A stretch of DNA of 64,000 bases from Pycnococcus provasolii. Its lineage: Eukaryota; Chlorophyta; Pseudoscourfieldiophyceae; Pseudoscourfieldiales; Pycnococcaceae. The notes beneath the pieces were generated by a model. The model was not told the origin of the DNA and made no database searches. It saw only the letters and a list, made by a program, of their open reading frames with translations. A program made the translations under genes and the position numbers. Of the stretch, positions 1 through 64,000 are shown piece by piece (position 1 is the first letter of the stretch; each line of letters opens with the position of its first letter). The stretch is from positions 310,001 to 374,000 of the forward strand of contig OW568892.1 in assembly GCA_938743325.2 (NCBI GenBank), read 5' to 3'.

Positions 1-2
1 CG

Positions 3-842
3 TCTGTTTACACGTACATGTACAAGCTCGACAGCGGAAGCTGGAAGCAGGGTGTGCACTTCCCCGCGTTTGGAATCAAGGGCCTCTCGGAGGGCGTTCA
101 CCAGCTTGAGGCGAAGGCGTACACGTCCGCTGGCGTGGTGGATCCCACACCGGCGTGCAGGAAGTTCATCATCGACATGACGAAGCCGGTGACGACGATC
201 ACCGCGCCGGGTGCCTCGAAACAGGGTGCCGCCCCTACGTTCGGCGGTAAGGTGACGGATGCCAACATCCAGGCGACGGGCGGAACGACGTACCGCGTGG
301 AGAAGGTTGGCGACGCGAGCTTTTCAAGCGTCACGGGCTCGGTGGCCACGGCTACGGACGGCTCGTTCACGATCACGCTGTCGACCATGGCCGACGGCCT
401 GTACCAGATTTACGTGCGCCACACGGACATGGCTGGCAATGTTGGCTCCGAGACGATGGTCGAGTGGACCGTCGACACGGCGGTGCCGAACACGATGGTG
501 TCGAGCGGCCCCTCGAGCCCGACTGCGGCTACGACGGCTTCGTTCCTCTTCGCGTGCGACGAGTCCCCGTGCACGTACAAGTACAAGGTTGACTCCGCCG
601 ACAACTACAGCTCGTCGTCGACGGCGCGCCTCAACCTCTCGAGCATCGCGCCTGGCGTTCACACGATCGAGGTTCACGCGATCGATGTGGCAGGCAACGA
701 GGACTTGTCTGCGGCTGCGTACACGTGGACGGTCTTCGACGCGACGACGTACGCGTCGCTGGAGACGAGCGCGAAGTTCAGTTTGAATGGCCCGACGCCG
801 CTGGAGTACACGCCTCCGGCGGAGAACTACGTGCACGTTTGA
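3..842 (+). CDS. C-terminal part of an extracellular Ig-like repeat protein (5' end outside window)
   Basis: The reading frame is already open at the left edge, so this is the tail of a longer gene; the first ATG, at 18, is probably internal. About 279 residues are visible. They form repeating beta-rich units with the recurrent motif DxAGN (HTDMAGNVGS and IDVAGNEDLS) and openings such as DMTKPVTTI and DTAVPNTMV, the pattern of bacterial-type or hyalin-like Ig-fold repeats in secreted or cell-surface proteins. A paired-Cys unit (CDESPC) lies in the last repeat. No membrane anchor follows the last repeat, so the protein probably ends in its ectodomain. Adhesion or cell covering is a guess; the family level is reasonable and the exact protein is unknown. 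Confidence 0.6.
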   Translation, partial: SVYTYMYKLDSGSWKQGVHFPAFGIKGLSEGVHQLEAKAYTSAGVVDPTPACRKFIIDMTKPVTTITAPGASKQGAAPTFGGKVTDANIQATGGTTYRVEKVGDASFSSVTGSVATATDGSFTITLSTMADGLYQIYVRHTDMAGNVGSETMVEWTVDTAVPNTMVSSGPSSPTAATTASFLFACDESPCTYKYKVDSADNYSSSSTARLNLSSIAPGVHTIEVHAIDVAGNEDLSAAAYTWTVFDATTYASLETSAKFSLNGPTPLEYTPPAENYVHV

Positions 843-1322
843 AAAGATTGCTTGACCCGACATGCGGGCCCAGCCACGGGGGGGGGATGATCGGGACCCG
901 AGGTGTAGTATCGTAGTGGTTTTTGATACTACTCTATGCATAGTAACTCTCACATTCACGTTCTTCAATAACTCAATTCACGAGTTCTCGTTTTGAACTT
1001 TAATCTACCATAGACTATGGCGCCATTCATGAGTGCGTGGGTGTTCTCATGGAGGTGTTTACTAAAAACTGCAGCCTTAGAGTAGTTGCGTACACCACTG
1101 ACTGGTGTCAGTGAGTAGGAAGTACTGTGACCACCATTGTACCGGTACCAGTAGACTAATAAAACATCGCAGTCAAAAATAGTTCGTAGTTCGTACCGGT
1201 ACAGTACAGGTGGTAAGTTAAAGTCTACCGTGTGAATGAATTGCCCAAACCTTACCGTACCACTGGTCAACCAAGGCACCGGGACCTCTCCAGTAGATAG
1301 GACTATTTCCGGCTGGACTTCC

Positions 1323-1324
<2 letters not shown>

Positions 1325-1366
<42 letters not shown>

Positions 1367-1401
1367 CACACAGTCACACACACACAGTCACACACACACA
1401 G

Positions 1402-1438
<37 letters not shown>
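1325..1438. repeat. (CA)n microsatellite with GTCA interruptions
   Basis: Alternating CA for about 114 bp, broken by one TGCACACAGT block and two further GTCA units, which suggests an old array that duplicated internally. Confidence 0.95.
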
Positions 1439-1471
1439 ACTTAAAGGTACAAGGGGGATGCCCGTACGTTA

Positions 1472-1492
1472 TTAGGGTTAGGGTTAGGGTTA
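1472..1492 (+). repeat. Interstitial TTAGGG tract upstream of the GT31 gene
   Basis: Three TTAGGG units plus a partial unit, ending 128 bp before the ATG at 1620. Confidence 0.9.
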
Positions 1493-1619
1493 CCAGTTCT
1501 GGTTTCGGGTTTCGGTTGGAATTTTTTCGGAACTGACAGCTCGTTGGATGGCGTTATTCTCGGCGTATTCGAATTTCTGGATTTCATCTTGTCACACAAC
1601 ACAATAATACGTTTTTTTC

Positions 1620-2825
1620 ATGGTAACAACGCGTGTGCTGCTGGTGTTAGCCGTGGTGGTGGTGGTGGTGGTGCTTGCTCTCGATGATGTAACTGGAGTC
1701 TGTGGCTTACAACAACAAGAAAGGTTGCAGCGGTCAGGTGGGCGTGGTCAGGTGGTGGATCCGTTCGTCGCCTGCTTCATCCCCAGCGGACCTGATCCTA
1801 CTGATTACGCGTTTGAAGCCATGCGCACGTGGGGGAGGAAGTGCGACGTGATTCACTTCACGTCCAACAAAGCGGACGCTTCCATCGATATGGTGAAAGC
1901 GCACGATTTACCAATGTGCTCAAAGGAAAACTGGAAATTTCGAATTGCGAGCAACGACATGAACGGTGCATCGCGATGCCGAATTTTTGACCAGATCGCC
2001 TCGGGATGGGTGTTCATGTACGAAAACTATGGCAGTATTGCTCACTACATCATCAAGGTGGATGACGATACGTATCTCAACATTCCTCGTCTCAAGCATT
2101 TTCTGACGAAATACTACGCACCGCACGATAACAAAAAGCATCTCTATCTTGGCATGCCATCCTACGCTCATTTCTACGACGGTTGGTATAACATCGGCGC
2201 GGCGTACATATTGTCGACTGCTGCGCTTCGTGACTTCCTCGTACCCGCCATTCGGTCAGGTGCGTGCACCATTGGCGAGAAGACGCAGGAACCACCGCTT
2301 GCCTGTTCGGATGGCACGCACTGCGATCGCGATGAGCCTATGCAGGCTCGATGCCTAGAGCTCGCCTTCTCGCGCGCACACGACGAAATCAACGTGCACG
2401 GCACGAACTTCCCTCACCCCGAGAGTCCAGGATTCGCTGCCGGCGACGGCCACGGCAACTTGCTCTTGCAGTTCAAGCAGACTCTGCCCAACTTTGACAG
2501 CGGCGACGACATGGAGAAGCTCGCACGTGGCGAACCATACTGCGTTGACGCGTCGGTTGAGACTACGATGGTTGGATTAGGGGGCTGCGCCACGCAATCT
2601 GCTTGGCTCAAGAATTTCGTCGAGGTCGGGCAACTCGGGTGTGCGACTTCCGAACAACAGCTGTGCGCCGATCGGTGCGTGCTCGCCCTTCACCCCATCA
2701 AGAACGTGACACGCATGCGTATGCTGCACACAGCCATGGAAATGTCCGCCACGACCGCGCCCGTCGCGTCGTGCTGGTCTTCCCACAACCCCTACGACAG
2801 AGGCGACGATCTACGTAAAGTTTAA
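1620..2825 (+). CDS. GT31 glycosyltransferase, core-1 beta-1,3-galactosyltransferase (C1GALT)-like
   Basis: A 401-residue type II membrane protein. Residues 4-21 are strongly hydrophobic and form a Golgi signal anchor. The catalytic region follows, with the DxD-type metal and UDP-sugar motif VDDDTYLNI at about residues 147-155 and, further on, the typical block YNIGAAYILST. The C-terminal half is Cys-rich, as in C1GALT1, which adds galactose to GalNAc-Ser/Thr. GT31 has many acceptor specificities, so the donor is probably UDP-galactose but the acceptor cannot be read from sequence. The gene is uninterrupted, and the ATG is the first in frame, directly after a T-rich leader. Confidence 0.75.
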   Translation: MVTTRVLLVLAVVVVVVVLALDDVTGVCGLQQQERLQRSGGRGQVVDPFVACFIPSGPDPTDYAFEAMRTWGRKCDVIHFTSNKADASIDMVKAHDLPMCSKENWKFRIASNDMNGASRCRIFDQIASGWVFMYENYGSIAHYIIKVDDDTYLNIPRLKHFLTKYYAPHDNKKHLYLGMPSYAHFYDGWYNIGAAYILSTAALRDFLVPAIRSGACTIGEKTQEPPLACSDGTHCDRDEPMQARCLELAFSRAHDEINVHGTNFPHPESPGFAAGDGHGNLLLQFKQTLPNFDSGDDMEKLARGEPYCVDASVETTMVGLGGCATQSAWLKNFVEVGQLGCATSEQQLCADRCVLALHPIKNVTRMRMLHTAMEMSATTAPVASCWSSHNPYDRGDDLRKV

Positions 2826-3530
2826 AGGTAGGAATCTCTTTGATAGACTAACTAAGGTTAGTAACTCACCGTTTCCGCCATGGCAAAGAACCACGAAAGG
2901 TTATGACAAGAATCTCTCGATCGATGGGCTCTGGCAATTCTTTTTTCACACTTGTTTGGCTTTGGCTTGATCTCTCCGTTGCAAGCACGGTCAAGTCTCG
3001 AGAACTCGAGAGGAGAGATCACCGTCTGCAGAGACAGACCTCTCCAGGAGACCAGGACCAGGCTGCCAGGAGGTGTCTCCCAGGAGGAACCTTAAAGTTT
3101 ACCACCCAAGTCACCACCCACCTCACCAGTGACCAGTGCGGCAAGCTCCTACTGTACCTGGTCAAGTCCACAACAACTGGGCTGGTAAAATTTACAACCA
3201 AAGAGCAATATCATACCCGTACTAAAAATAACGCGTCTCATACATACCAAAACATAACGAGCGATAGATACCGGGTAGCGGATTTGAGTGAGCTCTCTGG
3301 CCTGCCGGTGCGTACTGTAAACTAAATTAACGGCCACCTCCTCCCTCCTTCCAGCTCGCTCTCCGGCGCCACGGCCACGCCCCTGTTGAGCACCTCTCGG
3401 CGGGACCCGCAACTCGTTATTAGAGCCGAACAAAATAACTTCGGCCTTAAGTTGGTTGGGCCAGCGAGTGAGCGAGTGAGTGAGTGAGTGAGCGAGTGAG
3501 TGAGTGAGTGAGCGAGTGAGTGAGTGAGCT
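2826..3530. other. Intergenic region ending in a (GAGT)n array
   Basis: No convincing gene. A pyrimidine/purine-mixed, CCAGGAGG-rich stretch near 3040-3095 is followed by a (GAGT/GAGC)n array at about 3464-3528 that runs straight into the start of the next gene. Confidence 0.6.
3464..3528 (+). repeat. (GAGT/GAGC)n tetranucleotide array
   Basis: About sixteen 4-bp units, mostly GAGT with periodic GAGC, ending two bases before the ATG at 3531. It supplies an in-frame TGA two codons upstream, which fixes that start. Confidence 0.9.
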
Positions 3531-6500
3531 ATGGCGGACGCCGGTGACGCCGGTGACGCCGGTGACTTGCCTCCTGAGCCTTCTTCGATACTCGCGCACT
3601 CCATACTATTGAACTTCTCGGCGTCGTTGAAGTTCTTGTATAAACCTGTGGTGGTGGGGGCTGCCGACGCGGACGACGACGAAGTGAAAGAAGGTGTCGA
3701 AGCTGTTAAGGGAACCACCGACGCGAAGGACGTGCCTGAGTCCTCCTCCTCACCTGAAGAAGACTCGTCGTCGACAAACGTGTCGTACAGGCTTCACGTG
3801 TCGTACTTGCTCTTCAGTACAGACGACATTGCCAATGCCACCACCTGGGAGCCGCTCACAGACGAACCGCTTGTGATCAACCCCGGCTCCTCCTCCGACG
3901 ACGACGACGTCTCCACGTCGGAGTCGTCATATGAAGGGCACTCATCCAAACTCCTCGAAAACGTTGACGAAGACTATGTGCGCAACATCGTGGGAACGCA
4001 GGAACAACACGCACTGAACGGAACGCAGCCGTGCACCATCGCCATCAAAGTCACAAGAACACCCGCGGATGTCGACGACCCGTCATCCTCGGAGGAATTT
4101 CCAAGTTGTACATTCACCATGGACGCCACGCCTCTTCTGCTGGGAGAGACGAACGTCAAGCTCACGTTGTCAAACGGAAACCCATGGGAAGCCGCGGACG
4201 ACGACGAGGTTCTGCCATTCCCACCACGTGCATCGCCAAAGCTCGCAGAGGAAGTCTTCGGCGCGCGATGCGAAAACGCAGTCTTCGCCGTCGCGCTCAC
4301 AGAGCCGCCAGCGGAGCCTGAAGCCAAAGATGACGGCGAAGAAGTGACGCAGGCGGAACCTCAGCCAACCACCCTCCTTCCCCTTGGGCTCGCTCTGCAC
4401 CTCAACCCCGTCGTCGTGCGGCCGCTCGCCGCACGGTTCCTTCCCGACTTGCCAGCAACCACCGAGCAGCTCGACGGCTTTTGCGCACCCGTCTCCGTCA
4501 CCTACGCGCTGCCGCTCGCTCCCGCCGCTTCCGCAGCTGGATACCTCAAGGAGTGCCGCCACGTCGCCACCGTCACCACGCCGTGGACCGGCGAGGATGG
4601 CCCGGACGAACCGCGCATGCGCACGGCGCTCTTTGGAACGGCGGACGTGTACTTCACATGCGACCTGGACACGCACGCGTTGTACGAAGGACTGCGAAAT
4701 CATCGCGTGGCGCTCGAGGTCCACGACCGCTCGAAGATGGAAGACCCGCCGATCGACCTGAGCTGGAAGACCGGCGGCATCCTTCCGAGGCAGGAGGGGG
4801 AGGAACTCGGCGGCGGCGAAGAGGAGCAGGAGGAGGAGGAGGATTTGCCGCCGCCACCTCCCGCCGACGATGCCGAAAAGGAGGGTGAAGGCGAGGAAAA
4901 CAACCACCACGAGGAGGAGGAGGAGGAGGAAGACGAGGGCGATCCCGCGTATGGGCGCTCGGAGTTCGCGTGCACGGAGCTTGTCACGAGCAAATTGCCA
5001 GGAACGCACCGACTCGTGCTTCGGCAGCAAATTGCACCGTACACCACCGTCAAAGGTGGCCTTCAGGTTGGGCAGAGCTTCGACTGGTACTCGAGACCCG
5101 GAAGATACGGGCAGTGCCGTTCGACACTACAAATCGAAATTGCGTCGGCGCAGCCGATCGTGAAAATGGACGAAGTGCCGAGGCCGTACGAGCGCGTTGC
5201 CTTCATTATGCAGTACGACGACACCGAGCTTCTTCTGGCTCTCGAGCAACTGGTGCGCTCACGCAATGCCACGACGATGGGTTTTGAGGGGACGGAGAGC
5301 TACATCCTGCAACTGCTGAACACCTACAAGACGGGCGAGGAAGAGGAGCGCAACGATCAGCTTGATATCCTCACCGGATTCCACCTCATTGATGGGCGCA
5401 TCAGAATCGTTGTCCTCGAGGGTCTCGGTGCCGGAGCGATTCGCGTGCCCAAGCCACCCGTGGAAGGCGAAGCCGAGGGCGAAGACGAGGCTTCCGCGCC
5501 GCCCGCGAAGGAGCCGAGCGGCGAGGGTGAGGAGGAGAAGCCGATTGAGTACGATTACGTCGACGGCGCGATGGTGGACGTGTACGCGATCGTGAGCTCG
5601 TTTATCACTCGGACGGACAAGCGCCGTCACATTCTGATGAACCCGCGTATTCGCTACGATCGACGACTCTACGTTCCACTCGGACTTGACCTGCAGCGCC
5701 TGAAGCTCCGCGAGAAGCTGAACCGTATCTGCGCAAACGCACACGTCTTTGCGGGAGGCATGGTCCGCAAACTCGTTCTCGACTCCCTGAAGAAGATTCA
5801 GAAACTCCGCAGTGTGCGTTTCCTTCGCCAGGTGGATCGCATGAACCTCCTCCCCACGAGCGAAATGCTCGTCTACCTTTACAAAAAGTTTGGAGGCGCA
5901 CTAACGAAGGACGACATCTTCGGCACTCCCCTGCCCGAGCTAGAGGAAGAGGAGGAAGAGGAGGAGGACGAGGAGGAGGAGGAGGAGGCAATCGCCGCGG
6001 CCGCTGCGGCGGCGGCAGCCGCGGGTGTTCCGCCGCCACCCCCGAAGCCGAAGCGCGTTTCAAAGAAGGGGTCACAAAGCATGACAAGTCTAATGCGCAA
6101 TCCCGCATACGTCGCCGAGGTGGCGCGACGTGCTGCCGTGCGCGACGTGCGTGACTGGGAAACGGAGAATATCGACGCGATCGATCAGCTTGAAGACATG
6201 GTTGTCCCCGATATCAAGCGAAAGTGGCAGGAATGGAATCCCATCCGAACACACCTTGGGAGCGAGACGCTCGCAAAGTACGGCGTTGACCTTGAGTCGG
6301 AGGAGGCGCAAGCTGCCGCAGAGGCGGAGGCGGAGGCGGCAGCACAAGCGTACGTACCGCCAACGACATACCCGCACCCAAGCCAATTCAACTGGCCTGC
6401 GGCACGTGATCCGATCGAGTACAAATCGCACCCGAAGCGGCCAACGGATGGTCGTATCATAGAACTTCAGGAGCCTTGGGTGGAGAACGAGAATCACGGC

Positions 6501-7013
6501 AAGAACGTGTCTCGCGCCGATGCGCTGCCAGAGGGGAAGTCAAAGTTCCACGTGATCATGCCCGCACCAGCAATCCTTGGAAAAGATCCGGAGTACTTCA
6601 AAACAGTCTTCATCAGCGGCGACGGACTCGCTGCGGAAATGAAGGCGGACAAAGAGGCGGCTATCGCAGATTGGAAGAGCAAAATTGTCGTTGCCGACAC
6701 AGTTGTGCGGCACCCGACGAAGCGTTGGCACACGAATCAGGTGGATCGGCAATATCCAATTCTGCAGGGAAATGCTGTGAAGAAGGGCTTTGGTGGCAAG
6801 TGCGAGCAGAAGCGCGCCGATTCCACCATCTTCATCGGCGACGAATTCAAGGACAGCGAGCTGAAAAATATATTGTTGCGCGCAGACTACCCCAACAACT
6901 GGATTGCGGAAGCTCCGTTCCGCCGACAGATTGCACGCGACAAGACCGATGTGCAAAAGGAGGGTTGGAACCAGAGCTGGTCGAACACAACAACAAAGAT
7001 GAAGAGCCGGTAA
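3531..7013 (+). CDS. Large acidic protein, probable CFAP92/KIAA1257-like ciliary protein
   Basis: 1160 residues in one exon. An in-frame stop lies two codons before the ATG, so the start is secure. The N-terminal 400 residues look like beta-rich domains. Acidic low-complexity runs occur at about residues 423-470 and 803-820, the second followed by a poly-Ala run. The best ordered core is at about 480-795 and includes GFHLIDGRIRIVVLEGLG, which resembles the DUF4550-type core of CFAP92/KIAA1257 proteins. The C-terminal 300 residues are Trp- and Pro-rich and basic, as in axonemal proteins. The family assignment is from memory of the core motif and is tentative; that it is a real single-exon gene is clear. 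It converges on the channel gene with 103 bp between stops. Confidence 0.5.
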   Translation: MADAGDAGDAGDLPPEPSSILAHSILLNFSASLKFLYKPVVVGAADADDDEVKEGVEAVKGTTDAKDVPESSSSPEEDSSSTNVSYRLHVSYLLFSTDDIANATTWEPLTDEPLVINPGSSSDDDDVSTSESSYEGHSSKLLENVDEDYVRNIVGTQEQHALNGTQPCTIAIKVTRTPADVDDPSSSEEFPSCTFTMDATPLLLGETNVKLTLSNGNPWEAADDDEVLPFPPRASPKLAEEVFGARCENAVFAVALTEPPAEPEAKDDGEEVTQAEPQPTTLLPLGLALHLNPVVVRPLAARFLPDLPATTEQLDGFCAPVSVTYALPLAPAASAAGYLKECRHVATVTTPWTGEDGPDEPRMRTALFGTADVYFTCDLDTHALYEGLRNHRVALEVHDRSKMEDPPIDLSWKTGGILPRQEGEELGGGEEEQEEEEDLPPPPPADDAEKEGEGEENNHHEEEEEEEDEGDPAYGRSEFACTELVTSKLPGTHRLVLRQQIAPYTTVKGGLQVGQSFDWYSRPGRYGQCRSTLQIEIASAQPIVKMDEVPRPYERVAFIMQYDDTELLLALEQLVRSRNATTMGFEGTESYILQLLNTYKTGEEEERNDQLDILTGFHLIDGRIRIVVLEGLGAGAIRVPKPPVEGEAEGEDEASAPPAKEPSGEGEEEKPIEYDYVDGAMVDVYAIVSSFITRTDKRRHILMNPRIRYDRRLYVPLGLDLQRLKLREKLNRICANAHVFAGGMVRKLVLDSLKKIQKLRSVRFLRQVDRMNLLPTSEMLVYLYKKFGGALTKDDIFGTPLPELEEEEEEEEDEEEEEEAIAAAAAAAAAAGVPPPPPKPKRVSKKGSQSMTSLMRNPAYVAEVARRAAVRDVRDWETENIDAIDQLEDMVVPDIKRKWQEWNPIRTHLGSETLAKYGVDLESEEAQAAAEAEAEAAAQAYVPPTTYPHPSQFNWPAARDPIEYKSHPKRPTDGRIIELQEPWVENENHGKNVSRADALPEGKSKFHVIMPAPAILGKDPEYFKTVFISGDGLAAEMKADKEAAIADWKSKIVVADTVVRHPTKRWHTNQVDRQYPILQGNAVKKGFGGKCEQKRADSTIFIGDEFKDSELKNILLRADYPNNWIAEAPFRRQIARDKTDVQKEGWNQSWSNTTTKMKSR

Positions 7014-7116
7014 CCGATTCCCTCCCATTCGTTTTCAATATCCCAACCACTTTTTCATTGCAATATTAGTACGAAGCATCGGAATAAGGTATTACAGAAA
7101 GGGGAGGGAGAGTCAC

Positions 7117-9474
7117 TTAGACTGGCGATTCTCTCAGGGGGGGATTGTGCACGGGTGATACGCTTGCGCTGGCCCTATATGGCACATGACCAACCCTAAA
7201 TGACATGACACGCGTTTCCAAGGTTTTCGTCTTCTCCTGATCTGTCGTCGATTCCTCCGTCTTGCTGTCGCCGCCTTCGTCCAAGGAAGTTGGCTGTTTG
7301 GAGAATACATTGGCAAAGCTCATGATCATCGTGATGAACCTTTCAAACAGATCCTCCTGTACAGTCTCGTCTTTTTGAGACTTTTTCTGCTTCACAGACT
7401 CGCTGATACTCTGCTCGAAGAGACTTGTGACAGAGGTGAGGGCGTATGCGAAAGTTCCCAGACCTATAATGACGTAAAGGTACCACAAAGGATAGTTCGA
7501 CTCCTTGGGCGTATAGTCGCCAAGGCCAATTGTCGTTAGTGTGATGAAGGTAAAGTACAGTGCCTCCGTGTAGTTCCAATCTTTCTCTGAGATCCAGAAG
7601 AACATTGACCCCGAAATAAACACACCGATGCCGAGGAAGCAGCCTGCATAGAGCTTCGTGCGCTCGACGAGCAGAACACGATCCGCCTCAACAAGTCTCC
7701 GAACCTCGCCGAGCAGCGCGATCCCCTCAAGCTCGTCGAGTCTTCTGTCGCCGTCGCGGTCGAATGCCTCAAAGGCGAACTCGATGAAGTCGTCTCGACC
7801 ACCAATCATTTTGTCCGTCACGCCCATGAAATCCATCACCTGCAGTAGCACCGGCTTGACTCGCTCGAAATCCTGGCCAAATTCCGGGTCCCATCCGTTC
7901 TCGACGACAAGCCGCCTCCACTCGGCGATAACTTTCGACTGGCGCACTTCGATCGCATTGCTCGACCCCGCGATCTTTCTGAACGACTCGTACGCTTTCA
8001 CCATCGCGGTCGCGACGGCGTCGATGCATATGGACGAGAGCAGCGACAGCGCGAAGCCGAAGAATGCGAGGAGAGGGAAGCCGAGGATGACGATGATGAG
8101 CCGGCTTTCGTCCGAGGTGGGCGCGAAGTTGCCGTACCCGATCGTCGTCAGCAGCGTGGCGCAGAAGAAGCTGCTTCCGTACCACGACCAGTTCTGGTCT
8201 TGCACGACGGCCTCGACGCGCTCCTTCCAGCCGATGTACACGGCCGCCGCCTGCACGAAGCGGTTGTACTCCGGGTCGTCGTCCGCCTCGATTTCCCTGT
8301 ACGTCAAGCCCGCGATCGGTTTGTCGAGCAGCGCGCAGTTCGGGCACTCGGGGTTGGGCTCCCGCAGGCACGCGCGGTCGAAGTACAGCGGGTTCGCCTT
8401 GCTCTCGAGGTAGCGCGCGCACTTGCTCACCTGCGCCGAGCTCGGCTGCACGAGGCGGCACATGCCGTAGCACCTGTGAGGCGCCGCCTTGAACTCCGCG
8501 TCCGTGCAGTGGTCCGTCAAGTTGCGGTAGTGGAGCATCTGCAGGTCCGTGTCCACGTACAGCGGGATGTCCTTGTACACCTGGTCGAAGAGCGCGAGCG
8601 TGGCCTGGTACACCGTCGCGTTGTACTCCACCAGCGTCACGTTCTCGAACCAGCCCGTCGCGACTTCGTACGCGTGCATCTGCTCAATCGTGGCGGGCTT
8701 CACCTTCTCGCCAAGCGGAAAGCACGCCTTGCAGTCGTTGTCGATACGGCACGCCTTGTAGTGTACCGAACTTTCGTCGTAGAAGTGTGACGAGTGAAAC
8801 ACAACCCCGTACAGGTTGAAGTAGCGCGTGATGACAACTTCGCGCAGCTTCGTCGCGAGCATCTGTTCTTGGGCCATTCTATTCCTTTCGAGTGGCGACT
8901 CGACGCTCTTGACGAGCGCGGCCATGACGAAGCATATCATTGTTGTGGCTAGAAATGCGCTGACGAGGCGCACAGATTGCCTGACGACGTTACGCTTCGC
9001 CGCCTGCTTGGCAGCTTGCTCCGCCTTTGCGACTTGTTCTGCGTGTTCTTCTGCTTGTTCTTCCTCCGTGAGCGAGACATCCGACGTCGTCGACGATTTG
9101 CTCAACGATTTTCTCTTTTGCCAGTCATCGAAGTTCGGCCCAACGACTTGCACGCCCCCAGTTGTTGAATATGTCTTCTTCACCACTGGCGAAGGCGGTT
9201 GTTGTGCTTTATTGTTGTCGCCGTCGCCAATGTTGTGTGTCATACTTTCTTCGTCTCTGTCTTTCGACTTACGAGAACGCTTCGAGTACTTTTTCGAAGA
9301 ACTTTTAGAACTGCTGTGTTTGCTCATATCGCCGCTGTGTGTTTCCTGCGAAACAGGCAGAGGCACGACTTTCGACGACGACGACGACGACTTGCTGCCA
9401 GCACGTGTCCACGTCAACGTACCTTCTCCGCTATCCGCCAACGTGACGTCTCGAGAGCTCGACATTGACGACAT
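7117..9474 (-). CDS. Two-pore-domain potassium channel with EF-hand in the M2-M3 linker
   Basis: 785 residues from the ATG at 9474; the in-frame extension upstream of it has no ATG. Order: a Ser/Lys-rich cytosolic N-terminus; M1 at about residue 172; a very long Cys-containing loop of some 230 residues; first pore with selectivity filter TIGYGN at about 444; a linker with an EF-hand loop DRDGDRRLDELE at about 569; then M3, the second filter TIGLGD at about 648, M4 and a charged tail. Two filters of TIGxG type define a K+-selective tandem-pore subunit that would dimerise. The single EF-hand suggests Ca2+ control, but plant TPK channels carry EF-hands after pore 2, so this position is unusual. 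The membrane (plasma, tonoplast or ciliary) is unknown. Confidence 0.85.
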   Translation of the reverse strand: MSSMSSSRDVTLADSGEGTLTWTRAGSKSSSSSSKVVPLPVSQETHSGDMSKHSSSKSSSKKYSKRSRKSKDRDEESMTHNIGDGDNNKAQQPPSPVVKKTYSTTGGVQVVGPNFDDWQKRKSLSKSSTTSDVSLTEEEQAEEHAEQVAKAEQAAKQAAKRNVVRQSVRLVSAFLATTMICFVMAALVKSVESPLERNRMAQEQMLATKLREVVITRYFNLYGVVFHSSHFYDESSVHYKACRIDNDCKACFPLGEKVKPATIEQMHAYEVATGWFENVTLVEYNATVYQATLALFDQVYKDIPLYVDTDLQMLHYRNLTDHCTDAEFKAAPHRCYGMCRLVQPSSAQVSKCARYLESKANPLYFDRACLREPNPECPNCALLDKPIAGLTYREIEADDDPEYNRFVQAAAVYIGWKERVEAVVQDQNWSWYGSSFFCATLLTTIGYGNFAPTSDESRLIIVILGFPLLAFFGFALSLLSSICIDAVATAMVKAYESFRKIAGSSNAIEVRQSKVIAEWRRLVVENGWDPEFGQDFERVKPVLLQVMDFMGVTDKMIGGRDDFIEFAFEAFDRDGDRRLDELEGIALLGEVRRLVEADRVLLVERTKLYAGCFLGIGVFISGSMFFWISEKDWNYTEALYFTFITLTTIGLGDYTPKESNYPLWYLYVIIGLGTFAYALTSVTSLFEQSISESVKQKKSQKDETVQEDLFERFITMIMSFANVFSKQPTSLDEGGDSKTEESTTDQEKTKTLETRVMSFRVGHVPYRASASVSPVHNPPLRESPV

Positions 9475-9729
9475 CTGATGCAAAGCACGAGGCCGAGAAA
9501 AAAACAATGCTGTGCGAGGCAAGTCTTGAAAGCAACTTTTGCAAGTTCTCGAAACGAAACGAGAACCGGCCGGGGGTCGTTTGACTCTCTTTCAAGATAG
9601 AAAATTGCTCGGGTAGTTTTTTTTAGTACTACTGGTTTCCACCGGCTGTTTCTTGCAGGTCGCAGTTGGCCAGTTGGGATCCAAGGCTCGTCCTGTCCCA
9701 ACCACGGACTCGTCAAGGCGGGACCCGTC

Positions 9730-9890
9730 GACTTTGGTCGCAGGCGCAAGAAACAGCGGACCCGGGGTCTCGGCCAGGTGACTCGGCCTGGTCGCAAGCG
9801 CACAGCGGGCGACTTTTGTCGCAGGAGAAAGAAACAGCGGAACCGGGCTGCCGGGGACTCCGCCTGGTCGCAGCCGCAAGGCGCATGGCG
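9730..9890 (+). repeat. Two imperfect ~80-bp tandem repeat units
   Basis: The block that begins GACTTTGGTCGCAGG at 9730 recurs as GACTTTTGTCGCAGG at 9811, and the following CGCCTGGTCGCA-type segment is also repeated. The units are diverged by a few bases. Confidence 0.75.
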
Positions 9891-10162
9891 TCATCCGGTC
9901 ATCGTAGGCGGTGGTGGCGCGCGTAAAGGTAGCGGCGCAGCATGAGGTAGGTGTTCAGCTGGTGAGCTGGGTGACTGGTGAAATGAGGCGCATTAATAAT
10001 GGCTATTTCTTGTCGTTATGCACCATCCACCCATACATACCACCTGGAAACGAGCTTTCGTATGGAGCCCATACCACCATTTTGTCCCGAGCGGCGAGCG
10101 GGATCCCGATCCCGCGCGGAAAAAATTAGGAAAATCGGTTGGCAGTTAACCCGAACCACCCG

Positions 10163-10218
10163 AACCCTAACCCTAACCCTAACCCTAACCCTAACCCTAA
10201 CCCTACCCCTACCCTACC
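10163..10218 (-). repeat. Interstitial CCCTAA tract upstream of the GH15-like gene
   Basis: Six to seven perfect CCCTAA units decay into CCCTAC variants. The tract ends about 65 bp before the ATG at 10283. Confidence 0.92.
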
Positions 10219-10282
10219 CGGGTATTTCTCCTAACGCCCATCTATCGGCCCATGTTATTTTTCCAACATTCTTGAAATAATC

Positions 10283-11746
10283 ATGTCCGCCTCCAACATT
10301 AACGCGCCATTTCGTTCGTCAACTCTACGAAAAAAGTGGTTATCACAGGATGGCTCCTTCTCGGGATTCGCCTCCTTCATGACTTTTGTGACTGCAAGAC
10401 TGAGGTTCCCAGTCATGCCGTCCTCGGCGCACTCCTCGGCTTCGGCTTCAGGCTCGTCATCTTTGCTGCTTCCTGCCGCGTTTGGAGGGTCGGAGGCGGA
10501 AGCGTTTGACGAAAACGTCGCGGAATATGCAAACAAAGTCTGGACCAGAGACTCGGCACTCGTCGCCATGGCGATGAAAATCGCAGGAGTACCTACAGAA
10601 GAAGCTGCTACGCCAATCAGAGCGCTCGCTGACGTGTACGAACGACCGGAAAACGCGAAGTGCATGCAAATACTCATCGACAACCCAAACGCAACGTACA
10701 ACGACGAGACGTGTGCACCCATACGTTTCGACTGCGAAACGGGAAACAGGACGGACCCGTGGGGACACATGCAACTCGACGCCATCGGGCTGTTCCTGCT
10801 CGCCGTCGTCGACCTTGGACTCGCTGACACATACATCGCACTCGTCAAGAGATTTGTGCTGTACCTGTATGCCGTCGGGTACTGGAACAGGGAAGACAGG
10901 GGACACTGGGAGGAGAATAGCAGCAACGGAGCGCGATTCTCAAGCATCGGGTGCTGCGTCGCTGGGCTCAGGGCGGCGGAGGAAGCGCTCAGACGCAACG
11001 GCGACGACGAAACGGCGACGGTCGCAAAACATGCCAGCGAATTGGGAAACGCCGTTGTGCAGGATCGTCTGCAGGACCCGTCAGGACCCACGGAAGACTG
11101 GGGGAACATTCGCAAGCAAAACGGACGAAAGTACGACTCTGCCGTGTGCACGGTGCTCTTCCCCACAGTTGCGAAGTACCTGCGTCTCACGCACGAGCAG
11201 GGGCTGTCCATTTTCGTGCACTATCGCAAACTTGTAAGAAAACAGGGAATCGCAAGGTACGAAAATGATGCGTATTACACTGCGAATTTCCAGCAGCAGC
11301 TCACAGCATGGCGTGAGCAGAACGACGGCGTGAAATGGCCTCCTGGGGAGTTGATGGCGTCGTGGGCCGTTCCAGGCAAGGAGGCTCAGTGGACCATATT
11401 CGAACCGCTGCTCCTTTCCGGAGCGATTGCTGTCAACATCTGCTCGCAGTCGTGTTTCTCAATGCGCCGCATCCTTGCGTCGATCGAAGAGGAGGCGGAT
11501 GGCGACGACGTCAAGTTTCATGTGCATGAAAGCTATGTGTTCGTCAACGACGAACTCGAGCCGAACGACATCCGCGACTTGCTGTGGGGAATCGCGTACG
11601 TTCGTATGGCGCTCAAGCTGTTCCACGACAAGCTCAAGGAGAGTAAGACGTTCGAGGAGCAACTTGAGCAAATTTTAAAGGAGGAGATTGTTCTCACTGG
11701 AGTGAAGCCGCCTGAATATGCAAATCGTGAGCATGTTTCACTGTGA
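10283..11746 (+). CDS. GH15-like (glucoamylase / phosphorylase-kinase-alpha type) protein
   Basis: 487 residues. The helical-barrel features of GH15-type proteins are visible: VWTRDSALVAMAMK near residue 85, the substrate-groove segment WGHMQLDAIGLFLLAVVDLGL near 160, and GHWEENSSNGARFSSIG near 210. The last contains a Glu pair in the place of the general acid of glucoamylases. Phosphorylase kinase alpha/beta subunits use the same fold without hydrolysis, and the QLDA signature is close to theirs. No secretion signal is obvious, so a cytosolic role in glucan metabolism or a regulatory role is possible. The ATG is in frame shortly after the CCCTAA tract. Whether it cuts alpha-glucans is open. 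Confidence 0.55.
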   Translation: MSASNINAPFRSSTLRKKWLSQDGSFSGFASFMTFVTARLRFPVMPSSAHSSASASGSSSLLLPAAFGGSEAEAFDENVAEYANKVWTRDSALVAMAMKIAGVPTEEAATPIRALADVYERPENAKCMQILIDNPNATYNDETCAPIRFDCETGNRTDPWGHMQLDAIGLFLLAVVDLGLADTYIALVKRFVLYLYAVGYWNREDRGHWEENSSNGARFSSIGCCVAGLRAAEEALRRNGDDETATVAKHASELGNAVVQDRLQDPSGPTEDWGNIRKQNGRKYDSAVCTVLFPTVAKYLRLTHEQGLSIFVHYRKLVRKQGIARYENDAYYTANFQQQLTAWREQNDGVKWPPGELMASWAVPGKEAQWTIFEPLLLSGAIAVNICSQSCFSMRRILASIEEEADGDDVKFHVHESYVFVNDELEPNDIRDLLWGIAYVRMALKLFHDKLKESKTFEEQLEQILKEEIVLTGVKPPEYANREHVSL

Positions 11747-11952
11747 TTACTAACTAAGTTATCCCTATCGTGTTATGTACTAACGTATTCTGAATTATGT
11801 TTTCTTTTTTTTTGGTATTGGAAATGGATTTGGGGATGATTGATTACTGCACGACACCGACACAAATCACTCGATCTCTATCTTTTTCTACCAGGCGCCC
11901 GCGAACGACTGCAAACATGTTTTTCCAATTAACCGCCATCGTCATCAGGACT

Positions 11953-12639
11953 TCAGTGGTGCCGCTGTCGCTCATGCTTCATTTCTCGCAACTCTGCAAG
12001 TCGTGCGAGCTTTCTAGCCTTGCTCGCGAAGTCGTTCGCCTCCTGCACGGCACCATCCATGGCAGCTCGATGGCAAACCTTGGTGTTCACGCCGACAAAT
12101 TCGTCGTTCTTCCACTCGCCTCCATGGTGGCGGTGCGACGACGGTACGCCGCCGCCTTGGTTGACTGTCGTGAGAACCCCACAGCCGTGCATTTTGGAGT
12201 CGTGCCAGCGTCCTGCGAACGAGCTTCCATTTTTCCACGTGTAGATGCCGAATCCCTCCATTTGGTTCATGTCGTACGCGCCTTCGTACGTGTCACCATT
12301 TGGGTACTCGAAAGATCCCAATCCGTGGCACATTTCCCTTTTCGACAAACCTCTGTAGATTGCGCCGTCATCCCATCGAACTGTTTGCCACAGCAAGCGC
12401 TCTCCATCACCAGAATGACCTTGATGATGATTATGATGCGTACGATTACGTGGTGCCGTGAACTTCTGCTGCTGCTTTGACGATGAGGAGGAGGAGGGAG
12501 TAGCTGTTGTCGTTGTGGTGTCTTCACCACCACCACCACCACCACCATGCAGTTTCGCGACGACGGCGGACGCGGCACCACACGAGACGACAGAGAGACC
12601 CGCCCACGCGAGCGCGCCAGGAAACACGACAGGAGACAT
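11953..12639 (-). CDS. MORN-repeat protein with N-terminal membrane segment
   Basis: 228 residues from the ATG at 12639; the in-frame sequence upstream has no ATG and is A/T-rich, like a leader. Residues 1-25 are hydrophobic (a signal or anchor). A Gly-, Thr- and Ser-rich spacer follows. Two to three MORN units come next: the clear one is GLGSFEYPNGDTYEGAY, the next is GFGIYTWKNGSSFAGRW, and a degenerate third contains HHGGEWKNDEFVG. MORN repeats often bind membranes or act as scaffolds. The C-terminal 45 residues are basic and probably helical. Partner and place in the cell are unknown. Confidence 0.7.
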   Translation of the reverse strand: MSPVVFPGALAWAGLSVVSCGAASAVVAKLHGGGGGGGEDTTTTTATPSSSSSSKQQQKFTAPRNRTHHNHHQGHSGDGERLLWQTVRWDDGAIYRGLSKREMCHGLGSFEYPNGDTYEGAYDMNQMEGFGIYTWKNGSSFAGRWHDSKMHGCGVLTTVNQGGGVPSSHRHHGGEWKNDEFVGVNTKVCHRAAMDGAVQEANDFASKARKLARLAELREMKHERQRHH

Positions 12640-12892
12640 TATTAGACTATGGAATTGTTTTTTTTTGAACGAAAACAAAATTAATAAAAAACAAAAAAAT
12701 GGGGGAATTTCGGATCGGAGCAGGGCATTTTCCACTGAACTCTTGAGTTTCCCGCCCCGGGCCCGGGTTTCATTCGATGGAAAAAGCGCGTCGTCAGGCA
12801 AGGCAAACAAACCCCCATCGGAATCAGAAACGCGATGATCCGTTCGGGGATGATTTACAGTTGTCTATGTACGTGCTGTGGAAGCCTTATTG

Positions 12893-14743
12893 TTACTCGT
12901 CGTCGTCGTCGTAGTCATGATGGTTGGCCGCGATGTAGTCTTCCGCGCTGGCCCCTTCTCGCATCTCAGGCAACGGCGCGCCGTTTAGCTCGCCGAACTT
13001 GTGGCGCACGTACGTGTAGTTGTCGTCAAAATCAGGCATCGCAGGGAGCGCGTTGTGCTCCTCCTCAAACTCGGGAACTTCGAAGAACGTCCCGTCGCCA
13101 TCACTGTACACTCCATCACTTTCTGACTCGGAGCGGTACAGCACGGCATCAATGGCGTGCGCGACAGATCCACCCCTTTGTTCGAAATGGTTAGCATACA
13201 TGCCTTGGAAACGCCTTCTCACGTTTGAGATTGTCAGCGCCTCGCCTGCACCAAATGTGTCTCTGACAGCCTTCAAAGCCTCGATCCAGCCACGCACAAA
13301 GCTAGGATAAATGTCCCTAGCTCGCACTTCGACAGGAATGCGATCCATAAGCCACACATCGTCAACTTGCCAAGGCTCGAGCGGTTCCCTTGGAGTATAG
13401 TTTTCTAGAGAATCATTGCAAACGTCATAGCAAACCTCCGACGCAACCTTCAAGCGGTACATCATGCGCGGCGATAAGCAACCATGGACCAATCCAGCTC
13501 GTTGTTCGTCAGATAGCAAAGCTTCAAACACGTTGATGAGACGCGTATGAATCGACGGATCTCGTTCGCCATATTTCTTGGCGTATGATTGAAATGAATC
13601 CACGACAATGGAAGCTGGAGACTGTCCTTTCTCATCCAACAGTGTGCGATTCGCGCCAACCTCCACCAACCTGCGCACGATACGAATAATCTCATTTGTC
13701 TTCTCTTCCCGAGATCCGATAGCTCTCACCGCGAGGATGTGAAGAGGCGTTTCTCCTTTGCCATTTTGATTATTCACATCCGCGCCCAAGCGAATGAACA
13801 TCTCGAAGACAGGAAGTTTCCACTCCATACTTGCACAATGATGCAAAGCATGGGTGCGTGCGAGATCGGCGCCTCTGGCAAGCAAGGCACGCACCTCATT
13901 CTCACTCGGCGGACCTGCATTATTAAACCTACCTGCATCGTCGACCACGTCGAACTTACGTTTGAGCTCCTTATCTGCATCCGAGAGCGCCATTCGAGCC
14001 GCCGCCGCCGTATTTGGTGGCAAGACGAGCGCATTAGCTTGCTCTATGGTAAGCTTTTCGCGAGTCTCGCGTACAGAGAACCAAAATCCATGGAGAGAAT
14101 GCGCGCTCGCGACTCCTGCCGGTGCCCAGAAACCTGCACGCGCAAAGTAGCGGCGCAGACGGTCGAGGTCCCAGGCTGCAGCACCTCCGTTGCCCTCCTC
14201 GCTCGTGAGCGGGAACGGCCTGAGCGCCGCGAGACTCCACGTTTGAGAGCGTTGCGGTCGTTGCATCCAACTGCCTGGCTGAGTTGACGCACCAGCACTA
14301 GGTGCGGGCACGAGTTCGCGCTCGAGCAGGTCGTCCATGAGCTTAAGGCCAAGTCCTGCGCCTCGGTGCTCGGGATCCACACGTAACGTCTCGATGAGCA
14401 CTAAAGGACCGTGCTCAGCGCTTTTTCTCCACTTGTTGTGTGAAGCGATTGCGGGCACGGGTTTGCGCCCTCGTTCGTCGAAGAGTGCAGCAAGCAATTC
14501 TCCCTCCTCCGTCTCCTCGTCGAGCATGAGAAACAGAGACTGGCGACGGTCGCAAAGGGTAACCTCCATCTCCGCACATGGTTTGTCGTCACTGTCGTCG
14601 TCACTGGTTCGGGTTCGCTTCAAGGCAGGTGTTGATTGGCCGGTCGAGACCAATTGGTGCGCTGTGCCGTGTATATGTGTCACGCCGTCATCAAGTTCGT
14701 CTAACCGCGTCCACACGAAGCGGTAGGAAGGCTGTTGTGGCAT
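12893..14743 (-). CDS. GNAT acetyltransferase-like domain fused to ankyrin repeats
   Basis: 616 residues. The N-terminal part has an acetyl-CoA-binding GNAT core: LIETLRVDPEHRGAGLGLKL at about residues 112-131, where HRGAGLG is the pyrophosphate-binding loop. The middle (about 270-400) carries ankyrin-type units, best seen in the GADVNNQNGKGETPLHILAV segment and in VGANRTLLDEKGQSPASI. The last 200 residues are unassigned and end in an acidic tail. GNAT enzymes move acetyl groups to amines; the ankyrin part would bind the substrate or anchor the enzyme. The substrate is unknown. The start is the first ATG, close to a TTAGGG tract in the divergent intergenic stretch. Confidence 0.7.
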   Translation of the reverse strand: MPQQPSYRFVWTRLDELDDGVTHIHGTAHQLVSTGQSTPALKRTRTSDDDSDDKPCAEMEVTLCDRRQSLFLMLDEETEEGELLAALFDERGRKPVPAIASHNKWRKSAEHGPLVLIETLRVDPEHRGAGLGLKLMDDLLERELVPAPSAGASTQPGSWMQRPQRSQTWSLAALRPFPLTSEEGNGGAAAWDLDRLRRYFARAGFWAPAGVASAHSLHGFWFSVRETREKLTIEQANALVLPPNTAAAARMALSDADKELKRKFDVVDDAGRFNNAGPPSENEVRALLARGADLARTHALHHCASMEWKLPVFEMFIRLGADVNNQNGKGETPLHILAVRAIGSREEKTNEIIRIVRRLVEVGANRTLLDEKGQSPASIVVDSFQSYAKKYGERDPSIHTRLINVFEALLSDEQRAGLVHGCLSPRMMYRLKVASEVCYDVCNDSLENYTPREPLEPWQVDDVWLMDRIPVEVRARDIYPSFVRGWIEALKAVRDTFGAGEALTISNVRRRFQGMYANHFEQRGGSVAHAIDAVLYRSESESDGVYSDGDGTFFEVPEFEEEHNALPAMPDFDDNYTYVRHKFGELNGAPLPEMREGASAEDYIAANHHDYDDDDE

Positions 14744-14786
14744 GTTTCGAATGGCGGGAGAGATCGATCGATCGGAGGAGGGAGCG

Positions 14787-14834
14787 TTAGGGTTAGGGTT
14801 AGGGTTAGGGTTCGGATTAGGATTAGGGTTCGGG
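14787..14834 (+). repeat. TTAGGG tract between divergent genes
   Basis: Four TTAGGG units followed by degenerate copies (TTCGGATTAGGATTAGGG). It lies 44 bp upstream of the GNAT-ankyrin start and about 90 bp upstream of the next plus-strand start. Confidence 0.92.
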
Positions 14835-14920
14835 CTGGAATTCTGTGTTCAGATCTGGGGGATTCGTCGTTTTTTCCGGGACCCTTTCCTCCTTTTTGCT
14901 TTGCCTACTCGCACAATATC

Positions 14921-15640
14921 ATGCTTCGCATGTCACCCGTTTATAAAGGTGGTGCTCGTGGTATTGGCGGCTTTGATCGTTCTACCGTTAAGAAGAAGAT
15001 GGATCATAGATGTCTTCGTGCGTGCTATCTCAGTGGTCCTTGTGCACGTGCACGTGGTGTTAGTGGTGGTAATAAGAATAGTTCTCTTGGTGGTGGTGTG
15101 CTGTGTGCTCCTCGAAGGCCTCGAACTCGGATTCATGGCGGAGAAGAAAGCCGACTCTCAGAACCTTCCGCGGAGGAGGCGCGCGTTGAAGGGATTAAGG
15201 CAATTGCGGCTGCAAGCGCTATATTTGTCACACTGTCAGTAGCAGGACACAGCGTGCCGCAACTTGACGACGCAATGAGACAGTCGCGCGCCGACGATGA
15301 CGCGAGGGATGCTAACTTGGGCATTTCGCCGCTGACGGGGAAACGCGAGCCGCCACCCCCTGGACGCGGTGGCGCATACGGTATGACGCGCTTCCTTCTG
15401 GACGGTGACGTGAGGGGCTTAGACAGGCTCGAGGGTGCGACGCTGGTTGGTGGACCGCTTGCACTTGCTCCAGGTCTTGCGGCGTGCACGTTGCTGTCGT
15501 TGGGGTTAGCGAAGGCGAGCAAGACGGTACCTGCTTACAAGACATGGAAGTACACAGGATATGGCGTGATAGGTTTTGTTGTATTATTACTACTCATAGT
15601 AGGAATAAGCGAAATATGCGGAGGCGTGAACCTTAGATGA
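14921..15640 (+). CDS. Predicted multi-pass membrane protein, possibly plastid-targeted, unknown function
   Basis: 239 residues from the ATG at 14921, with a second ATG at 14930. Translation further upstream would run through the TTAGGG tract as an Arg-Val repeat and is not credible. The first 90 residues are basic and Ser/Gly-rich, like a plastid or mitochondrial transit peptide. Three hydrophobic stretches follow: about residues 97-117 (AIAAASAIFVTLSVAG), 180-205 (GPLALAPGLAACTLLSLGLA) and 215-234 (YGVIGFVVLLLLIVGI). I do not recognise the family. The frame stays open over the hydrophobic segments, which supports a real gene. Confidence 0.45.
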   Translation: MLRMSPVYKGGARGIGGFDRSTVKKKMDHRCLRACYLSGPCARARGVSGGNKNSSLGGGVLCAPRRPRTRIHGGEESRLSEPSAEEARVEGIKAIAAASAIFVTLSVAGHSVPQLDDAMRQSRADDDARDANLGISPLTGKREPPPPGRGGAYGMTRFLLDGDVRGLDRLEGATLVGGPLALAPGLAACTLLSLGLAKASKTVPAYKTWKYTGYGVIGFVVLLLLIVGISEICGGVNLR

Positions 15641-16001
15641 AATGGCGAAGAATGACCAAATCATGCAGGCAGTTGCCACATTTAAAATATTTTTAATATT
15701 CTTGGACGCATAAACCGAAACAAAAAAAAACAATCCCTGGGACTGGGAGAAGTTGTTTTTCTTCCAAAAGAAACTGGGACCTGGGACTTCCCCTAAAATC
15801 GTAAAAATACCAAATTCATAACCAGGATATACAACCACGGAATTAATTCCCCTGTTGTGTTTGAATGCATGACCACCACTCATATTTTAATATCGTACAT
15901 ACCTATTTCACTTCTTCGTCCCATCACTTCATCATCATCACGACGAGCTGCCATCACTCCCTCCTTCATCATCTGAATTGTCTGCTCTCCTTTGAATTAA
16001 G
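15641..16001. other. A/T-rich intergenic stretch
   Basis: A/T-rich flank with an A-run at about 15721-15731 and CATCATC-rich sequence before the next start. Nothing else is seen. Confidence 0.6.
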
Positions 16002-17201
16002 ATGTTCGCGAAGATTAGGAATGTTCCAGGTGCTCTGCTTCTCTTTTACAGTGTCCTTTGTGTTAATTCCATGTTGTCACGTTCTCTCCCTGTTGGGGCG
16101 TATCGCACAGATTCCATCCCGCTGTCCACATCTACATCTGCAGATGAAGGAGTTCTGCCTTTGATTGTACCAACCACGCAGATTGTCGAGAACGAACGCA
16201 CCCAGACGAAATTCCCGCTTGTTGTGTTCATGCACGGATTCTGCCTCGACCCGCAGCGACAAATTGAAACGATGGCGGGATTCAAACAACTCGTCGACTC
16301 CGAGCAATTTGCACTCGCACTTCCCAGCGGACCGTCGAACGGAGGTGGCGTCATGCTGCCCATCTGCAGAACGTGGGATGGAACAGATGGAAGCAGGTTC
16401 ATGCTCCCTCTCTACATGACCAAGCCGCAGGGCGATGTGCCGTTCGTCAAGAACGTCGTGGCGAAATCTGTCGAGCACATGAACAAGATTGGAAAGCCTG
16501 TCGACCCCACTCGCATCTACGCGATGGGAGTCGCGAATGGCGCATTCATGGCGCACCGCATTGCGTGCGACATGCCTGACGTGTTTGCCGCGGTGAGCGC
16601 GTACACCGGAGCGACTGGCGCAAACGATGCGGACAGCACGTGCAAGCGCAACTGGGAGACGCTCGGCGGAACGAACGTGCTGCAGCTGCACGGAGATGCG
16701 GACACGTGGGTTCCGTACGAGGGAGGCATCAATTGGCCAGGTTCGGCGGAGAGTGCGCGGCTGGTGGCAAGTGGCATGGGATGCGACGTGAACAAGAAGC
16801 AGACAGACGAGACGACCGTGGGCGGTTTCGCCGTGACGGAGACGTCGTACGACACGTGTCCAGCGGGTACATCTAGCGTCGAGTGGCGCGTCAAGGGCAT
16901 GGACCATCTTCCGGAAGGCGGCAGTGGTTTGAAACCTCTGCTTCAGAAGGCGTTGGATTGGATGTTGGATCACGAAAAGCCCGGCGCGTCGGATGCGACA
17001 CTCACAGCGGCGTTGAAAGGCGCTTCGCCTGGTAATGGCGGCGACGCGAACGCCCCGCGCGCAACCCCGCTAACCGGCGTGAGCGCCGGAAGCGTGTTGA
17101 ACTTCTTGGGCGGTCGTCCTCAGATGCTCGCAGAGTTTGCGGGTGCGGCAGTCGGCGAGGCGGGACGGAGCAGCAGCCTAGCCGCGGGAGGCCGCCGCTA
17201 G
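16002..17201 (+). CDS. Secreted PHB-depolymerase/feruloyl-esterase-like protein lacking the Ser nucleophile
   Basis: 399 residues with a signal peptide at about 1-27. The alpha/beta-hydrolase body matches the CE1/LpqC group: the oxyanion-hole segment PLVVFMHGF near residue 73, DPTRIYAMGVANGAFMAHR near 168, the acid-bearing loop LHGDADTWVPYEGG near 227, and GMDHLPEGG near 300 holding the catalytic-type His. The nucleophile elbow, normally GxSxG, reads GVANG, so Ala (codon GCG) stands where Ser should be. The Asp and His positions are kept. The protein is therefore probably a binding or structural pseudoenzyme, unless a nearby residue substitutes. A Gly/Ala-rich tail of about 75 residues follows. 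Confidence 0.75.
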   Translation: MFAKIRNVPGALLLFYSVLCVNSMLSRSLPVGAYRTDSIPLSTSTSADEGVLPLIVPTTQIVENERTQTKFPLVVFMHGFCLDPQRQIETMAGFKQLVDSEQFALALPSGPSNGGGVMLPICRTWDGTDGSRFMLPLYMTKPQGDVPFVKNVVAKSVEHMNKIGKPVDPTRIYAMGVANGAFMAHRIACDMPDVFAAVSAYTGATGANDADSTCKRNWETLGGTNVLQLHGDADTWVPYEGGINWPGSAESARLVASGMGCDVNKKQTDETTVGGFAVTETSYDTCPAGTSSVEWRVKGMDHLPEGGSGLKPLLQKALDWMLDHEKPGASDATLTAALKGASPGNGGDANAPRATPLTGVSAGSVLNFLGGRPQMLAEFAGAAVGEAGRSSSLAAGGRR

Positions 17202-17858
17202 AAGTGCGTACGCAGAATCACTCCACTCACCTTGGAAGCAAGGTCAAAGCAAGGTGAAACATACACGAATGAATGAAGACCGACCAGTCTGTTGTTGTTA
17301 CTATGGTAAGAAAAAGAAAGGAAATAACGTGTGTTGAATGAATGAACGTAGAAAGAGACCTGTCATCAAGAATGTGCAACCTACAGCACTTCTTCTTTTC
17401 ACGCACGCATATACCTAGAGCGATACATACACGTGACACGTCAAGTAAGTTAAGTGGAACCTCATTCTGGACACACACAAGAACATCCTCGCATGCATGA
17501 CCCTGTCTCTGTTGAACAACAATAACACCTACCTACCCTTATAGAAGAGGTTCACGGGTTCATTATAGTCTATTATGTTGGCACCTGTGATATTTATTTG
17601 ATGAAATCCAATCCAATCCAATAATCACGCATGCGAGGCCTTTATATGTGAACTTGTTTCCCACCTGGACCACCGGTCAAAAGGCAAAACCACCACAGAG
17701 GCACAGACTGACAGTTGAGAGAAGAAGATGCCCCGTGGCCGTGGGGAGAAGAAGAATGGTCACCCTGGGCATGCGTTAGGGTTTCCACTAACCCTAGATC
17801 GGATTCCCTTTCCCTCTCCCACCACAAACCGACAGAAATAAAAGTGCACGCCGCCGCC
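17202..17858. other. Intergenic region upstream of Sen34
   Basis: No gene supported. It holds GAATGAATGAA-like runs near 17335, and a back-to-back GTTAGGG...CCCTAG pair at 17775-17797, about 60 bp before the Sen34 start. Confidence 0.6.
17775..17797. repeat. Inverted TTAGGG/CCCTAG pair in the Sen34 upstream region
   Basis: GTTAGGGTTT followed by CACTAACCCTAG: two telomere-type units head to head. Confidence 0.75.
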
Positions 17859-19091
17859 ATGATGGCCGCTCCGAATGGGACTAGTGGCGCAGCATCATGT
17901 GACGCCGCCTTCTTTCCTAATCACATGTCACTTCAAAGTCCCCCCAGTGGCAGTGGCAGTGGCAGTGCTTGGCCCCCTGCTCCCCTTCCATGTATGGACC
18001 GCATTTCTGTTCACTTATTAGGTCGTCGTCGTGGCCTCGTTTGGAACGCGCAATCCGCCCTTGTGCTGCGACGTGACTTTGGGATCGTTGGTGCGATGAT
18101 TGGTCACCCGCCTCGTTCCCTGGGATCTTCGCGTGTCCTTCCCCTTGAACTTGCACCTGAGGAAGTGTACCTGTGCCTGAAAAGAGGATACTGTCGACTT
18201 TTCGCACAGACGCCCTCATCGGCTCACCCGTCTCATCCGTCGCCATCCATGTCAAAGTCTCTCAATTCTTTAGGGGCAACAACAACAACAACAAATAATA
18301 ATAATAATAATAGTAAAAGAAAGCGAGAAGACAAACTGGGAGGAGAAGAAGAGATGAGTGACGACGACGACGACGACGACGGGCAGCAGCGTCCTGGAGG
18401 AGCCAAAAAAAATACCAAAGGTGGTGGTTCTTCGTCAGGAGGAGGCGGTGGTGGTGTCGAGTACGTGAGCTACCCGTACGACATCAAGTCCATCAACGCA
18501 CTCGCTGACTCGAAAAAGGTTGTCATCGTACCTCGACTGCGAAATGCCAGAGAAAAACAGCTCGCTGACCAAGGTGGTGGCGACCAAGTCTCTCGACCTG
18601 TCGTAGGTGAAGAAGTCACGCTGGATAAGTGGGACTTCCCCAGCGACGAAGCGGAGCGCGTTCGCTGTCTCGTCTACGAAGACTTGCACAACCGAGGATA
18701 TCGCATCACGGGCGGGTGCAAGTTCGGCGCCGACTATCTCGCGTACCCCGACGACCCACTGCGTTTCCACGCAACCATGTCAGTGCGCGTTGTCACAGAC
18801 TGGTGCGAACCTTTCCACGCTAGAGCTCTTTCTGGTTTCCTCCGATGCTCGCACGCCGCTCGCAAGCACGCCGTGTATGCCGGGGTGGAGCCAAGCGATG
18901 ACGACGCAAGTGCAGGCACACGCGTCGTTTACCTGACGGGCATGCCTGACGGCGGCTTCGCGGGTGTGGCTGCCGCTGCGGAGGCTGGAAAAGTGGAGGA
19001 GGATGCTGATGGCGACGATGACGACGACGATGACGACGGCGGCGGCGGCGACCAACAAACCAATACAACCAATAATGTAGTAGTTTTGTAA
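17859..19091 (+). CDS. SEN34: tRNA-splicing endonuclease subunit Sen34
   Basis: 410 residues from the ATG at 17859, in a strong GCCGCCATG context. Sen34 is the catalytic subunit that cuts the 3' splice site of intron-bearing pre-tRNAs. The N-terminal fold domain spans about 40-120. A long low-complexity insertion (Asn, acidic, Gly) fills about 135-205. The nuclease domain contains YEDLHNRGYRITGGCKFGAD, followed by YLAYPDDPLRFHA near 292-304 with the Tyr and His of the catalytic triad, and a Lys in AARKHAVYAG near 335. The C-terminus is acidic. An upstream in-frame ATG exists, but the added residues are unlike the family. It converges with VPS35 with only 34 bp between the stops. Confidence 0.85.
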   Translation: MMAAPNGTSGAASCDAAFFPNHMSLQSPPSGSGSGSAWPPAPLPCMDRISVHLLGRRRGLVWNAQSALVLRRDFGIVGAMIGHPPRSLGSSRVLPLELAPEEVYLCLKRGYCRLFAQTPSSAHPSHPSPSMSKSLNSLGATTTTTNNNNNNSKRKREDKLGGEEEMSDDDDDDDGQQRPGGAKKNTKGGGSSSGGGGGGVEYVSYPYDIKSINALADSKKVVIVPRLRNAREKQLADQGGGDQVSRPVVGEEVTLDKWDFPSDEAERVRCLVYEDLHNRGYRITGGCKFGADYLAYPDDPLRFHATMSVRVVTDWCEPFHARALSGFLRCSHAARKHAVYAGVEPSDDDASAGTRVVYLTGMPDGGFAGVAAAAEAGKVEEDADGDDDDDDDDGGGGDQQTNTTNNVVVL

Positions 19092-19125
19092 TTCTCTTTT
19101 TTTTTAAATCTTCAATCAAAATACT

Positions 19126-21708
19126 CTAAGGCACGGCAACCGCAGCCCACCGTTCAGCCGCTTCCCCAGAAGCCTGCAAATTTTTGATGTGTGCAAACGT
19201 GCGCTCTCGGGCACTTGCCGTGATATTTTCCTCACCCGCAACAAGTTCTACCAGCGCAGTTACGTCGGAGGCATTCACAGTCGAAACACCCTTGCCGTAG
19301 AAGTACATGTACTCCTGCAGAGCGGCAAGGTACAGGTCCGACGACGAACCGCCCCTGCCGGCAAGCTGCTGCTCAGCCGCCTTGGCTGACTTGAGGGCGC
19401 GCTTCAGACACTGCATGACCCTCTCCCCATCCTTCGTCGCGTGCATCGTAATGGGCGGTACACTGCGACCCTCGTACTCCGCCTTCTGATCTGCGCTTGC
19501 CGACGCCACCGCAGCCTCGAGCTCCACCACGCGCGGGTCCGTCACATCGTCCTGCCAGAAGAGGTGAGACGCGCGCAGAACTGCAAGGCACTGGTCGCGC
19601 TTCTTCAGCAGGCTCGACGAGCACGACGTTGCCTTGTGCAGCAGCGCCTCGAGGCTGTCTTTCTCCAGGCCAAGTCTCACGTGCTGCAGCGCGGCGGTGA
19701 TGAGCGCGAGCGCATTGTACTGTGCCTGCGACTCCGAGATCGACTCCTCGTACACCTCAAACGCCTTTGTCAAAAACTCTTCGCCAATCGCGCCGAGGCC
19801 GGAAAGCAACGCAGACTCGCCAGCGCACAAGAAAGTCTTCAGAGCGAGCGGCGCGCCGTTCTGGTCCGAGCACTTCTCCCAGAACGCCGACGCCATCTCG
19901 TGGAGCAGTCCGAACACCTTCTTCGTGCTTACGCCGCCAACCTTACCCTTGTCAGCACCGGGGCTAGCGACAGGCTCGCCGTCGTCTCCCTGCTTCTGAG
20001 GGTACGCGAGGATGCGCAATCTCCTCGCGAGGCGAAGCGCCGCGAATGCCAAAGGAACGAGTGTGTAGCGCATGCGCCGAGACCCGCCCTTCGAGAAGGC
20101 GGCATGCGCGGTGCTGATCATCGCGAACGCCTCCTTGGGCGGCGTTGTCGCGTCAACTTGCAGCAGGTGCACCACTCGCGCAACAACCTCCTGGTCTTCC
20201 GCAAAGTCCTCCTCGTCGAGATCTGGCGAGCCGTCCATGTCGTGCAGTAGAACATCGCAGTAGCTCAGTAATTTCGACAGAGCCTCCTCATTTGCAATCG
20301 GCACACCCATCTCCACGCACCGCCGAAGCACGACCAGAGCATTCTCTCGCCTTGCCATGCCGCCGAGCAGCACGACGAGCTTGCTCAGGCCGGAGAGGTT
20401 CATGATCGCATCCACCGGGTTGTCCGCCAGCTGGAGAGGCTTTTTCAGCATGCGGCTCAGCGCCTCGACGCCCTTGCGATCTTTCATCACGCCGCCTGTA
20501 AGACGCTTCGTAAGCGCCCCGTGGCATGCGTTGAGCACCGCGTCGACGTGCGCAAGGCTGGATGCGCCGTGAACGGCAACGGCGTACGCCATCATCGCGC
20601 CGAACATGTCACACACCTTGTCATGGGGCATATCCTCGCGGCTCTCCGATATTTCTGTGATACATGTCAGCAGTGACGAGAACGTGTCACCCTCCTTGGG
20701 TTCGCCGCCGACGTCGCTTGCACCGGACTCAGCCGCCTGCTTGTAATCTTCCGCCAGTCTTTCGAGCAGCGGGGACACGCACCGCGTGACGTCCACGCTC
20801 GGCTGCAGCTCTTTGCAAGCTGCCAAGAACGCCGGGAAGGTTTCCTTGTGATACTCGTCTGGAAATCGCTGCACGATGACGTCCATGACGTACGCTTGTG
20901 CGAGGTCGTCCTTGCAGGCGAGCACCTGCTCCACGAGCTTGGGCAGCACGTCGTTCGCGTACATCTTAACGTCGAGTCCCTCCAGCTCGCTGAGAAGCGT
21001 GAGGTTTTTCCCCACGAGCTCGCGCAGCTCTCCTCGCTCCTTTTCGCGTCGCATGGCATCCTCCGCCGCCCCCTGGTACCTCATGCGAACCCACAGCTTG
21101 TTCATCTCCGCAAAGTTGTCGAGGAGGAAGTGCACGGCGTCGGCGACTCCCGCCTCTCCCGATTCGTACGGCGATCCCACGTCCGGTAGTTTGTCTCGTG
21201 CTGTTTGGAGGAGGTACGAGCGCAGGAACAAGCCTTTGGCGGGGTGTTGCACACCCTTGCACATCTCGACGAGGTCGCGAAGCACGTCCTTGGATCCCGC
21301 CTCTTTCGACGCGATGAAGTTCCCTCCCACGGTAACAAGCAGGTACAGGCGCGGCACGACGTTCCCGCAGTGCTGCGTCCTTTCGTACAGCGCCCCGTAC
21401 GACGCGACACCCGCGGGTAGTGTCGATACGTATGCGGATAGGTGTCTGAGTTCATCGCAGCACGCTAAGAATAGCGAATAGTACCTTCCTGGTGATAACA
21501 GAGCAGTTCTAAGTTCGCTGAGCATAACACTGGCATGTCTGAGTGCTTCTGACAACGCGTTGGCATCCAGTGCCGCTTTCATGTGGAAACTACTAGATTT
21601 CACACTATGCAAAGCGCTATGAAGCCACTTCTCCTGCTCGTGAACACCACCACCACCACCACCTGAAGCACCACCTGAGGAGGAGGTGCCACGACGCCCG
21701 GAGACCAT
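19126..21708 (-). CDS. VPS35: Retromer subunit VPS35
   Basis: 860 residues from the ATG at 21708; upstream in-frame codons contain no ATG. VPS35 is the curved alpha-solenoid scaffold of retromer, which recycles cargo from endosomes to the Golgi or plasma membrane. Diagnostic N-terminal segments are EKWLHSALHSVKSSSFHMK, ELRTALLSPGRYYSLFLACC and PRLYLLVTVGG, the last holding the conserved PRLYLL motif that contacts VPS26. The length is a little above the usual ~790-800, mostly from a Gly/Ser-rich N-terminus and an insertion near residue 620. A CCCTAA pair lies 271 bp upstream of the start. Confidence 0.95.
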   Translation of the reverse strand: MVSGRRGTSSSGGASGGGGGGVHEQEKWLHSALHSVKSSSFHMKAALDANALSEALRHASVMLSELRTALLSPGRYYSLFLACCDELRHLSAYVSTLPAGVASYGALYERTQHCGNVVPRLYLLVTVGGNFIASKEAGSKDVLRDLVEMCKGVQHPAKGLFLRSYLLQTARDKLPDVGSPYESGEAGVADAVHFLLDNFAEMNKLWVRMRYQGAAEDAMRREKERGELRELVGKNLTLLSELEGLDVKMYANDVLPKLVEQVLACKDDLAQAYVMDVIVQRFPDEYHKETFPAFLAACKELQPSVDVTRCVSPLLERLAEDYKQAAESGASDVGGEPKEGDTFSSLLTCITEISESREDMPHDKVCDMFGAMMAYAVAVHGASSLAHVDAVLNACHGALTKRLTGGVMKDRKGVEALSRMLKKPLQLADNPVDAIMNLSGLSKLVVLLGGMARRENALVVLRRCVEMGVPIANEEALSKLLSYCDVLLHDMDGSPDLDEEDFAEDQEVVARVVHLLQVDATTPPKEAFAMISTAHAAFSKGGSRRMRYTLVPLAFAALRLARRLRILAYPQKQGDDGEPVASPGADKGKVGGVSTKKVFGLLHEMASAFWEKCSDQNGAPLALKTFLCAGESALLSGLGAIGEEFLTKAFEVYEESISESQAQYNALALITAALQHVRLGLEKDSLEALLHKATSCSSSLLKKRDQCLAVLRASHLFWQDDVTDPRVVELEAAVASASADQKAEYEGRSVPPITMHATKDGERVMQCLKRALKSAKAAEQQLAGRGGSSSDLYLAALQEYMYFYGKGVSTVNASDVTALVELVAGEENITASARERTFAHIKNLQASGEAAERWAAVAVP

Positions 21709-22033
21709 CGTAGGAAAACGCGGCGTCGGGAAATGAAAATCAAATGCGCGTGCGGACGAAATGCCGGTAAAGCCTGCTTCGCCAAACAAATGAGAAAACA
21801 GAACGAACTTTTTAAAGGCGCATTCCAGGCAGCCCCCTCGGGAAACCTCCTTGCAGCAGAACCTGGCCTGGAGGGAGAGAAACGGCTGTGACGGGAAGGC
21901 TTCTTGATCATTCAGAACTCAGAAGGCTCGCCAGGTGCCAGGGAAGAAAGCCCGAGCCCGAGGGAGAACCCCTGGAGAACCCTAACCCTAAGGTTGTTGG
22001 AGCCTGAATGTATATAAAATCATAGTAAAGACT
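21709..22033. other. VPS35 upstream region with CCCTAA pair
   Basis: Short intergenic stretch. Two CCCTAA units lie at 21979-21992, close to the 3' end of the THEP1-fusion gene. No other feature is seen. Confidence 0.6.
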
Positions 22034-23455
22034 TCACAATTTGTCGAGTAGGCTTTCGCGCCACAAGCGCACCTTCTCGCCCTGACTCACGTGCGTGTTG
22101 GCTCGACTTGAGCTTGGTAAGGTGATGAGACGAACTGTCCTTGACCCATCACGCCACGTATCGCCATTCGCGCTTATTTCCTTTCGAAGATCTTTCGACT
22201 TTACGAACGAAGATTTCGCCTGTGCTCCAATGAAGCACACTCGGTCAATACTGTCGTGCGTTCGCAGGAACGTGCTCAGGTCATTCAATTTCTTCACTCC
22301 ACGTCGTGACTTCAGGTCCTCGTAGACATCCCAGATGGCGATGCCAGATGCGGCAGCAGCTGCACGCGCCGCGGTGTACTCTCCCGTGCACCGTGCGTTT
22401 AGAGCTGGGCCGAGAACGCTCCACATCGACCGCTCGGCGTACTCTGTACCCGGTATCTTTGGCGCTGGCGACGCCGTATGTCCAAGTAGAAGCACGCGTG
22501 GAACTTCTGCGCCTATGAGCGGTCCGCACACGGCGCTTGCGTTGTTGGTGTCATCGGTGCGTGGCTTCTTTGCAGGACCACCCTCTGGTTGAGGCGTCGA
22601 CGGCGACGGCGCCGACGACGTCGTCGCAAGTTTGTGCTCTTGCCCTTCATCCAAGAAGGGTCGTAGTCCATCGAGATGTACGGAGGCACTATCGAGCCCT
22701 TCCTCGTCAGTCCACGCAGTGAGGGCGGCGGTCACAGCGTCGGTCGCTGCGTCACGATTTGCCTGCTTTATTTTCAGCACCAGTACGTCTTCGCGAGCTC
22801 TGATGTCTTCCACCTCTTGGATTTTGTGTCCATAGCGAGGCGTGGGCAAGGTTCCTAGCACCATACGCTTCTGCTCTCCCTTGCGATCCAATGCTGCGTG
22901 CACCGTCGCAATGAACTTTTCACTTTTAAGCTCCATCTTCCCCACCTCGTCGATGACGACGACGACGGGCGTGTTGGCATCGTCGCACCTCGTCACAGCT
23001 GGAAGAGCCGTCTCTTCGAAGTCTGCGACGTGCACGACGTAGTTTCCCACGGATGGACCCATGGACTTCGGCACAGACTTCCCCGCTGTGTATGCCGTGG
23101 CAAGTCGTGCTTTTTTCACAGGCTGATTCCTATCCAAAGAGTCCACGATCGGCACAACGTCGAAACCAAGCCGCTTTCCCCCCCCAAGATGAGCATCGCT
23201 CCGTCTCTCCGTCGTCGTAAATCCGCAAATCGAAAACACCTTCCCCACCTTCCCAGCCACCTTCCCATCCAAATGCCCCACCTTCCGATCCAAATGTGTT
23301 TCTTCTCCTAACCTTAACCTCCCTAAGAGCCTCCTAACCACAGTTTCGACCAGAGTCGTTTTCCCAGACGAGGGTGCACCCGTGACGAACACATGATACG
23401 TCACACAAGCACTTCTCTGCCGGGAGGGAGCACACACAGACTCAGAGAAGGGCAT
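22034..23455 (-). CDS. THEP1-type nucleoside triphosphatase fused to a deoxyinosine-glycosylase-like (UDG superfamily) domain
   Basis: 473 residues. Residues 20-260 match THEP1/NTPCR nucleotide phosphatases: Walker A GAPSSGKTTL at 26-35, GFTTTERRSD, and Walker B plus family motif VVVVIDEVGKMELKSEKF near 165-182. After a Pro/Ser linker, residues about 320-473 resemble the DNA-deoxyinosine (hypoxanthine) glycosylase group of the uracil-DNA glycosylase superfamily: RVLLLGHTASPAP, GIAIWDVYEDLKSRRG, RVCFIGAQAKSSF and LPSSSRANTHVSQGEK. NTPCR-type enzymes hydrolyse NTPs broadly and the glycosylase group removes deaminated bases, so the fusion could couple pool cleaning to base excision repair; this is inference. 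The C-terminal match is from motif memory. The ATG at 23455 lies about 140 bp downstream, in its own direction, of a TTAGGG array. Confidence 0.7.
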   Translation of the reverse strand: MPFSESVCAPSRQRSACVTYHVFVTGAPSSGKTTLVETVVRRLLGRLRLGEETHLDRKVGHLDGKVAGKVGKVFSICGFTTTERRSDAHLGGGKRLGFDVVPIVDSLDRNQPVKKARLATAYTAGKSVPKSMGPSVGNYVVHVADFEETALPAVTRCDDANTPVVVVIDEVGKMELKSEKFIATVHAALDRKGEQKRMVLGTLPTPRYGHKIQEVEDIRAREDVLVLKIKQANRDAATDAVTAALTAWTDEEGLDSASVHLDGLRPFLDEGQEHKLATTSSAPSPSTPQPEGGPAKKPRTDDTNNASAVCGPLIGAEVPRVLLLGHTASPAPKIPGTEYAERSMWSVLGPALNARCTGEYTAARAAAAASGIAIWDVYEDLKSRRGVKKLNDLSTFLRTHDSIDRVCFIGAQAKSSFVKSKDLRKEISANGDTWRDGSRTVRLITLPSSSRANTHVSQGEKVRLWRESLLDKL

Positions 23456-23817
23456 GGCACGGTTCACCTGGTTGAAAAGTCAAAAGTGCTCTGTGAAAAA
23501 AGAATAGTCAAATTCACAAGTCTGTATCAAGCGTGTGGTGGAAAACACGTCCCGGAGGAAATATCGCAAAGCGAAAAATCAAACCGGCGTTCCCGTTAGG
23601 GTTAGGGTTAGGGTTAGGGTTAGGGTTAGGGTTAGGGTGAGAGGATTAGGGTTGTACCTTAATGGAATTCTAATTGCCAGTCTGTGCCAGTGTAAATTTA
23701 AAGGCGAATATTCGTTCTTGGCTGAACTTTAAAAGAAGTGCATTTTTTTAATGAAAGACCTTTGCTTCGTCACATTTTCCTGATTTTTATTTTATTTTAT
23801 TTCAATAAAACGATATG
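23456..23817. other. Intergenic region between two minus-strand genes
   Basis: Apart from the TTAGGG array at 23596-23654 it is A/T-rich, with a TTTTATTTTATTTTA run near 23790 in the 3' flank of the leucine-rich repeat gene. Confidence 0.6.
23596..23654 (+). repeat. TTAGGG array upstream of the THEP1-fusion gene
   Basis: Seven perfect TTAGGG units (23596-23637), then a GTGAGAGGATTAGGG variant. Confidence 0.95.
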
Positions 23818-25107
23818 CTATGCGACGCTCATGACGACGGCACTCGGAGGCTCGTTCGGACTTAAACGTGCGACACACACGCGGTCGCCAACCTCGTAAG
23901 GCTCCACGTCAAGCTCGAGAGGACGCGTGTCCTCCGCACTGTCCGTCACCAACTGCATGACCGCCTCGGCGGCGCGCACGCCAATGTGGTTACCCCATAG
24001 CCTCAGGCTTGTCAGACGTGTCGACCGAAGCGCATTCTCAGCGAGGGCGACGATGCCGTCCGACTCGATACCGTTCGAGCGCACGTCGAGGTGGTCGAGC
24101 GTGTAGTTGAATGGAAGCGCCTGCGCAACGTCCATCACGCCACGCGTTGCAAGGCGGTTGCAGCTGAGGTCGAGCCACGTCACCTCCGGATGCTGCGTGA
24201 GAAGCCGGTGGATTGCCGCGCCACCCATCTCGGTAAGCTCGTTGCACCTCAAGTTGAGCTTTCGCAGTGTGGCATTGCGCGTCAACCCGTAGTCGACGAG
24301 CGTATGGCATCCGTGGTCTCGCATTCGGTGCTTTCCGAGGTTTAGCGCGGTGAGCGTGTTGTTACGCGCGAGCATCTTCGCGACGTGCACGCTCGTCTCG
24401 TCCTCGATGCTGCGAATGCGTGGGTTCTCGAGGTTGAGGTCGTTCAGCGTTTTGTTCGCCTCGCAGAGCGCGGCACACACTGCGATGACGGTCACGTCAC
24501 CAAACTCGCAGTTTCCAACGTCGAGCGCCTGCAGAGTCGTGTTCGTCTCGAGGAACTTGGCGACGACCACGCCACCTTCGTCGGTGAGAGGGTTGCCGTT
24601 CACGTCGAGCGTGGCGAGCGTGGCACCATCCTCAGCCGCACTGGCGGTGTTGAGAGCCTCGACGATGCTCGCGATTCCCGCCGGTCCGATGTCGTTTCCT
24701 CGCAGGCTGAGCGTTCTTAGCGTCTTGCACGTTTCGACGCCCCGTGCAACCGCCTTGGCACCCGCGTCGTCGATATTGTTGTACGATAGGTCGAGCACCT
24801 TGAGCGCCTTAAGGCACGACAGTGAGTCGCATATGCTGAACACCTGCATGTAGCTGAGTCTTCCTGTGAACAGGTCCACGTTCGAGCCACTCAAGCTGAC
24901 GGCGACTGGGTCTGACGCCTCAGGGAACGCTTGCGGGTCCGTCGCGGCGTCGGCGGCATCCTGTGCGTCAAGCGTCGCGAGGAAGAGGCCGACAGGTTCG
25001 CACAGGAAGTCTCTGCACTTGTCTAGGTACCCCTGTCGACACACCGCCGAGTCCACCGAGGGCGCTGGCGCTGCGGGTTCGGCCTGTGGAGGAGCGTCGT
25101 CCGCCAT
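23818..25107 (-). CDS. Leucine-rich repeat (ribonuclease-inhibitor type) protein
   Basis: 429 residues from the ATG at 25107. After an Ala/Pro-rich head of about 35 residues and a helical lead-in, residues 90-400 form a regular array of RI-type LRRs of about 28 residues each. Examples are LKVLDLSYNNIDDAGAKAV, LRTLSLRGNDIGPAGIASI, TWLDLSCNRLATRGVMDVA and LTSLRLWGNHIGVRAAEAV. RI-type LRRs form a horseshoe that binds proteins. The overall layout is like LRRC34 and TCTE1-type proteins, several of which are ciliary or nucleolar, but I cannot pick one. A short beta-rich tail closes the array. Confidence 0.75.
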   Translation of the reverse strand: MADDAPPQAEPAAPAPSVDSAVCRQGYLDKCRDFLCEPVGLFLATLDAQDAADAATDPQAFPEASDPVAVSLSGSNVDLFTGRLSYMQVFSICDSLSCLKALKVLDLSYNNIDDAGAKAVARGVETCKTLRTLSLRGNDIGPAGIASIVEALNTASAAEDGATLATLDVNGNPLTDEGGVVVAKFLETNTTLQALDVGNCEFGDVTVIAVCAALCEANKTLNDLNLENPRIRSIEDETSVHVAKMLARNNTLTALNLGKHRMRDHGCHTLVDYGLTRNATLRKLNLRCNELTEMGGAAIHRLLTQHPEVTWLDLSCNRLATRGVMDVAQALPFNYTLDHLDVRSNGIESDGIVALAENALRSTRLTSLRLWGNHIGVRAAEAVMQLVTDSAEDTRPLELDVEPYEVGDRVCVARLSPNEPPSAVVMSVA

Positions 25108-26268
25108 ATCAGTTCTAGTTGGTACCAACTACTCAGTACTGCGGGCGGGTGATGTTCGTTCCTGAGTTGCAACTTGATGTTGCACCTTGCAAGCACCGTT
25201 CAGAACGGCCTTCTGGGCCGCAAGCACGCAAGCCGAGCGAAACAAGAAGAAAAGCTTTGAGCACGGCCTCAACTCTCAGGTGGTCGGTCCCCTCCGCTTT
25301 GCGCACCTGTTACAACTTACTTCTACAGACAACCACGAAGGTGGTGTTGTGTGTGCTCCCTCCCCCCCTCCCCTCCCTTCCGTGCAACCCCTCCGCCCAT
25401 CCCTCCGATGCACCTCTCACTGTTGAGGGGGCCCCTCCGATGGACCAAAAGTCCAAAACAAGGGACCGTAGTACTAGTGTAACTCGACCAAACGTGCCGC
25501 TTGCCGGAGCCCCTGGGCCCGTTCTGGAAAGCAGACGTTGATCGATGACTATGAGTGGGCCTCGACCAAGCTGTCCTTATGTGTTTCTTGCCGCCTTGCC
25601 GGAGCCCCTGGGACCCAGCCCTTGTGCAGGGCCACTCAAGCAAAAGGAAAGGGCACGTGCAGCAAGTCCTTAGACTAAGGTTAGTCTACTGTAAAGAAGG
25701 TCTCCCCCAACCAACCTCTCCCTTATTCATGGAATTCAGGCAGGTGCGCAAAATGAGGGAGTTGGGGGTTTGATGCGCAATCGAACCCCTAGTCTAATCA
25801 AACTCCTCCACTGGGCCTGCACTGGGCCCTTGGGGGCGCTGCCAGGTGTCGCGCCCGGGGACACGTCGCCGGCCATTGGGCCCGAACTTTCCCAGCACGC
25901 TCAGCACGCTCGTTTGCGCCATCAGGCAACTTCAACTTCGCACTTCGCCTCCGCCTCAGGCCACGTTCCGATGTATCGCGTCATCTTCCTCTTGTTATTT
26001 GTGAAGGGTGCAAGTGATCATCGTGATCTTCGTCATGTCTATGATAACGCTCCCTCCTCCTCCTCCTCCTCTCCTCCTCCTTCCTCCTCTTCTTGCCATT
26101 CATTCTTGATCTTCACGCACTCAAGCGTGTTCACACTTGCTGTTTCTTGCGTCACTGCCTTCTTAAGCGTACCTTCTTAACGCTTACCAACCTTCTTAAG
26201 CGTACCCGCCTGCTTGCTTGCTTTCGTTAAGCTTTTGATCACCCTTCTTTCCGACGCTTGCTTCCACC
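25108..26268. other. 1.16-kb divergent intergenic region
   Basis: No gene with recognisable content. The block TTGCCGGAGCCCCTGGG occurs at 25501 and again at 25596, each preceded by a CTCGACCAA segment. A (CTC)n pyrimidine run at about 26049-26093 and an ACCTTCTTAAGCGTACC repeat (26170-26205) lie in the lipase 5' flank. A short frame from 25970 begins with a hydrophobic leader but runs into low complexity. Confidence 0.55.
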
Positions 26269-29079
26269 ATGCTTGTCAGCTCGAAGCTTACACGCGAAGG
26301 AGAACACCTCACGGCCTACACGGACACTGACGCTCGCTCTCAGCTTGCCGTCATACACCCGGAAACTGAGGCTGAGAAAAATAAATTCAAGTTCACGGAT
26401 GGAGAGCTTAAGGTGGAGACGGCGTGCTGCGGCACAACCTCCAACAACAACAAGGACAACAAGGACAACAACAACAAGACGTACCTCAAGAAGGTGGCGC
26501 TGCTCGCGGTCGTCACCATCGTACTCATGGCGACGAGCATTGCTGGACTGACGTTCGCCGTCGTCGAGTTTGCGAAAGACATCGCGCCGCGCGAGGACGG
26601 TACACTCGTCGTGAAGGCGAACGGCATGCCTGTGCGCACGGAAAACACGGACTTCTTCACGGACGCGAACGGTGTGCTCGTGACCAACAAGACAACGAAC
26701 GCGACAACCACCTCAGTCACGTGGTGGGAGGTCAACGGCACCAACGCGAACAACAACACGAACTACCCCACGTGGTACAACAACACGGACTACGACAACA
26801 CGGACTTCAACAACACGGACTACAACAGCACGAACTACACGCAAACGTGGTGGGACTGGGACGTCAATGGCACCGCGCCCACGCCCGTGGGAACGTCGAC
26901 AGTCGTCAAGCGCTTCGAAAGGCAGATTGCTGACTTGCTTGATATGCCGCTATCTGAGACGGCGGCGCTTCAGAGCCTTACGTGGGACGCGTTTGGAGGA
27001 AAGCACGAGTACCGCGTCACGGGAGCCAGCCACTTCGAGTTCGAGTCTGACGACGAGTCCAAGCCTGGCATCGTGAAGCGTGTTTGCCTGCTCAAGTTCC
27101 AGGACATGTCCGGTCTGCTCATCTTCAACGACTACGACGTGAAAACGAGTATGGCGGTCAACAAGTCTGCTGCCGAGGCGCGCTTTCTACCCAAGCAGAG
27201 TGACGTGTACGATGCACAGGATGCCCTCATGGAAGCCGCGACGACGCTTGACAACCTCAGCTCCTTCAACGACACTGCTCTCAGCACGACTTCAGCTCCA
27301 CCACAATCGGGCGTACCCGCGAGGCGCAAGCTGCTCTGGTTCTGGGAGACGGCCGCAGCTCTCGGTCGGATCATTCGCGCTGTGACGCACGTGGTGGTGG
27401 AGGTGATCGTGCAGGTGGTCATTCCCGTGGTGGCGGAGGTGATTGAAGAAGTGACAGGCAACAAGAAGTGGGGCGAAGACTTCAAAAACGCCGCTACTTA
27501 CTGGGCGCGATTCCTCGCTGGACTGACTAACATGATCGTCAACAGCCGCACGGGCGAGTACTTCCCGGAATCGGTGGTGGAGCCACCCGTCGGGCGCGTG
27601 CGTGATCTGGTGCACGTTGCATTGCACATGGCATTCAACATGTACGGCGGGTTCAAGGAAGCTTCTGTGGGCATTATTCCTCCCAAGGCTTCTGAGCTGA
27701 AGGCGCTTAAGCATTGGCTGACTGACGAATTCAACGAGCGCGACTGCGGTGTGAATGACTGGGGATTCCCGGTTACCACGGACAATTTCGTGTACGACAA
27801 AGCTACCGGCGGCGCGAGCATGGTCACGACAAGCAGCAAGACTGGCGACGTTGCGGTGGTTTTGATGGGCACGCACGAACTCGATGACTGGAAGTACAAC
27901 TTCGACGTCGTGCAAGCTCCCTGCACGATTGGTAACGGGCAGGTGAGCTGCGGGCGTGTGCACCGAGGCTTTCAGGAGCAGTACATGACTTTCCGCGATG
28001 CGATGAAAACAAAGGTTCTTGCCGCGGCGCAAGCTTCAGAGGCTGCCCTGGGATTGGACGGCGACTGGTCGATTCTCGTGACTGGACACAGCCTCGGTGG
28101 GGCGACTTCGCAGCTTGCGACACTCGACTTGGCGTCGGACCCCGCGTTCTCCAGGTACAAGTCGAAAGTCGTTAGCATTGCCTTGGGTGCACCTGCTGTC
28201 GGCGATGCCGGATGGATGGCTGCCATGAAGACGATTCAGCCGACGAACCGCCTTCTCATCTCGACGTACCTCGACGCGCCTACGTGGATGATGCCAGAAA
28301 AGGCAGGCATGATCACCGCGGTGACGGAGGCTGTCGTCAGCGCGCTGTCGGAGCAGAATAACTACTACCACACGCACGATATGTGGCTTGTGCCATGCCT
28401 GAACGCCGAACCGGGCGACGACGACTCCGCTCCAACGAACGACAAGGAACCTTTGGGTCCTGGTTTGATGTGCCATGCGGTGAAATTTTACTGGCACGGC
28501 GTCATGCAGCACGGCGTCATGCAGCAAAGCCCAGGACCGCGCTACTCCGATTCGGAGTGCACGTGCCGCGAGTTCAACATGTTCTTCCGCGCGGAGGCGA
28601 TGGGTGCGGGCATTCAGCAGGACTGGTGGAGGAACTGGGACGCGGATGCTCGCGTGCCCAACGGGTGCAAGGTTCCTGGCGACTACTATCCCATGGCACG
28701 GCACACGCTCTACACGGGCGGTCAGCTGACGTTCGGAATCGATAGCATCCTAGGAGCGCGCCAGATGCACAGCAAGAACATGCGCTACCAGTTGGAGGTT
28801 GGTGTGTTGGGTGCGCTCGTGCTCAAGGACACGGAAAATGCCGATCGCGTGGTATACCGCAGCTCGACGCCGGTGTGCGCTGGTGCGATGCGCTACATCG
28901 TCAACGACAAGGGCCAGCTTGCGATGGACTGCTGGGGCGACGAGAAGTGGACGATTGGCGAAGAGTGCGAGTCTGGAATTGCAGCGTTGTCAATTCTTGA
29001 CAACGGCGCGCTCGAGCTTCGCTGCGGTGGCACGCAAGGCCGAGTGACGTGGTCCACTCATCCGGATACGCAGGGCTAG
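26269..29079 (+). CDS. Membrane-anchored class 3 (fungal-type) lipase with C-terminal lectin-like region
   Basis: 936 residues. A hydrophilic cytosolic head is followed by one transmembrane helix at about residues 75-100, giving a type II orientation. A Thr/Asn/Tyr-rich stalk near 150-205 has repeated NNTDY-like units with many N-glycosylation sequons. The class 3 lipase domain (about 430-740) has the nucleophile motif GHSLGG at about 606-611 and the usual preceding STTT-like beta strand VAVVLMGTHE. The last 130 residues contain two units of the type GALVLKDTE...VVYRS and GQLAMDC...WT, as in bulb-type (B-) lectin domains. It probably hydrolyses acylglycerols or galactolipids outside the cytosol; the substrate is unknown. 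Confidence 0.75.
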   Translation: MLVSSKLTREGEHLTAYTDTDARSQLAVIHPETEAEKNKFKFTDGELKVETACCGTTSNNNKDNKDNNNKTYLKKVALLAVVTIVLMATSIAGLTFAVVEFAKDIAPREDGTLVVKANGMPVRTENTDFFTDANGVLVTNKTTNATTTSVTWWEVNGTNANNNTNYPTWYNNTDYDNTDFNNTDYNSTNYTQTWWDWDVNGTAPTPVGTSTVVKRFERQIADLLDMPLSETAALQSLTWDAFGGKHEYRVTGASHFEFESDDESKPGIVKRVCLLKFQDMSGLLIFNDYDVKTSMAVNKSAAEARFLPKQSDVYDAQDALMEAATTLDNLSSFNDTALSTTSAPPQSGVPARRKLLWFWETAAALGRIIRAVTHVVVEVIVQVVIPVVAEVIEEVTGNKKWGEDFKNAATYWARFLAGLTNMIVNSRTGEYFPESVVEPPVGRVRDLVHVALHMAFNMYGGFKEASVGIIPPKASELKALKHWLTDEFNERDCGVNDWGFPVTTDNFVYDKATGGASMVTTSSKTGDVAVVLMGTHELDDWKYNFDVVQAPCTIGNGQVSCGRVHRGFQEQYMTFRDAMKTKVLAAAQASEAALGLDGDWSILVTGHSLGGATSQLATLDLASDPAFSRYKSKVVSIALGAPAVGDAGWMAAMKTIQPTNRLLISTYLDAPTWMMPEKAGMITAVTEAVVSALSEQNNYYHTHDMWLVPCLNAEPGDDDSAPTNDKEPLGPGLMCHAVKFYWHGVMQHGVMQQSPGPRYSDSECTCREFNMFFRAEAMGAGIQQDWWRNWDADARVPNGCKVPGDYYPMARHTLYTGGQLTFGIDSILGARQMHSKNMRYQLEVGVLGALVLKDTENADRVVYRSSTPVCAGAMRYIVNDKGQLAMDCWGDEKWTIGEECESGIAALSILDNGALELRCGGTQGRVTWSTHPDTQG

Positions 29080-29189
29080 GGATAACAAGAGGGAAGTGAA
29101 CTTTGCCAAGAACGTGGAGGATTCGGTGCAGGAGCGCGTGGCGACACGTTGACGCTGCTTATTTTTATTTTCAAATGACGAGGAGGGGC

Positions 29190-29208
29190 GGGGGGGGGGG
29201 GGGGGGGG
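29190..29208 (+). repeat. Poly-G tract
   Basis: About 19 consecutive G in the short gap between the converging lipase and V-ATPase genes. Confidence 0.9.
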
Positions 29209-29290
29209 CAGGCTCACTTTTTTGTTTTGAAACTTTACGAACTATGTTATCATACAAAGATGTGTCTTAATCATTATTCAACGAATGGTG

Positions 29291-29337
29291 TGGACGACTG
29301 TTGGACAAAGTAAAGTACACATCGTTACTGAATGAGC
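29291..29337 (-). repeat. Shared 3'-flank element, copy A (V-ATPase c'')
   Basis: The block TGGACGACTGTTGGAC...TTACTGAATGAGC lies just 3' of the V-ATPase c'' stop. It is closely related to 36151-36199 and 61025-61070, which sit at the same place in two other minus-strand genes. Confidence 0.7.
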
Positions 29338-29351
29338 CAACTTAAGGCAGT

Positions 29352-30035
29352 TCAGCGCACTCCGAGTTTCTTGCCACTCACGAAGAGAATGCCGACGATG
29401 ACGGCGAACAGCCCGATGGCACTGCCGAAGATGAGAACCATGAGAATTTTCACAAAGAGGGCTGGGTTCTGCGCGTCAGCGAGAGCGCACGCACTTCCCA
29501 CCGTTCCCACGCATATGCCTCCGACAAGGTTTCCCAAGCCTACGGTGAGCCCCGCAGAGAAGATGGCGTATCCGGCAACCATGTCCTCGGCAGGGTACAG
29601 CCCCGTCGTTGCGTCACGGTGTGTCGCTCCCACCTGAAATGCGAGGAATATGCTTACGATAACACCGTAGATGGCGGACGCCTCAGCGAAGATGACGCTC
29701 ACGAGATTTTTCGACGCGATGCGTGGCGCACGCACACCCCCTCCTAGAAGCGACGAGCCTGTGATGAAGATTCCCCACGCCGCACCCGTGATGGAGAGTG
29801 CTAAGCAGAGAGCGATTCCCATGTACGCAAACAGGTGCGGCGACAGGTTACGCATGATGAGGTCATATGTTAATTTCGACGCAACACCAGAAGCAACACC
29901 AGAGGAAGCACCCAAACCTCCTCCAACAACTCCTACTAAGGGATCCTGAGAGACAGAGACGCCACCTCCACCTGAGGCTCCATCCCAGGAACCTTCCATG
30001 GCGTGCTCCGGCGTTCCGACGACTTCCAACGGCAT
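29352..30035 (-). CDS. VMA16: V-type H+-ATPase proteolipid subunit c''
   Basis: 227 residues from the ATG at 30035. Subunit c'' sits in the rotating membrane ring of the vacuolar proton pump. Four to five membrane spans are visible after a 60-residue Gly/Ser head. The proton-carrying Glu lies in the segment [16 protein letters not shown] at about residue 117, the position typical for c'' rather than c. The [19 protein letters not shown] helix is also conserved. CCCTAA and TTAGGG tracts lie 50-150 bp upstream of the start. Confidence 0.92.
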
Positions 30036-30084
30036 GGCGAGAAATGAAACGAGCAAGCGGAAGAGACCCGAGGAGGGGGATTAG

Positions 30085-30182
30085 CCCTAACCCTAACCGA
30101 AACCCAAACCCTAACCCGAAATGTATTCCGAAAGGGTAAACTGGTCAGAACTCAGAAGAGAAGGTTGTTAGGGTTAGGGTTA
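30085..30182. repeat. CCCTAA and TTAGGG tracts upstream of V-ATPase c''
   Basis: Degenerate CCCTAA units at 30085-30117, then TTAGGG units in the other orientation at 30168-30182. Confidence 0.85.
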
Positions 30183-30248
30183 AGAGTTCGGGTTTACTTT
30201 TCCTCCATTCTTTCCTTATCAGTTTTCCGGTTTTGGGTTTCAGATGTT

Positions 30249-31142
30249 TCAGATGTTTTGTCTTTGTGCCTCTAAGATGGCGTCAACGAACGCGTGTTTT
30301 GTCCTCCGTTCCCGCCCACCAACTTGCTTGTTAACACCTAAGTGCTCGCTGTCCACCAATATGCGTAACTCGACGACTGACTTCGACATCAACGCGTTGT
30401 GTTTGATTTCGTTTGGGGTTAAGGGTCTTGGTGGTGGGGGCTTGGCAGGGGAAAGCACGCTCCCAATCAGCAGCACCGCAATCATCACCGCCGTGAAAGT
30501 CCAGAAGAAGGTGACGTCACGCGCGTGAATCACGTGAGTTTGTGTGCTCGACACACCACGAGTATGAGAAACGTGAACGAGCAACGACACGGTGAATGCG
30601 AACGAGAGTGCAATATTCGCCCTCCTCTCACTCCTTGACTGCACGAGAACTTTCGTGTTGGTCGCCTCGAGATGAGCAATGTGCTCTTTCGCAGCTACCA
30701 GGCTCTTGGCTTGTTCCTCGCGGGTGGCTGACTCAGCTTCAAGGTCTTTGCGGAGTTTTAGCGCAAGGCTTTGTATTTTACGATTTTCCTTCGCCATCGA
30801 AGTTGTTTCGTCCATGTACTGCTCGAGGATGTCACGAAAGTCTTGCAGTGAGTGAAAATCTCTCGGCGAGTCACGCATCGCGGGCTTCTGCAGAACCGCC
30901 CTCGCGAGCCAGACTTGCTTGAGCACTTCAAATTCTTCGCGCCACAGGTGCACTTCGTATTTGATGGCGTTAACAAGTTTGTTGATGTTGTCGTGAACGT
31001 GCGAAGTGCGTTCATCAATCTGAGAAGAACGAGAAGAAGAAGAAGAAGAAGAGTCTACCCCCAGAGTCACATTAGTCACGTTGGCGGCAGAGTCATCATT
31101 CTTCACCGCCAGGTCCAGCGGGTGAGCGTGACACGTCGTCAT
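30249..31142 (-). CDS. Coiled-coil membrane protein with SAP-like C-terminus, unknown function
   Basis: 297 residues from the ATG at 31142. A poly-Ser run (about 30-38) is followed by an amphipathic, probably coiled-coil region (about 45-175) rich in E, K, L and Q. Two hydrophobic segments follow, NIALSFAFTVSLLVHV near 178 and FFWTFTAVMIAVLLIGSVL near 213. The tail has a SAP-like helix-turn-helix (LMSKSVVELRILVDSEHLGV, then KHAFVDAIL). A SAP-like unit on a membrane protein would fit a nuclear-envelope or plastid-nucleoid tether, but this is speculative. Confidence 0.5.
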   Translation of the reverse strand: MTTCHAHPLDLAVKNDDSAANVTNVTLGVDSSSSSSSRSSQIDERTSHVHDNINKLVNAIKYEVHLWREEFEVLKQVWLARAVLQKPAMRDSPRDFHSLQDFRDILEQYMDETTSMAKENRKIQSLALKLRKDLEAESATREEQAKSLVAAKEHIAHLEATNTKVLVQSRSERRANIALSFAFTVSLLVHVSHTRGVSSTQTHVIHARDVTFFWTFTAVMIAVLLIGSVLSPAKPPPPRPLTPNEIKHNALMSKSVVELRILVDSEHLGVNKQVGGRERRTKHAFVDAILEAQRQNI

Positions 31143-31640
31143 CACTCGGGTGGACGTGGACTGACAATCAGTCAATCAACACACACACACGAATACGTGA
31201 TAAGGACGTCCAGTACCAAACCTAACGTCGACTACGAAACCTATCGTGAACAAAACGTAACGTGGACGAAACCAGTGATGAAGACACCACCACCACCACT
31301 ACTATGAGTAATGTGACTGAAAGAAATGAGGCTCCGGAGTGGAGAGAGAGACATAGCCTCTCTAAGGAGCTACATGTTCCTCAGACACAAGTACAAATAC
31401 AAATGTGCTCCTGGAACATGAAGGGCCCCCAAGGGATGACTTGAAAGGTTCGAGCACCTGCATTTCTTATCATTATTTATTTAGTAGGGAGAAAGAGCTC
31501 CATAAGATGTCCCGAACGAAGCCTTCACAGGTATATAATGTCAATGTCGTCCCGTCCCAGCCGAACACCAAACCAGTGCCAGCAGAAAATCCAAACGCAA
31601 AAAAGGGGAAAAACCCAAAAACCCTAAAAAGTACTCCCGT

Positions 31641-31679
31641 AACCCTAACCCTAACCCTAACCCGATCATAACCCTAACC
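31641..31679 (-). repeat. CCCTAA tract between divergent genes
   Basis: Four CCCTAA units and one more after a short break. Confidence 0.9.
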
Positions 31680-31776
31680 TACTCATACCTTTAGGAGGAC
31701 TCCTCCCCCAGGGGACCCTGCTCCAAGAGTCCAAGCCTCCATGGAAAGGGAAAGGGACGAGACCGTACAAGAAAGA

Positions 31777-32012
31777 GGGGAGTGGGGATCCCCCTGTGGT
31801 CGGCGTGTGTTCCCTTTCCCTTTCGTGTCCTGTCCTTTCCTGTGTTCTGCTGGTGTGTTCTGACGGAGGGGAGTGGGGATCCCCCTTTGGTCGTAATTCC
31901 AGATTTCCTCCACCCACTCCGCTCCAAGAGTGCAGGAAAAGGAAAACTACTGTAAAGGTAGACCGTCACAAGACGGAGGAGGGAGTGGGGATCCCCCTGT
32001 GGTCGTAATTCC
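31777..32012 (+). repeat. Three dispersed copies of GGAGTGGGGATCCCCCT
   Basis: Copies at about 31778, 31869 and 31981. Each continues as TGGTCG or TTGGTCG, and the second and third extend further with TAATTCC. Copies one and three are also preceded by similar GACCGT...ACAAGA segments, so the repeat unit is at least 45 bp. Confidence 0.85.
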
Positions 32013-32148
32013 CTTCCCTGTCCTCTCGCCTCCCCGCTCCCCTCCGCCGCTCCTCCCCTCCCCCTCCGGCGACGTCAGAAACCGCGTCAAAAGCCTTTCT
32101 ACCCCCCCATCCCATCCGTCCCTCCGTCATTCTTCACTTTTTCATCCC

Positions 32149-32463
32149 ATGATGCCTACTACCTTTATGAGTGGTGGTGCTCCTCGACGCTTTATAAAGA
32201 CACACACGGGCTGTAGCTGTATGCCAACTTTGGCAGCAGGGATGATGAAGTCTCGACGTTCACAGACTTCGAAAGGTGTGAGGTGGAAGATTAATGCGTA
32301 TTCTGATTCTGAGACCAGGTATTCTCGACGACGCGGTATCCTTGACGCTTCGACGCCTTTTCTCTATCGCACAAGCGGGGCAGCACGCAGATCATCAGCA
32401 TTAGCAAACCTCAGGCAAGAGACGACGGCGACGGCCTCCAGCAGTCGCAGCAACGCCAGCAGC

Positions 32464-32500
<37 letters not shown>

Positions 32501-33525
32501 ACAGCCTTTCGCGTGCGCTCGCGCTTCTCAGGGAATACAAGAGCAGCATCACGCACGAGGAAAATAACGAGTCGTCGGAGTCGTCGTCGTCCGTCTTTCT
32601 CGTCGGAACAGGACCGGGGGATGTGGGCATGCTCACGCTTCGTGCCGCTTCGCTCATGGCATCCGCGGATGTCATCCTGTACGATCGTCTTGTCTCGGAG
32701 GAAATTCTCAAGCTGTGCAATCCCTCCGCCGTGATGGTGTACGTCGGAAAGGCGTCCGGATTTCACACGCGCTCGCAGGAGGAAATTCACCAACTCATGC
32801 TCGCTTTCGCGCAGACGCCTAGCACAACCGTCGTGCGACTCAAGGGTGGCGACCCTTGCGTGTTCGGAAGAGGGGGCGAGGAGTTTGAGTTCTTAAGCGA
32901 ACGAGGCATCGGCGTGCACGTCGTGCCGGGCATCACCGCCGCCGCGGGCATCTCCGCGTCCGTGGGCGTGCCGCTGACGCACCGTGGCGTGGCGGCATCC
33001 GTGCGCTTCCTCACGGGACACCTTCGCGCTGACGTGCAGGCGGACGGCGCGGATGGCGAGGCGGCTGGCGCTGCTGCGGCAGCTGACGCGGCGCTGGGAT
33101 CCGCTCGAACACGTCAGGACGACGCGGAGGATGTGCAGGGCGCGGGTGCCCTGAAGGGTCAGACGCTCGTCGTTTACATGGGCCTGCAGACGTTGCCACA
33201 CCTCATTCACGAGCTCGTCGCGCGCGGCGCGGGACCCAGCACGCCCGCGATGGCTGTCGAAAATGGAACGACGGAGCACGAGCGTCGTGTGTTTTCGCCG
33301 ATGCACCTTCTCCCTGACGCCGTGAAGAGTGTCGAGCTTCGTTCGCCGACACTCGTGGTGATTGGCGAGGTGGTAAGTCTGTCGAAGGAATGGCGCGCTC
33401 GCGACGAAGGGTGGACGGATGATGGTTGGAAGGTTGCCACAGGTGCACATCCTTCGCGCGCGTCAGACTTTTTGGATGGCGACGACAACACGTTTCACGA
33501 CCGTGTCGCGCACATTACTATGTAA
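32149..33525 (+). CDS. UPM1: Uroporphyrinogen-III C-methyltransferase (SUMT), plastid-targeted
   Basis: 458 residues from the ATG at 32149 (a second ATG follows directly). It adds two methyl groups from S-adenosylmethionine to uroporphyrinogen III, making precorrin-2 for siroheme, the cofactor of sulfite and nitrite reductases. The catalytic part begins near residue 147 with VFLVGTGPGDVGMLTLRA and continues with DRLVSEEIL, VRLKGGDPCVFGRGGEE and VPGITAAAGISA. The first 80 residues are basic and Ser/Thr-rich, consistent with a plastid transit peptide; a Gly/Asp/Ala-rich linker follows. An Ala/Asp-rich insertion of about 40 residues sits near 300-340, where relatives are shorter. No CysG-type oxidase/chelatase domain is fused. 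Confidence 0.92.
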
Positions 33526-33613
33526 CAGCAAATTTTGTTATTCTTCACGTTTTGAACGGTTTGGTGGATCTTTACACGTCGTGCAGGATAGCGCTACTAA
33601 AATTGGCTTCCTT

Positions 33614-34198
33614 CTATGTACTGCGCAGTGGCGGTGCGACGAGCACGACTCCATCCCCACGCACGAACAGGAAAGGAATTTCGCGCTTTTTCGTTTTGAT
33701 GATTTCCCTGTTTTAACGTTTGTGATTGGTGGTATGAAGTTAGACTTTTGCGTTGTTGCGAATGTATATTGGTGACACGAAACGAATGAGAGACCAGCCA
33801 AACAAAAACCAGCAACCCCAAATGAACGGAAAACAACAATTTGCACGAGTTTGTGAAATACAAACGAAACGGAAGGCGGAATCATATTTATTCATGATAT
33901 CATAGTAAAACAAACAAAAACAAACCAAACCAAAACAAATTTGCACGTACTCGAACGTCTCTTCATCTGTTTCGACGGTAGTGACGGACTCTTCGACGTC
34001 ACCAAGAACCATATTCAAATGTTGGTCGTACGCGTGTAGTTTTCCACGCAACTCACGTTCACCACGTAGTTTCACGAACACGCGTTCGTCTAAACTGAGA
34101 CGAATCAAATCCAAAGGCTCTTTCACCGTCGCGTCAACGTCACCTGCAGAGCCTGCGCCTGCTGCTGCGGAGGCATCGCCGACTTGAGCGCCCGACAT
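33614..34198 (-). CDS. LSM3: U6 snRNA-associated Sm-like protein LSm3 (two exons)
   Basis: Exon 1 is 34198-33951 and exon 2 is 33707-33614, with a 243-bp intron (donor GTACGT, acceptor CAG); the product is 113 residues. LSm3 is part of the LSm2-8 ring on U6 snRNA and of the LSm1-7 decay ring. The Sm1 motif ([19 protein letters not shown], then [16 protein letters not shown]) is in exon 1. The Sm2 motif ([17 protein letters not shown]) is only in exon 2, so the spliced model restores a complete Sm fold. The junction falls in [14 protein letters not shown], which matches LSm3 proteins of other eukaryotes. Confidence 0.95.
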
Positions 34199-34291
34199 GC
34201 TTTGGCAAAGAGTTATTTACTTGGAGAGGGAAGAGGCGGCGGCAGAGAACCCAGGGGGGGGTCTCCTGCCCAGGGCCCAGGGGGGGGAAAT

Positions 34292-34368
34292 ACCCTAATG
34301 CCCTAACCCTAACCCTAACTCAGTTCTAACCCTAACTCAGTTCGAACCCTAACCCTAACCCTAACTCA
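34292..34368 (-). repeat. CCCTAA tract between divergent LSm3 and EED genes
   Basis: Groups of CCCTAA separated by a CTCAGTT spacer that itself recurs three times. It lies 94 bp from the LSm3 start and 81 bp from the EED start. Confidence 0.9.
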
Positions 34369-34448
34369 GTAGCCCGCCTTCCTCCCCTCCCTGTTCTCGT
34401 CGTCGTCAAGTCAAACGCATACTCTTAAAAAAGATTTCCGGCCGGACG

Positions 34449-35924
34449 ATGATGGAACTGCCCTCAGGTGGTGGTGGTGGTGGTGGTGGTGGTGGTGGTG
34501 GTGGTCATGTCAGGTATGTCTGTGTCGACTCCGTGCGTGAAGACCACGAAAAGCCGCTCTACGGTATATGCTTCAACACGTGTGACATGAGACACGCGAA
34601 CGTGTTCGCCACCGTCGGGGATCGACGCGCATCCATATACCGAGCACACGCCGTCAACAGGGACGGAACGACGATGGACGCCAACGCCAACGCCAACGCC
34701 GCAGCCGCGGGGAACTCGTGGAGCGCCGACGACCTCAACCAGCCTATGGAAACGTCAAATCCTGACCCGCCGTCATCAGCACAACGCCAGCCGACCATCG
34801 AGTGCCTGCAAGTCTACGTCGACGAAAATCCAGACGAGCACTTCTTCTGCTGCACATTCACGAGAGACGTTCACGACGCCGACCAACCCATACTGTGCGT
34901 CGGTGGAGAAAAGGGGGTCATACGAGTGCTCGACTGCCACACGTGTGAGCTGAGGTGCTCTCTGTTCGGACACGGGTATGCCGTGAACGAGGTGAAAATA
35001 CACCCAAGTCGACCAAGCCTTCTTCTGTCTGCATCTAAGGACGAATCTCTCAGGCTGTGGAACATACACACGCAGACTCTCGTTGTCGTGTGCGCCGGCG
35101 ACGGTGGGCACAGGTCGGAGGTGCTTTCCATCGACTGGCACCTCGACGCCGCGGCGAATGGGAAGTTCGTGAGCTGTGGAATGGACAATGCGCTCAAGAT
35201 CTGGAGCCTGAAGAAGCACAACGCGCTTATGGATGCCAGCGAGACGTTCGACGCATTCGGCGATGCCGCATCTCGCGGCGACAATTACGACGACGACGAC
35301 GACGACGACGACGGCAAGCGTGCTAGCAAGCGCTCGAAACGCCCGTCGCTCTTTCCCACGCGATACGTCAGCCGCCCAATATTCAGCACGACGAAGGTGC
35401 ACTCGAACTACATCGACTGTGTTCGATGGTTTGGCGACCTGCTGCTCAGCAAGAGCGTGGATTCGAAGATCTTGCTGTGGCGTCCTGACGAGAAGGGTCC
35501 AACGAAGCGACGGGGTGACGTGCGCGTACTGCAGGAGTTTCAATTCGAGCAGTGCAATCTGTGGTTCATCCGCTTCAGCCTCGACCCGAGGCTTCGACGG
35601 CTTTGCATCGGCAATCGGGTTGGCACGATGTTCGTCTGGTCGGTGCCAGGCACACGAAATGGCGGTGGCGCCGGCGCTGCGACGTCAGATGACATGGCGC
35701 CGCGCTCGTCGTCGGGACGTACGAGGAGCGTGGAGGATCTCACGGCAGGTCGTACATCAACGGGCGAGGCTGTGGTCTATGCGCCAGCGCCGCTGGTGAA
35801 GCTCAAGACGCAGCAGTGCAAACTTCCTATCCGACAGACTGCCATTTCGAGTGACCTGAGCATTGTTTTGGGTGTTTCGGAGGATGGGACCATCTGGCGC
35901 TACAGTAACGTCAGCAGCGAATAG
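34449..35924 (+). CDS. EED: Polycomb PRC2 WD40 subunit EED/FIE/ESC
   Basis: 491 residues, a WD40 propeller. Family-typical segments are EDHEKPLYGICFNTCD near residue 36, ILCVGGEKGVIRVLDCHTCE near 150, GHGYAVNEVKIHPSRPSLLL near 176, SASKDESLRLWNI and SCGMDNALKIWSL. EED binds trimethyl-lysine and holds the H3K27 methyltransferase in an active form. A poly-Gly run opens the protein, and an acidic loop (D-rich, near 281) plus a basic stretch interrupt the blades. The presence of this subunit implies PRC2-type silencing in this organism, though the methyltransferase is not in the window. Confidence 0.93.
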   Translation: MMELPSGGGGGGGGGGGGGHVRYVCVDSVREDHEKPLYGICFNTCDMRHANVFATVGDRRASIYRAHAVNRDGTTMDANANANAAAAGNSWSADDLNQPMETSNPDPPSSAQRQPTIECLQVYVDENPDEHFFCCTFTRDVHDADQPILCVGGEKGVIRVLDCHTCELRCSLFGHGYAVNEVKIHPSRPSLLLSASKDESLRLWNIHTQTLVVVCAGDGGHRSEVLSIDWHLDAAANGKFVSCGMDNALKIWSLKKHNALMDASETFDAFGDAASRGDNYDDDDDDDDGKRASKRSKRPSLFPTRYVSRPIFSTTKVHSNYIDCVRWFGDLLLSKSVDSKILLWRPDEKGPTKRRGDVRVLQEFQFEQCNLWFIRFSLDPRLRRLCIGNRVGTMFVWSVPGTRNGGGAGAATSDDMAPRSSSGRTRSVEDLTAGRTSTGEAVVYAPAPLVKLKTQQCKLPIRQTAISSDLSIVLGVSEDGTIWRYSNVSSE

Positions 35925-36235
35925 CTAAAGTTGTGCGTGCGTGCGTGCGTGCGTGCGTGCGTGTGTGTTGTAATAGAAGATAACAAAAAGTTGATCCATG
36001 TTGCATCCCCCACAACACTTTGATGCGTGGTTGGTGACGATGGCGACGACAACAACGACAGCAAGGCGGAGGCGAAATCGGCCTGGTGAGAAGAACCTTC
36101 CAAGATCGCCACTCAGCGCCATGTATAGTGAATGTGAATGTGTGTGTGCATGGACGACGGTTGGATGAAGTAAAAACTGCATTCTGTTACTGAATGAGCT
36201 ATCTTTGTTTTCAAGTACACGTGAGGGTTCTTCTT
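35925..36235. other. Gap between converging EED and E2 genes
   Basis: A (GTGC)n run at about 35934-35962 lies directly after the EED stop, and copy B of the shared 3' element at 36151-36199 lies beside the E2 stop. Confidence 0.7.
36151..36199 (-). repeat. Shared 3'-flank element, copy B (E2 gene)
   Basis: TGGACGACGGTTGGATG...TTACTGAATGAGC, 37 bp beyond the E2 stop. Further out, at about 36089, CCTTCCAAGATCGCCACTC has a match beside copy C. Confidence 0.7.
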
Positions 36236-37455
<1,220 letters not shown>

Positions 37456-38119
37456 GGCTGAGAGCTGCCTGTGTATTAGGAGGAAGTGGTCCGATGACGC
37501 TCCTAAACCTGCTCTGGCTTCCAGAGCTCCGGAGGGGAAGGGAGCTCCCTCCGGCTGGACCTGGGCCCGGGGGGGCGGGACCCGGACCCGGAGGAGGCTC
37601 ATGAGCTCATCAGGGGGAATGGGGGGAAACAATCTCAAATCAGCTCTAAAAATACTCATAGCACGAAAACGGGTACGCAGTGATGAAGGACGCGCCGGGG
37701 GGGGGGCAAAACCCTCCCTTCCGGCTTCCCCTCTTCGAAGCATGGAACCGGTATCCCTTATTGTTTTGGGTGTCTCGTTTGTTTGGGGTTTGGTTGGTTT
37801 GGTTGGATTCAGGGGCGAAAAACGTTTTTCAGGCCTTTACTTTACCGTACCCGTAGGAAGTAGGGGTTTCTTCCAACTGTCCTTACAACAGTCTTACAAC
37901 AGTCTTACGACAGTTCTTACAACAGTCCTTGTAACAGACTCGATGTTTTCTATGTGACACATGGTTGGTTGGGTTCATAAGTTATGTGGGAAGATAAAAA
38001 GGTATCACACAATTATTATATACGTACGATAGGATGATGTTACATAATGACGACGCATTCTCAAAAGCACTTGTCAAGGCTTTCTTTTTATGTCACCTAC
38101 AGCAGGCAGGCAACTACAG
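37456..38119. other. Gap between E2 start and PIN-LIKES stop
   Basis: No gene is supported. A 12-bp-type tandem repeat of TTACAACAGTC units occupies about 37875-37937. G-rich and GGGACCCGG-like sequence lies just upstream of the E2 start. Confidence 0.6.
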
Positions 38120-39457
38120 CTACAGCAAGTATCCCACCCACGCCACCATCGCAGGAATGGCGAGCACGTACTGCAGCAAAAGCAGACGCGCAATACGAGT
38201 CGCATCGCTACGCGTGCCTTGCACCTGGCTCAGCAAGACGAGCACCTGCGCCGTTGGCTGACACCCTTCGAGAACCAGCACGGCGCGTACAGCTGCATCT
38301 GCGGTTCCAAATGTGCTACTCGCGCCATGCACGGAGTCGACGATGCCCGTGAACACTGGCAAGCATAAGCAGCGCACGATGAGTGTACCTACAAGCTGGC
38401 GAGCGAGCACGTCGGGAACGATCGCGTCGTCGTCGTCGTCGTCGCCGCCGTCGACGTCGCCGTCCTCCGCACTGGCAGTTCCGCCTCCGGCAAGGCTTAG
38501 TGCCAACACCATAGCAAGCGCCGGCTGAGCGCCCGTGCCCAAAAACCCGAGCGCATCCGCCCAAGCGTGACTTACAGTTGACATGAGCACACCTTCTGAC
38601 GCGTCGAGATGTCCGGTGAGAAGGTTGTACACGGGCGCGGGTGTGAATCCCACCGCCAAGCCTGTCAGGCTGGCCATGCTCGGTGGAGTTGCAAGGCGCT
38701 TGCACACGCCAGTGAAGCTGGTGTCCGAGTTCTCACCCTGCAGATAAGCCGCGGCGACGGTCCACAGGCACACGCTCCAACCCACCTGGTAGATGGACAG
38801 AAATCCCGTTAGTGTCGTGGCGTCGACGTCAGGTGGCAGGATACCCGCGCTTGCAATGCCGCTTAGCAGGAGCAGAGGTATGGTGGTTGCGTTCCCGAAC
38901 GCGGAAGCAACGACAGTCTCTCGGAACGTGCGTCCTTCGAGGTTCAACACTTTCGCAACGCAGTACCCAAACGCCGCGCTCGCGGTGATTTGCACGCCGG
39001 CACCGACGATGCACGTAGCGAGCGCCTCCGCGGGCTGCGCACGAACGACCGCTGCGGTAGATGTGAACAGAAGCGCAGGGAACATGACGTTGAACGCCGC
39101 GTTGGAGACACCTTTCGCCGTCGCCGCTCTCGACGACGCTGGCACGCCAACTAGGCCAAGCGCGCACACGCTCACGAGCTTGGCCCACGCCGCTGCGACG
39201 GTCGACGCCGCGGGAGGAAGCGCCAAGAGCGCCGCTCTTGTTGTGCCCATTCTTCTTCTTGTTGTTATTCTCGTACTGATGCTGCTGCCACTGCCACTGC
39301 TTCTTCTTCTTCTTCTTCTTCTCATCGTTACCGCCGTTGAAGTACAATATTGTGACTGAGAATCGATCTTTATGATAGTGTGCCTTCTAAGAGATCGAGC
39401 TGCCGAAGTCGTCGTGTTCCGTAGTGGACGACGTCCCACCACATTGTGCCACATCAT
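38120..39457 (-). CDS. PIN-LIKES / auxin efflux carrier family (AEC) transporter
   Basis: 445 residues from the ATG at 39457. The first 70 residues are basic and low complexity; the transporter body begins near residue 70. About nine to ten hydrophobic helices are present. Family segments are FNVMFPALLFTS near 120 and VASAFGNATTIPLLLL near 180, where the GN followed by Pro marks the crossing helices of the AEC/PILS fold. A very acidic loop (about 328-345) separates the two helix bundles, as the central loop does in PILS. Plant PILS proteins sit in the ER and move auxin-like acids; the substrate in this alga is unknown. The basic head may be partly untranslated leader. Confidence 0.75.
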   Translation of the reverse strand: MMWHNVVGRRPLRNTTTSAARSLRRHTIIKIDSQSQYCTSTAVTMRRRRRRRSSGSGSSISTRITTRRRMGTTRAALLALPPAASTVAAAWAKLVSVCALGLVGVPASSRAATAKGVSNAAFNVMFPALLFTSTAAVVRAQPAEALATCIVGAGVQITASAAFGYCVAKVLNLEGRTFRETVVASAFGNATTIPLLLLSGIASAGILPPDVDATTLTGFLSIYQVGWSVCLWTVAAAYLQGENSDTSFTGVCKRLATPPSMASLTGLAVGFTPAPVYNLLTGHLDASEGVLMSTVSHAWADALGFLGTGAQPALAMVLALSLAGGGTASAEDGDVDGGDDDDDDAIVPDVLARQLVGTLIVRCLCLPVFTGIVDSVHGASSTFGTADAAVRAVLVLEGCQPTAQVLVLLSQVQGTRSDATRIARLLLLQYVLAIPAMVAWVGYLL

Positions 39458-40531
39458 GATTCGCACGACTGATGGCTACTGGGGTAAAAAGATTTCGTGC
39501 GGTACAGAAAGACAAAAGCCCACGAACTGAACTTCCCCCCTCAGGGAAGGAATCGGATCCGACTTCAGAGTAGAGAGGACAGATCGCATCGGGCCCCGGG
39601 GAAGCGCGAACCCTGTAACCCTAACCCTAACTTTCGATCATACTACCCTAACCCAACCCTAATAACCAGGAATACGACCTTCTAGGAGTAACCCTAAGGG
39701 ACCCAACTTCCTACTACCCTAACCCCCTGGGACCCCGTAACCCTGACCAGAACCATCAGAGTTACAAAGAAATTATAGTCAGCAATGCTCCCAATAACTC
39801 GGGACCCGCCCGCACAAGTTGTATTACGATAGCACGAGCGAGCAGCGCAGATTTCCTGATGAAGAAGTGATTGTTGTATGTGGCGGGCTGCGCAGTAGCC
39901 TGACTTCCGTCACCTTAAGGCCGCCAGGCTTAAGGGAGACTTAAGGTGTAATAGGGTGGTAATGTGGTATCTCTTAAGGCACGTGGTGTAGTCTTGTAGT
40001 TCTTCTTAGCATTGATTTTCAGCAGCGGCTTGAGGGTTAGTAGGGTTAACCGTAACACGCCAATTATCGTCGTAGCTTCAGCCTTAACGAGCATTTACGA
40101 GCCTTTGCTAAGCTCTTCTCTTAGCTTGCCTGGAATCGGTCATAAACTCGATGGGAAATTGGGAAATTGGGAATTTGTCAATTTGGGAATCCGTGATTCG
40201 TGAATGATGGCCGATGGGATGCATGCGCAACTTTTTACCTCGTAGGAAGGACTGTGAGAATGCATGCATGCACCAGAGAACTCCCCGAGAACTTCCCGAG
40301 AACTTTCCCGAGTGTCTTAACGCACAGTGCATAAGCAGGAGCTTACCTTCCCCACAACGTACCCTAGTGTAGTACTTACGTTTCCAGAGAACTACCTGTG
40401 CGCACCACCGCGTAGACAGAAACACAGACGCGCGAACAGTCCAGGCGGCGGTGAAGCTTAAGCTTAGACCTAGGCCAAGTGCTGAAGGAGTGCAGTGCTG
40501 CGCAGTAACTACCAAAGTATCGTAGTGAGCA
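39458..40531. other. 1.07-kb intergenic region
   Basis: Degenerate CCCTAA sequence at 39616-39725; AAATTGGG repeats at about 40150-40192; a tandem CCGAGAACTT repeat at about 40275-40313; otherwise unique sequence without a supported gene. Confidence 0.6.
39616..39725 (-). repeat. Degenerate CCCTAA tract upstream of the PIN-LIKES gene
   Basis: Two adjacent CCCTAA units, then scattered ones with insertions, beginning 159 bp upstream of the start at 39457. Confidence 0.8.
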
Positions 40532-41053
40532 ATGGTGCCTCTTCCAGGTAACGTCAACACCGGTGATGACGGATATGGTGGCGTCGAGAAGACCGCCGCC
40601 GAACCCGCCGCTGTTGCTCAACAACCGGCGACGCCAACGGCAGCGACGATGGCCCAACCTGTCGGTGTGGGTGTGGCCGTGTCCATGCCTACGACGGCTG
40701 TGATTGCCGCGACTCCCGTGGTGCCCATGGGGAGGACCGCACTCGACCCGACTCCTCCTCAGGACGCAGTCGAGAATGACCCGGCTCCACCGCGCGGGAA
40801 AGCGGCCAGCGCCCCGCAAGCCAGTCGGGGGCACCGGGAGACCAGGGCTCGCCCCTCCCCCCCCTGGACAAGTCATTCTCGATCTCCAGCCTTAAGGGTG
40901 GCGACGCGCACACGAAGTGCACGTGAGCATGTCGCACCCGCAGGAGAGGCCTCCGAGCGGTTCCCCGCAGAGGCCTCGACCAGCAAACTTAGAGAGATAC
41001 GAAGGAAGCTAACACTTCCTTCTTTCCCCACCCACCGTCCCTTTTCACATTGA
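40532..41053 (+). CDS. Doubtful Ala/Pro/Thr-rich ORF
   Basis: A 173-residue frame with a reasonable start context (GCAATGG). It is low-complexity Ala, Pro, Thr and Val at first, then Arg/Ser-rich. No domain is recognised, and the composition could arise by chance in G/C-rich sequence. Recorded only because the surrounding 2 kb has no other gene. Confidence 0.2.
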   Translation: MVPLPGNVNTGDDGYGGVEKTAAEPAAVAQQPATPTAATMAQPVGVGVAVSMPTTAVIAATPVVPMGRTALDPTPPQDAVENDPAPPRGKAASAPQASRGHRETRARPSPPWTSHSRSPALRVATRTRSAREHVAPAGEASERFPAEASTSKLREIRRKLTLPSFPTHRPFSH

Positions 41054-41619
41054 CCCGTGTCCGCCCAATACATCACAGCCGACACCTTCCCGCCCCCGGA
41101 CTCCCGCGGTCACCCACGAGAGCCCGGGCGGATTCGTCTGCCTGCGGCCGGCACGGTCCCAGCGACGCCAGCGACCGTGAGTGCGACTCACGTCCCCTCA
41201 CGGGGCTGGCGCCCGCTTTCAGCAACCTGTAATATCCAAAAGAAAGTAGGAACCGTTGATGCATATGAACGTACCCAGAACCCCTCCCCACAACCAAGGG
41301 CAAGGACGAAGAGGATCGGTTCGAGGAGGACCACAACCAAGGGGCCATCATGGGGGAGAACTGCCAGTACTGTTTTTTGTTTTACCCGAACCCAGTAACC
41401 CTAACCCTAACCCTAACCCTAACCCTAACCCTAACCCTAACCCTAACCCTAACCCCATTGTTGTTGTTGTTGTTAATCTCCTTGAAGAAGACTTCTGGAA
41501 GGAAGGACCCCAGAGGCCCAGAGGATCTGCTTTGCTTTCACCGTCCCCTAGGTGGCCTCGGGGATGCGTCCATTCTCATTCTCATTCTCAAAACACAACA
41601 ACAACACTCCACTCCTACG
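41054..41619. other. RPN13 upstream region
   Basis: Contains nine or more CCCTAA units (41397-41455), a short (GTT)n run just after them, and CATTCT direct repeats near 41570-41590. No gene is seen. Confidence 0.65.
41397..41455 (-). repeat. CCCTAA array upstream of RPN13
   Basis: Nine perfect CCCTAA units, the longest perfect array in the window, ending about 165 bp before the ATG at 41620. Confidence 0.95.
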
Positions 41620-42711
41620 ATGGAAGGCCTCGCTCTCCCGTTCGGACGCCGAGATGGTTCTGCATCTGCTCATGACAACAGTTCTCATGACGACTCCAAT
41701 GGTACACTCGTGGAGTTTCGGGCAGGGCGTGTCCTGCGTGGGGAAGGATCCGCATGTATACCTGACCCGAGAAAAGGACTCGTCAAAATATCAAGAGGAC
41801 GAGACGACGGACTCACGCACTTCGCGTGGTGGGAGAGGAGGTCAGGACCGGCAGCGGCGGCTAATCAAGACGCGCAGGCGGAGGAAGACCTCATCGTGTT
41901 CCCCGACGAGGCGAAGATGGTCAAGCTGCCTGGGGCAGGACGCATCGTTGCACTGCAGTTTGGTGGAGCCCCAGATCGTGACTGCCTCTTCTGGATGCAG
42001 CAGAAGGAGACTTTGGAACCTGGGGGTGACGAAGCGCTGCTCCGGCGCGTCAACAGAGCACTCAACGGAGACAGCGCCGTCGAAGACTCGCCCGCCGCGG
42101 AAACGGCCGAGCCTTCGCCGGCAGGTGCGGGCGAAAACACGGCGGCGGCGCCGGCGACGACGCCGGCGACGAACGCGGCAGCCTCGCCGAATGCCGCTAC
42201 GGCGGGAGGGGGTGCGCTCGGCATCGACAGCGCCATGCTGCAGTCCGCGCTAGGGAACGCGTTCGGCGCGCTCGGCGGTGGTGGCGCCGCTGAGGCGCCA
42301 CCGCCTGGCCCTGGCCTCAACGACGTGCTTACGGCGGATGTCGTGCGCCCCATATTGGCGAACCCTCAGGTAGCGCAGCGACTCGCGGAGTTCCTGCCCG
42401 CGAGTCACCAGTCTTCGCCGGAGCAGGCTATTATGGAGCTTGCGAACAGCCCTCAGTTCAGGCAGCAGCTCGCGTCGCTGAGCCATGCAATCACGTCTGG
42501 TCAGGTGGACCTCGCACAGTTTGGCCTGCAGCCGGCACCTGGCGCACCTCCTAGCATCCCTGGCGCAGGCTTCTCCGTCGCCGACTTCCTGGCATCCGTG
42601 CAGGCGCACGTCGACAGCATGCAGTCGCAGGAGCAAGGGCAGGGTGGCCAGGAGCAGCAGGGCGATGGTGATGGCGACGCTGACATGGCGGATGAAGGAG
42701 GAGACAAGTAG
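41620..42711 (+). CDS. RPN13: Proteasomal ubiquitin receptor Rpn13/ADRM1
   Basis: 363 residues from the ATG at 41620; upstream in-frame codons would translate the CCCTAA array and are not credible. Rpn13 docks on the 26S proteasome base, binds ubiquitin through its Pru domain and recruits the deubiquitinase UCH37. The Pru domain covers about residues 25-140 (LVEFRAGRV, RKGLVKISRG, THFAWWERR and DCLFWMQ). A long Ala/Pro/Gly linker follows. The C-terminal DEUBAD helices lie at about 230-310 (LTADVVRPILANPQVAQRL, PEQAIMELANSPQFRQQL). The tail is Gln/Asp-rich. It converges with the DUF1499 gene, with 35 bp between stops. Confidence 0.92.
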   Translation: MEGLALPFGRRDGSASAHDNSSHDDSNGTLVEFRAGRVLRGEGSACIPDPRKGLVKISRGRDDGLTHFAWWERRSGPAAAANQDAQAEEDLIVFPDEAKMVKLPGAGRIVALQFGGAPDRDCLFWMQQKETLEPGGDEALLRRVNRALNGDSAVEDSPAAETAEPSPAGAGENTAAAPATTPATNAAASPNAATAGGGALGIDSAMLQSALGNAFGALGGGGAAEAPPPGPGLNDVLTADVVRPILANPQVAQRLAEFLPASHQSSPEQAIMELANSPQFRQQLASLSHAITSGQVDLAQFGLQPAPGAPPSIPGAGFSVADFLASVQAHVDSMQSQEQGQGGQEQQGDGDGDADMADEGGDK

Positions 42712-42746
42712 AGATGATGTAGTGTTGTTACGTGCAACTTCTTTTC

Positions 42747-43538
42747 TTAAAAACCGACACTTCGCCATCCCTTCTTTTGGAGCTCAAGGCGTAGAGCCTT
42801 GATGCGCTTCCTGTTGACATCAAAGTCCGAGTCACCAACGCGACTTGCGCTGCGATACTCGACGACAGGTGGTGAGGTGTAGTTTCCCTCCTCGTCGGTC
42901 GTCCTCTCGGGAAAGAAAAATTCGACGTCGTCAACAAACCCGAACGTGGGGCTTGTGTATTCTGCATACAGGTAGTTTTTGTTGACTGTGACGATGTCGT
43001 GGTCAAACTTGTCCGGGTTGGTCGTGTTGATCGCCTCCTTGAGCTGCTCCATAGCCTCCTGTGTTGATAGAGTTTTGGGAAACGTCCACGGCGGCACGTA
43101 GTGCTTGGGGTCGTTCGCCTCTTCCGCGGTGGATATGCAGTTCGGCGTCGATGGGCACAGGTGCAGAGTTTTGACGGATCCTCCGTAGTCGACGATGCCA
43201 AGTTGTCGCGTCGGTCGCGGTGCTCCTCCAATCGGAAGGAGAGCCGCCTCAGCTGCCTGTGGTGCGACAGCAAAGTCCATACAAAACGCCGACGCCGATA
43301 TGGCGATTGACAACGCCACGGACGATGTGAGAGAGGTCACACCACCAGAGCTCACAGATGACGCCGTCGACGATGATGATGATGATTCTGATTCTGATGC
43401 TGATGAGGAGGACTTATTGTGACGAGAGCTATTATTGAGAGACGGCCTGAGAGACGGCCTGAGACCTAAAGGCTTGACGCGCACATTGACTCCAAGAGAC
43501 GTCTTTTTATTCCATAAAGCCGTCGTCATCCACGTCAT
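42747..43538 (-). CDS. DUF1499 protein, predicted thylakoid-lumen or plastid location
   Basis: 263 residues from the ATG at 43538. The first 55 residues are basic and Ser-rich. A hydrophobic stretch then ends in an Ala-x-Ala site (APQAAEA, about residue 103), the layout of a bipartite lumen-targeting leader. The mature part carries the DUF1499 signatures: LCPSTPNCIST near 126, FVDDVEFFFPE near 210 and EYRSASRVGDSDFDVNRKRI near 235-254. DUF1499 proteins occur in cyanobacteria and plastids without a settled role. The Mutator-like element inserted about 100 bp upstream of this start. Confidence 0.8.
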   Translation of the reverse strand: MTWMTTALWNKKTSLGVNVRVKPLGLRPSLRPSLNNSSRHNKSSSSASESESSSSSSTASSVSSGGVTSLTSSVALSIAISASAFCMDFAVAPQAAEAALLPIGGAPRPTRQLGIVDYGGSVKTLHLCPSTPNCISTAEEANDPKHYVPPWTFPKTLSTQEAMEQLKEAINTTNPDKFDHDIVTVNKNYLYAEYTSPTFGFVDDVEFFFPERTTDEEGNYTSPPVVEYRSASRVGDSDFDVNRKRIKALRLELQKKGWRSVGF

Positions 43539-43634
43539 CGCCACCACCAACCACGACGAGAACTGTCGTCGGGATAAGACCAGGATAAGACAACGAATCC
43601 AGGAAAGCGAGAGAAGAGCAGAAGAGAAGAGCCC

Positions 43635-43643
43635 AACCAGGAA
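43635..43643 (+). repeat. Left 9-bp target-site duplication (AACCAGGAA)
   Basis: Direct repeat of 45815-45823, immediately outside the left inverted terminal repeat. Confidence 0.9.
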
Positions 43644-43705
43644 ACCTGAGGAGCCCCCTGGTCATAGTGAATGAGCAACTCTGTCATAGTGAAAACCCCA
43701 ACTCC
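43644..43705 (+). repeat. Left inverted terminal repeat (62 bp)
   Basis: Begins ACCTGAGGAGCCCC and ends CCCCAACTCC; an exact inverse of 45753-45814. Confidence 0.95.
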
Positions 43706-43822
43706 CTGGTTACGGTTAGCTAGTGAGGGTCCTACTGTTCCGTACACTTCCCCTTGTTCATTATTACTTTCCGCCATTATTACTTCCCGCTGGCGCCATG
43801 GCGTCCACCCTACCTCATCCTA

Positions 43823-44581
43823 CTACCACTGAGATAAATCAAGTGCAGCGGCAGCCGCTTTTGCCCTGCCTTCCGCCGCTGCGCGCACCTTGGACACCAC
43901 GCCGTACTTGAACTCTGCAGGCACTTCGAACGCTCCTGTTCGAAGTCCGTGCGACAGTATGTGTTTGCACTTTCTGGCGTTCTGGAAACCTGTGGAACGT
44001 TCCCCATCCTGCACGCCACGGCACGTGCAGCTAAATTGTATGAAGCCGTGCTTCTCAGTTGGGTGCAGCTCTTCAACCATATGAAACGAACGCAGGAGGG
44101 TCATCGCACCAAGCTTTCGAGTCTCTGTTGGTGTCGAATATAGGTACGTCTTCAAAACACTGTCATCGGGACCGAGGAACGCAGCAGCCCACTCATCAGC
44201 GAGAACTTGAGCTCTTGCGGTGACGGCAGAATAAAACTGACTGTTTGGCTTTCCATTGACTTTCTCATGCTCTTTCACTGACGCATCACCTTTTACTTCC
44301 TCACACAGAATCTTGAAGGTCTCGTGCGTCGGATACAGGAACGCTGTCGGCCTCGCCGTCGGGTTAACAACGACAAGCGAGTCTGACGTTTTTTTAAGGT
44401 AAGCTTGTGCCTCCTCCCAATCCGATGATAACAAAGTCGGCGAATCTGGCCAAACCCTCACAGCCTCATCTAACGACTTGCCCCGCAGGTATGTAACGAG
44501 TTCACTCACGAATATCGAGAACGTGAACCGCTTCCTGTCAAGTGCTTCTTGAGTATTCGGTTGAGAGCTTGTCAGGCACAT
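43823..44581 (-). CDS. Transposase-like fragment with SWIM zinc finger
   Basis: 252 residues, lying wholly inside the inverted-repeat element. The C-terminal half contains FSCTCRG, then KCKHIL, the CxC...CxH arrangement of the SWIM zinc finger. MuDR-type transposases carry this finger after their catalytic core. The catalytic DDE core itself is not visible here, so this is a C-terminal remnant or a domesticated DNA-binding piece. The first 100 residues have no motif I recognise. The frame is long and clean, so expression cannot be excluded. Confidence 0.55.
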   Translation of the reverse strand: MCLTSSQPNTQEALDRKRFTFSIFVSELVTYLRGKSLDEAVRVWPDSPTLLSSDWEEAQAYLKKTSDSLVVVNPTARPTAFLYPTHETFKILCEEVKGDASVKEHEKVNGKPNSQFYSAVTARAQVLADEWAAAFLGPDDSVLKTYLYSTPTETRKLGAMTLLRSFHMVEELHPTEKHGFIQFSCTCRGVQDGERSTGFQNARKCKHILSHGLRTGAFEVPAEFKYGVVSKVRAAAEGRAKAAAAALDLSQW

Positions 44582-45003
44582 ACTCGGGCGCGTGACGAGC
44601 GAGCGCAGCCACGGCTACGGCGCGGAAGGGGGGTGAGGAAGGAGAGGTAGGAGGCGGCACTCGCAAACGAGGGGCCGCCAAGGGCGTGGCACACGGCAAT
44701 GCTAGCGCTGCTGATCGCAGGAGCAGGCTGGGTGGCCGCAGACATGATGGGGCAAGCAAGCACAGTGAACGTAATGGTGCTGGGCTTACTGGGAAGGGAA
44801 GCCATGGCAAAAGCAGCCGCGGCACCAGGATGCTGCTGGGGACTTGCCTACTTGGCGGTGCTGTGGGTGTTGTGGTACACAGGCAGCGACTGCAAGAAGA
44901 GCAAGAGACAAAGGTGGAGGTCGCTCAGCTGCTGGCGGAGGGAACGAAGGCGCTGGTGCAACTTGATGAACAAGCAGCCGTGCCGAGCAAGCCGAGGGCG
45001 TAG

Positions 45004-45752
45004 TTCAGCGCACGTCATGCTGGCAGCACATGCTTGGGCAGATGACGAGGGAGGCATCACAAGCGAAGAAGAGGAAGGGGAGGCATGGCTCTCTCGCAGC
45101 GTGCCATGGGGAGAAGTTGAGGCTGCGGAGGCATATGAGGAATGCCAAGGATGGAAGCTGTCGTCGCGGCTGACACCAGCGCAGAGGGAGGAACTAGCAT
45201 CGCTGCTGACGGCGCACAAGGAAGCGTTCGCGTTCAGCAACGCTGAGATTGTCGGTTACAAGGGCGAGCAAGGACCATTCGAGATACCACTGAGCGATGA
45301 CGGGAGCACGAGAGAGAAAGCCAGACGGCTCAGCAAGAGGGAGCAGGAGATCGTGGACGAGTATTACACAGAGCTGCGTGATCTTGACTTCATTGAACGC
45401 GCTGACAAGAAGGACCCACGGTACGGACGATACGGCACAAACACGACGGTCGCCGCAAAGAAGGACGCGGAAACTGGGCTGTGGACTGACGCACGGATAT
45501 GTCAGGATAGCAGGAAGCCGAACGAGAAGTGCCTGCGGGACCTGCGAGAGATGCATAGGGCTGATGAGCTGCTGCATAGCGCAGCCAAGCGGCAATATTT
45601 CTCGACGATAGATCTACGGAAGGGCTTCCACCAGATCCCTGTGAAGGAGGAGCATCGGATTCATACATCATTCTGGTGGAAAGGCGAATTGTGGGTGTGG
45701 CGCGTGATGAGCTTCGGATGGCGGAACGCATCAGCAAAGTTTCAAACAGTCA
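45004..45752 (+). mobile_element. Fossil LTR-retrotransposon (Ty3-like) reverse-transcriptase fragment
   Basis: The translated stretch contains an RT N-terminal region with the segments LTPAQREELASLL, STIDLRKGFHQIPV and RVMSFGWRNASAKFQ, typical of Ty3/gypsy-like pol. Only the front of the RT is present: no protease, RNase H or integrase and no LTRs are seen, so it is a broken, partial copy. It ends where the right inverted repeat of the surrounding DNA element begins, which suggests capture by that element. Bounds are approximate. Confidence 0.7.
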
Positions 45753-45814
45753 GGAGTTGGGGTTTTCACTATGACAGAGTTGCTCATTCACTATGACCAG
45801 GGGGCTCCTCAGGT
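45753..45814 (-). repeat. Right inverted terminal repeat (62 bp)
   Basis: Exact inverse of 43644-43705. Confidence 0.95.
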
Positions 45815-45823
45815 AACCAGGAA
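45815..45823 (+). repeat. Right 9-bp target-site duplication (AACCAGGAA)
   Basis: Same nine bases as at 43635-43643, in the same orientation, directly outside the right terminal repeat. Confidence 0.9.
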
Positions 45824-46139
45824 TGAGTTCGGGGTTTAAAAAAGAATGTGGGACGAAAAACCCCGAGGGGCAAGGGAATCCCCGAAACGCGGAAAACGAG
45901 TCTGGGGATACCGGAATTCTCTTTCCGGAAGCCCCCTGGGGGCAAGGGGAGAGTGTGTACTGTGTGGGGATTCGGATGTGGGTGGGCCCCAGATCAAGGA
46001 ATAGGCCGTGCAGAGCCGCACAAAAAACTGTACAAAAAACACCCGGGTTGTGGGTCCGGTGGGTGGGAGAATACGTCCTGGCCCCTCTCTCTGGGCGGCG
46101 GCATCGATCGGGCCATCATAAATATATTTCTTTTGCACC
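45824..46139. other. ATP sulfurylase upstream region
   Basis: G-rich sequence with two GGGGCAAGGG-type blocks near 45878 and 45950; no TTAGGG array. No gene is seen. Confidence 0.6.
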
Positions 46140-47432
46140 ATGCTTGCCTCGAAGGTTTCTTGTGCTTCCAAGGCGCGTGTCGTATCATCCGTGCGTCGAT
46201 CCTCCGTGCGACGCTCCGTGTCTCGCAGTGGGGTTAGGGGCTCATCAAATGTGGTCATGGCCGCTCAGGTCACGCTCGACGCTACCACCGGACTCCAGGT
46301 GCCGCACGGGGGAACGCTCGTCGACCTCATGGAGACGGACGCTGCCAAGCACGCGGACCTGAAGGCGAGCTGCAACCGCACCATCGAGTGCTCGGACCGT
46401 AACGCGTGCGACGTCGAACTTCTTGTCGTCGGAGGATTCTCGCCGCTCACGGGATTCCTCAACGAGGACGACTACAACTCCACCGTCGAGAACATGCGAC
46501 TCACGTCGGGCGATCTCTTCGGCCTGCCCATCGTCATGGACACCGACAGCGAGGACATCAAGGCGGGAGACAAGGTGCTCCTCACGTACCAGGGTGAGGA
46601 CCTTGCCGTCATGGAGGTGGAGTCCAAATACGTTCCCGACAAGGCGAAGGAGGCGCTCAACTGCTACGGAACGTCGAGCATCGAGCACCCAGGCGTTCTC
46701 ATGATCAGCACCGAGCGTGGAAAGTACTACATGGGCGGCAAGGTGACGGGACTCAAGCTCCCCACGCGCGTCTTCCCCTGCGCGACGCCCGCGGAGGTGC
46801 GCGCGACGCTCCCGCCGAACGCCGACGTCGTCGCGTTCCAGTGCCGCAACCCCATCCACCGTGCGCACTACGAGCTCTTCACGCGCGCGCTCGACGCCGA
46901 GAACGTCAAGGACGAGTGCGTGTGCCTCGTGCACCCCACGTGCGGACCGACGCAGGGTGACGACATTCCTGGCATCGTGCGCTACCAGACGTACGAGGTG
47001 CTCGCGAAGGAGGTGGACAACCCGAAGATTCGCTGGGCTTACCTGCCGTACAGCATGCACATGGCGGGACCTCGCGAGGCGATCCAGCACATGATCATCC
47101 GTAAGAACTACGGTGCAAGCCACTTCATCATCGGACGTGACATGGCGGGCTCGAAGAGCTCCATCAGTGGCGAGGATTTCTACGGCGCGTACGACGCACA
47201 GGACCTCGCGAAGGCGAACGCCGCGGAGCTCAACATGGACACCGTGCCGAGCCTGAACATCGTGTACACCGAGGAGAAGGGGTACGTGACGGCGGATGTT
47301 GCGGAGAAGGATGGCCTTGAGGTGATGAAGCTCAGTGGCACGAAGTTCCGCAAGATGCTTCGCGGTGGCGAGGACATTCCCGAGTGGTTCGCCTTCAAGA
47401 GCGTCATTGAGGTGCTCCGCGAGGCGTCGTAA
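46140..47432 (+). CDS. ATS: ATP sulfurylase (sulfate adenylyltransferase), plastid-targeted
   Basis: 430 residues. It joins sulfate to ATP to make adenosine 5'-phosphosulfate, the first step of sulfate assimilation. The first 40 residues (Ser, Arg and Val-rich, no acidic residues) are a plastid transit peptide, and an internal ATG at residue 40 fits the mature start. Catalytic motifs are QCRNPIHRAHYE at about 234-245 (the two His of the QxRNPxHxxH signature), GRDMAGSKSS near 332 and LSGTKFRKMLRGGEDIPEWF near 400. No APS-kinase domain is fused. With UPM1, which supplies siroheme for sulfite reductase, it makes two sulfur-assimilation genes within 14 kb, though not adjacent. Confidence 0.95.
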   Translation: MLASKVSCASKARVVSSVRRSSVRRSVSRSGVRGSSNVVMAAQVTLDATTGLQVPHGGTLVDLMETDAAKHADLKASCNRTIECSDRNACDVELLVVGGFSPLTGFLNEDDYNSTVENMRLTSGDLFGLPIVMDTDSEDIKAGDKVLLTYQGEDLAVMEVESKYVPDKAKEALNCYGTSSIEHPGVLMISTERGKYYMGGKVTGLKLPTRVFPCATPAEVRATLPPNADVVAFQCRNPIHRAHYELFTRALDAENVKDECVCLVHPTCGPTQGDDIPGIVRYQTYEVLAKEVDNPKIRWAYLPYSMHMAGPREAIQHMIIRKNYGASHFIIGRDMAGSKSSISGEDFYGAYDAQDLAKANAAELNMDTVPSLNIVYTEEKGYVTADVAEKDGLEVMKLSGTKFRKMLRGGEDIPEWFAFKSVIEVLREAS

Positions 47433-47709
47433 GCGCGTTCGTCGCTTTCGTTGATTTGACGATAGAATTGAGGGCCAGTAGGAGAAAAAAAAAAACTACA
47501 AAATCATTTACACGGGTAAATAGTAAGAGAAAATACCTAAGATCGCTTATCCACGTGATTTACATACAGTACTTCGTCCAGCGGTCGTTCACTCACACCA
47601 TTCACATTCTCACCGTCCAGCCCACTGACTTAAGCAACAACAACAACAAAAAGGAGTAAACATGTTCAAACCTATTGTTCAATTCAAATTGTAATGAATG
47701 GTATTACTT

Positions 47710-50700
47710 TTATGGCATGACGGCAAACTCGCCGATGCACTTTGCAATTTCGATCGCCTTCTTCTCCAGCTGGTTGGCGTATTTCTCCTGCTCCGCCGCC
47801 ATCGCAGCCAGCTCAGCCGCACGGTCCTGCTTCTTCTTCTTCTTCTTCTTCACTTTCGGACCCTTGCCAAAGAAGTGCGCAATCGCAGCGGATGCGAGAC
47901 AGAGCGTGTCGAATGTTACTGGCAGCTCGCGATGCATTGGTCTTCTCACGTCGATCTTCACGTCGTACGCATAGCTCGACGCGAATGCCGCTCCGGCACC
48001 GCCATGGCTTAGCAGTTGATTGTAGCTGTTCGCGCCGCTGCCTCCAAACGGAATCGTCTGCTCGGCGTCGCAGTCGGCAAATCCGAGGCACGTGCACATA
48101 AATGCAATCTGCGCCGAGCGCTGCAGACGGAGCAGCTTCGCCTGGTCGCCCATTACCTTCTTCGTTAGCACCTTCGTACCCTCCGCCGCGTTGAACATGA
48201 ACTGCATGAAGCCTTCGAACGTATGGCCCGACTTGCGCCGGAATCCTTCAATCACGTTCTGCTTGTTCGACTCGGTTGTCAGCAGCGCCATCTGCACCGA
48301 CTGCCTCCTTGCCACCTGCAGCACAGCGTAGGGATTGAACAACAGACCCACCTTCCGGCCGATAATTCTTATGCCGAAGGACATCGCCTGCGGACGCTGG
48401 TCAAGCGCCGAGGCGTCATTTTGCTCCCCGCCACGGATGAGAGATCCATCAAGGCTGACGACGACAACGCGACGCAAACTCTCCGCCACCGCGTCAGCTG
48501 GCTTGACACCAACGCTCAGCGGCCCGCGCGCAGTCATCGGACGCTGGCTCATTGTAATGGCAGGCTCGATACCCTTGGAAGCTGCTGACACGTTCAGGTC
48601 GAATGACTCGTCCACCTCCTCGCGATGAGCCTTGGACTCCGTCGTGTCGAAGTCGTCATCCGTCTCCACGCCGATACGGCCGTCGGGATTTGCGCATAAT
48701 CTGGCCAGCATAGCGCACGCGCCTACGAACTGCAGGTAGCTCAAGCCCTCCTCGAGGGTTCCCTGGCGCAAGCCACCTGTGAGGCTCGGGTCCAGATCCG
48801 GGCGGTTGAACACCGCTCGGTAAGCCTGCTGCGCCGCAGCATACGCGCGCTCGCCACGCCGAGTCGAAACACCATCGTAGCCACTTTCGTAGCCACTTGC
48901 CGCACCAGCGCCGTCCGAGCCAGAGCTTGACGTCTCGAGTCCCCACGGCGTGGCATTCGACGCGTCCATCGCAAATGCCAGGAAAGAGCGCTCTGACATG
49001 AACTTCGGGTAGGTGACATCAACCGGACGCGGCGGCGGCGGCGGCTTGGGCTTTTTGCTCTTCTTCGCCTTCTTCTTCTTCTTACCCTTGGCGCCGAAGA
49101 AGGGCGTCGTCTCGTTGAGGAGGTTGGAGTAGTATCGGAAGATGGCGCGTATCGTGTCGTCGTGAGTGCGGAACATCACGTCCAGGCGGCACGCCTCGCC
49201 CTCCGAAACGTCCGAGAAATAGGTGCGCCAGAACATGTGAGCGTCGCGCGCGTTCAGTGGTTCATATCCGCCGCCGAAGTGTGCCGGCAGGCGTGCGAGA
49301 ACGCAACGCGCGGTTTCAGGGCCCTCGATGGCTCGGAAGCGAGCACCGGGGACACCCACCATACTCCACTTCGCGGCACTTCCTTCTGGCGAGATCACTG
49401 TATCGGCCGCGAAGACGCTGCCAAGTCGCATCAGCGCATTTCGCAGATGCTGCAACTCTGGCGGAATCACCGGCGCCACGGCAACGTCCTGGCTGATCTC
49501 AGGCGTGAAGATGGACAAGCCGTTGCCAGCCTTCGCCGCTATTCCCGGAGTTGCCGTCACCTGCTTGCCATCCTCGTTCGTGACAATTCCAACGGAAGTC
49601 ACGCAGACTACGTGACCAAGATGTGGCAGTGCGCGCAGGAACGCCGTGAGATCTTGAACAGTTGCGAAGCCAGCCTCGCGTTCCATCTTCAGGCGCTTTT
49701 TCGAAATAATACAGGCACGATACGCAACCACCAGCGGCATCTTCTTGGGAAGAGAAGCCAAGATCGATTCGAAGTCGTTCGAGGCATCGTCCCCCTCTCC
49801 ACCCGGCTTCATCATGGCAAGGTTGCCATGTCGCAGTGCAACGAGCGACAGATCCGTATCCTCCTCCACCGTCGGCATCGACGACTCCAGTGGCTCCACA
49901 GGATTTCCAAGCACGCGATAGCCTCCGAGTTGCATCGTGAAACCGTAGGAGTTGTGCTTCTCCGCCAGTGGAAGTTCGGCAACCGCCAACTCCTTGCCAC
50001 TTTTCAGCTCGTCGCCGGTGATTTCCGCAGCCATGCGTGCCGCGCTCCTTTCGATCGTCGCCTCCGAAACTCCCTCCTCGTCGGGTACCATCGAAAGATT
50101 CTCCATCGAAATGTTCACATCTGTCTCCTTCTTCGCCGGACGGCGCACCGCGCGTCGCCTTGACGTGTGCTCTTTCGGCGCCTCGATCACCAGAGATGGG
50201 TCGCCGCCGACTGTGAACGGAACCACCGTCGGCATTGCGTGCGGAAGACGGCCTGCATCATTACGATCCGCTGCCTTGCGGAGCAGGTTTCCGAGGTCAC
50301 TCGTCTGGTCGGCCATCCGTGCCTCGAAGTACATCTCCGACAGTGCCTGGTAGGCGCTCGCGCGCTCGCGCCACTTTCGCTCGCGCACCGTTTCGCGTCG
50401 CCCACGTAGCTGGTATGACACCTCATCCGCCGCCTCGCGGAATAGGTCAACCCAATCTCGAGGATGCTTGTCGCGGTGGCGATCCACCGCGGAGGTGGCG
50501 GCACGTCCCATTGCGCGCGCGTAGACGTCCTGTGACATGCGAACCTCTTCGAGGCGATCTCGCAGGCTTCCCACAAACACAGCGTACCGTGATCGCTCCA
50601 CCTCCCACGCTCGTAATGCCTCCTCGCGAAGAGCCTCCGAAAGCGTGAGCGCGTCCCGACGTGCGGTCGCCGCGGCGAATTCCTCCCGTTCCTTCACATC

Positions 50701-51924
50701 TGCATAAGCTAGCGATACCATCTTCTCAGCCTCCTTCATCTTCGCTTCCGCCTGCTCGATGAGAGCCTGAGCCTGCCTCTCTCGCGCCTCGGCACGCTCG
50801 AGTGCGGGGATGAGATCTTTCTCAGCCTTCTTGCGGCGCTCCTCCGCCGCCTTCGCAGCCTCGAAAGCCATATTGCGCTCCTGGATCGCTTTGCGCTTTT
50901 GGCGCAATGCATCTTCTCGCGAGACATTCGCGTCCAGGTACATGTCGTGCAAGGTGTGCACCGTACGTTGGCTTTCAACACGCAGAAGATCGAGAAGGCA
51001 GCCGTACTGGCCGCAGACAACACCAATGTGGCGGCACGCTGACACGAATCCCGCCTGCGTCACCGCCTGGCGGTCGAGAAGCTCCTGAAGATTGCGCTCG
51101 CGCTCCTTGCTGTCGTGCTCGTCGCGCTGAGCGGCTGACATCTTGCTCGGGCTCATAGCACGCGGGTTTGACCTCAGCGCTTCCACGGAGGCTGCATGAC
51201 TTTCCATGCGAACCTGCTCGAAGCCGATGTCCAGAGACTTGGCAAGGCCGATCGCGGCCTCTCGTCTCAGGTTTGGCGCATTTACCTTTGGCGACACCGG
51301 CGACCACAAGAGAGCCTCTTCCGAATTCACGTCTTCGCCAAGCGGTACGACGGGCACCTCCACGCCAAGCGAGTTCTTGCCACTTCCGACAAAGCGCGCG
51401 TAGTGTGCTCCGCCGAGTGGGTCGCCCTCGTGTGGTCCAATGAAGAAGCCGCGCGCTTCGACCTGCTCCTGGAAGGTGGACCCCATCTCTGTTGACGGGA
51501 TTCCGCCGCCCGCGAACATCGCGCCCGCAGACTGCGCGCGTGGTGGTGCGACACCACCAGGATACGATGCATCCATCGACGGCTTGGGTGGCTTTCTTGC
51601 AGCAGCGGCGATGGCCGCCTCGAGTCGCCCCGCTTCCGACGACTGAGTCATCGCGCGCGTGCCAGCTGTCACGGCCGACTGCGGCCTTGCCGTGGGTGCC
51701 GTTCCCGTGAACGCCGAACCCGGCCGTCTCGCTGCCGTCGGCAGTGCCGACTGTGGCCTTGCCAACGCGCCGCCGTTGTTCACTCGCCCATACAAAGCCA
51801 GGCCAGCCTGCTCCTGGAGTGCCTTGCGCTCGCTTAGCGCCGGCGACATGTGCCTCCGTGCCACAGCTGCAGACATCGGCCTTTCCCGCTTTGACTGCAC
51901 GTTCGTTACGACGAATTTATCCAT
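47710..51924 (-). CDS. Large orphan protein with coiled coil and RPxSA motifs, possibly ciliary
   Basis: 1404 residues in one exon from the ATG at 51924. The N-terminal 150 residues contain repeated ARPQSA/RPMSA-like motifs, common in axonemal proteins. An Ala/Glu/Lys-rich coiled coil spans about 330-450. Residues 770-940 form an ordered domain (PLVVAYRACIISKKRL, then FWRTYFSDVSEGEACRLDV), followed by a Lys/Pro linker near 943-970. A second ordered region (about 980-1380) has SERSFLAFAMDAS, LSYLQFVGACAMLARLC and SAQIAFMCTCLGFADC, helical pairs that resemble degenerate EF-hand folds. I do not recognise the family; axonemal placement is a guess. The frame is unmistakably coding. Confidence 0.6.
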   Translation of the reverse strand: MDKFVVTNVQSKRERPMSAAVARRHMSPALSERKALQEQAGLALYGRVNNGGALARPQSALPTAARRPGSAFTGTAPTARPQSAVTAGTRAMTQSSEAGRLEAAIAAAARKPPKPSMDASYPGGVAPPRAQSAGAMFAGGGIPSTEMGSTFQEQVEARGFFIGPHEGDPLGGAHYARFVGSGKNSLGVEVPVVPLGEDVNSEEALLWSPVSPKVNAPNLRREAAIGLAKSLDIGFEQVRMESHAASVEALRSNPRAMSPSKMSAAQRDEHDSKERERNLQELLDRQAVTQAGFVSACRHIGVVCGQYGCLLDLLRVESQRTVHTLHDMYLDANVSREDALRQKRKAIQERNMAFEAAKAAEERRKKAEKDLIPALERAEARERQAQALIEQAEAKMKEAEKMVSLAYADVKEREEFAAATARRDALTLSEALREEALRAWEVERSRYAVFVGSLRDRLEEVRMSQDVYARAMGRAATSAVDRHRDKHPRDWVDLFREAADEVSYQLRGRRETVRERKWRERASAYQALSEMYFEARMADQTSDLGNLLRKAADRNDAGRLPHAMPTVVPFTVGGDPSLVIEAPKEHTSRRRAVRRPAKKETDVNISMENLSMVPDEEGVSEATIERSAARMAAEITGDELKSGKELAVAELPLAEKHNSYGFTMQLGGYRVLGNPVEPLESSMPTVEEDTDLSLVALRHGNLAMMKPGGEGDDASNDFESILASLPKKMPLVVAYRACIISKKRLKMEREAGFATVQDLTAFLRALPHLGHVVCVTSVGIVTNEDGKQVTATPGIAAKAGNGLSIFTPEISQDVAVAPVIPPELQHLRNALMRLGSVFAADTVISPEGSAAKWSMVGVPGARFRAIEGPETARCVLARLPAHFGGGYEPLNARDAHMFWRTYFSDVSEGEACRLDVMFRTHDDTIRAIFRYYSNLLNETTPFFGAKGKKKKKAKKSKKPKPPPPPRPVDVTYPKFMSERSFLAFAMDASNATPWGLETSSSGSDGAGAASGYESGYDGVSTRRGERAYAAAQQAYRAVFNRPDLDPSLTGGLRQGTLEEGLSYLQFVGACAMLARLCANPDGRIGVETDDDFDTTESKAHREEVDESFDLNVSAASKGIEPAITMSQRPMTARGPLSVGVKPADAVAESLRRVVVVSLDGSLIRGGEQNDASALDQRPQAMSFGIRIIGRKVGLLFNPYAVLQVARRQSVQMALLTTESNKQNVIEGFRRKSGHTFEGFMQFMFNAAEGTKVLTKKVMGDQAKLLRLQRSAQIAFMCTCLGFADCDAEQTIPFGGSGANSYNQLLSHGGAGAAFASSYAYDVKIDVRRPMHRELPVTFDTLCLASAAIAHFFGKGPKVKKKKKKKQDRAAELAAMAAEQEKYANQLEKKAIEIAKCIGEFAVMP

Positions 51925-52941
51925 GCCGCGTTCCGTGAACAGTTCGCTGTGTCGTTGAAATGAAGTGTGTGAAAGGGCGAGGTTTTCTTGTTAGCGGCGA
52001 ATGCGTGTGTTTTTGGTTGTTTTTCAAGCCGAGCAAGAAGATGGGAAAGAAGAAGAAGAAGAAATCTCTACCCGTCTGTCCTCGGCAGCGGCTGTATACA
52101 TGGCCTAACATCTAGTGCAAGGTGCACGCTGACATCCACCTCGCCGTGCACTCTCCTTCTTCTCGGCGAGGTTGGCGACTGACTGGCATTGGCTGCTGCA
52201 TTGCCTGCTGCACCCCCACTACTGTCCCTCCCTAGCGCGTATGCCGTCGTGGGCGGCTTCAGAGGCGGCGGCGTCGAGCGAGCCGAACCATTCGATGAGC
52301 CCGGGCGCATCATACCCAATTGGCCTCAAGCAACGTGCACAAGCACTGAGCAACGACACTTGCGAAGTGCGCAATGGCCCTTCGAAGGGTTTCCCCCTAT
52401 TGGCCGCGAACCCCGAAGCGAAGAAGAGGCCGCGTTGAAAAAAGGGCGTTCTTAACTTCCCCTCCCCTCCGGCCGTTCCCCTTCCCTTCCCAGGGCTCCT
52501 CCGAGGGGCTTCCGAGAACTGCTCTGAGAACAGCTCCGAGAAGAAGAAATGTAATACGGTCAACTCTGGACTTCTTCTCTTCTCTAGAGGTAAGGTCTTA
52601 GTATGGACACCTCTCAACTCGAAGAGATCAGGGTGGTCAACTCTCCTACCTTTACAGTTTACAGTACCCATGTCCATGGTCCATGGTCCATGTGGGTAGG
52701 TAACACGTGAATGGGGGTAACCCTGAACCTGAAGGGGGGAGGCTTAACTTACATAGTACTACTGTGTAGTTCTTACACACTGTATGCCTGCCAAGTCAAC
52801 AACAACCTCAGGCTTCCTTCAGGCTTCCTTCATAAGGCTGAAAGCACGAGGAAGGCCGAGGGGGGGTCCCACACCTCACAGGTGCTGGCTGCCCCTTCGC
52901 TCATCAGTCATCAGGTGTTGTCATCAGGGGACAATTTTAAT

Positions 52942-52983
52942 GTTAGGGTTCAGGCATTCAGGTTAGGGTTACGCGTGGGTTAG
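52942..52983 (+). repeat. Degenerate TTAGGG units
   Basis: Two GTTAGGGTT units about 20 bp apart, then GGGTTAGG. Confidence 0.7.
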
Positions 52984-53328
52984 GCAGTAGGCACCCTAGC
53001 TCTAAAGGTAGCTAGGGCGATCAAGGTGCGTGAGTCGATGAACGGTACGGTATCACCGTCAACGGGTCCCCCTCCCACGGTCCCACCTCCCGGAACCAAC
53101 CAGGAACGTCAACGCGCAACGGGAAAACGTCAAGAAAAGTCCCTACGATAGGGCTCATCACGCTTCGTCTTGTCCCTGCCGAACCATCTACCGAAGTACT
53201 GAGAGCGGCTTGGGTGAATTAAGCTAGTCTAAGCTGCTGTGCTACGATAGTACCACGAGTAGTGTGCTGTGTCTCTGTCGTCCTCGTTCACTACTTTACT
53301 GGGCCGGTCTGTCCTGGGCAACCTCGCG

Positions 53329-53428
53329 GCGTGGGCAACCTCGCTCAAGTGGCGTGGGCAACCTCGTCGCTCAAGGGGCGTGGGCAACCTCCTCGCTCAA
53401 GGGGCGTGGGCAACCAACCTCTCTCCAA
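53329..53428 (+). repeat. CGTGGGCAACCTCxTCGCTCAAGGGG tandem repeat
   Basis: Four units of about 23-28 bp, diverged by one to five bases, with a fifth partial unit before them at 53315. Confidence 0.85.
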
Positions 53429-53881
53429 GGGCTCGCGGCGCCTCTGACCTCTCGCGGCGGACCAACTCACCTCTCTCACCTCTCTCAACTCGCGCACCTC
53501 TCTCGCCGTCTCGCTCTCCGGACGGACTCGCGCATTGTTCTCTCTCGCGCACCTCTCTCGCGCACCTCTCGCGCACCTCTCTCGCGTTGCGTCGAGTCTC
53601 GCGCACCGGTCCCGTTGAACCAACCGGCTCGCCTCTTCTTCTTCTTCTTCTCTCGGAGGGCGCGTTTTCTCGTCCTCGAGGGTCCTGGCTGGCCGCTCGT
53701 GCTCTTGCTCTGTTGTGTGTTAGCAGTGTGTTAGCAGTGTGTTAGCAGTGTTGGTGTGCTGGTTGTTCTGGTGTTCAGCTGGTTCATTTCCTGCTCTGGT
53801 TCATTCAGCTGTGCTCTAAGGCTTGAGCTTGGTGGTCTCAGGACTTCTTCTTGACAACAACTTCTTATTCAGGCAGGCGAT

Positions 53882-56497
53882 ATGGCGAAGGATATGCCGA
53901 TAGGGGAAGAAATGGCGGGTGTCGACGCCGCGACGTTCGAGTCGCTGGAAAAGGACTTTCAGAGCGTGCTCGAGGAACTCGTCGGCGACCAGTCGCTGAG
54001 CAAATTTCGGGAGGAGTACGAAAAGTTGCACCGAGCTCTGCGAAAGTCGCACGACAACGAGAAGAGATTGATAAAGAAGTGCCGCGAGCTGAACTCCGAG
54101 ATCGTCAGCAACGCAGCCAAGGTGCAGACGGCTCTCAAACTCAGCGAGGAAGACCAGGGAACCATCGCCGCGCTCAAGAAGGAGATTGAAAAGGCATGGA
54201 AAATGGTGGATGCAAGCCACGAGAAGGAGGCGCGCGCGAAGGAAACCATCCAGCAGCTCAAGCTCGAAATCGCAAACCTGACGAGGCTGCTGGAGCAGGG
54301 CGCCGGACTCTCGCTTGGGCAAGAGTCGACGGTGAACGACCTCATGACGGAGAAGGACGAACTTACCAAGGAGCGAGACGGGCAGGTTACGCAGATTGTA
54401 TCCCTGCGCACGGAGGTGATGGAGCTCAGCGAGCGCCTTCGAGCGGAGGAGGCCTCGAAGCTTGGACTTGAGACGGACGTTGCCAGCCTCAAGGAGCAGG
54501 TGGCTGCGAAGAAGGCGGAGGGCGAGCGAGAGGCGCGCAAGAAGGACCGGCTCGAGAAGGAGATTCGCGACCTCAAGGGGCACCTCGAGCAGCGCGCGCA
54601 GGAGCTTAAGAGCAAGCAGGGCATGGTCACGCAGAGCGAGGAGCACGTTGCACGCCTCGAGATGATGCTCAAGGAGCAGAACTCCTCCACGAACAAGGCG
54701 AAGAAGGAGTACAACGGTCTCGTGGAGAAGGTGGAGAAGCTTCACGTCGAGCTCGACGAACAGCTGCACGCCAACCAGCAGCTGGTGTCGGAGAATCACC
54801 AGAAGCAGGTGGAGCTGAAGGTGAAGGAGGACGAAATCTCGTCCGTGCGTGCCGAGGCGGTCAAGACGAACCGCGTGCGCGAGGCGACGCTCCAGAAGCT
54901 GCGCGCGGTTGAGAAGCAGAAGACGGAGGTGGAGCATTCTCGAGACAGCCTCAAGAGCGAAATCACACAACTTGAGAGGGAGATGGAGGTGGTTCGCAAG
55001 AACCTGGAGGTGGAGAAGAAGAAGGAGGACGAGCTGCTGCGCGAGCGTGACATACTCAACAAACTGCGCACCCGCGCCGAGGATGCCACCCAGCGGCAGA
55101 TGGACCTGGTGAAGATCAACGACAACGCGAAAAAGAACCTCGAGCAGGAGATCACCGGGTTCAAGCTCGAGGCGCAGCGCCAGTCGAAGCAGATCTACAG
55201 CTTGGAGAAAGAGCGCGAAAAGTACGGAGCCGAGGCGAGCGAGGCGACGGCTAAGTACATGAGCGCGCTGGAGGAGGTGAAGCTGCGCGAGATGGCGATC
55301 ATCGACCTGCAGAAGAAAATTGCGGAGGGCGAGAACAGGCTCAAGCAGCAGCAGAATCTCTACGAGGCTGTGCGTTCCGACCGCAACCTGTACTCGAAGA
55401 ACCTCATCGAGGCGCAGGATGAGATTGCGGAGATGAAGCGCAAGTTCAAGATCTGCAACCACCAGATTGAGCAGCTCAAGGAGGAAATCTCCGCGAAGGA
55501 CCTTGCTCTGGTGCGCGTTCACTTCGACCACATGAAGGTGGAGAAGGAGAAGGAGAGCCTGAGGTTCGAGCTGCAGAAGGCCAAGTCTCAGGTTGGCGAG
55601 GCGGAGTCCACCATCTCGGGGCAGGGCAGCGAGATTGAGAAGCTCAACCACATCATCAACGAGGCGGATGCCGAGCGACTCAGGCAGAGGAAGGAGTACG
55701 ACATTGTCATCAACGAGCGCGACATCCTCGGCACTCAGCTGATTCGCCGCAACGACGAGCTCGCGCTGCTGTACGAGAAGATCAAGATTCAGCAGAGCAG
55801 CTTGAACAAGGGGCAGATTCAGTATCGCGACCGCCTGAACGAGATTCGCGTCTTGAACATCAAGCTGGCGGACCTTCGGCGTGAGCTGAGCATCTTGAAG
55901 AACAGCGTGTCTAACATCGACGTGCTGAAACGCGAGGTGCACCACCTCGGCCGCGAGCTGCTTCAGGAGCGCACAAAGGTGAAGGCGCTCAGCGAGGAGC
56001 TTGAGAATCCGCTGAACGTGCATCGCTGGCGCAAGCTCGAGGGCTCCGACCCAAGCACATACGAGCTCATCTCGAAGGTGCACTCGCTGCAGAAGCGCTT
56101 GATTTCGAAAACGGAGGAGGTTGTGGAGAAGGATCTCCTGATCCAAGAGAAGGAGAAGTTGTACGTGGAGCTGAAAAACATTCTGGCAAGGCAGCCCGGC
56201 CCGGAGGTGGCTGAGCAGCTTATGGTGTACCAGCAGACGCTCCGCGAGAAGACAAGCCAGCTGAAGTCCATGGCGAGCGAGCTGAACACGTACCAGGCAA
56301 CGGTGAACGAGTACAAGTACGAGATGGAGCGGATCAACCGCGAGCTTGCGGACATCAAGCGGCGGTACTACGAGAAGAAGCGAAAGGAGGCTGCAGATCG
56401 GGAGAAGGCGGTGAACACGGGCGAATTCGGCAAGGGTCCTCCGAGCGGTTCGTTCCAGCCTCGCTTCACCGGCGGCGGCTTTTCGTTGGCGAGCTAA
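53882..56497 (+). CDS. CFAP58: Cilia- and flagella-associated protein 58 (CFAP58/CCDC147)
   Basis: 871 residues, nearly the same length as animal CFAP58, almost all coiled coil. The N-terminus is diagnostic: FESLEKDFQSVLEEL, LSKFREEYEKLHRALRKSH, CRELNSEIVSNAAKVQTALK and EKAWKMVDASHEKE. The heptad pattern continues to about residue 830, then a short Gly/Phe-rich tail. CFAP58 is an axonemal protein needed for stable flagella, so the host builds motile flagella at some stage. The start is the first ATG after the repeat-rich upstream region. Confidence 0.95.
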   Translation: MAKDMPIGEEMAGVDAATFESLEKDFQSVLEELVGDQSLSKFREEYEKLHRALRKSHDNEKRLIKKCRELNSEIVSNAAKVQTALKLSEEDQGTIAALKKEIEKAWKMVDASHEKEARAKETIQQLKLEIANLTRLLEQGAGLSLGQESTVNDLMTEKDELTKERDGQVTQIVSLRTEVMELSERLRAEEASKLGLETDVASLKEQVAAKKAEGEREARKKDRLEKEIRDLKGHLEQRAQELKSKQGMVTQSEEHVARLEMMLKEQNSSTNKAKKEYNGLVEKVEKLHVELDEQLHANQQLVSENHQKQVELKVKEDEISSVRAEAVKTNRVREATLQKLRAVEKQKTEVEHSRDSLKSEITQLEREMEVVRKNLEVEKKKEDELLRERDILNKLRTRAEDATQRQMDLVKINDNAKKNLEQEITGFKLEAQRQSKQIYSLEKEREKYGAEASEATAKYMSALEEVKLREMAIIDLQKKIAEGENRLKQQQNLYEAVRSDRNLYSKNLIEAQDEIAEMKRKFKICNHQIEQLKEEISAKDLALVRVHFDHMKVEKEKESLRFELQKAKSQVGEAESTISGQGSEIEKLNHIINEADAERLRQRKEYDIVINERDILGTQLIRRNDELALLYEKIKIQQSSLNKGQIQYRDRLNEIRVLNIKLADLRRELSILKNSVSNIDVLKREVHHLGRELLQERTKVKALSEELENPLNVHRWRKLEGSDPSTYELISKVHSLQKRLISKTEEVVEKDLLIQEKEKLYVELKNILARQPGPEVAEQLMVYQQTLREKTSQLKSMASELNTYQATVNEYKYEMERINRELADIKRRYYEKKRKEAADREKAVNTGEFGKGPPSGSFQPRFTGGGFSLAS

Positions 56498-57208
56498 CGT
56501 ACTGCCTACCTACCTTAAGGTAGTAGTTAGTTGGCTTATTTCGAATTGAACTGAACTGTTGTCTCAATTTTCTTGTTACTCACAACTAATTAAATTTCTG
56601 AAGTCTCGTTATTAAGGGCAACAAAAAAAAATGCCGTGCGGACAACGCTGCGATCTACCAGCCTCTCGGGTTTGGCGGTGCCGCGGCGGCGGACGGTGGT
56701 GGTGATGGTGGAGGTCGATCGCGCGGGGGAGGCTCGCCTGCGGGTAGTCGCGGTGGACGTCGCCGCTCCCTCGGTGGTGCTGGAGAGTGGAGAGGCGCCC
56801 GTCGTGGTACCCGGTAAGGGTCGCAAGCTCTGCGCGAGCTGTGGCACGCACGCCCATTGGTTCGCCTACTCGCGTTTGTCCACACTGCCAAAATACAATC
56901 AAGTAGTAAAACATTTGAAGCAAAAATGAATTCATGAATGCAGCAATCAATGCATTGATAGTGTGTTTGTTTTGTTTTTCATTCAACAATGAGGAGGAGG
57001 AACTGCCATGAAGCTTTCAGCTTGATGATGATGATGCACAACAACTGAAACAACAACTTTAGGAAGCGAGCCTTGCGTGCGCGAGTGCCTTGCGAGCGTT
57101 CAGAAGTTTTTTGTTTTTGTTACGACTTACGACAAACCTAAAATTCAGATATGCAACTAACAAAGCACCCACCCACCCACCTGGGCAGCATCATTCATTT
57201 ATCACTCA
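56498..57208. other. Gap between converging genes, with an RGG-rich frame
   Basis: Contains a CTACCTTAAGGTAG palindrome near 56510 and, on the plus strand at about 56643-56814, an open stretch that would read DNAAIYQPLGFGG followed by Gly/Arg repeats and a stop. That resembles an orphaned RGG tail of an RNA-binding protein, but no start or partner exon was found. The rest is A/T-rich. Confidence 0.45.
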
Positions 57209-58793
57209 TCAGCGGCATGCATTCGACGGGCATCTACCACTTGTCGATGAGAAGAGATCGCCATCTGCTCCACACACGGTGGGAGCATTGCTGTCTTGAT
57301 AGCAAAAACCGTTAGGAAAGAAGGATCCAGTCACTAACGAACTCAGGTCCGCGTCGAGCGATGGTTGGTCGTTTTCGTCGCCGATGCACACAGAACCTCC
57401 ATCTTCAAGGTTGGGTGCGCACAGCGTCTGGAGATTGCTGTTGCCTTCAACCTGTAAGATTGTAGGAGGGATAGATTGTCAGAGGGAAAAGGGGGATGGA
57501 GGGTGGTACGTGAGTTTGGTGTTGTTGTGACGATGAATGTATCTGCTGTGTGGGAAAAGATGAAAAGAGGTAGATAGTAGACATCGGAGAAGCAAAACAA
57601 ATAATAGATGGGTGTGGGGGGGTCGGTGGCTATGACGGGTTGTTGTCACTCGTTGCGTACCTGAAATCCGTTGCTCGATGTCTCCAGCACAGGAATGCTG
57701 ATGCCGACGAGGTTCTCGTTGTTACTGATCTGTTGTTGTTTTTGTTTGTATTGAAAGGTGGTACTGTAAGTTTTGGTGCTGTTGTTCTTGTGACGACGAT
57801 GAATCCATTTGATGACGGGTTGTCACGTACCCTGAAGAAAGCCGCCACTGTCGTCAACTCAGAGAGCTTGACGTCGACGAGTTCAGGATTGGTGACGATC
57901 TGTTGTTTTGTTTGTAGTTGGAGTTTTGTAGGAAAGAAGAGTGAGTGAGTAAATTTTATACGCAGTGAGTGATACGATTTGTTATGGAAGAACACACAAA
58001 AAACAAGGAATAAAAAGACAAGAGAAAGTGAGACGTACGACGATCTCTCCCGCCTCCTTCAGCGCAGACAAGTCCACCTTTGCGAGATTCAGGTTGCCTC
58101 TGATCTGTGTGTTTAGTGAGTGATGGTGTTGTATTTGTGGTGGAGTGGTGAGCACATGGTGAGTTTTGTGCAATCAGTTGAAAAGTCGATTATGGCTCTT
58201 CAAAGCGGATACGTACGGCGACTTCCAAACTCTGGGTACCCGTAAGACGAGGCGCGTAGATGCTCGTCAAAGAGCTTCCCCCAAAACCGTCGAACTATTG
58301 TTGTTGTTGTTATTTGTTGTTTGATGATACGAATGGTTGTTGTGTTGTTGTGAATATGTGATTTGGTGTGTTAGTGAGGTGCTACCAAATATTTTGTGTG
58401 TGTTCTGTCGAAGACACGCCATATTATTGTAGAAGAACATAAGGCAGAGCACCAAGAAGAAGATGAGAAAGGAAAGGAAGGAGGAGCGTACGTACCCTGA
58501 AATCCCCCGCAGGTCCTGTCACCCAGTTGGCGAAGCGAACCTCCTCAACATTTGAGAGTTGTCCAGATCCAAAAACAAAATCCACCTCCTGGGACGAGTT
58601 AGTCATGCACGGGAATGAGGTGATGGTGACGTTGGTAGGATCGCCGCTGAGAACCACGATGTCAAACGCGATATCGAAGAGGGTGATCGTTTCTCCTTCG
58701 AATGGCTTGGGGTCGCACGAGGTATACTTGGTACTACCAAGCGACAGCAAGGTACGTCCATCACAAGTATTGCACTCCTCGAGATCTTGCTGA

Positions 58794-58826
<33 letters not shown>

Positions 58827-58834
58827 GCTGCTGC

Positions 58835-58874
<40 letters not shown>

Positions 58875-58882
58875 GCTGCTGC

Positions 58883-58919
<37 letters not shown>

Positions 58920-60139
58920 GCTGCTGCTGTTGTTGTTGTTGTTGTTGTTGTTGTTGCTGCTGCTGTTGTTGTTGTTGTTGTTGTTGTTGCTGCTGCTGCT
59001 GTTGTTGTTGTTGTTGTTGTTGTTGTGATGTCCTTGTGGGGAATGTCACGGTAGTCAATCTTGCTGAATTTGCTGGTTTCAACGTACGGTGGCTTCCCAC
59101 AGTCGAGTGCCATGTGGTGTGGAATGCACTTTCCACCCTTTTGATGCGTTTTAAATGTAAGGATGCACTTTTCAGGTGTAGAATAGCCTCCTCCAAAGTG
59201 TCCAGCCATCGTACAAATTGCATTCTTGCGGCTGATATCGTCAATCGCACATACCCACTTTTCATTGTAGTAGTAGTGATTCGTGAGAGTGAACGTCAAG
59301 CCATGCGCTTCTGACTTCGCATAGAAGTAATGAGTTTCGTATAGAGGCCGCGGGTTAGGACGGTCGAGAAGCTGACGACGACGGGTATCACCACCCGTGC
59401 TGGCATCACCACCCATCACGGCCGTGCTGCACCCATTTTTCGCACCACCATGGCACCCACCACCACCAGAAGCATAAGTGACAGTGTACCAAGTAGCTTC
59501 ACTCGCATCATCAGGAAGATCTTTTCCCCAGAAGGGAAGACAGTGTTCTTCCTTCTTTACTTCGCAAGGACCAGAGTAGTAGTCAAACTTGGCATACTTG
59601 CGATACTTCCATGTAAACGGCGAGTACCACTTCGGCTTGGGGTAGAACGTGTCGCACGGGTAGTGCTCGTCCTGCTCGTACTGCTTCCCATAGTACGGCC
59701 CAACTCCATATTTAGAGTCGTACTTGCCGTAGCCGTATCCAGAGTCGTACTTGCTGTATCCAGAGCCGTACTTGCTGTATCCAGAGCCGTACTTGCTGTA
59801 TCCAGAGCCGTACTTGCTGTATCCAGAGCCGTACTTGCTGTATCCAGAGTCGTATCCAGAGTCGTACTTGTTGTCGTTGTACTTGTTGCTGCTGTACTTC
59901 CACGTCCACGGCGCCCACCACTTGTACTTGGGATAGTAGCCTGATTTGTATTCATCACCGTAGTAGCCTGAGTTGTATTCATCAACGTACTTCGTCGTCT
60001 CATAAGTCGTCGTCGTCGATTTGTCTGCGCTCACACCACTCACGGCACTGAGCATTACGACGACAGCAAGCAGAGCGACCAGAACGGCTGATGACGCCGT
60101 GACGATCGATCGCATGTTCCTGACATTCGTCGTCATCAT
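57209..60139 (-). CDS. Secreted Tyr-rich / L-domain-like repeat protein in six exons
   Basis: Exons: 60139-58496, 58294-58217, 58104-58039, 57899-57831, 57729-57661 and 57451-57209; the product is about 722 residues, and all five introns are phase 0. A signal peptide covers about residues 1-38. A Tyr/Lys/Gly region follows with four to five SGYSKYG repeats and two matching WTWKY blocks, then a Cys-containing globular part. A Thr/Ala spacer of about 75 residues comes next, then a receptor-L-domain-like solenoid in which each small exon encodes one 22-26-residue unit (IRGNLNLAKVDLSAL, IVTNPELVDVKLSEL, ISNNENLVGISIPVL, VEGNSNLQTLCAPNL). The last exon ends in a Cys-rich cap. It is probably a cell-surface or wall protein; the function is unknown. 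Confidence 0.75.
58793..59027 (-). repeat. Coding trinucleotide array (Thr/Ala spacer)
   Basis: About 78 codons of ACA broken at five places by GCA triplets (three or four each), so the protein reads T-tracts of 8-13 separated by short Ala blocks. The length is a multiple of three throughout. Confidence 0.9.
59745..59850 (-). repeat. In-frame 21-bp repeats encoding SKYGSGY
   Basis: Four near-identical 21-bp units and flanking variants (SKYDSGY) in the Tyr-rich part of the same gene. Confidence 0.9.
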
Positions 60140-61074
60140 CTTCGTTACTACCACTATTATGGTATACTGTTTTATATGAGCCAATCAACAAACGCCTGCG
60201 CGCTGCCAATCTATCAGGTATGATGAGGACCAACCGACCAACGCGTGCAGTGATTGATGAGGACGAATCAATGAACGAGCCAATCAATGAACGAAAGGAG
60301 CCAAGGTACCATACAAGCCTGCAAAAGTAGTAAGCTGGCTGCACTACTCCGAACCACCACTGGGCACTCACTCACAAACACATGCAGGAGGCGTGACATG
60401 TTTCGCATGAAATAAATGGCGAACAAATAACGGGCGGAGGGGCCGAGGGGGAAAAGGTCCTCGGCCAAACAAACTCCCCCTTGTTCTTTTCACCCGGCTT
60501 GGGGGATACACCGTTGCTTGGTGCATTCTGGCCTGTCCTGTCCTTTGGGGTCCGGCTTGGGTTTTGGTTTCCCAACGTCCGGACCATCCAACCTCTCGGC
60601 ACGCACGCTCCCGGTCACTCTTGAAACTTTTTGCTCTCGCAAAAATATTTTCTATTACTAATTTATTACTTAAAAAATTATATGTATTAAATTATCTATA
60701 AATCTAACATAACATAACATACACGGAGAATTCGGTGAAATTTTAGGTAATAAATAGGTAATAAAAAAACGAAAATAAACTTTCAAGAATTTTATTCGCG
60801 ACAACACACACACCGTTGTCGTATTGTCCGCGCATTGATTCAGGCGCAAGGCACGAACGATAATACTAGTTTTTATTCTTGGACACATTTATTTGTCTTG
60901 TTTCCTCGGACACGACGATGAAGATCTGTCGCCATGGAGACTTTTCTCGGAACGGGAAGGGCCGAAGGGGAAGGATGCTATCCCCGAATTTACCCAGCCA
61001 CAAAGACCCTTCGAAATCGCCACTCCGACGACAAAGTAAAGTAAAGTACATTCCATTACTGAAAATGAGCGATC
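60140..61074. other. Intergenic region with A/T-rich core
   Basis: A/T-rich core at about 60645-60785. The element shared with two other 3' flanks lies at 61025-61070 beside the KIN17 stop. No gene is seen. Confidence 0.65.
61025..61070 (-). repeat. Shared 3'-flank element, copy C (KIN17)
   Basis: CGACGACAAAGTAAAG...ATTACTGAAAATGAGC, four bases from the KIN17 stop. It is related to 29291-29337 and 36151-36199. A second match, CCTTCGAAATCGCCACTC (61007-61024), pairs with sequence beside copy B. Confidence 0.65.
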
Positions 61075-62334
61075 TTAGGCACATACCTTGCTGACGTCAT
61101 CGTAGGATACGCGCACATCTTCCTTAACATCAGGTATGCGCACGATAGCCTCGAACGCCTTCTCATCAATACTAATGAGCGTGCCATTTCGCCCAGCATA
61201 CTTGTGCCCGCGGTTGACGACGACGACGCTCCCTCCATAGGCAGGAAGCACGGTTTCGCAGTGTGTCTGAGAAACCTCGAGCGTAGCACCAATGCGCGCA
61301 GATGAGCCGGCGGTTGTGTTGCGCAATGACACGACGACAACACGAGCCACGCGGGGCGAGGACGCATCCCACTGTACGACATCAGCCTTCGCTCCCTGAT
61401 ATCCAAGCGAGGCAAGACTCGAATCTACGAGCTTGACGACAATGCCCTTGCGCAACCAACAGTCACGTGGCACGGGTTGTGCCGAGGCAGCTGCCGCGGC
61501 GTGGCGTTTGCGTCGTGCCTCCTCCTCCTCCTCCTCCCGCATGATGGCGGCTAAAGCGCCGCCGCTATGGGCCCTTGCCCTCTTTCGGCTTGGCGCGTCG
61601 TCGTCGGCTTCGTCGGCGGCGAGGAATGCATTCGTCACCGCCGTGCGTGCGGCGGCGGATGCGGAGGTGGTGGCGGCGGTGCCAGCGGAGGTGGCAAGCT
61701 GCATTCGCACTGGACCAACGTCTGTTGGAACGTTCTTTGTCACCGATGGTAGTGGTGGCGGCGCTGCTGCCGCTCCCTCTGTTCTAGCTCGCTGCACCTG
61801 CAGAGCAAGCTGCCTCGCCTCTCTCGCCTCCGTCTCAGCTACCGTCTCCTTTTTCGCGCGGTCAACGTTCACGTTGAGGTTTGCGAAAGGGTCGGCATGG
61901 TCGACGTACTTGATGTACCAACCCTTCTCCTCAACGTAGTCGATCGTGCACAGCCCCTCTTTGCCGAGGTACTGCACAAACTCCGAGAGCGTCGTCCACC
62001 TCGTGGAGTTCATGTGCACATGGTGTCTGTCTCCGATAAACTCGTTGTACGCGTGGTTGGCCAGAAGACGCGTGTGCCTGTGCGCGTGCCTGAGGTGTGC
62101 GAGGAAGCTTCTCAAAAACTCCTCGCTGTACTGCTGAATAGCTCCTCCTGGGTTGCTTCTCAAGTTCGCCATCGCGCGCAGGTGGGAGGCTGACTCGCAG
62201 TGGTTCTGGAAGCCGTTTTCATCGCGGCACTGTTTTTCGCACGCCTGGCAGTACCACCGCAGCTTCTGTAGGCCTTTCGCCTTGATGCCCTTCGCGATAG
62301 CCTTGAGACCGCCGACGTCGTTGCCCTTGCCCAT
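61075..62334 (-). CDS. KIN: DNA/RNA-binding protein KIN17
   Basis: 419 residues. KIN17 is a conserved nuclear protein linked to DNA replication, repair and splicing. It starts MGKGNDVGGLKAIAKGIKAK, as in most relatives. The zinc finger WYCQACEKQCRDENGFQNHC is at about 28-47. The winged-helix domain follows (FLRSFLAHLRHAHRHTRL, then YVEEKGWYIKYVD) to about 155. An Ala/Thr-rich and then Glu/Arg-rich middle leads to tandem SH3-like folds (about 300-419), with the KOW-type segment NRGHKYAGRNGTLISID. The last residues read SKVCA; the end is close to the family's normal end, so no missing exon is required. Confidence 0.93.
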   Translation of the reverse strand: MGKGNDVGGLKAIAKGIKAKGLQKLRWYCQACEKQCRDENGFQNHCESASHLRAMANLRSNPGGAIQQYSEEFLRSFLAHLRHAHRHTRLLANHAYNEFIGDRHHVHMNSTRWTTLSEFVQYLGKEGLCTIDYVEEKGWYIKYVDHADPFANLNVNVDRAKKETVAETEAREARQLALQVQRARTEGAAAAPPPLPSVTKNVPTDVGPVRMQLATSAGTAATTSASAAARTAVTNAFLAADEADDDAPSRKRARAHSGGALAAIMREEEEEEARRKRHAAAAASAQPVPRDCWLRKGIVVKLVDSSLASLGYQGAKADVVQWDASSPRVARVVVVSLRNTTAGSSARIGATLEVSQTHCETVLPAYGGSVVVVNRGHKYAGRNGTLISIDEKAFEAIVRIPDVKEDVRVSYDDVSKVCA

Positions 62335-62656
62335 CTTGGGAGTCTAAAAGGCTGAAATGGTACCAGTGCGCGCGGGATAGGCGAATAAACAATAATGGGA
62401 CGGGACGGGCGAAATGGCAAAATAATGGCAGACAAATGGTCGGGGGTGTGCATGATTCAGTTTAGGGGTTCAAGTTCGAGTTCCTTTAGGGGTTTTGAAG
62501 GTTGTTTTTAACTTTTTTTTCCAAGTTCCTGCGAGACTTCCCCCTCTCTCCCTCCCCGGTGGAAAAACGAAAAAAAGGGCGGCTGGTTTTGTTTCATTTC
62601 GCACTTTCCGTCTCCCAGGCCTTTCCTAGCCTGTAGTGCATACTACGGTACCAAAT
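62335..62656. other. Divergent promoter region of KIN17 and PABPN1
   Basis: Contains AGGGGTTCAAG/AGGGGTTTTGAAGG direct repeats near 62463 and 62489, and a poly-T run at 62512. No TTAGGG array and no gene are seen. Confidence 0.55.
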
Positions 62657-63479
62657 ATGGCGACCGAAGAGGAGGAGGAGGAGTACGGCGGCGACGTCCC
62701 AGACCTCGACGAAGAACTCGACGCAGACGAAGGCGACGAAGACGACGACGCGGGGGAAGACCTCGAGGAAATGAAGAAAAAACTCGCGGAAATGGAAGAG
62801 GAGGCTGCGAAACTCAGAGAAATGTCTGCCAAGGTGGAGCGGGACATGGCAGGGGCAGGAGGGGCGGCGGCGGCGGCGGCGGAAGGTGCGGACGGCGCGG
62901 CGGGAGCGGGTGCTCCCGCGCCGCCCACGCAGGAGGAACGCGAGGCGGCGGACGCACGCAGCGTCTACATCGGGAACGTCGACTACGCCACCACGCCGGA
63001 GGAACTGCAGGTGCACTTCGCGGAGTGCGGAACTGTCGACCGAGTCACCATTCAAACGGACAGGTGCGTTGTTTCGCTTTTATCTTGTTCTTATATGCTC
63101 AATCAGCCGCAGTGATTTACTTTGCTGACACTAACGGAACGAATCATAAATACGTAGGCAGGGAAACAGCAAAGGATTCGCTTACCTCCAGTTTGTCGAG
63201 CCGGAGGCTGTGGAGAGCGCAACCCTCCTGAACGAGAGCGAGCTCCGCGCTCGTAAGCTGAAGGTGACGCCTAAGCGCACGAACGTACCCGGCGTTCACC
63301 GCGGCGGCGTGCAAAAGGGCGGTCGCGGTCGCGGTCGCGGGCGAGGTCGGTTCGGTGCCTACGGCGGCATGGGCGGCATGGTGATGGTCCCCGTGAGTTT
63401 CTTCGGCGGGCGTGGGCGCGGGCGCGGGCGCGGGCGTGGGCGTGGCGGCGGCGGCGGCGGCGGCGGCGGTGAGTCGTGA
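62657..63479 (+). CDS. PABPN1: Nuclear poly(A)-binding protein PABPN1/PAB2 (two exons)
   Basis: Exon 1 is 62657-63063 and exon 2 is 63158-63479, with a 94-bp intron (donor GTGCGT, acceptor TAG) at phase 2; the product is 242 residues. PABPN1 binds growing poly(A) tails in the nucleus and sets their length. An acidic head (about 1-45) is followed by a coiled coil ([20 protein letters not shown]), an Ala/Gly spacer and one RRM. RNP2 is SVYIGNVDY and RNP1, spanning the splice, ends KGFAYLQF. The C-terminus is a Gly/Arg tail with RGRG repeats, the usual site of arginine methylation. Without splicing the RRM would be cut in its middle. Confidence 0.93.
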
Positions 63480-63642
63480 CGAGTGTAACACCACGCGTGC
63501 ACCCTGTTGGCGTAAAGACACCACCATCCTCCTCCTTGGACATGACCGCTGATCTCGAACCCCGAACTCCCCGGGGAGACTTTTTCCGAGGCGGCGCCGT
63601 TCCCGTTCCCCTTGGAGGACATCGTCCGATAGAGGTGCGAGA

Positions 63643-64000
63643 ATGGCGGACTCGTCGGACTCGGACAGCGACTCTGGACAATTGCCTGACGTGCTCAGAC
63701 GGAGACCAAGCTCGGAAGAAGAGGAGGACTCGGCGGAAGAAGAGTCTGCGGAAGAAGAGTCTGCGGAAGAAGAATCAGCGGACGAAGATGAGGACGACGA
63801 CGACGAAGAAGAAGAGGACGACGACGACGACGACGACGACGACGGAGGTGACGACGACGACTTGAACTACAACAGGCGTTCGTCGGGGCGCAACACGACA
63901 CCGGCGGCGTCGCCGCGCACGACGTCGAGGTCGCAGGCGGCTGCAGCGGCTGCAGCAGCGGCTGCGCAGAAGAACGCAGGAGCGGGTGCAGGTCGGCGAC
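63643..64000 (+). CDS. N-terminal part of an acidic Ser/Glu/Asp-rich protein (3' end outside window)
   Basis: An ATG at 63643 opens a frame that is still open at the right edge (119 codons). It begins MADSSDSDSDSGQLPDVLRR, continues with three EEESAEEESA-like units, a run of nine Asp, then Ser/Arg/Thr-rich and poly-Ala stretches. Such heads are common on nuclear chromatin or transcription proteins, but no domain is in view. It lies 163 bp after PABPN1 on the same strand. Confidence 0.5.
   Translation, partial: MADSSDSDSDSGQLPDVLRRRPSSEEEEDSAEEESAEEESAEEESADEDEDDDDEEEEDDDDDDDDDGGDDDDLNYNRRSSGRNTTPAASPRTTSRSQAAAAAAAAAAQKNAGAGAGRR

What the first reader, a model, noticed from the sequence alone, without database searches (positions are those of the whole stretch)
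1472..52983. TTAGGG/CCCTAA mini-arrays sit only in gene-upstream DNA
I see twelve clusters: 1472, 10163, 14787, 17775, 21979, 23596, 30085, 31641, 34292, 39616, 41397 and 52942. Each lies in intergenic DNA upstream of at least one start, most within 50-300 bp; 31641 and 52942 are about 0.5-1 kb away. None falls in the gaps between converging genes (7.0, 11.8, 19.1, 29.2, 33.6, 36.0, 42.7 and 56.8 kb) or in coding sequence. Both orientations occur. Known: plant telo-boxes (AAACCCTAA) in promoters bind Myb/TRB proteins that recruit PRC2, and this window itself encodes the PRC2 subunit EED. Inference: these arrays are promoter elements, perhaps nucleosome-free or TRB-bound, rather than leftover telomeres.
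Basis: partly seen in the sequence, partly recalled or inferred. Interest (0 to 1): 0.78.

Follow-up and report, generated by a model that had tools for sequence, protein, structure and literature searches.

The report
Telomere-repeat mini-arrays near algal promoters
A tiny marine green alga carries thousands of short copies of its chromosome-end repeat between its genes, somewhat more often just ahead of gene starts, and also has a protein of the land-plant family that binds such repeats, hinting that this way of marking promoters may be older than land plants.

Summary
The window is contig C32 of Pycnococcus provasolii CCAP190/2, a prasinophyte green alga. The arrays are real: 34 TTAGGGTTAGGG matches, 0 expected. 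Ten of the twelve listed clusters are tandem arrays; 17775 and 52942 hold isolated units only. Genome-wide there are 2,942 exact arrays of two or more units, telomeres included, with 23 clusters in 204 kb of internal C32.

"Only upstream of genes" is too strong. In 324 kb, 2 of 27 classed clusters lie in convergent gaps, 4.9 expected, p=0.085. A whole-genome count of start contexts 80-110 bp from arrays (474 against 304 on the TTAGGG side) shows a moderate excess over random noncoding DNA; the CCCTAA side (312 against 249) does not.

The best new support is a TRB-type protein in this genome: telobox Myb plus linker-histone domain. Two trebouxiophytes have such proteins too, although published surveys place TRB origin in streptophyte algae. 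EED and a Su(z)12-type VEFS box are encoded. Binding, transcription effects and PRC2 recruitment are untested. Main rival: neutral telomerase or slippage products tolerated in open promoter DNA.

The parts
1472..1489 (+). (TTAGGG)3, 131 bp before candidate ATG 1620 of a + ORF
10165..10200 (-). (CCCTAA)6 in a divergent gap, 83 bp before candidate ATG 10283 of the GH15-domain gene
14787..14828 (+). (TTAGGG)4 plus degenerate units in a divergent gap, 44 bp before candidate ATG 14743 of the ankyrin/GNAT-domain gene on -
17776..17796 (+). one TTAGGG and a nearby inverted CTAACCCTA, no tandem array; 78 bp from TTAGGG to candidate ATG 17859 of a tRNA-intron-endonuclease-domain gene
21980..21991 (-). 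(CCCTAA)2 in a tandem gap, 272 bp before candidate ATG 21708 of the Vps35 gene and about 45 bp past the end of the next gene
23596..23651 (+). (TTAGGG)7 plus one spaced unit, 141 bp before candidate ATG 23455 of an NTPase-domain gene on -
30085..30179 (.). two short arrays in opposite orientation, 50 bp before candidate ATG 30035 of an ATP-synthase-C-domain gene on -
31622..31677 (-). (CCCTAA)3 with flanking single units, mid divergent gap, 480 bp from ATG 31142 (-) and 472 bp from ATG 32149 (+)
34293..34364 (-). two (CCCTAA)3 blocks and single units with CTCAGT-containing linkers in a narrow divergent gap between candidate ATG 34198 (-) and EED ATG 34449 (+)
34449..35921 (+). EED (PRC2 subunit), 99% identical to PPROV_001013600
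39619..39722 (-). (CCCTAA)2 and four scattered single units, 162 bp before candidate ATG 39457 of a membrane-transport-domain gene on -
41399..41452 (-). (CCCTAA)9, longest in window; inside the open frame of the Rpn13-like gene, between candidate ATGs 41350 and 41620
52943..52968 (+). two spaced TTAGGG units, about 0.9-1.0 kb from either start; not a tandem array

Best explanation
The arrays are interstitial copies of the alga's own TTAGGG telomere repeat that lean towards promoter-side intergenic DNA and serve as clustered binding sites for a TRB-type single-Myb-histone protein encoded in the same genome. The Myb domain would bind the TTAGGGTTA register and help set promoter chromatin, as telo-boxes do in land plants. 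SHOWN: the arrays, their number, their predicted noncoding place, a moderate excess near start codons, and a TRB-type protein with Myb and linker-histone domains. INFERRED: that this TRB binds the arrays in cells and that this affects transcription. SPECULATIVE: recruitment of PRC2 (EED and a VEFS box are present, nothing more).
For: Telomere is TTAGGG: contigs C3 and C10 start with long (CCCTAA)n. 2,942 exact arrays genome-wide, telomeres included. Whole-genome start test: TTAGGGTTAGGG then ATGKC at 80-110 bp 474 against mirror control 304, ratio 1.56; random noncoding positions in the sample give 1.15 (95% 1.02-1.30); at 260-290 bp the ratio falls to 314/246. TRB gene: Myb E 6.9e-9 and linker histone E 1.9e-9 in one 419-codon frame on C37, starting MGAPKVKW with VDLKDKWRN; a separately deposited P. 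provasolii protein P0121 is 99% identical over the whole query; its Myb matches solved TRF2 (2e-8), TRF1 (4e-7) and yeast TBF1 (4e-4) domains. Array ends favour the TTA...TTA register: 15 of 43 start and 15 of 43 end there, about 7 expected. PRC2: EED, VEFS box E 2.7e-22.
Against: Position is a tendency, not a rule: 2 of 27 classed clusters in convergent gaps, depletion p=0.085-0.107; distance to the nearest start differs only weakly from random noncoding positions (14 of 28 within 300 bp against 34%, p=0.064; Mann-Whitney p=0.14). The CCCTAA-side count, 312 against 249, is within the noncoding null. The per-array count on the TTAGGG side (77 against 45) beats the null at p=0.02 but not its upper bound (p=0.085). 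Units per kb, arrays included, are 3.2 in upstream-300 DNA and 4.4 in other noncoding DNA (which includes contig-end telomeres). Orientation is inconsistent: 20 of 28 antisense in the sample, but the larger genome-wide excess is with TTAGGG in the sense direction. The array-end result was post hoc (best of six registers). No binding, expression, chromatin or strain-conservation data. TRB may serve telomeres alone.
Confidence: 0.45

Rival explanations
1. Neutral telomerase products: telomerase occasionally adds TTAGGG units at breaks during repair; breaks and tolerance are highest in open, noncoding promoter DNA, and arrays then decay. TRB binding, if any, is a by-product.
For: Exact match to the telomere unit; arrays short (2 units in 17, 3 units in 14 of 41 sampled); none in coding predictions; ends at ...GGGTTA could mark a template boundary.
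Against: No empty site could be shown. Blocks with repeated CTCAGT linkers at 34293-34364 need later duplication. Start-proximal excess on the TTAGGG side is above random noncoding DNA.
Confidence: 0.33
2. Ordinary microsatellite slippage starting from chance TTAGGG sites, tolerated in noncoding DNA.
For: Other short tandem repeats also sit in noncoding gaps, and spaced or composite forms exist.
Against: One hexamer, the telomere unit, has 32 of its 41 runs in classed noncoding gaps, far more than any other hexamer among the 25 repeats listed.
Confidence: 0.12
3. Arrays are carried by transposable or duplicated elements.
For: Two sampled arrays lie in a 115-nt inverted repeat with partial copies elsewhere (L017), and two are copies through an inverted duplication of at least 1,065 identical nt (L019).
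Against: With 400-bp flanks and telomere units masked, seven window arrays (1472, 14787, 21980, 23596, 30085, 34301, 41399) have no second copy in the sample; 10165 and 31643 have local hits only and 39619 a 48-bp hit in L028. The sample is about 1% of the genome.
Confidence: 0.05
4. The TRB protein serves telomeres alone and another factor, or none, acts at promoters.
For: Telomeres carry the same repeat; two other telobox-like sequences exist (C8, C9).
Against: TRBs of land plants are reported at both telomeres and telo-boxes (PMC10167121, PMC12616469; passages).
Confidence: 0.05

Closest known systems
Land-plant telo-box (AAACCCTAA) promoters bound by TRB proteins, recruiting PRC2, PEAT or JMJ14 (Arabidopsis, Physcomitrium)
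   Same: Telomere-unit motif near gene starts, TRB-type protein and PRC2 subunits in the genome; in moss the telo-box is enriched in the 50 bp upstream of the TSS (PMC12616469, passages)
   Different: Here tandem arrays of 2-9 human-type TTAGGG units, about 2,900 of them, in a chlorophyte; binding unproven
Yeast Tbf1 (TTAGGG-binding general regulatory factor at promoters, nucleosome exclusion)
   Same: TTAGGG motifs in promoters with a telobox Myb reader (PMC6410037, passages); weak match of the Myb domain to TBF1 (4e-4)
   Different: Tbf1 has no linker-histone domain (recalled); budding-yeast telomeres are no longer TTAGGG (recalled)
Short interstitial telomeric sequences of vertebrates attributed to telomerase at break repair (recalled)
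   Same: Short exact telomere-repeat tracts at many internal sites
   Different: Here with a moderate lean to gene starts, in a compact genome
Neurospora interstitial telomere repeats that instruct PRC2 targeting
   Same: Internal telomere repeats with PRC2 subunits in the genome (PMC8788455, passages)
   Different: No methylation data here; a promoter lean instead

Membership tests
TRB / single-Myb-histone protein | N-terminal single Myb domain with telobox VDLKDKWRN | tested here: met
   MGAPKVKW...VDLKDKWRNL; PF00249 E 2.8e-9, residues 5-56 of P0121; invariant columns shared with land-plant members
TRB / single-Myb-histone protein | Central linker-histone H1/5-like globular domain | tested here: met
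   PF00538 E 8.8e-10, residues 114-175 of P0121
TRB / single-Myb-histone protein | C-terminal coiled coil | tested here: inconclusive
   A charged C-terminal stretch followed by RPPKKR aligns with that of other TRBs; no coiled-coil or structure prediction was run
TRB / single-Myb-histone protein | Binds telomeric repeats and telo-boxes | not testable with these tools
   Needs EMSA or DAP-seq; the Myb domain is similar in sequence to solved TRF2 domains
Telo-box promoter element | Non-random position close to transcription starts | tested here: inconclusive
   Genome-wide excess of start contexts at 80-110 bp on the TTAGGG side only; sample distance tests p=0.06-0.14; no TSS data
Telo-box promoter element | Enriched at ribosomal protein and translation genes | not tested
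   No search for such genes was made; window targets are mixed
Telo-box promoter element | Recruits PRC2 / H3K27me3 | not testable with these tools
   EED and VEFS box exist; E(z) not searched; no chromatin data
Interstitial telomeric sequence | Tandem telomere units away from chromosome ends | tested here: met
   23 clusters in 204 kb of internal C32; 2,942 exact arrays genome-wide, terminal ones included, against 44 chromosomes

The most novel reading that the evidence does not exclude
[quoted passage not shown] Pycnococcus keeps it in an exuberant form, with clustered arrays of the telomere unit at a large share of its promoters acting as a main chromatin-setting element.
Probability: 0.3. 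Interest if true: 0.78.

Novelty: new variant of a known kind. Interest (0 to 1): 0.58.

Why it matters
Two published surveys place the origin of TRB proteins in streptophyte algae (PMC10167121: Klebsormidiophyceae; PMC12616469: Chlorokybophyceae), and the later one says origins may be older and Chlorophyta need study. A TRB-type protein in Pycnococcus, and Myb plus linker-histone proteins in Myrmecia and Elliptochloris, bear directly on that. A unicell with PRC2 subunits, a TRB and thousands of candidate sites would allow a direct test of whether telomere repeats brought chromatin regulators to promoters before multicellular plants existed.

Tried and rejected
A strand preference of arrays was considered and dropped because sample and genome-wide counts disagree. 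A transposon or duplication origin was tested and found for a minority only. Single TTAGGG units away from arrays: 16 in 29.1 kb of upstream-300 DNA, 4 in 16.3 kb of convergent gaps, 38 in 52.5 kb of other noncoding DNA, so no upstream peak for single units. Transfer of TRB from land plants: in the first tree land plants form one group (99/95) without Pycnococcus, with warnings about long branches; in the smaller second tree that grouping has support 35/0, Pycnococcus falls near streptophyte algae (88/93), and holding the five rows P0121, P0122 (unnamed source), P0153, P0162, P0163 together is not rejected (AU p=0.18). Transfer from a streptophyte alga is therefore not excluded. Tetraselmis P0153 has the Myb but no Pfam linker-histone match at E up to 0.1, so it is not counted as a full TRB. 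Four rows (P0137, P0152, P0160, P0161) of 41 were left out of the first tree; the second used 20 rows of my choice. The search that found Myrmecia and Elliptochloris listed 120 of 996 hits, so other chlorophyte members may exist. The first gene-prediction script failed on an integer overflow and was corrected.

Literature searches in whose listings, and in the passages I opened, I saw no report of chlorophyte TRBs or of Pycnococcus promoter arrays: (open-licence PMC papers only; not every listed paper was opened). One review says SMH proteins occur also in red algae, citing Du et al. 2013, which I did not read.
Full report
WHAT THE SEQUENCE IS. The window is G000:C32:310001-374000 of a 32,333,900-base, 46-contig genome. 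Its EED ORF is 99% identical to Pycnococcus provasolii PPROV_001013600, and contig C1 is 1,490,684 bases, the longest-scaffold length given for P. provasolii CCAP190/2, ucPycProv1.2 (PMC11130579, first of three parts of the text read). It is a chlorophyte, class Pseudoscourfieldiophyceae. Contigs C3 and C10 start with long CCCTAA runs, so the telomere is TTAGGG; the paper reports telomeres on both ends of 36 of 44 chromosomes.

THE OBSERVATION. TTAGGGTTAGGG occurs 34 times in the window, none in 100 shuffles; TTAGGG 68 times against 13.3. Genome-wide there are 8,159 twelve-mers and 5,217 eighteen-mers; as each exact array of k units gives k-1 and k-2 of them, 2,942 arrays of two or more units exist, terminal and subtelomeric ones included. 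That is one per 11 kb; the window, with 12 in 64 kb, is richer.

POSITION IN A SAMPLE. I trained a simple codon-position Markov/Viterbi coding predictor on long ORFs of 334 kb (window, neighbouring C32, parts of C9 and C22, six contig starts) and used it to class gaps. It knows no introns and its 5' ends are approximate. Leaving out the C32 start L023 (324 kb), 27 clusters fall in classed gaps: divergent 13 in 45.0 kb, tandem 12 in 28.0 kb, convergent 2 in 16.3 kb; length-stratified shuffle mean for convergent 4.9, p=0.085. For the window alone P(0 of 12)=0.076 by base share. Of 28 clusters 14 lie within 300 bp of a candidate start against 34% of random noncoding positions (p=0.064), with a heap at 44-162 bp (14 of 28) noted after the fact; Mann-Whitney p=0.14. 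Starts facing tandem gaps under 400 bp were not in that start list, so 21980 and 30085, for example, were measured to far starts. AACCCT runs: 41 in 324 kb, 0 coding, 16 divergent, 14 tandem, 2 convergent, 9 at edges; other repeats have convergent shares of 0 to 25% of their classed noncoding copies by unit length, base share 18%.

POSITION GENOME-WIDE. As the places of all arrays could not be read, I counted start-codon contexts (ATGKC; 43 of 121 candidate starts begin ATGGC or ATGTC) and their mirror GMCAT at fixed distance from each array. At 80-110 bp: 474 against 304 on the TTAGGG side, 312 against 249 on the CCCTAA side. Random noncoding positions in the sample give a ratio of 1.15 (1.02-1.30), so 1.56 exceeds it and 1.25 does not. 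Counting each array once in the listed part (C1 to C6:782 kb), TTAGGG side: 77 against 45, p=0.002 against equality, 0.02 against 1.15, 0.085 against 1.30. At 260-290 bp: 314 against 246, noncoding null 1.08. Arrays therefore lean towards starts at about 100 bp; the effect is moderate, and the distance window was picked from the sample.

ANATOMY. Maximal exact runs of 12 bases or more (43 distinct) start at the first T of TTAGGG in 15 and end at ...GGGTTA in 15, about 7 expected each (p=0.003 and 0.002, each the best of six registers); for runs of 18 or more (28) the start bias is gone (6) and the end bias weaker (9, p=0.03). This is the TTAGGGTTA register, which I recall as the TRF-type Myb site. 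Purifying selection on binding sites would give it; so could a telomerase template boundary. The 34293-34364 cluster consists of CCCTAA blocks with repeated CTCAGT linkers, a sign of local duplication after origin. Seven window arrays tested have unique flanks in the sample and three have only local or short matches.

THE READER PROTEIN. Of 80 Myb and 4 linker-histone matches in the genome, one pair shares an open frame: C37:387953-388108 and 388280-388468, 419 codons. From its ATG it reads MGAPKVKW...NRTNVDLKDKWRNL, has a linker-histone domain and ends in a charged segment with RPPKKR. A separately deposited P. provasolii protein, P0121, named only 'transcription factor MYB', is 99% identical over the whole query (strain not shown). 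Other named relatives are land-plant TRB/SMH proteins and, by the source's genome tags as I read them, Chlorokybus and Mesotaenium. Solved-structure matches are TRF2 (2e-8), TRF1 (4e-7), then TBF1 (4e-4). Two further telobox-like sequences lie on C8 and C9 and could not be read. Myrmecia bisecta P0162 and Elliptochloris bilobata P0163, both Trebouxiophyceae, have Myb plus linker histone over the Pfam cut-offs and VDLKDKWR. Tree: core chlorophytes together 99/98, Pycnococcus with streptophyte algae at 88/93, one chlorophyte group not rejected (p-AU 0.18). An origin before the chlorophyte-streptophyte split is the simple reading; transfer is not excluded.

LITERATURE. PMC10167121 (abstract and passages) puts the origin in Klebsormidiophyceae and finds one telo-box enough for binding; PMC12616469 (section 11 and passages) in Chlorokybophyceae, with the remark that origins may be older and Chlorophyta need study. 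[quoted passage not shown] A reference title listed in PMC4924339 says AtTRB2 binds both Arabidopsis-type and human-type repeats. PMC3212954 (passages) treats coordination of mitochondrial and cytoplasmic ribosomal protein genes as land-plant specific.

VERDICT. Real, numerous, genome-wide arrays of the alga's telomere unit with a moderate lean to gene starts; 'only upstream' is too strong. A reader protein of the expected kind exists and is itself the more novel result. Mechanism remains inference.

Noticed in passing
G000:C37:387941-389077 (L036:941-2077): TRB/single-Myb-histone gene in a chlorophyte, outside the published streptophyte range; relatives with both domains in Myrmecia and Elliptochloris (P0162, P0163).
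   Followed up: partly
L019:3500-4564 and 8735-9799 (C32): At least 1,065-nt 100% inverted duplication with 4.2 kb between the arms, reaching the limits of the stretch tested; each arm carries the same (TTAGGG)3 array.
   Followed up: partly
L017:1254-1368 and 1547-1661 (C32): 115-nt inverted repeat (98%) holding telomere-repeat arrays, with partial copies elsewhere in the sample; possible small foldback element.
   Followed up: partly
G000:C22:163745, 175101, 181968: Three linker-histone H1 matches within about 18 kb; the third has an in-frame TGA inside the match.
   Followed up: no
window 53816-56509: Two overlapping long ORFs on opposite strands (880 and 897 aa) in DNA with strong AT and GC skew (0.35, 0.15 at 54001-56000).
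   Followed up: no
P0155, P0156, P0158, P0159: A well-supported group of proteins of unnamed source with MGAPK...VDLKDKWRN Myb and C-terminal PPKKR but no Pfam linker-histone match at E up to 0.1; possible TRB relatives.
   Followed up: no
L023:1282-1719 (start of C32): Subtelomeric tandem repeat of about 66 bp near the C32 left telomere; flanking sequence matches the start region of C10 (L027, 89% over 221 bp).
   Followed up: no
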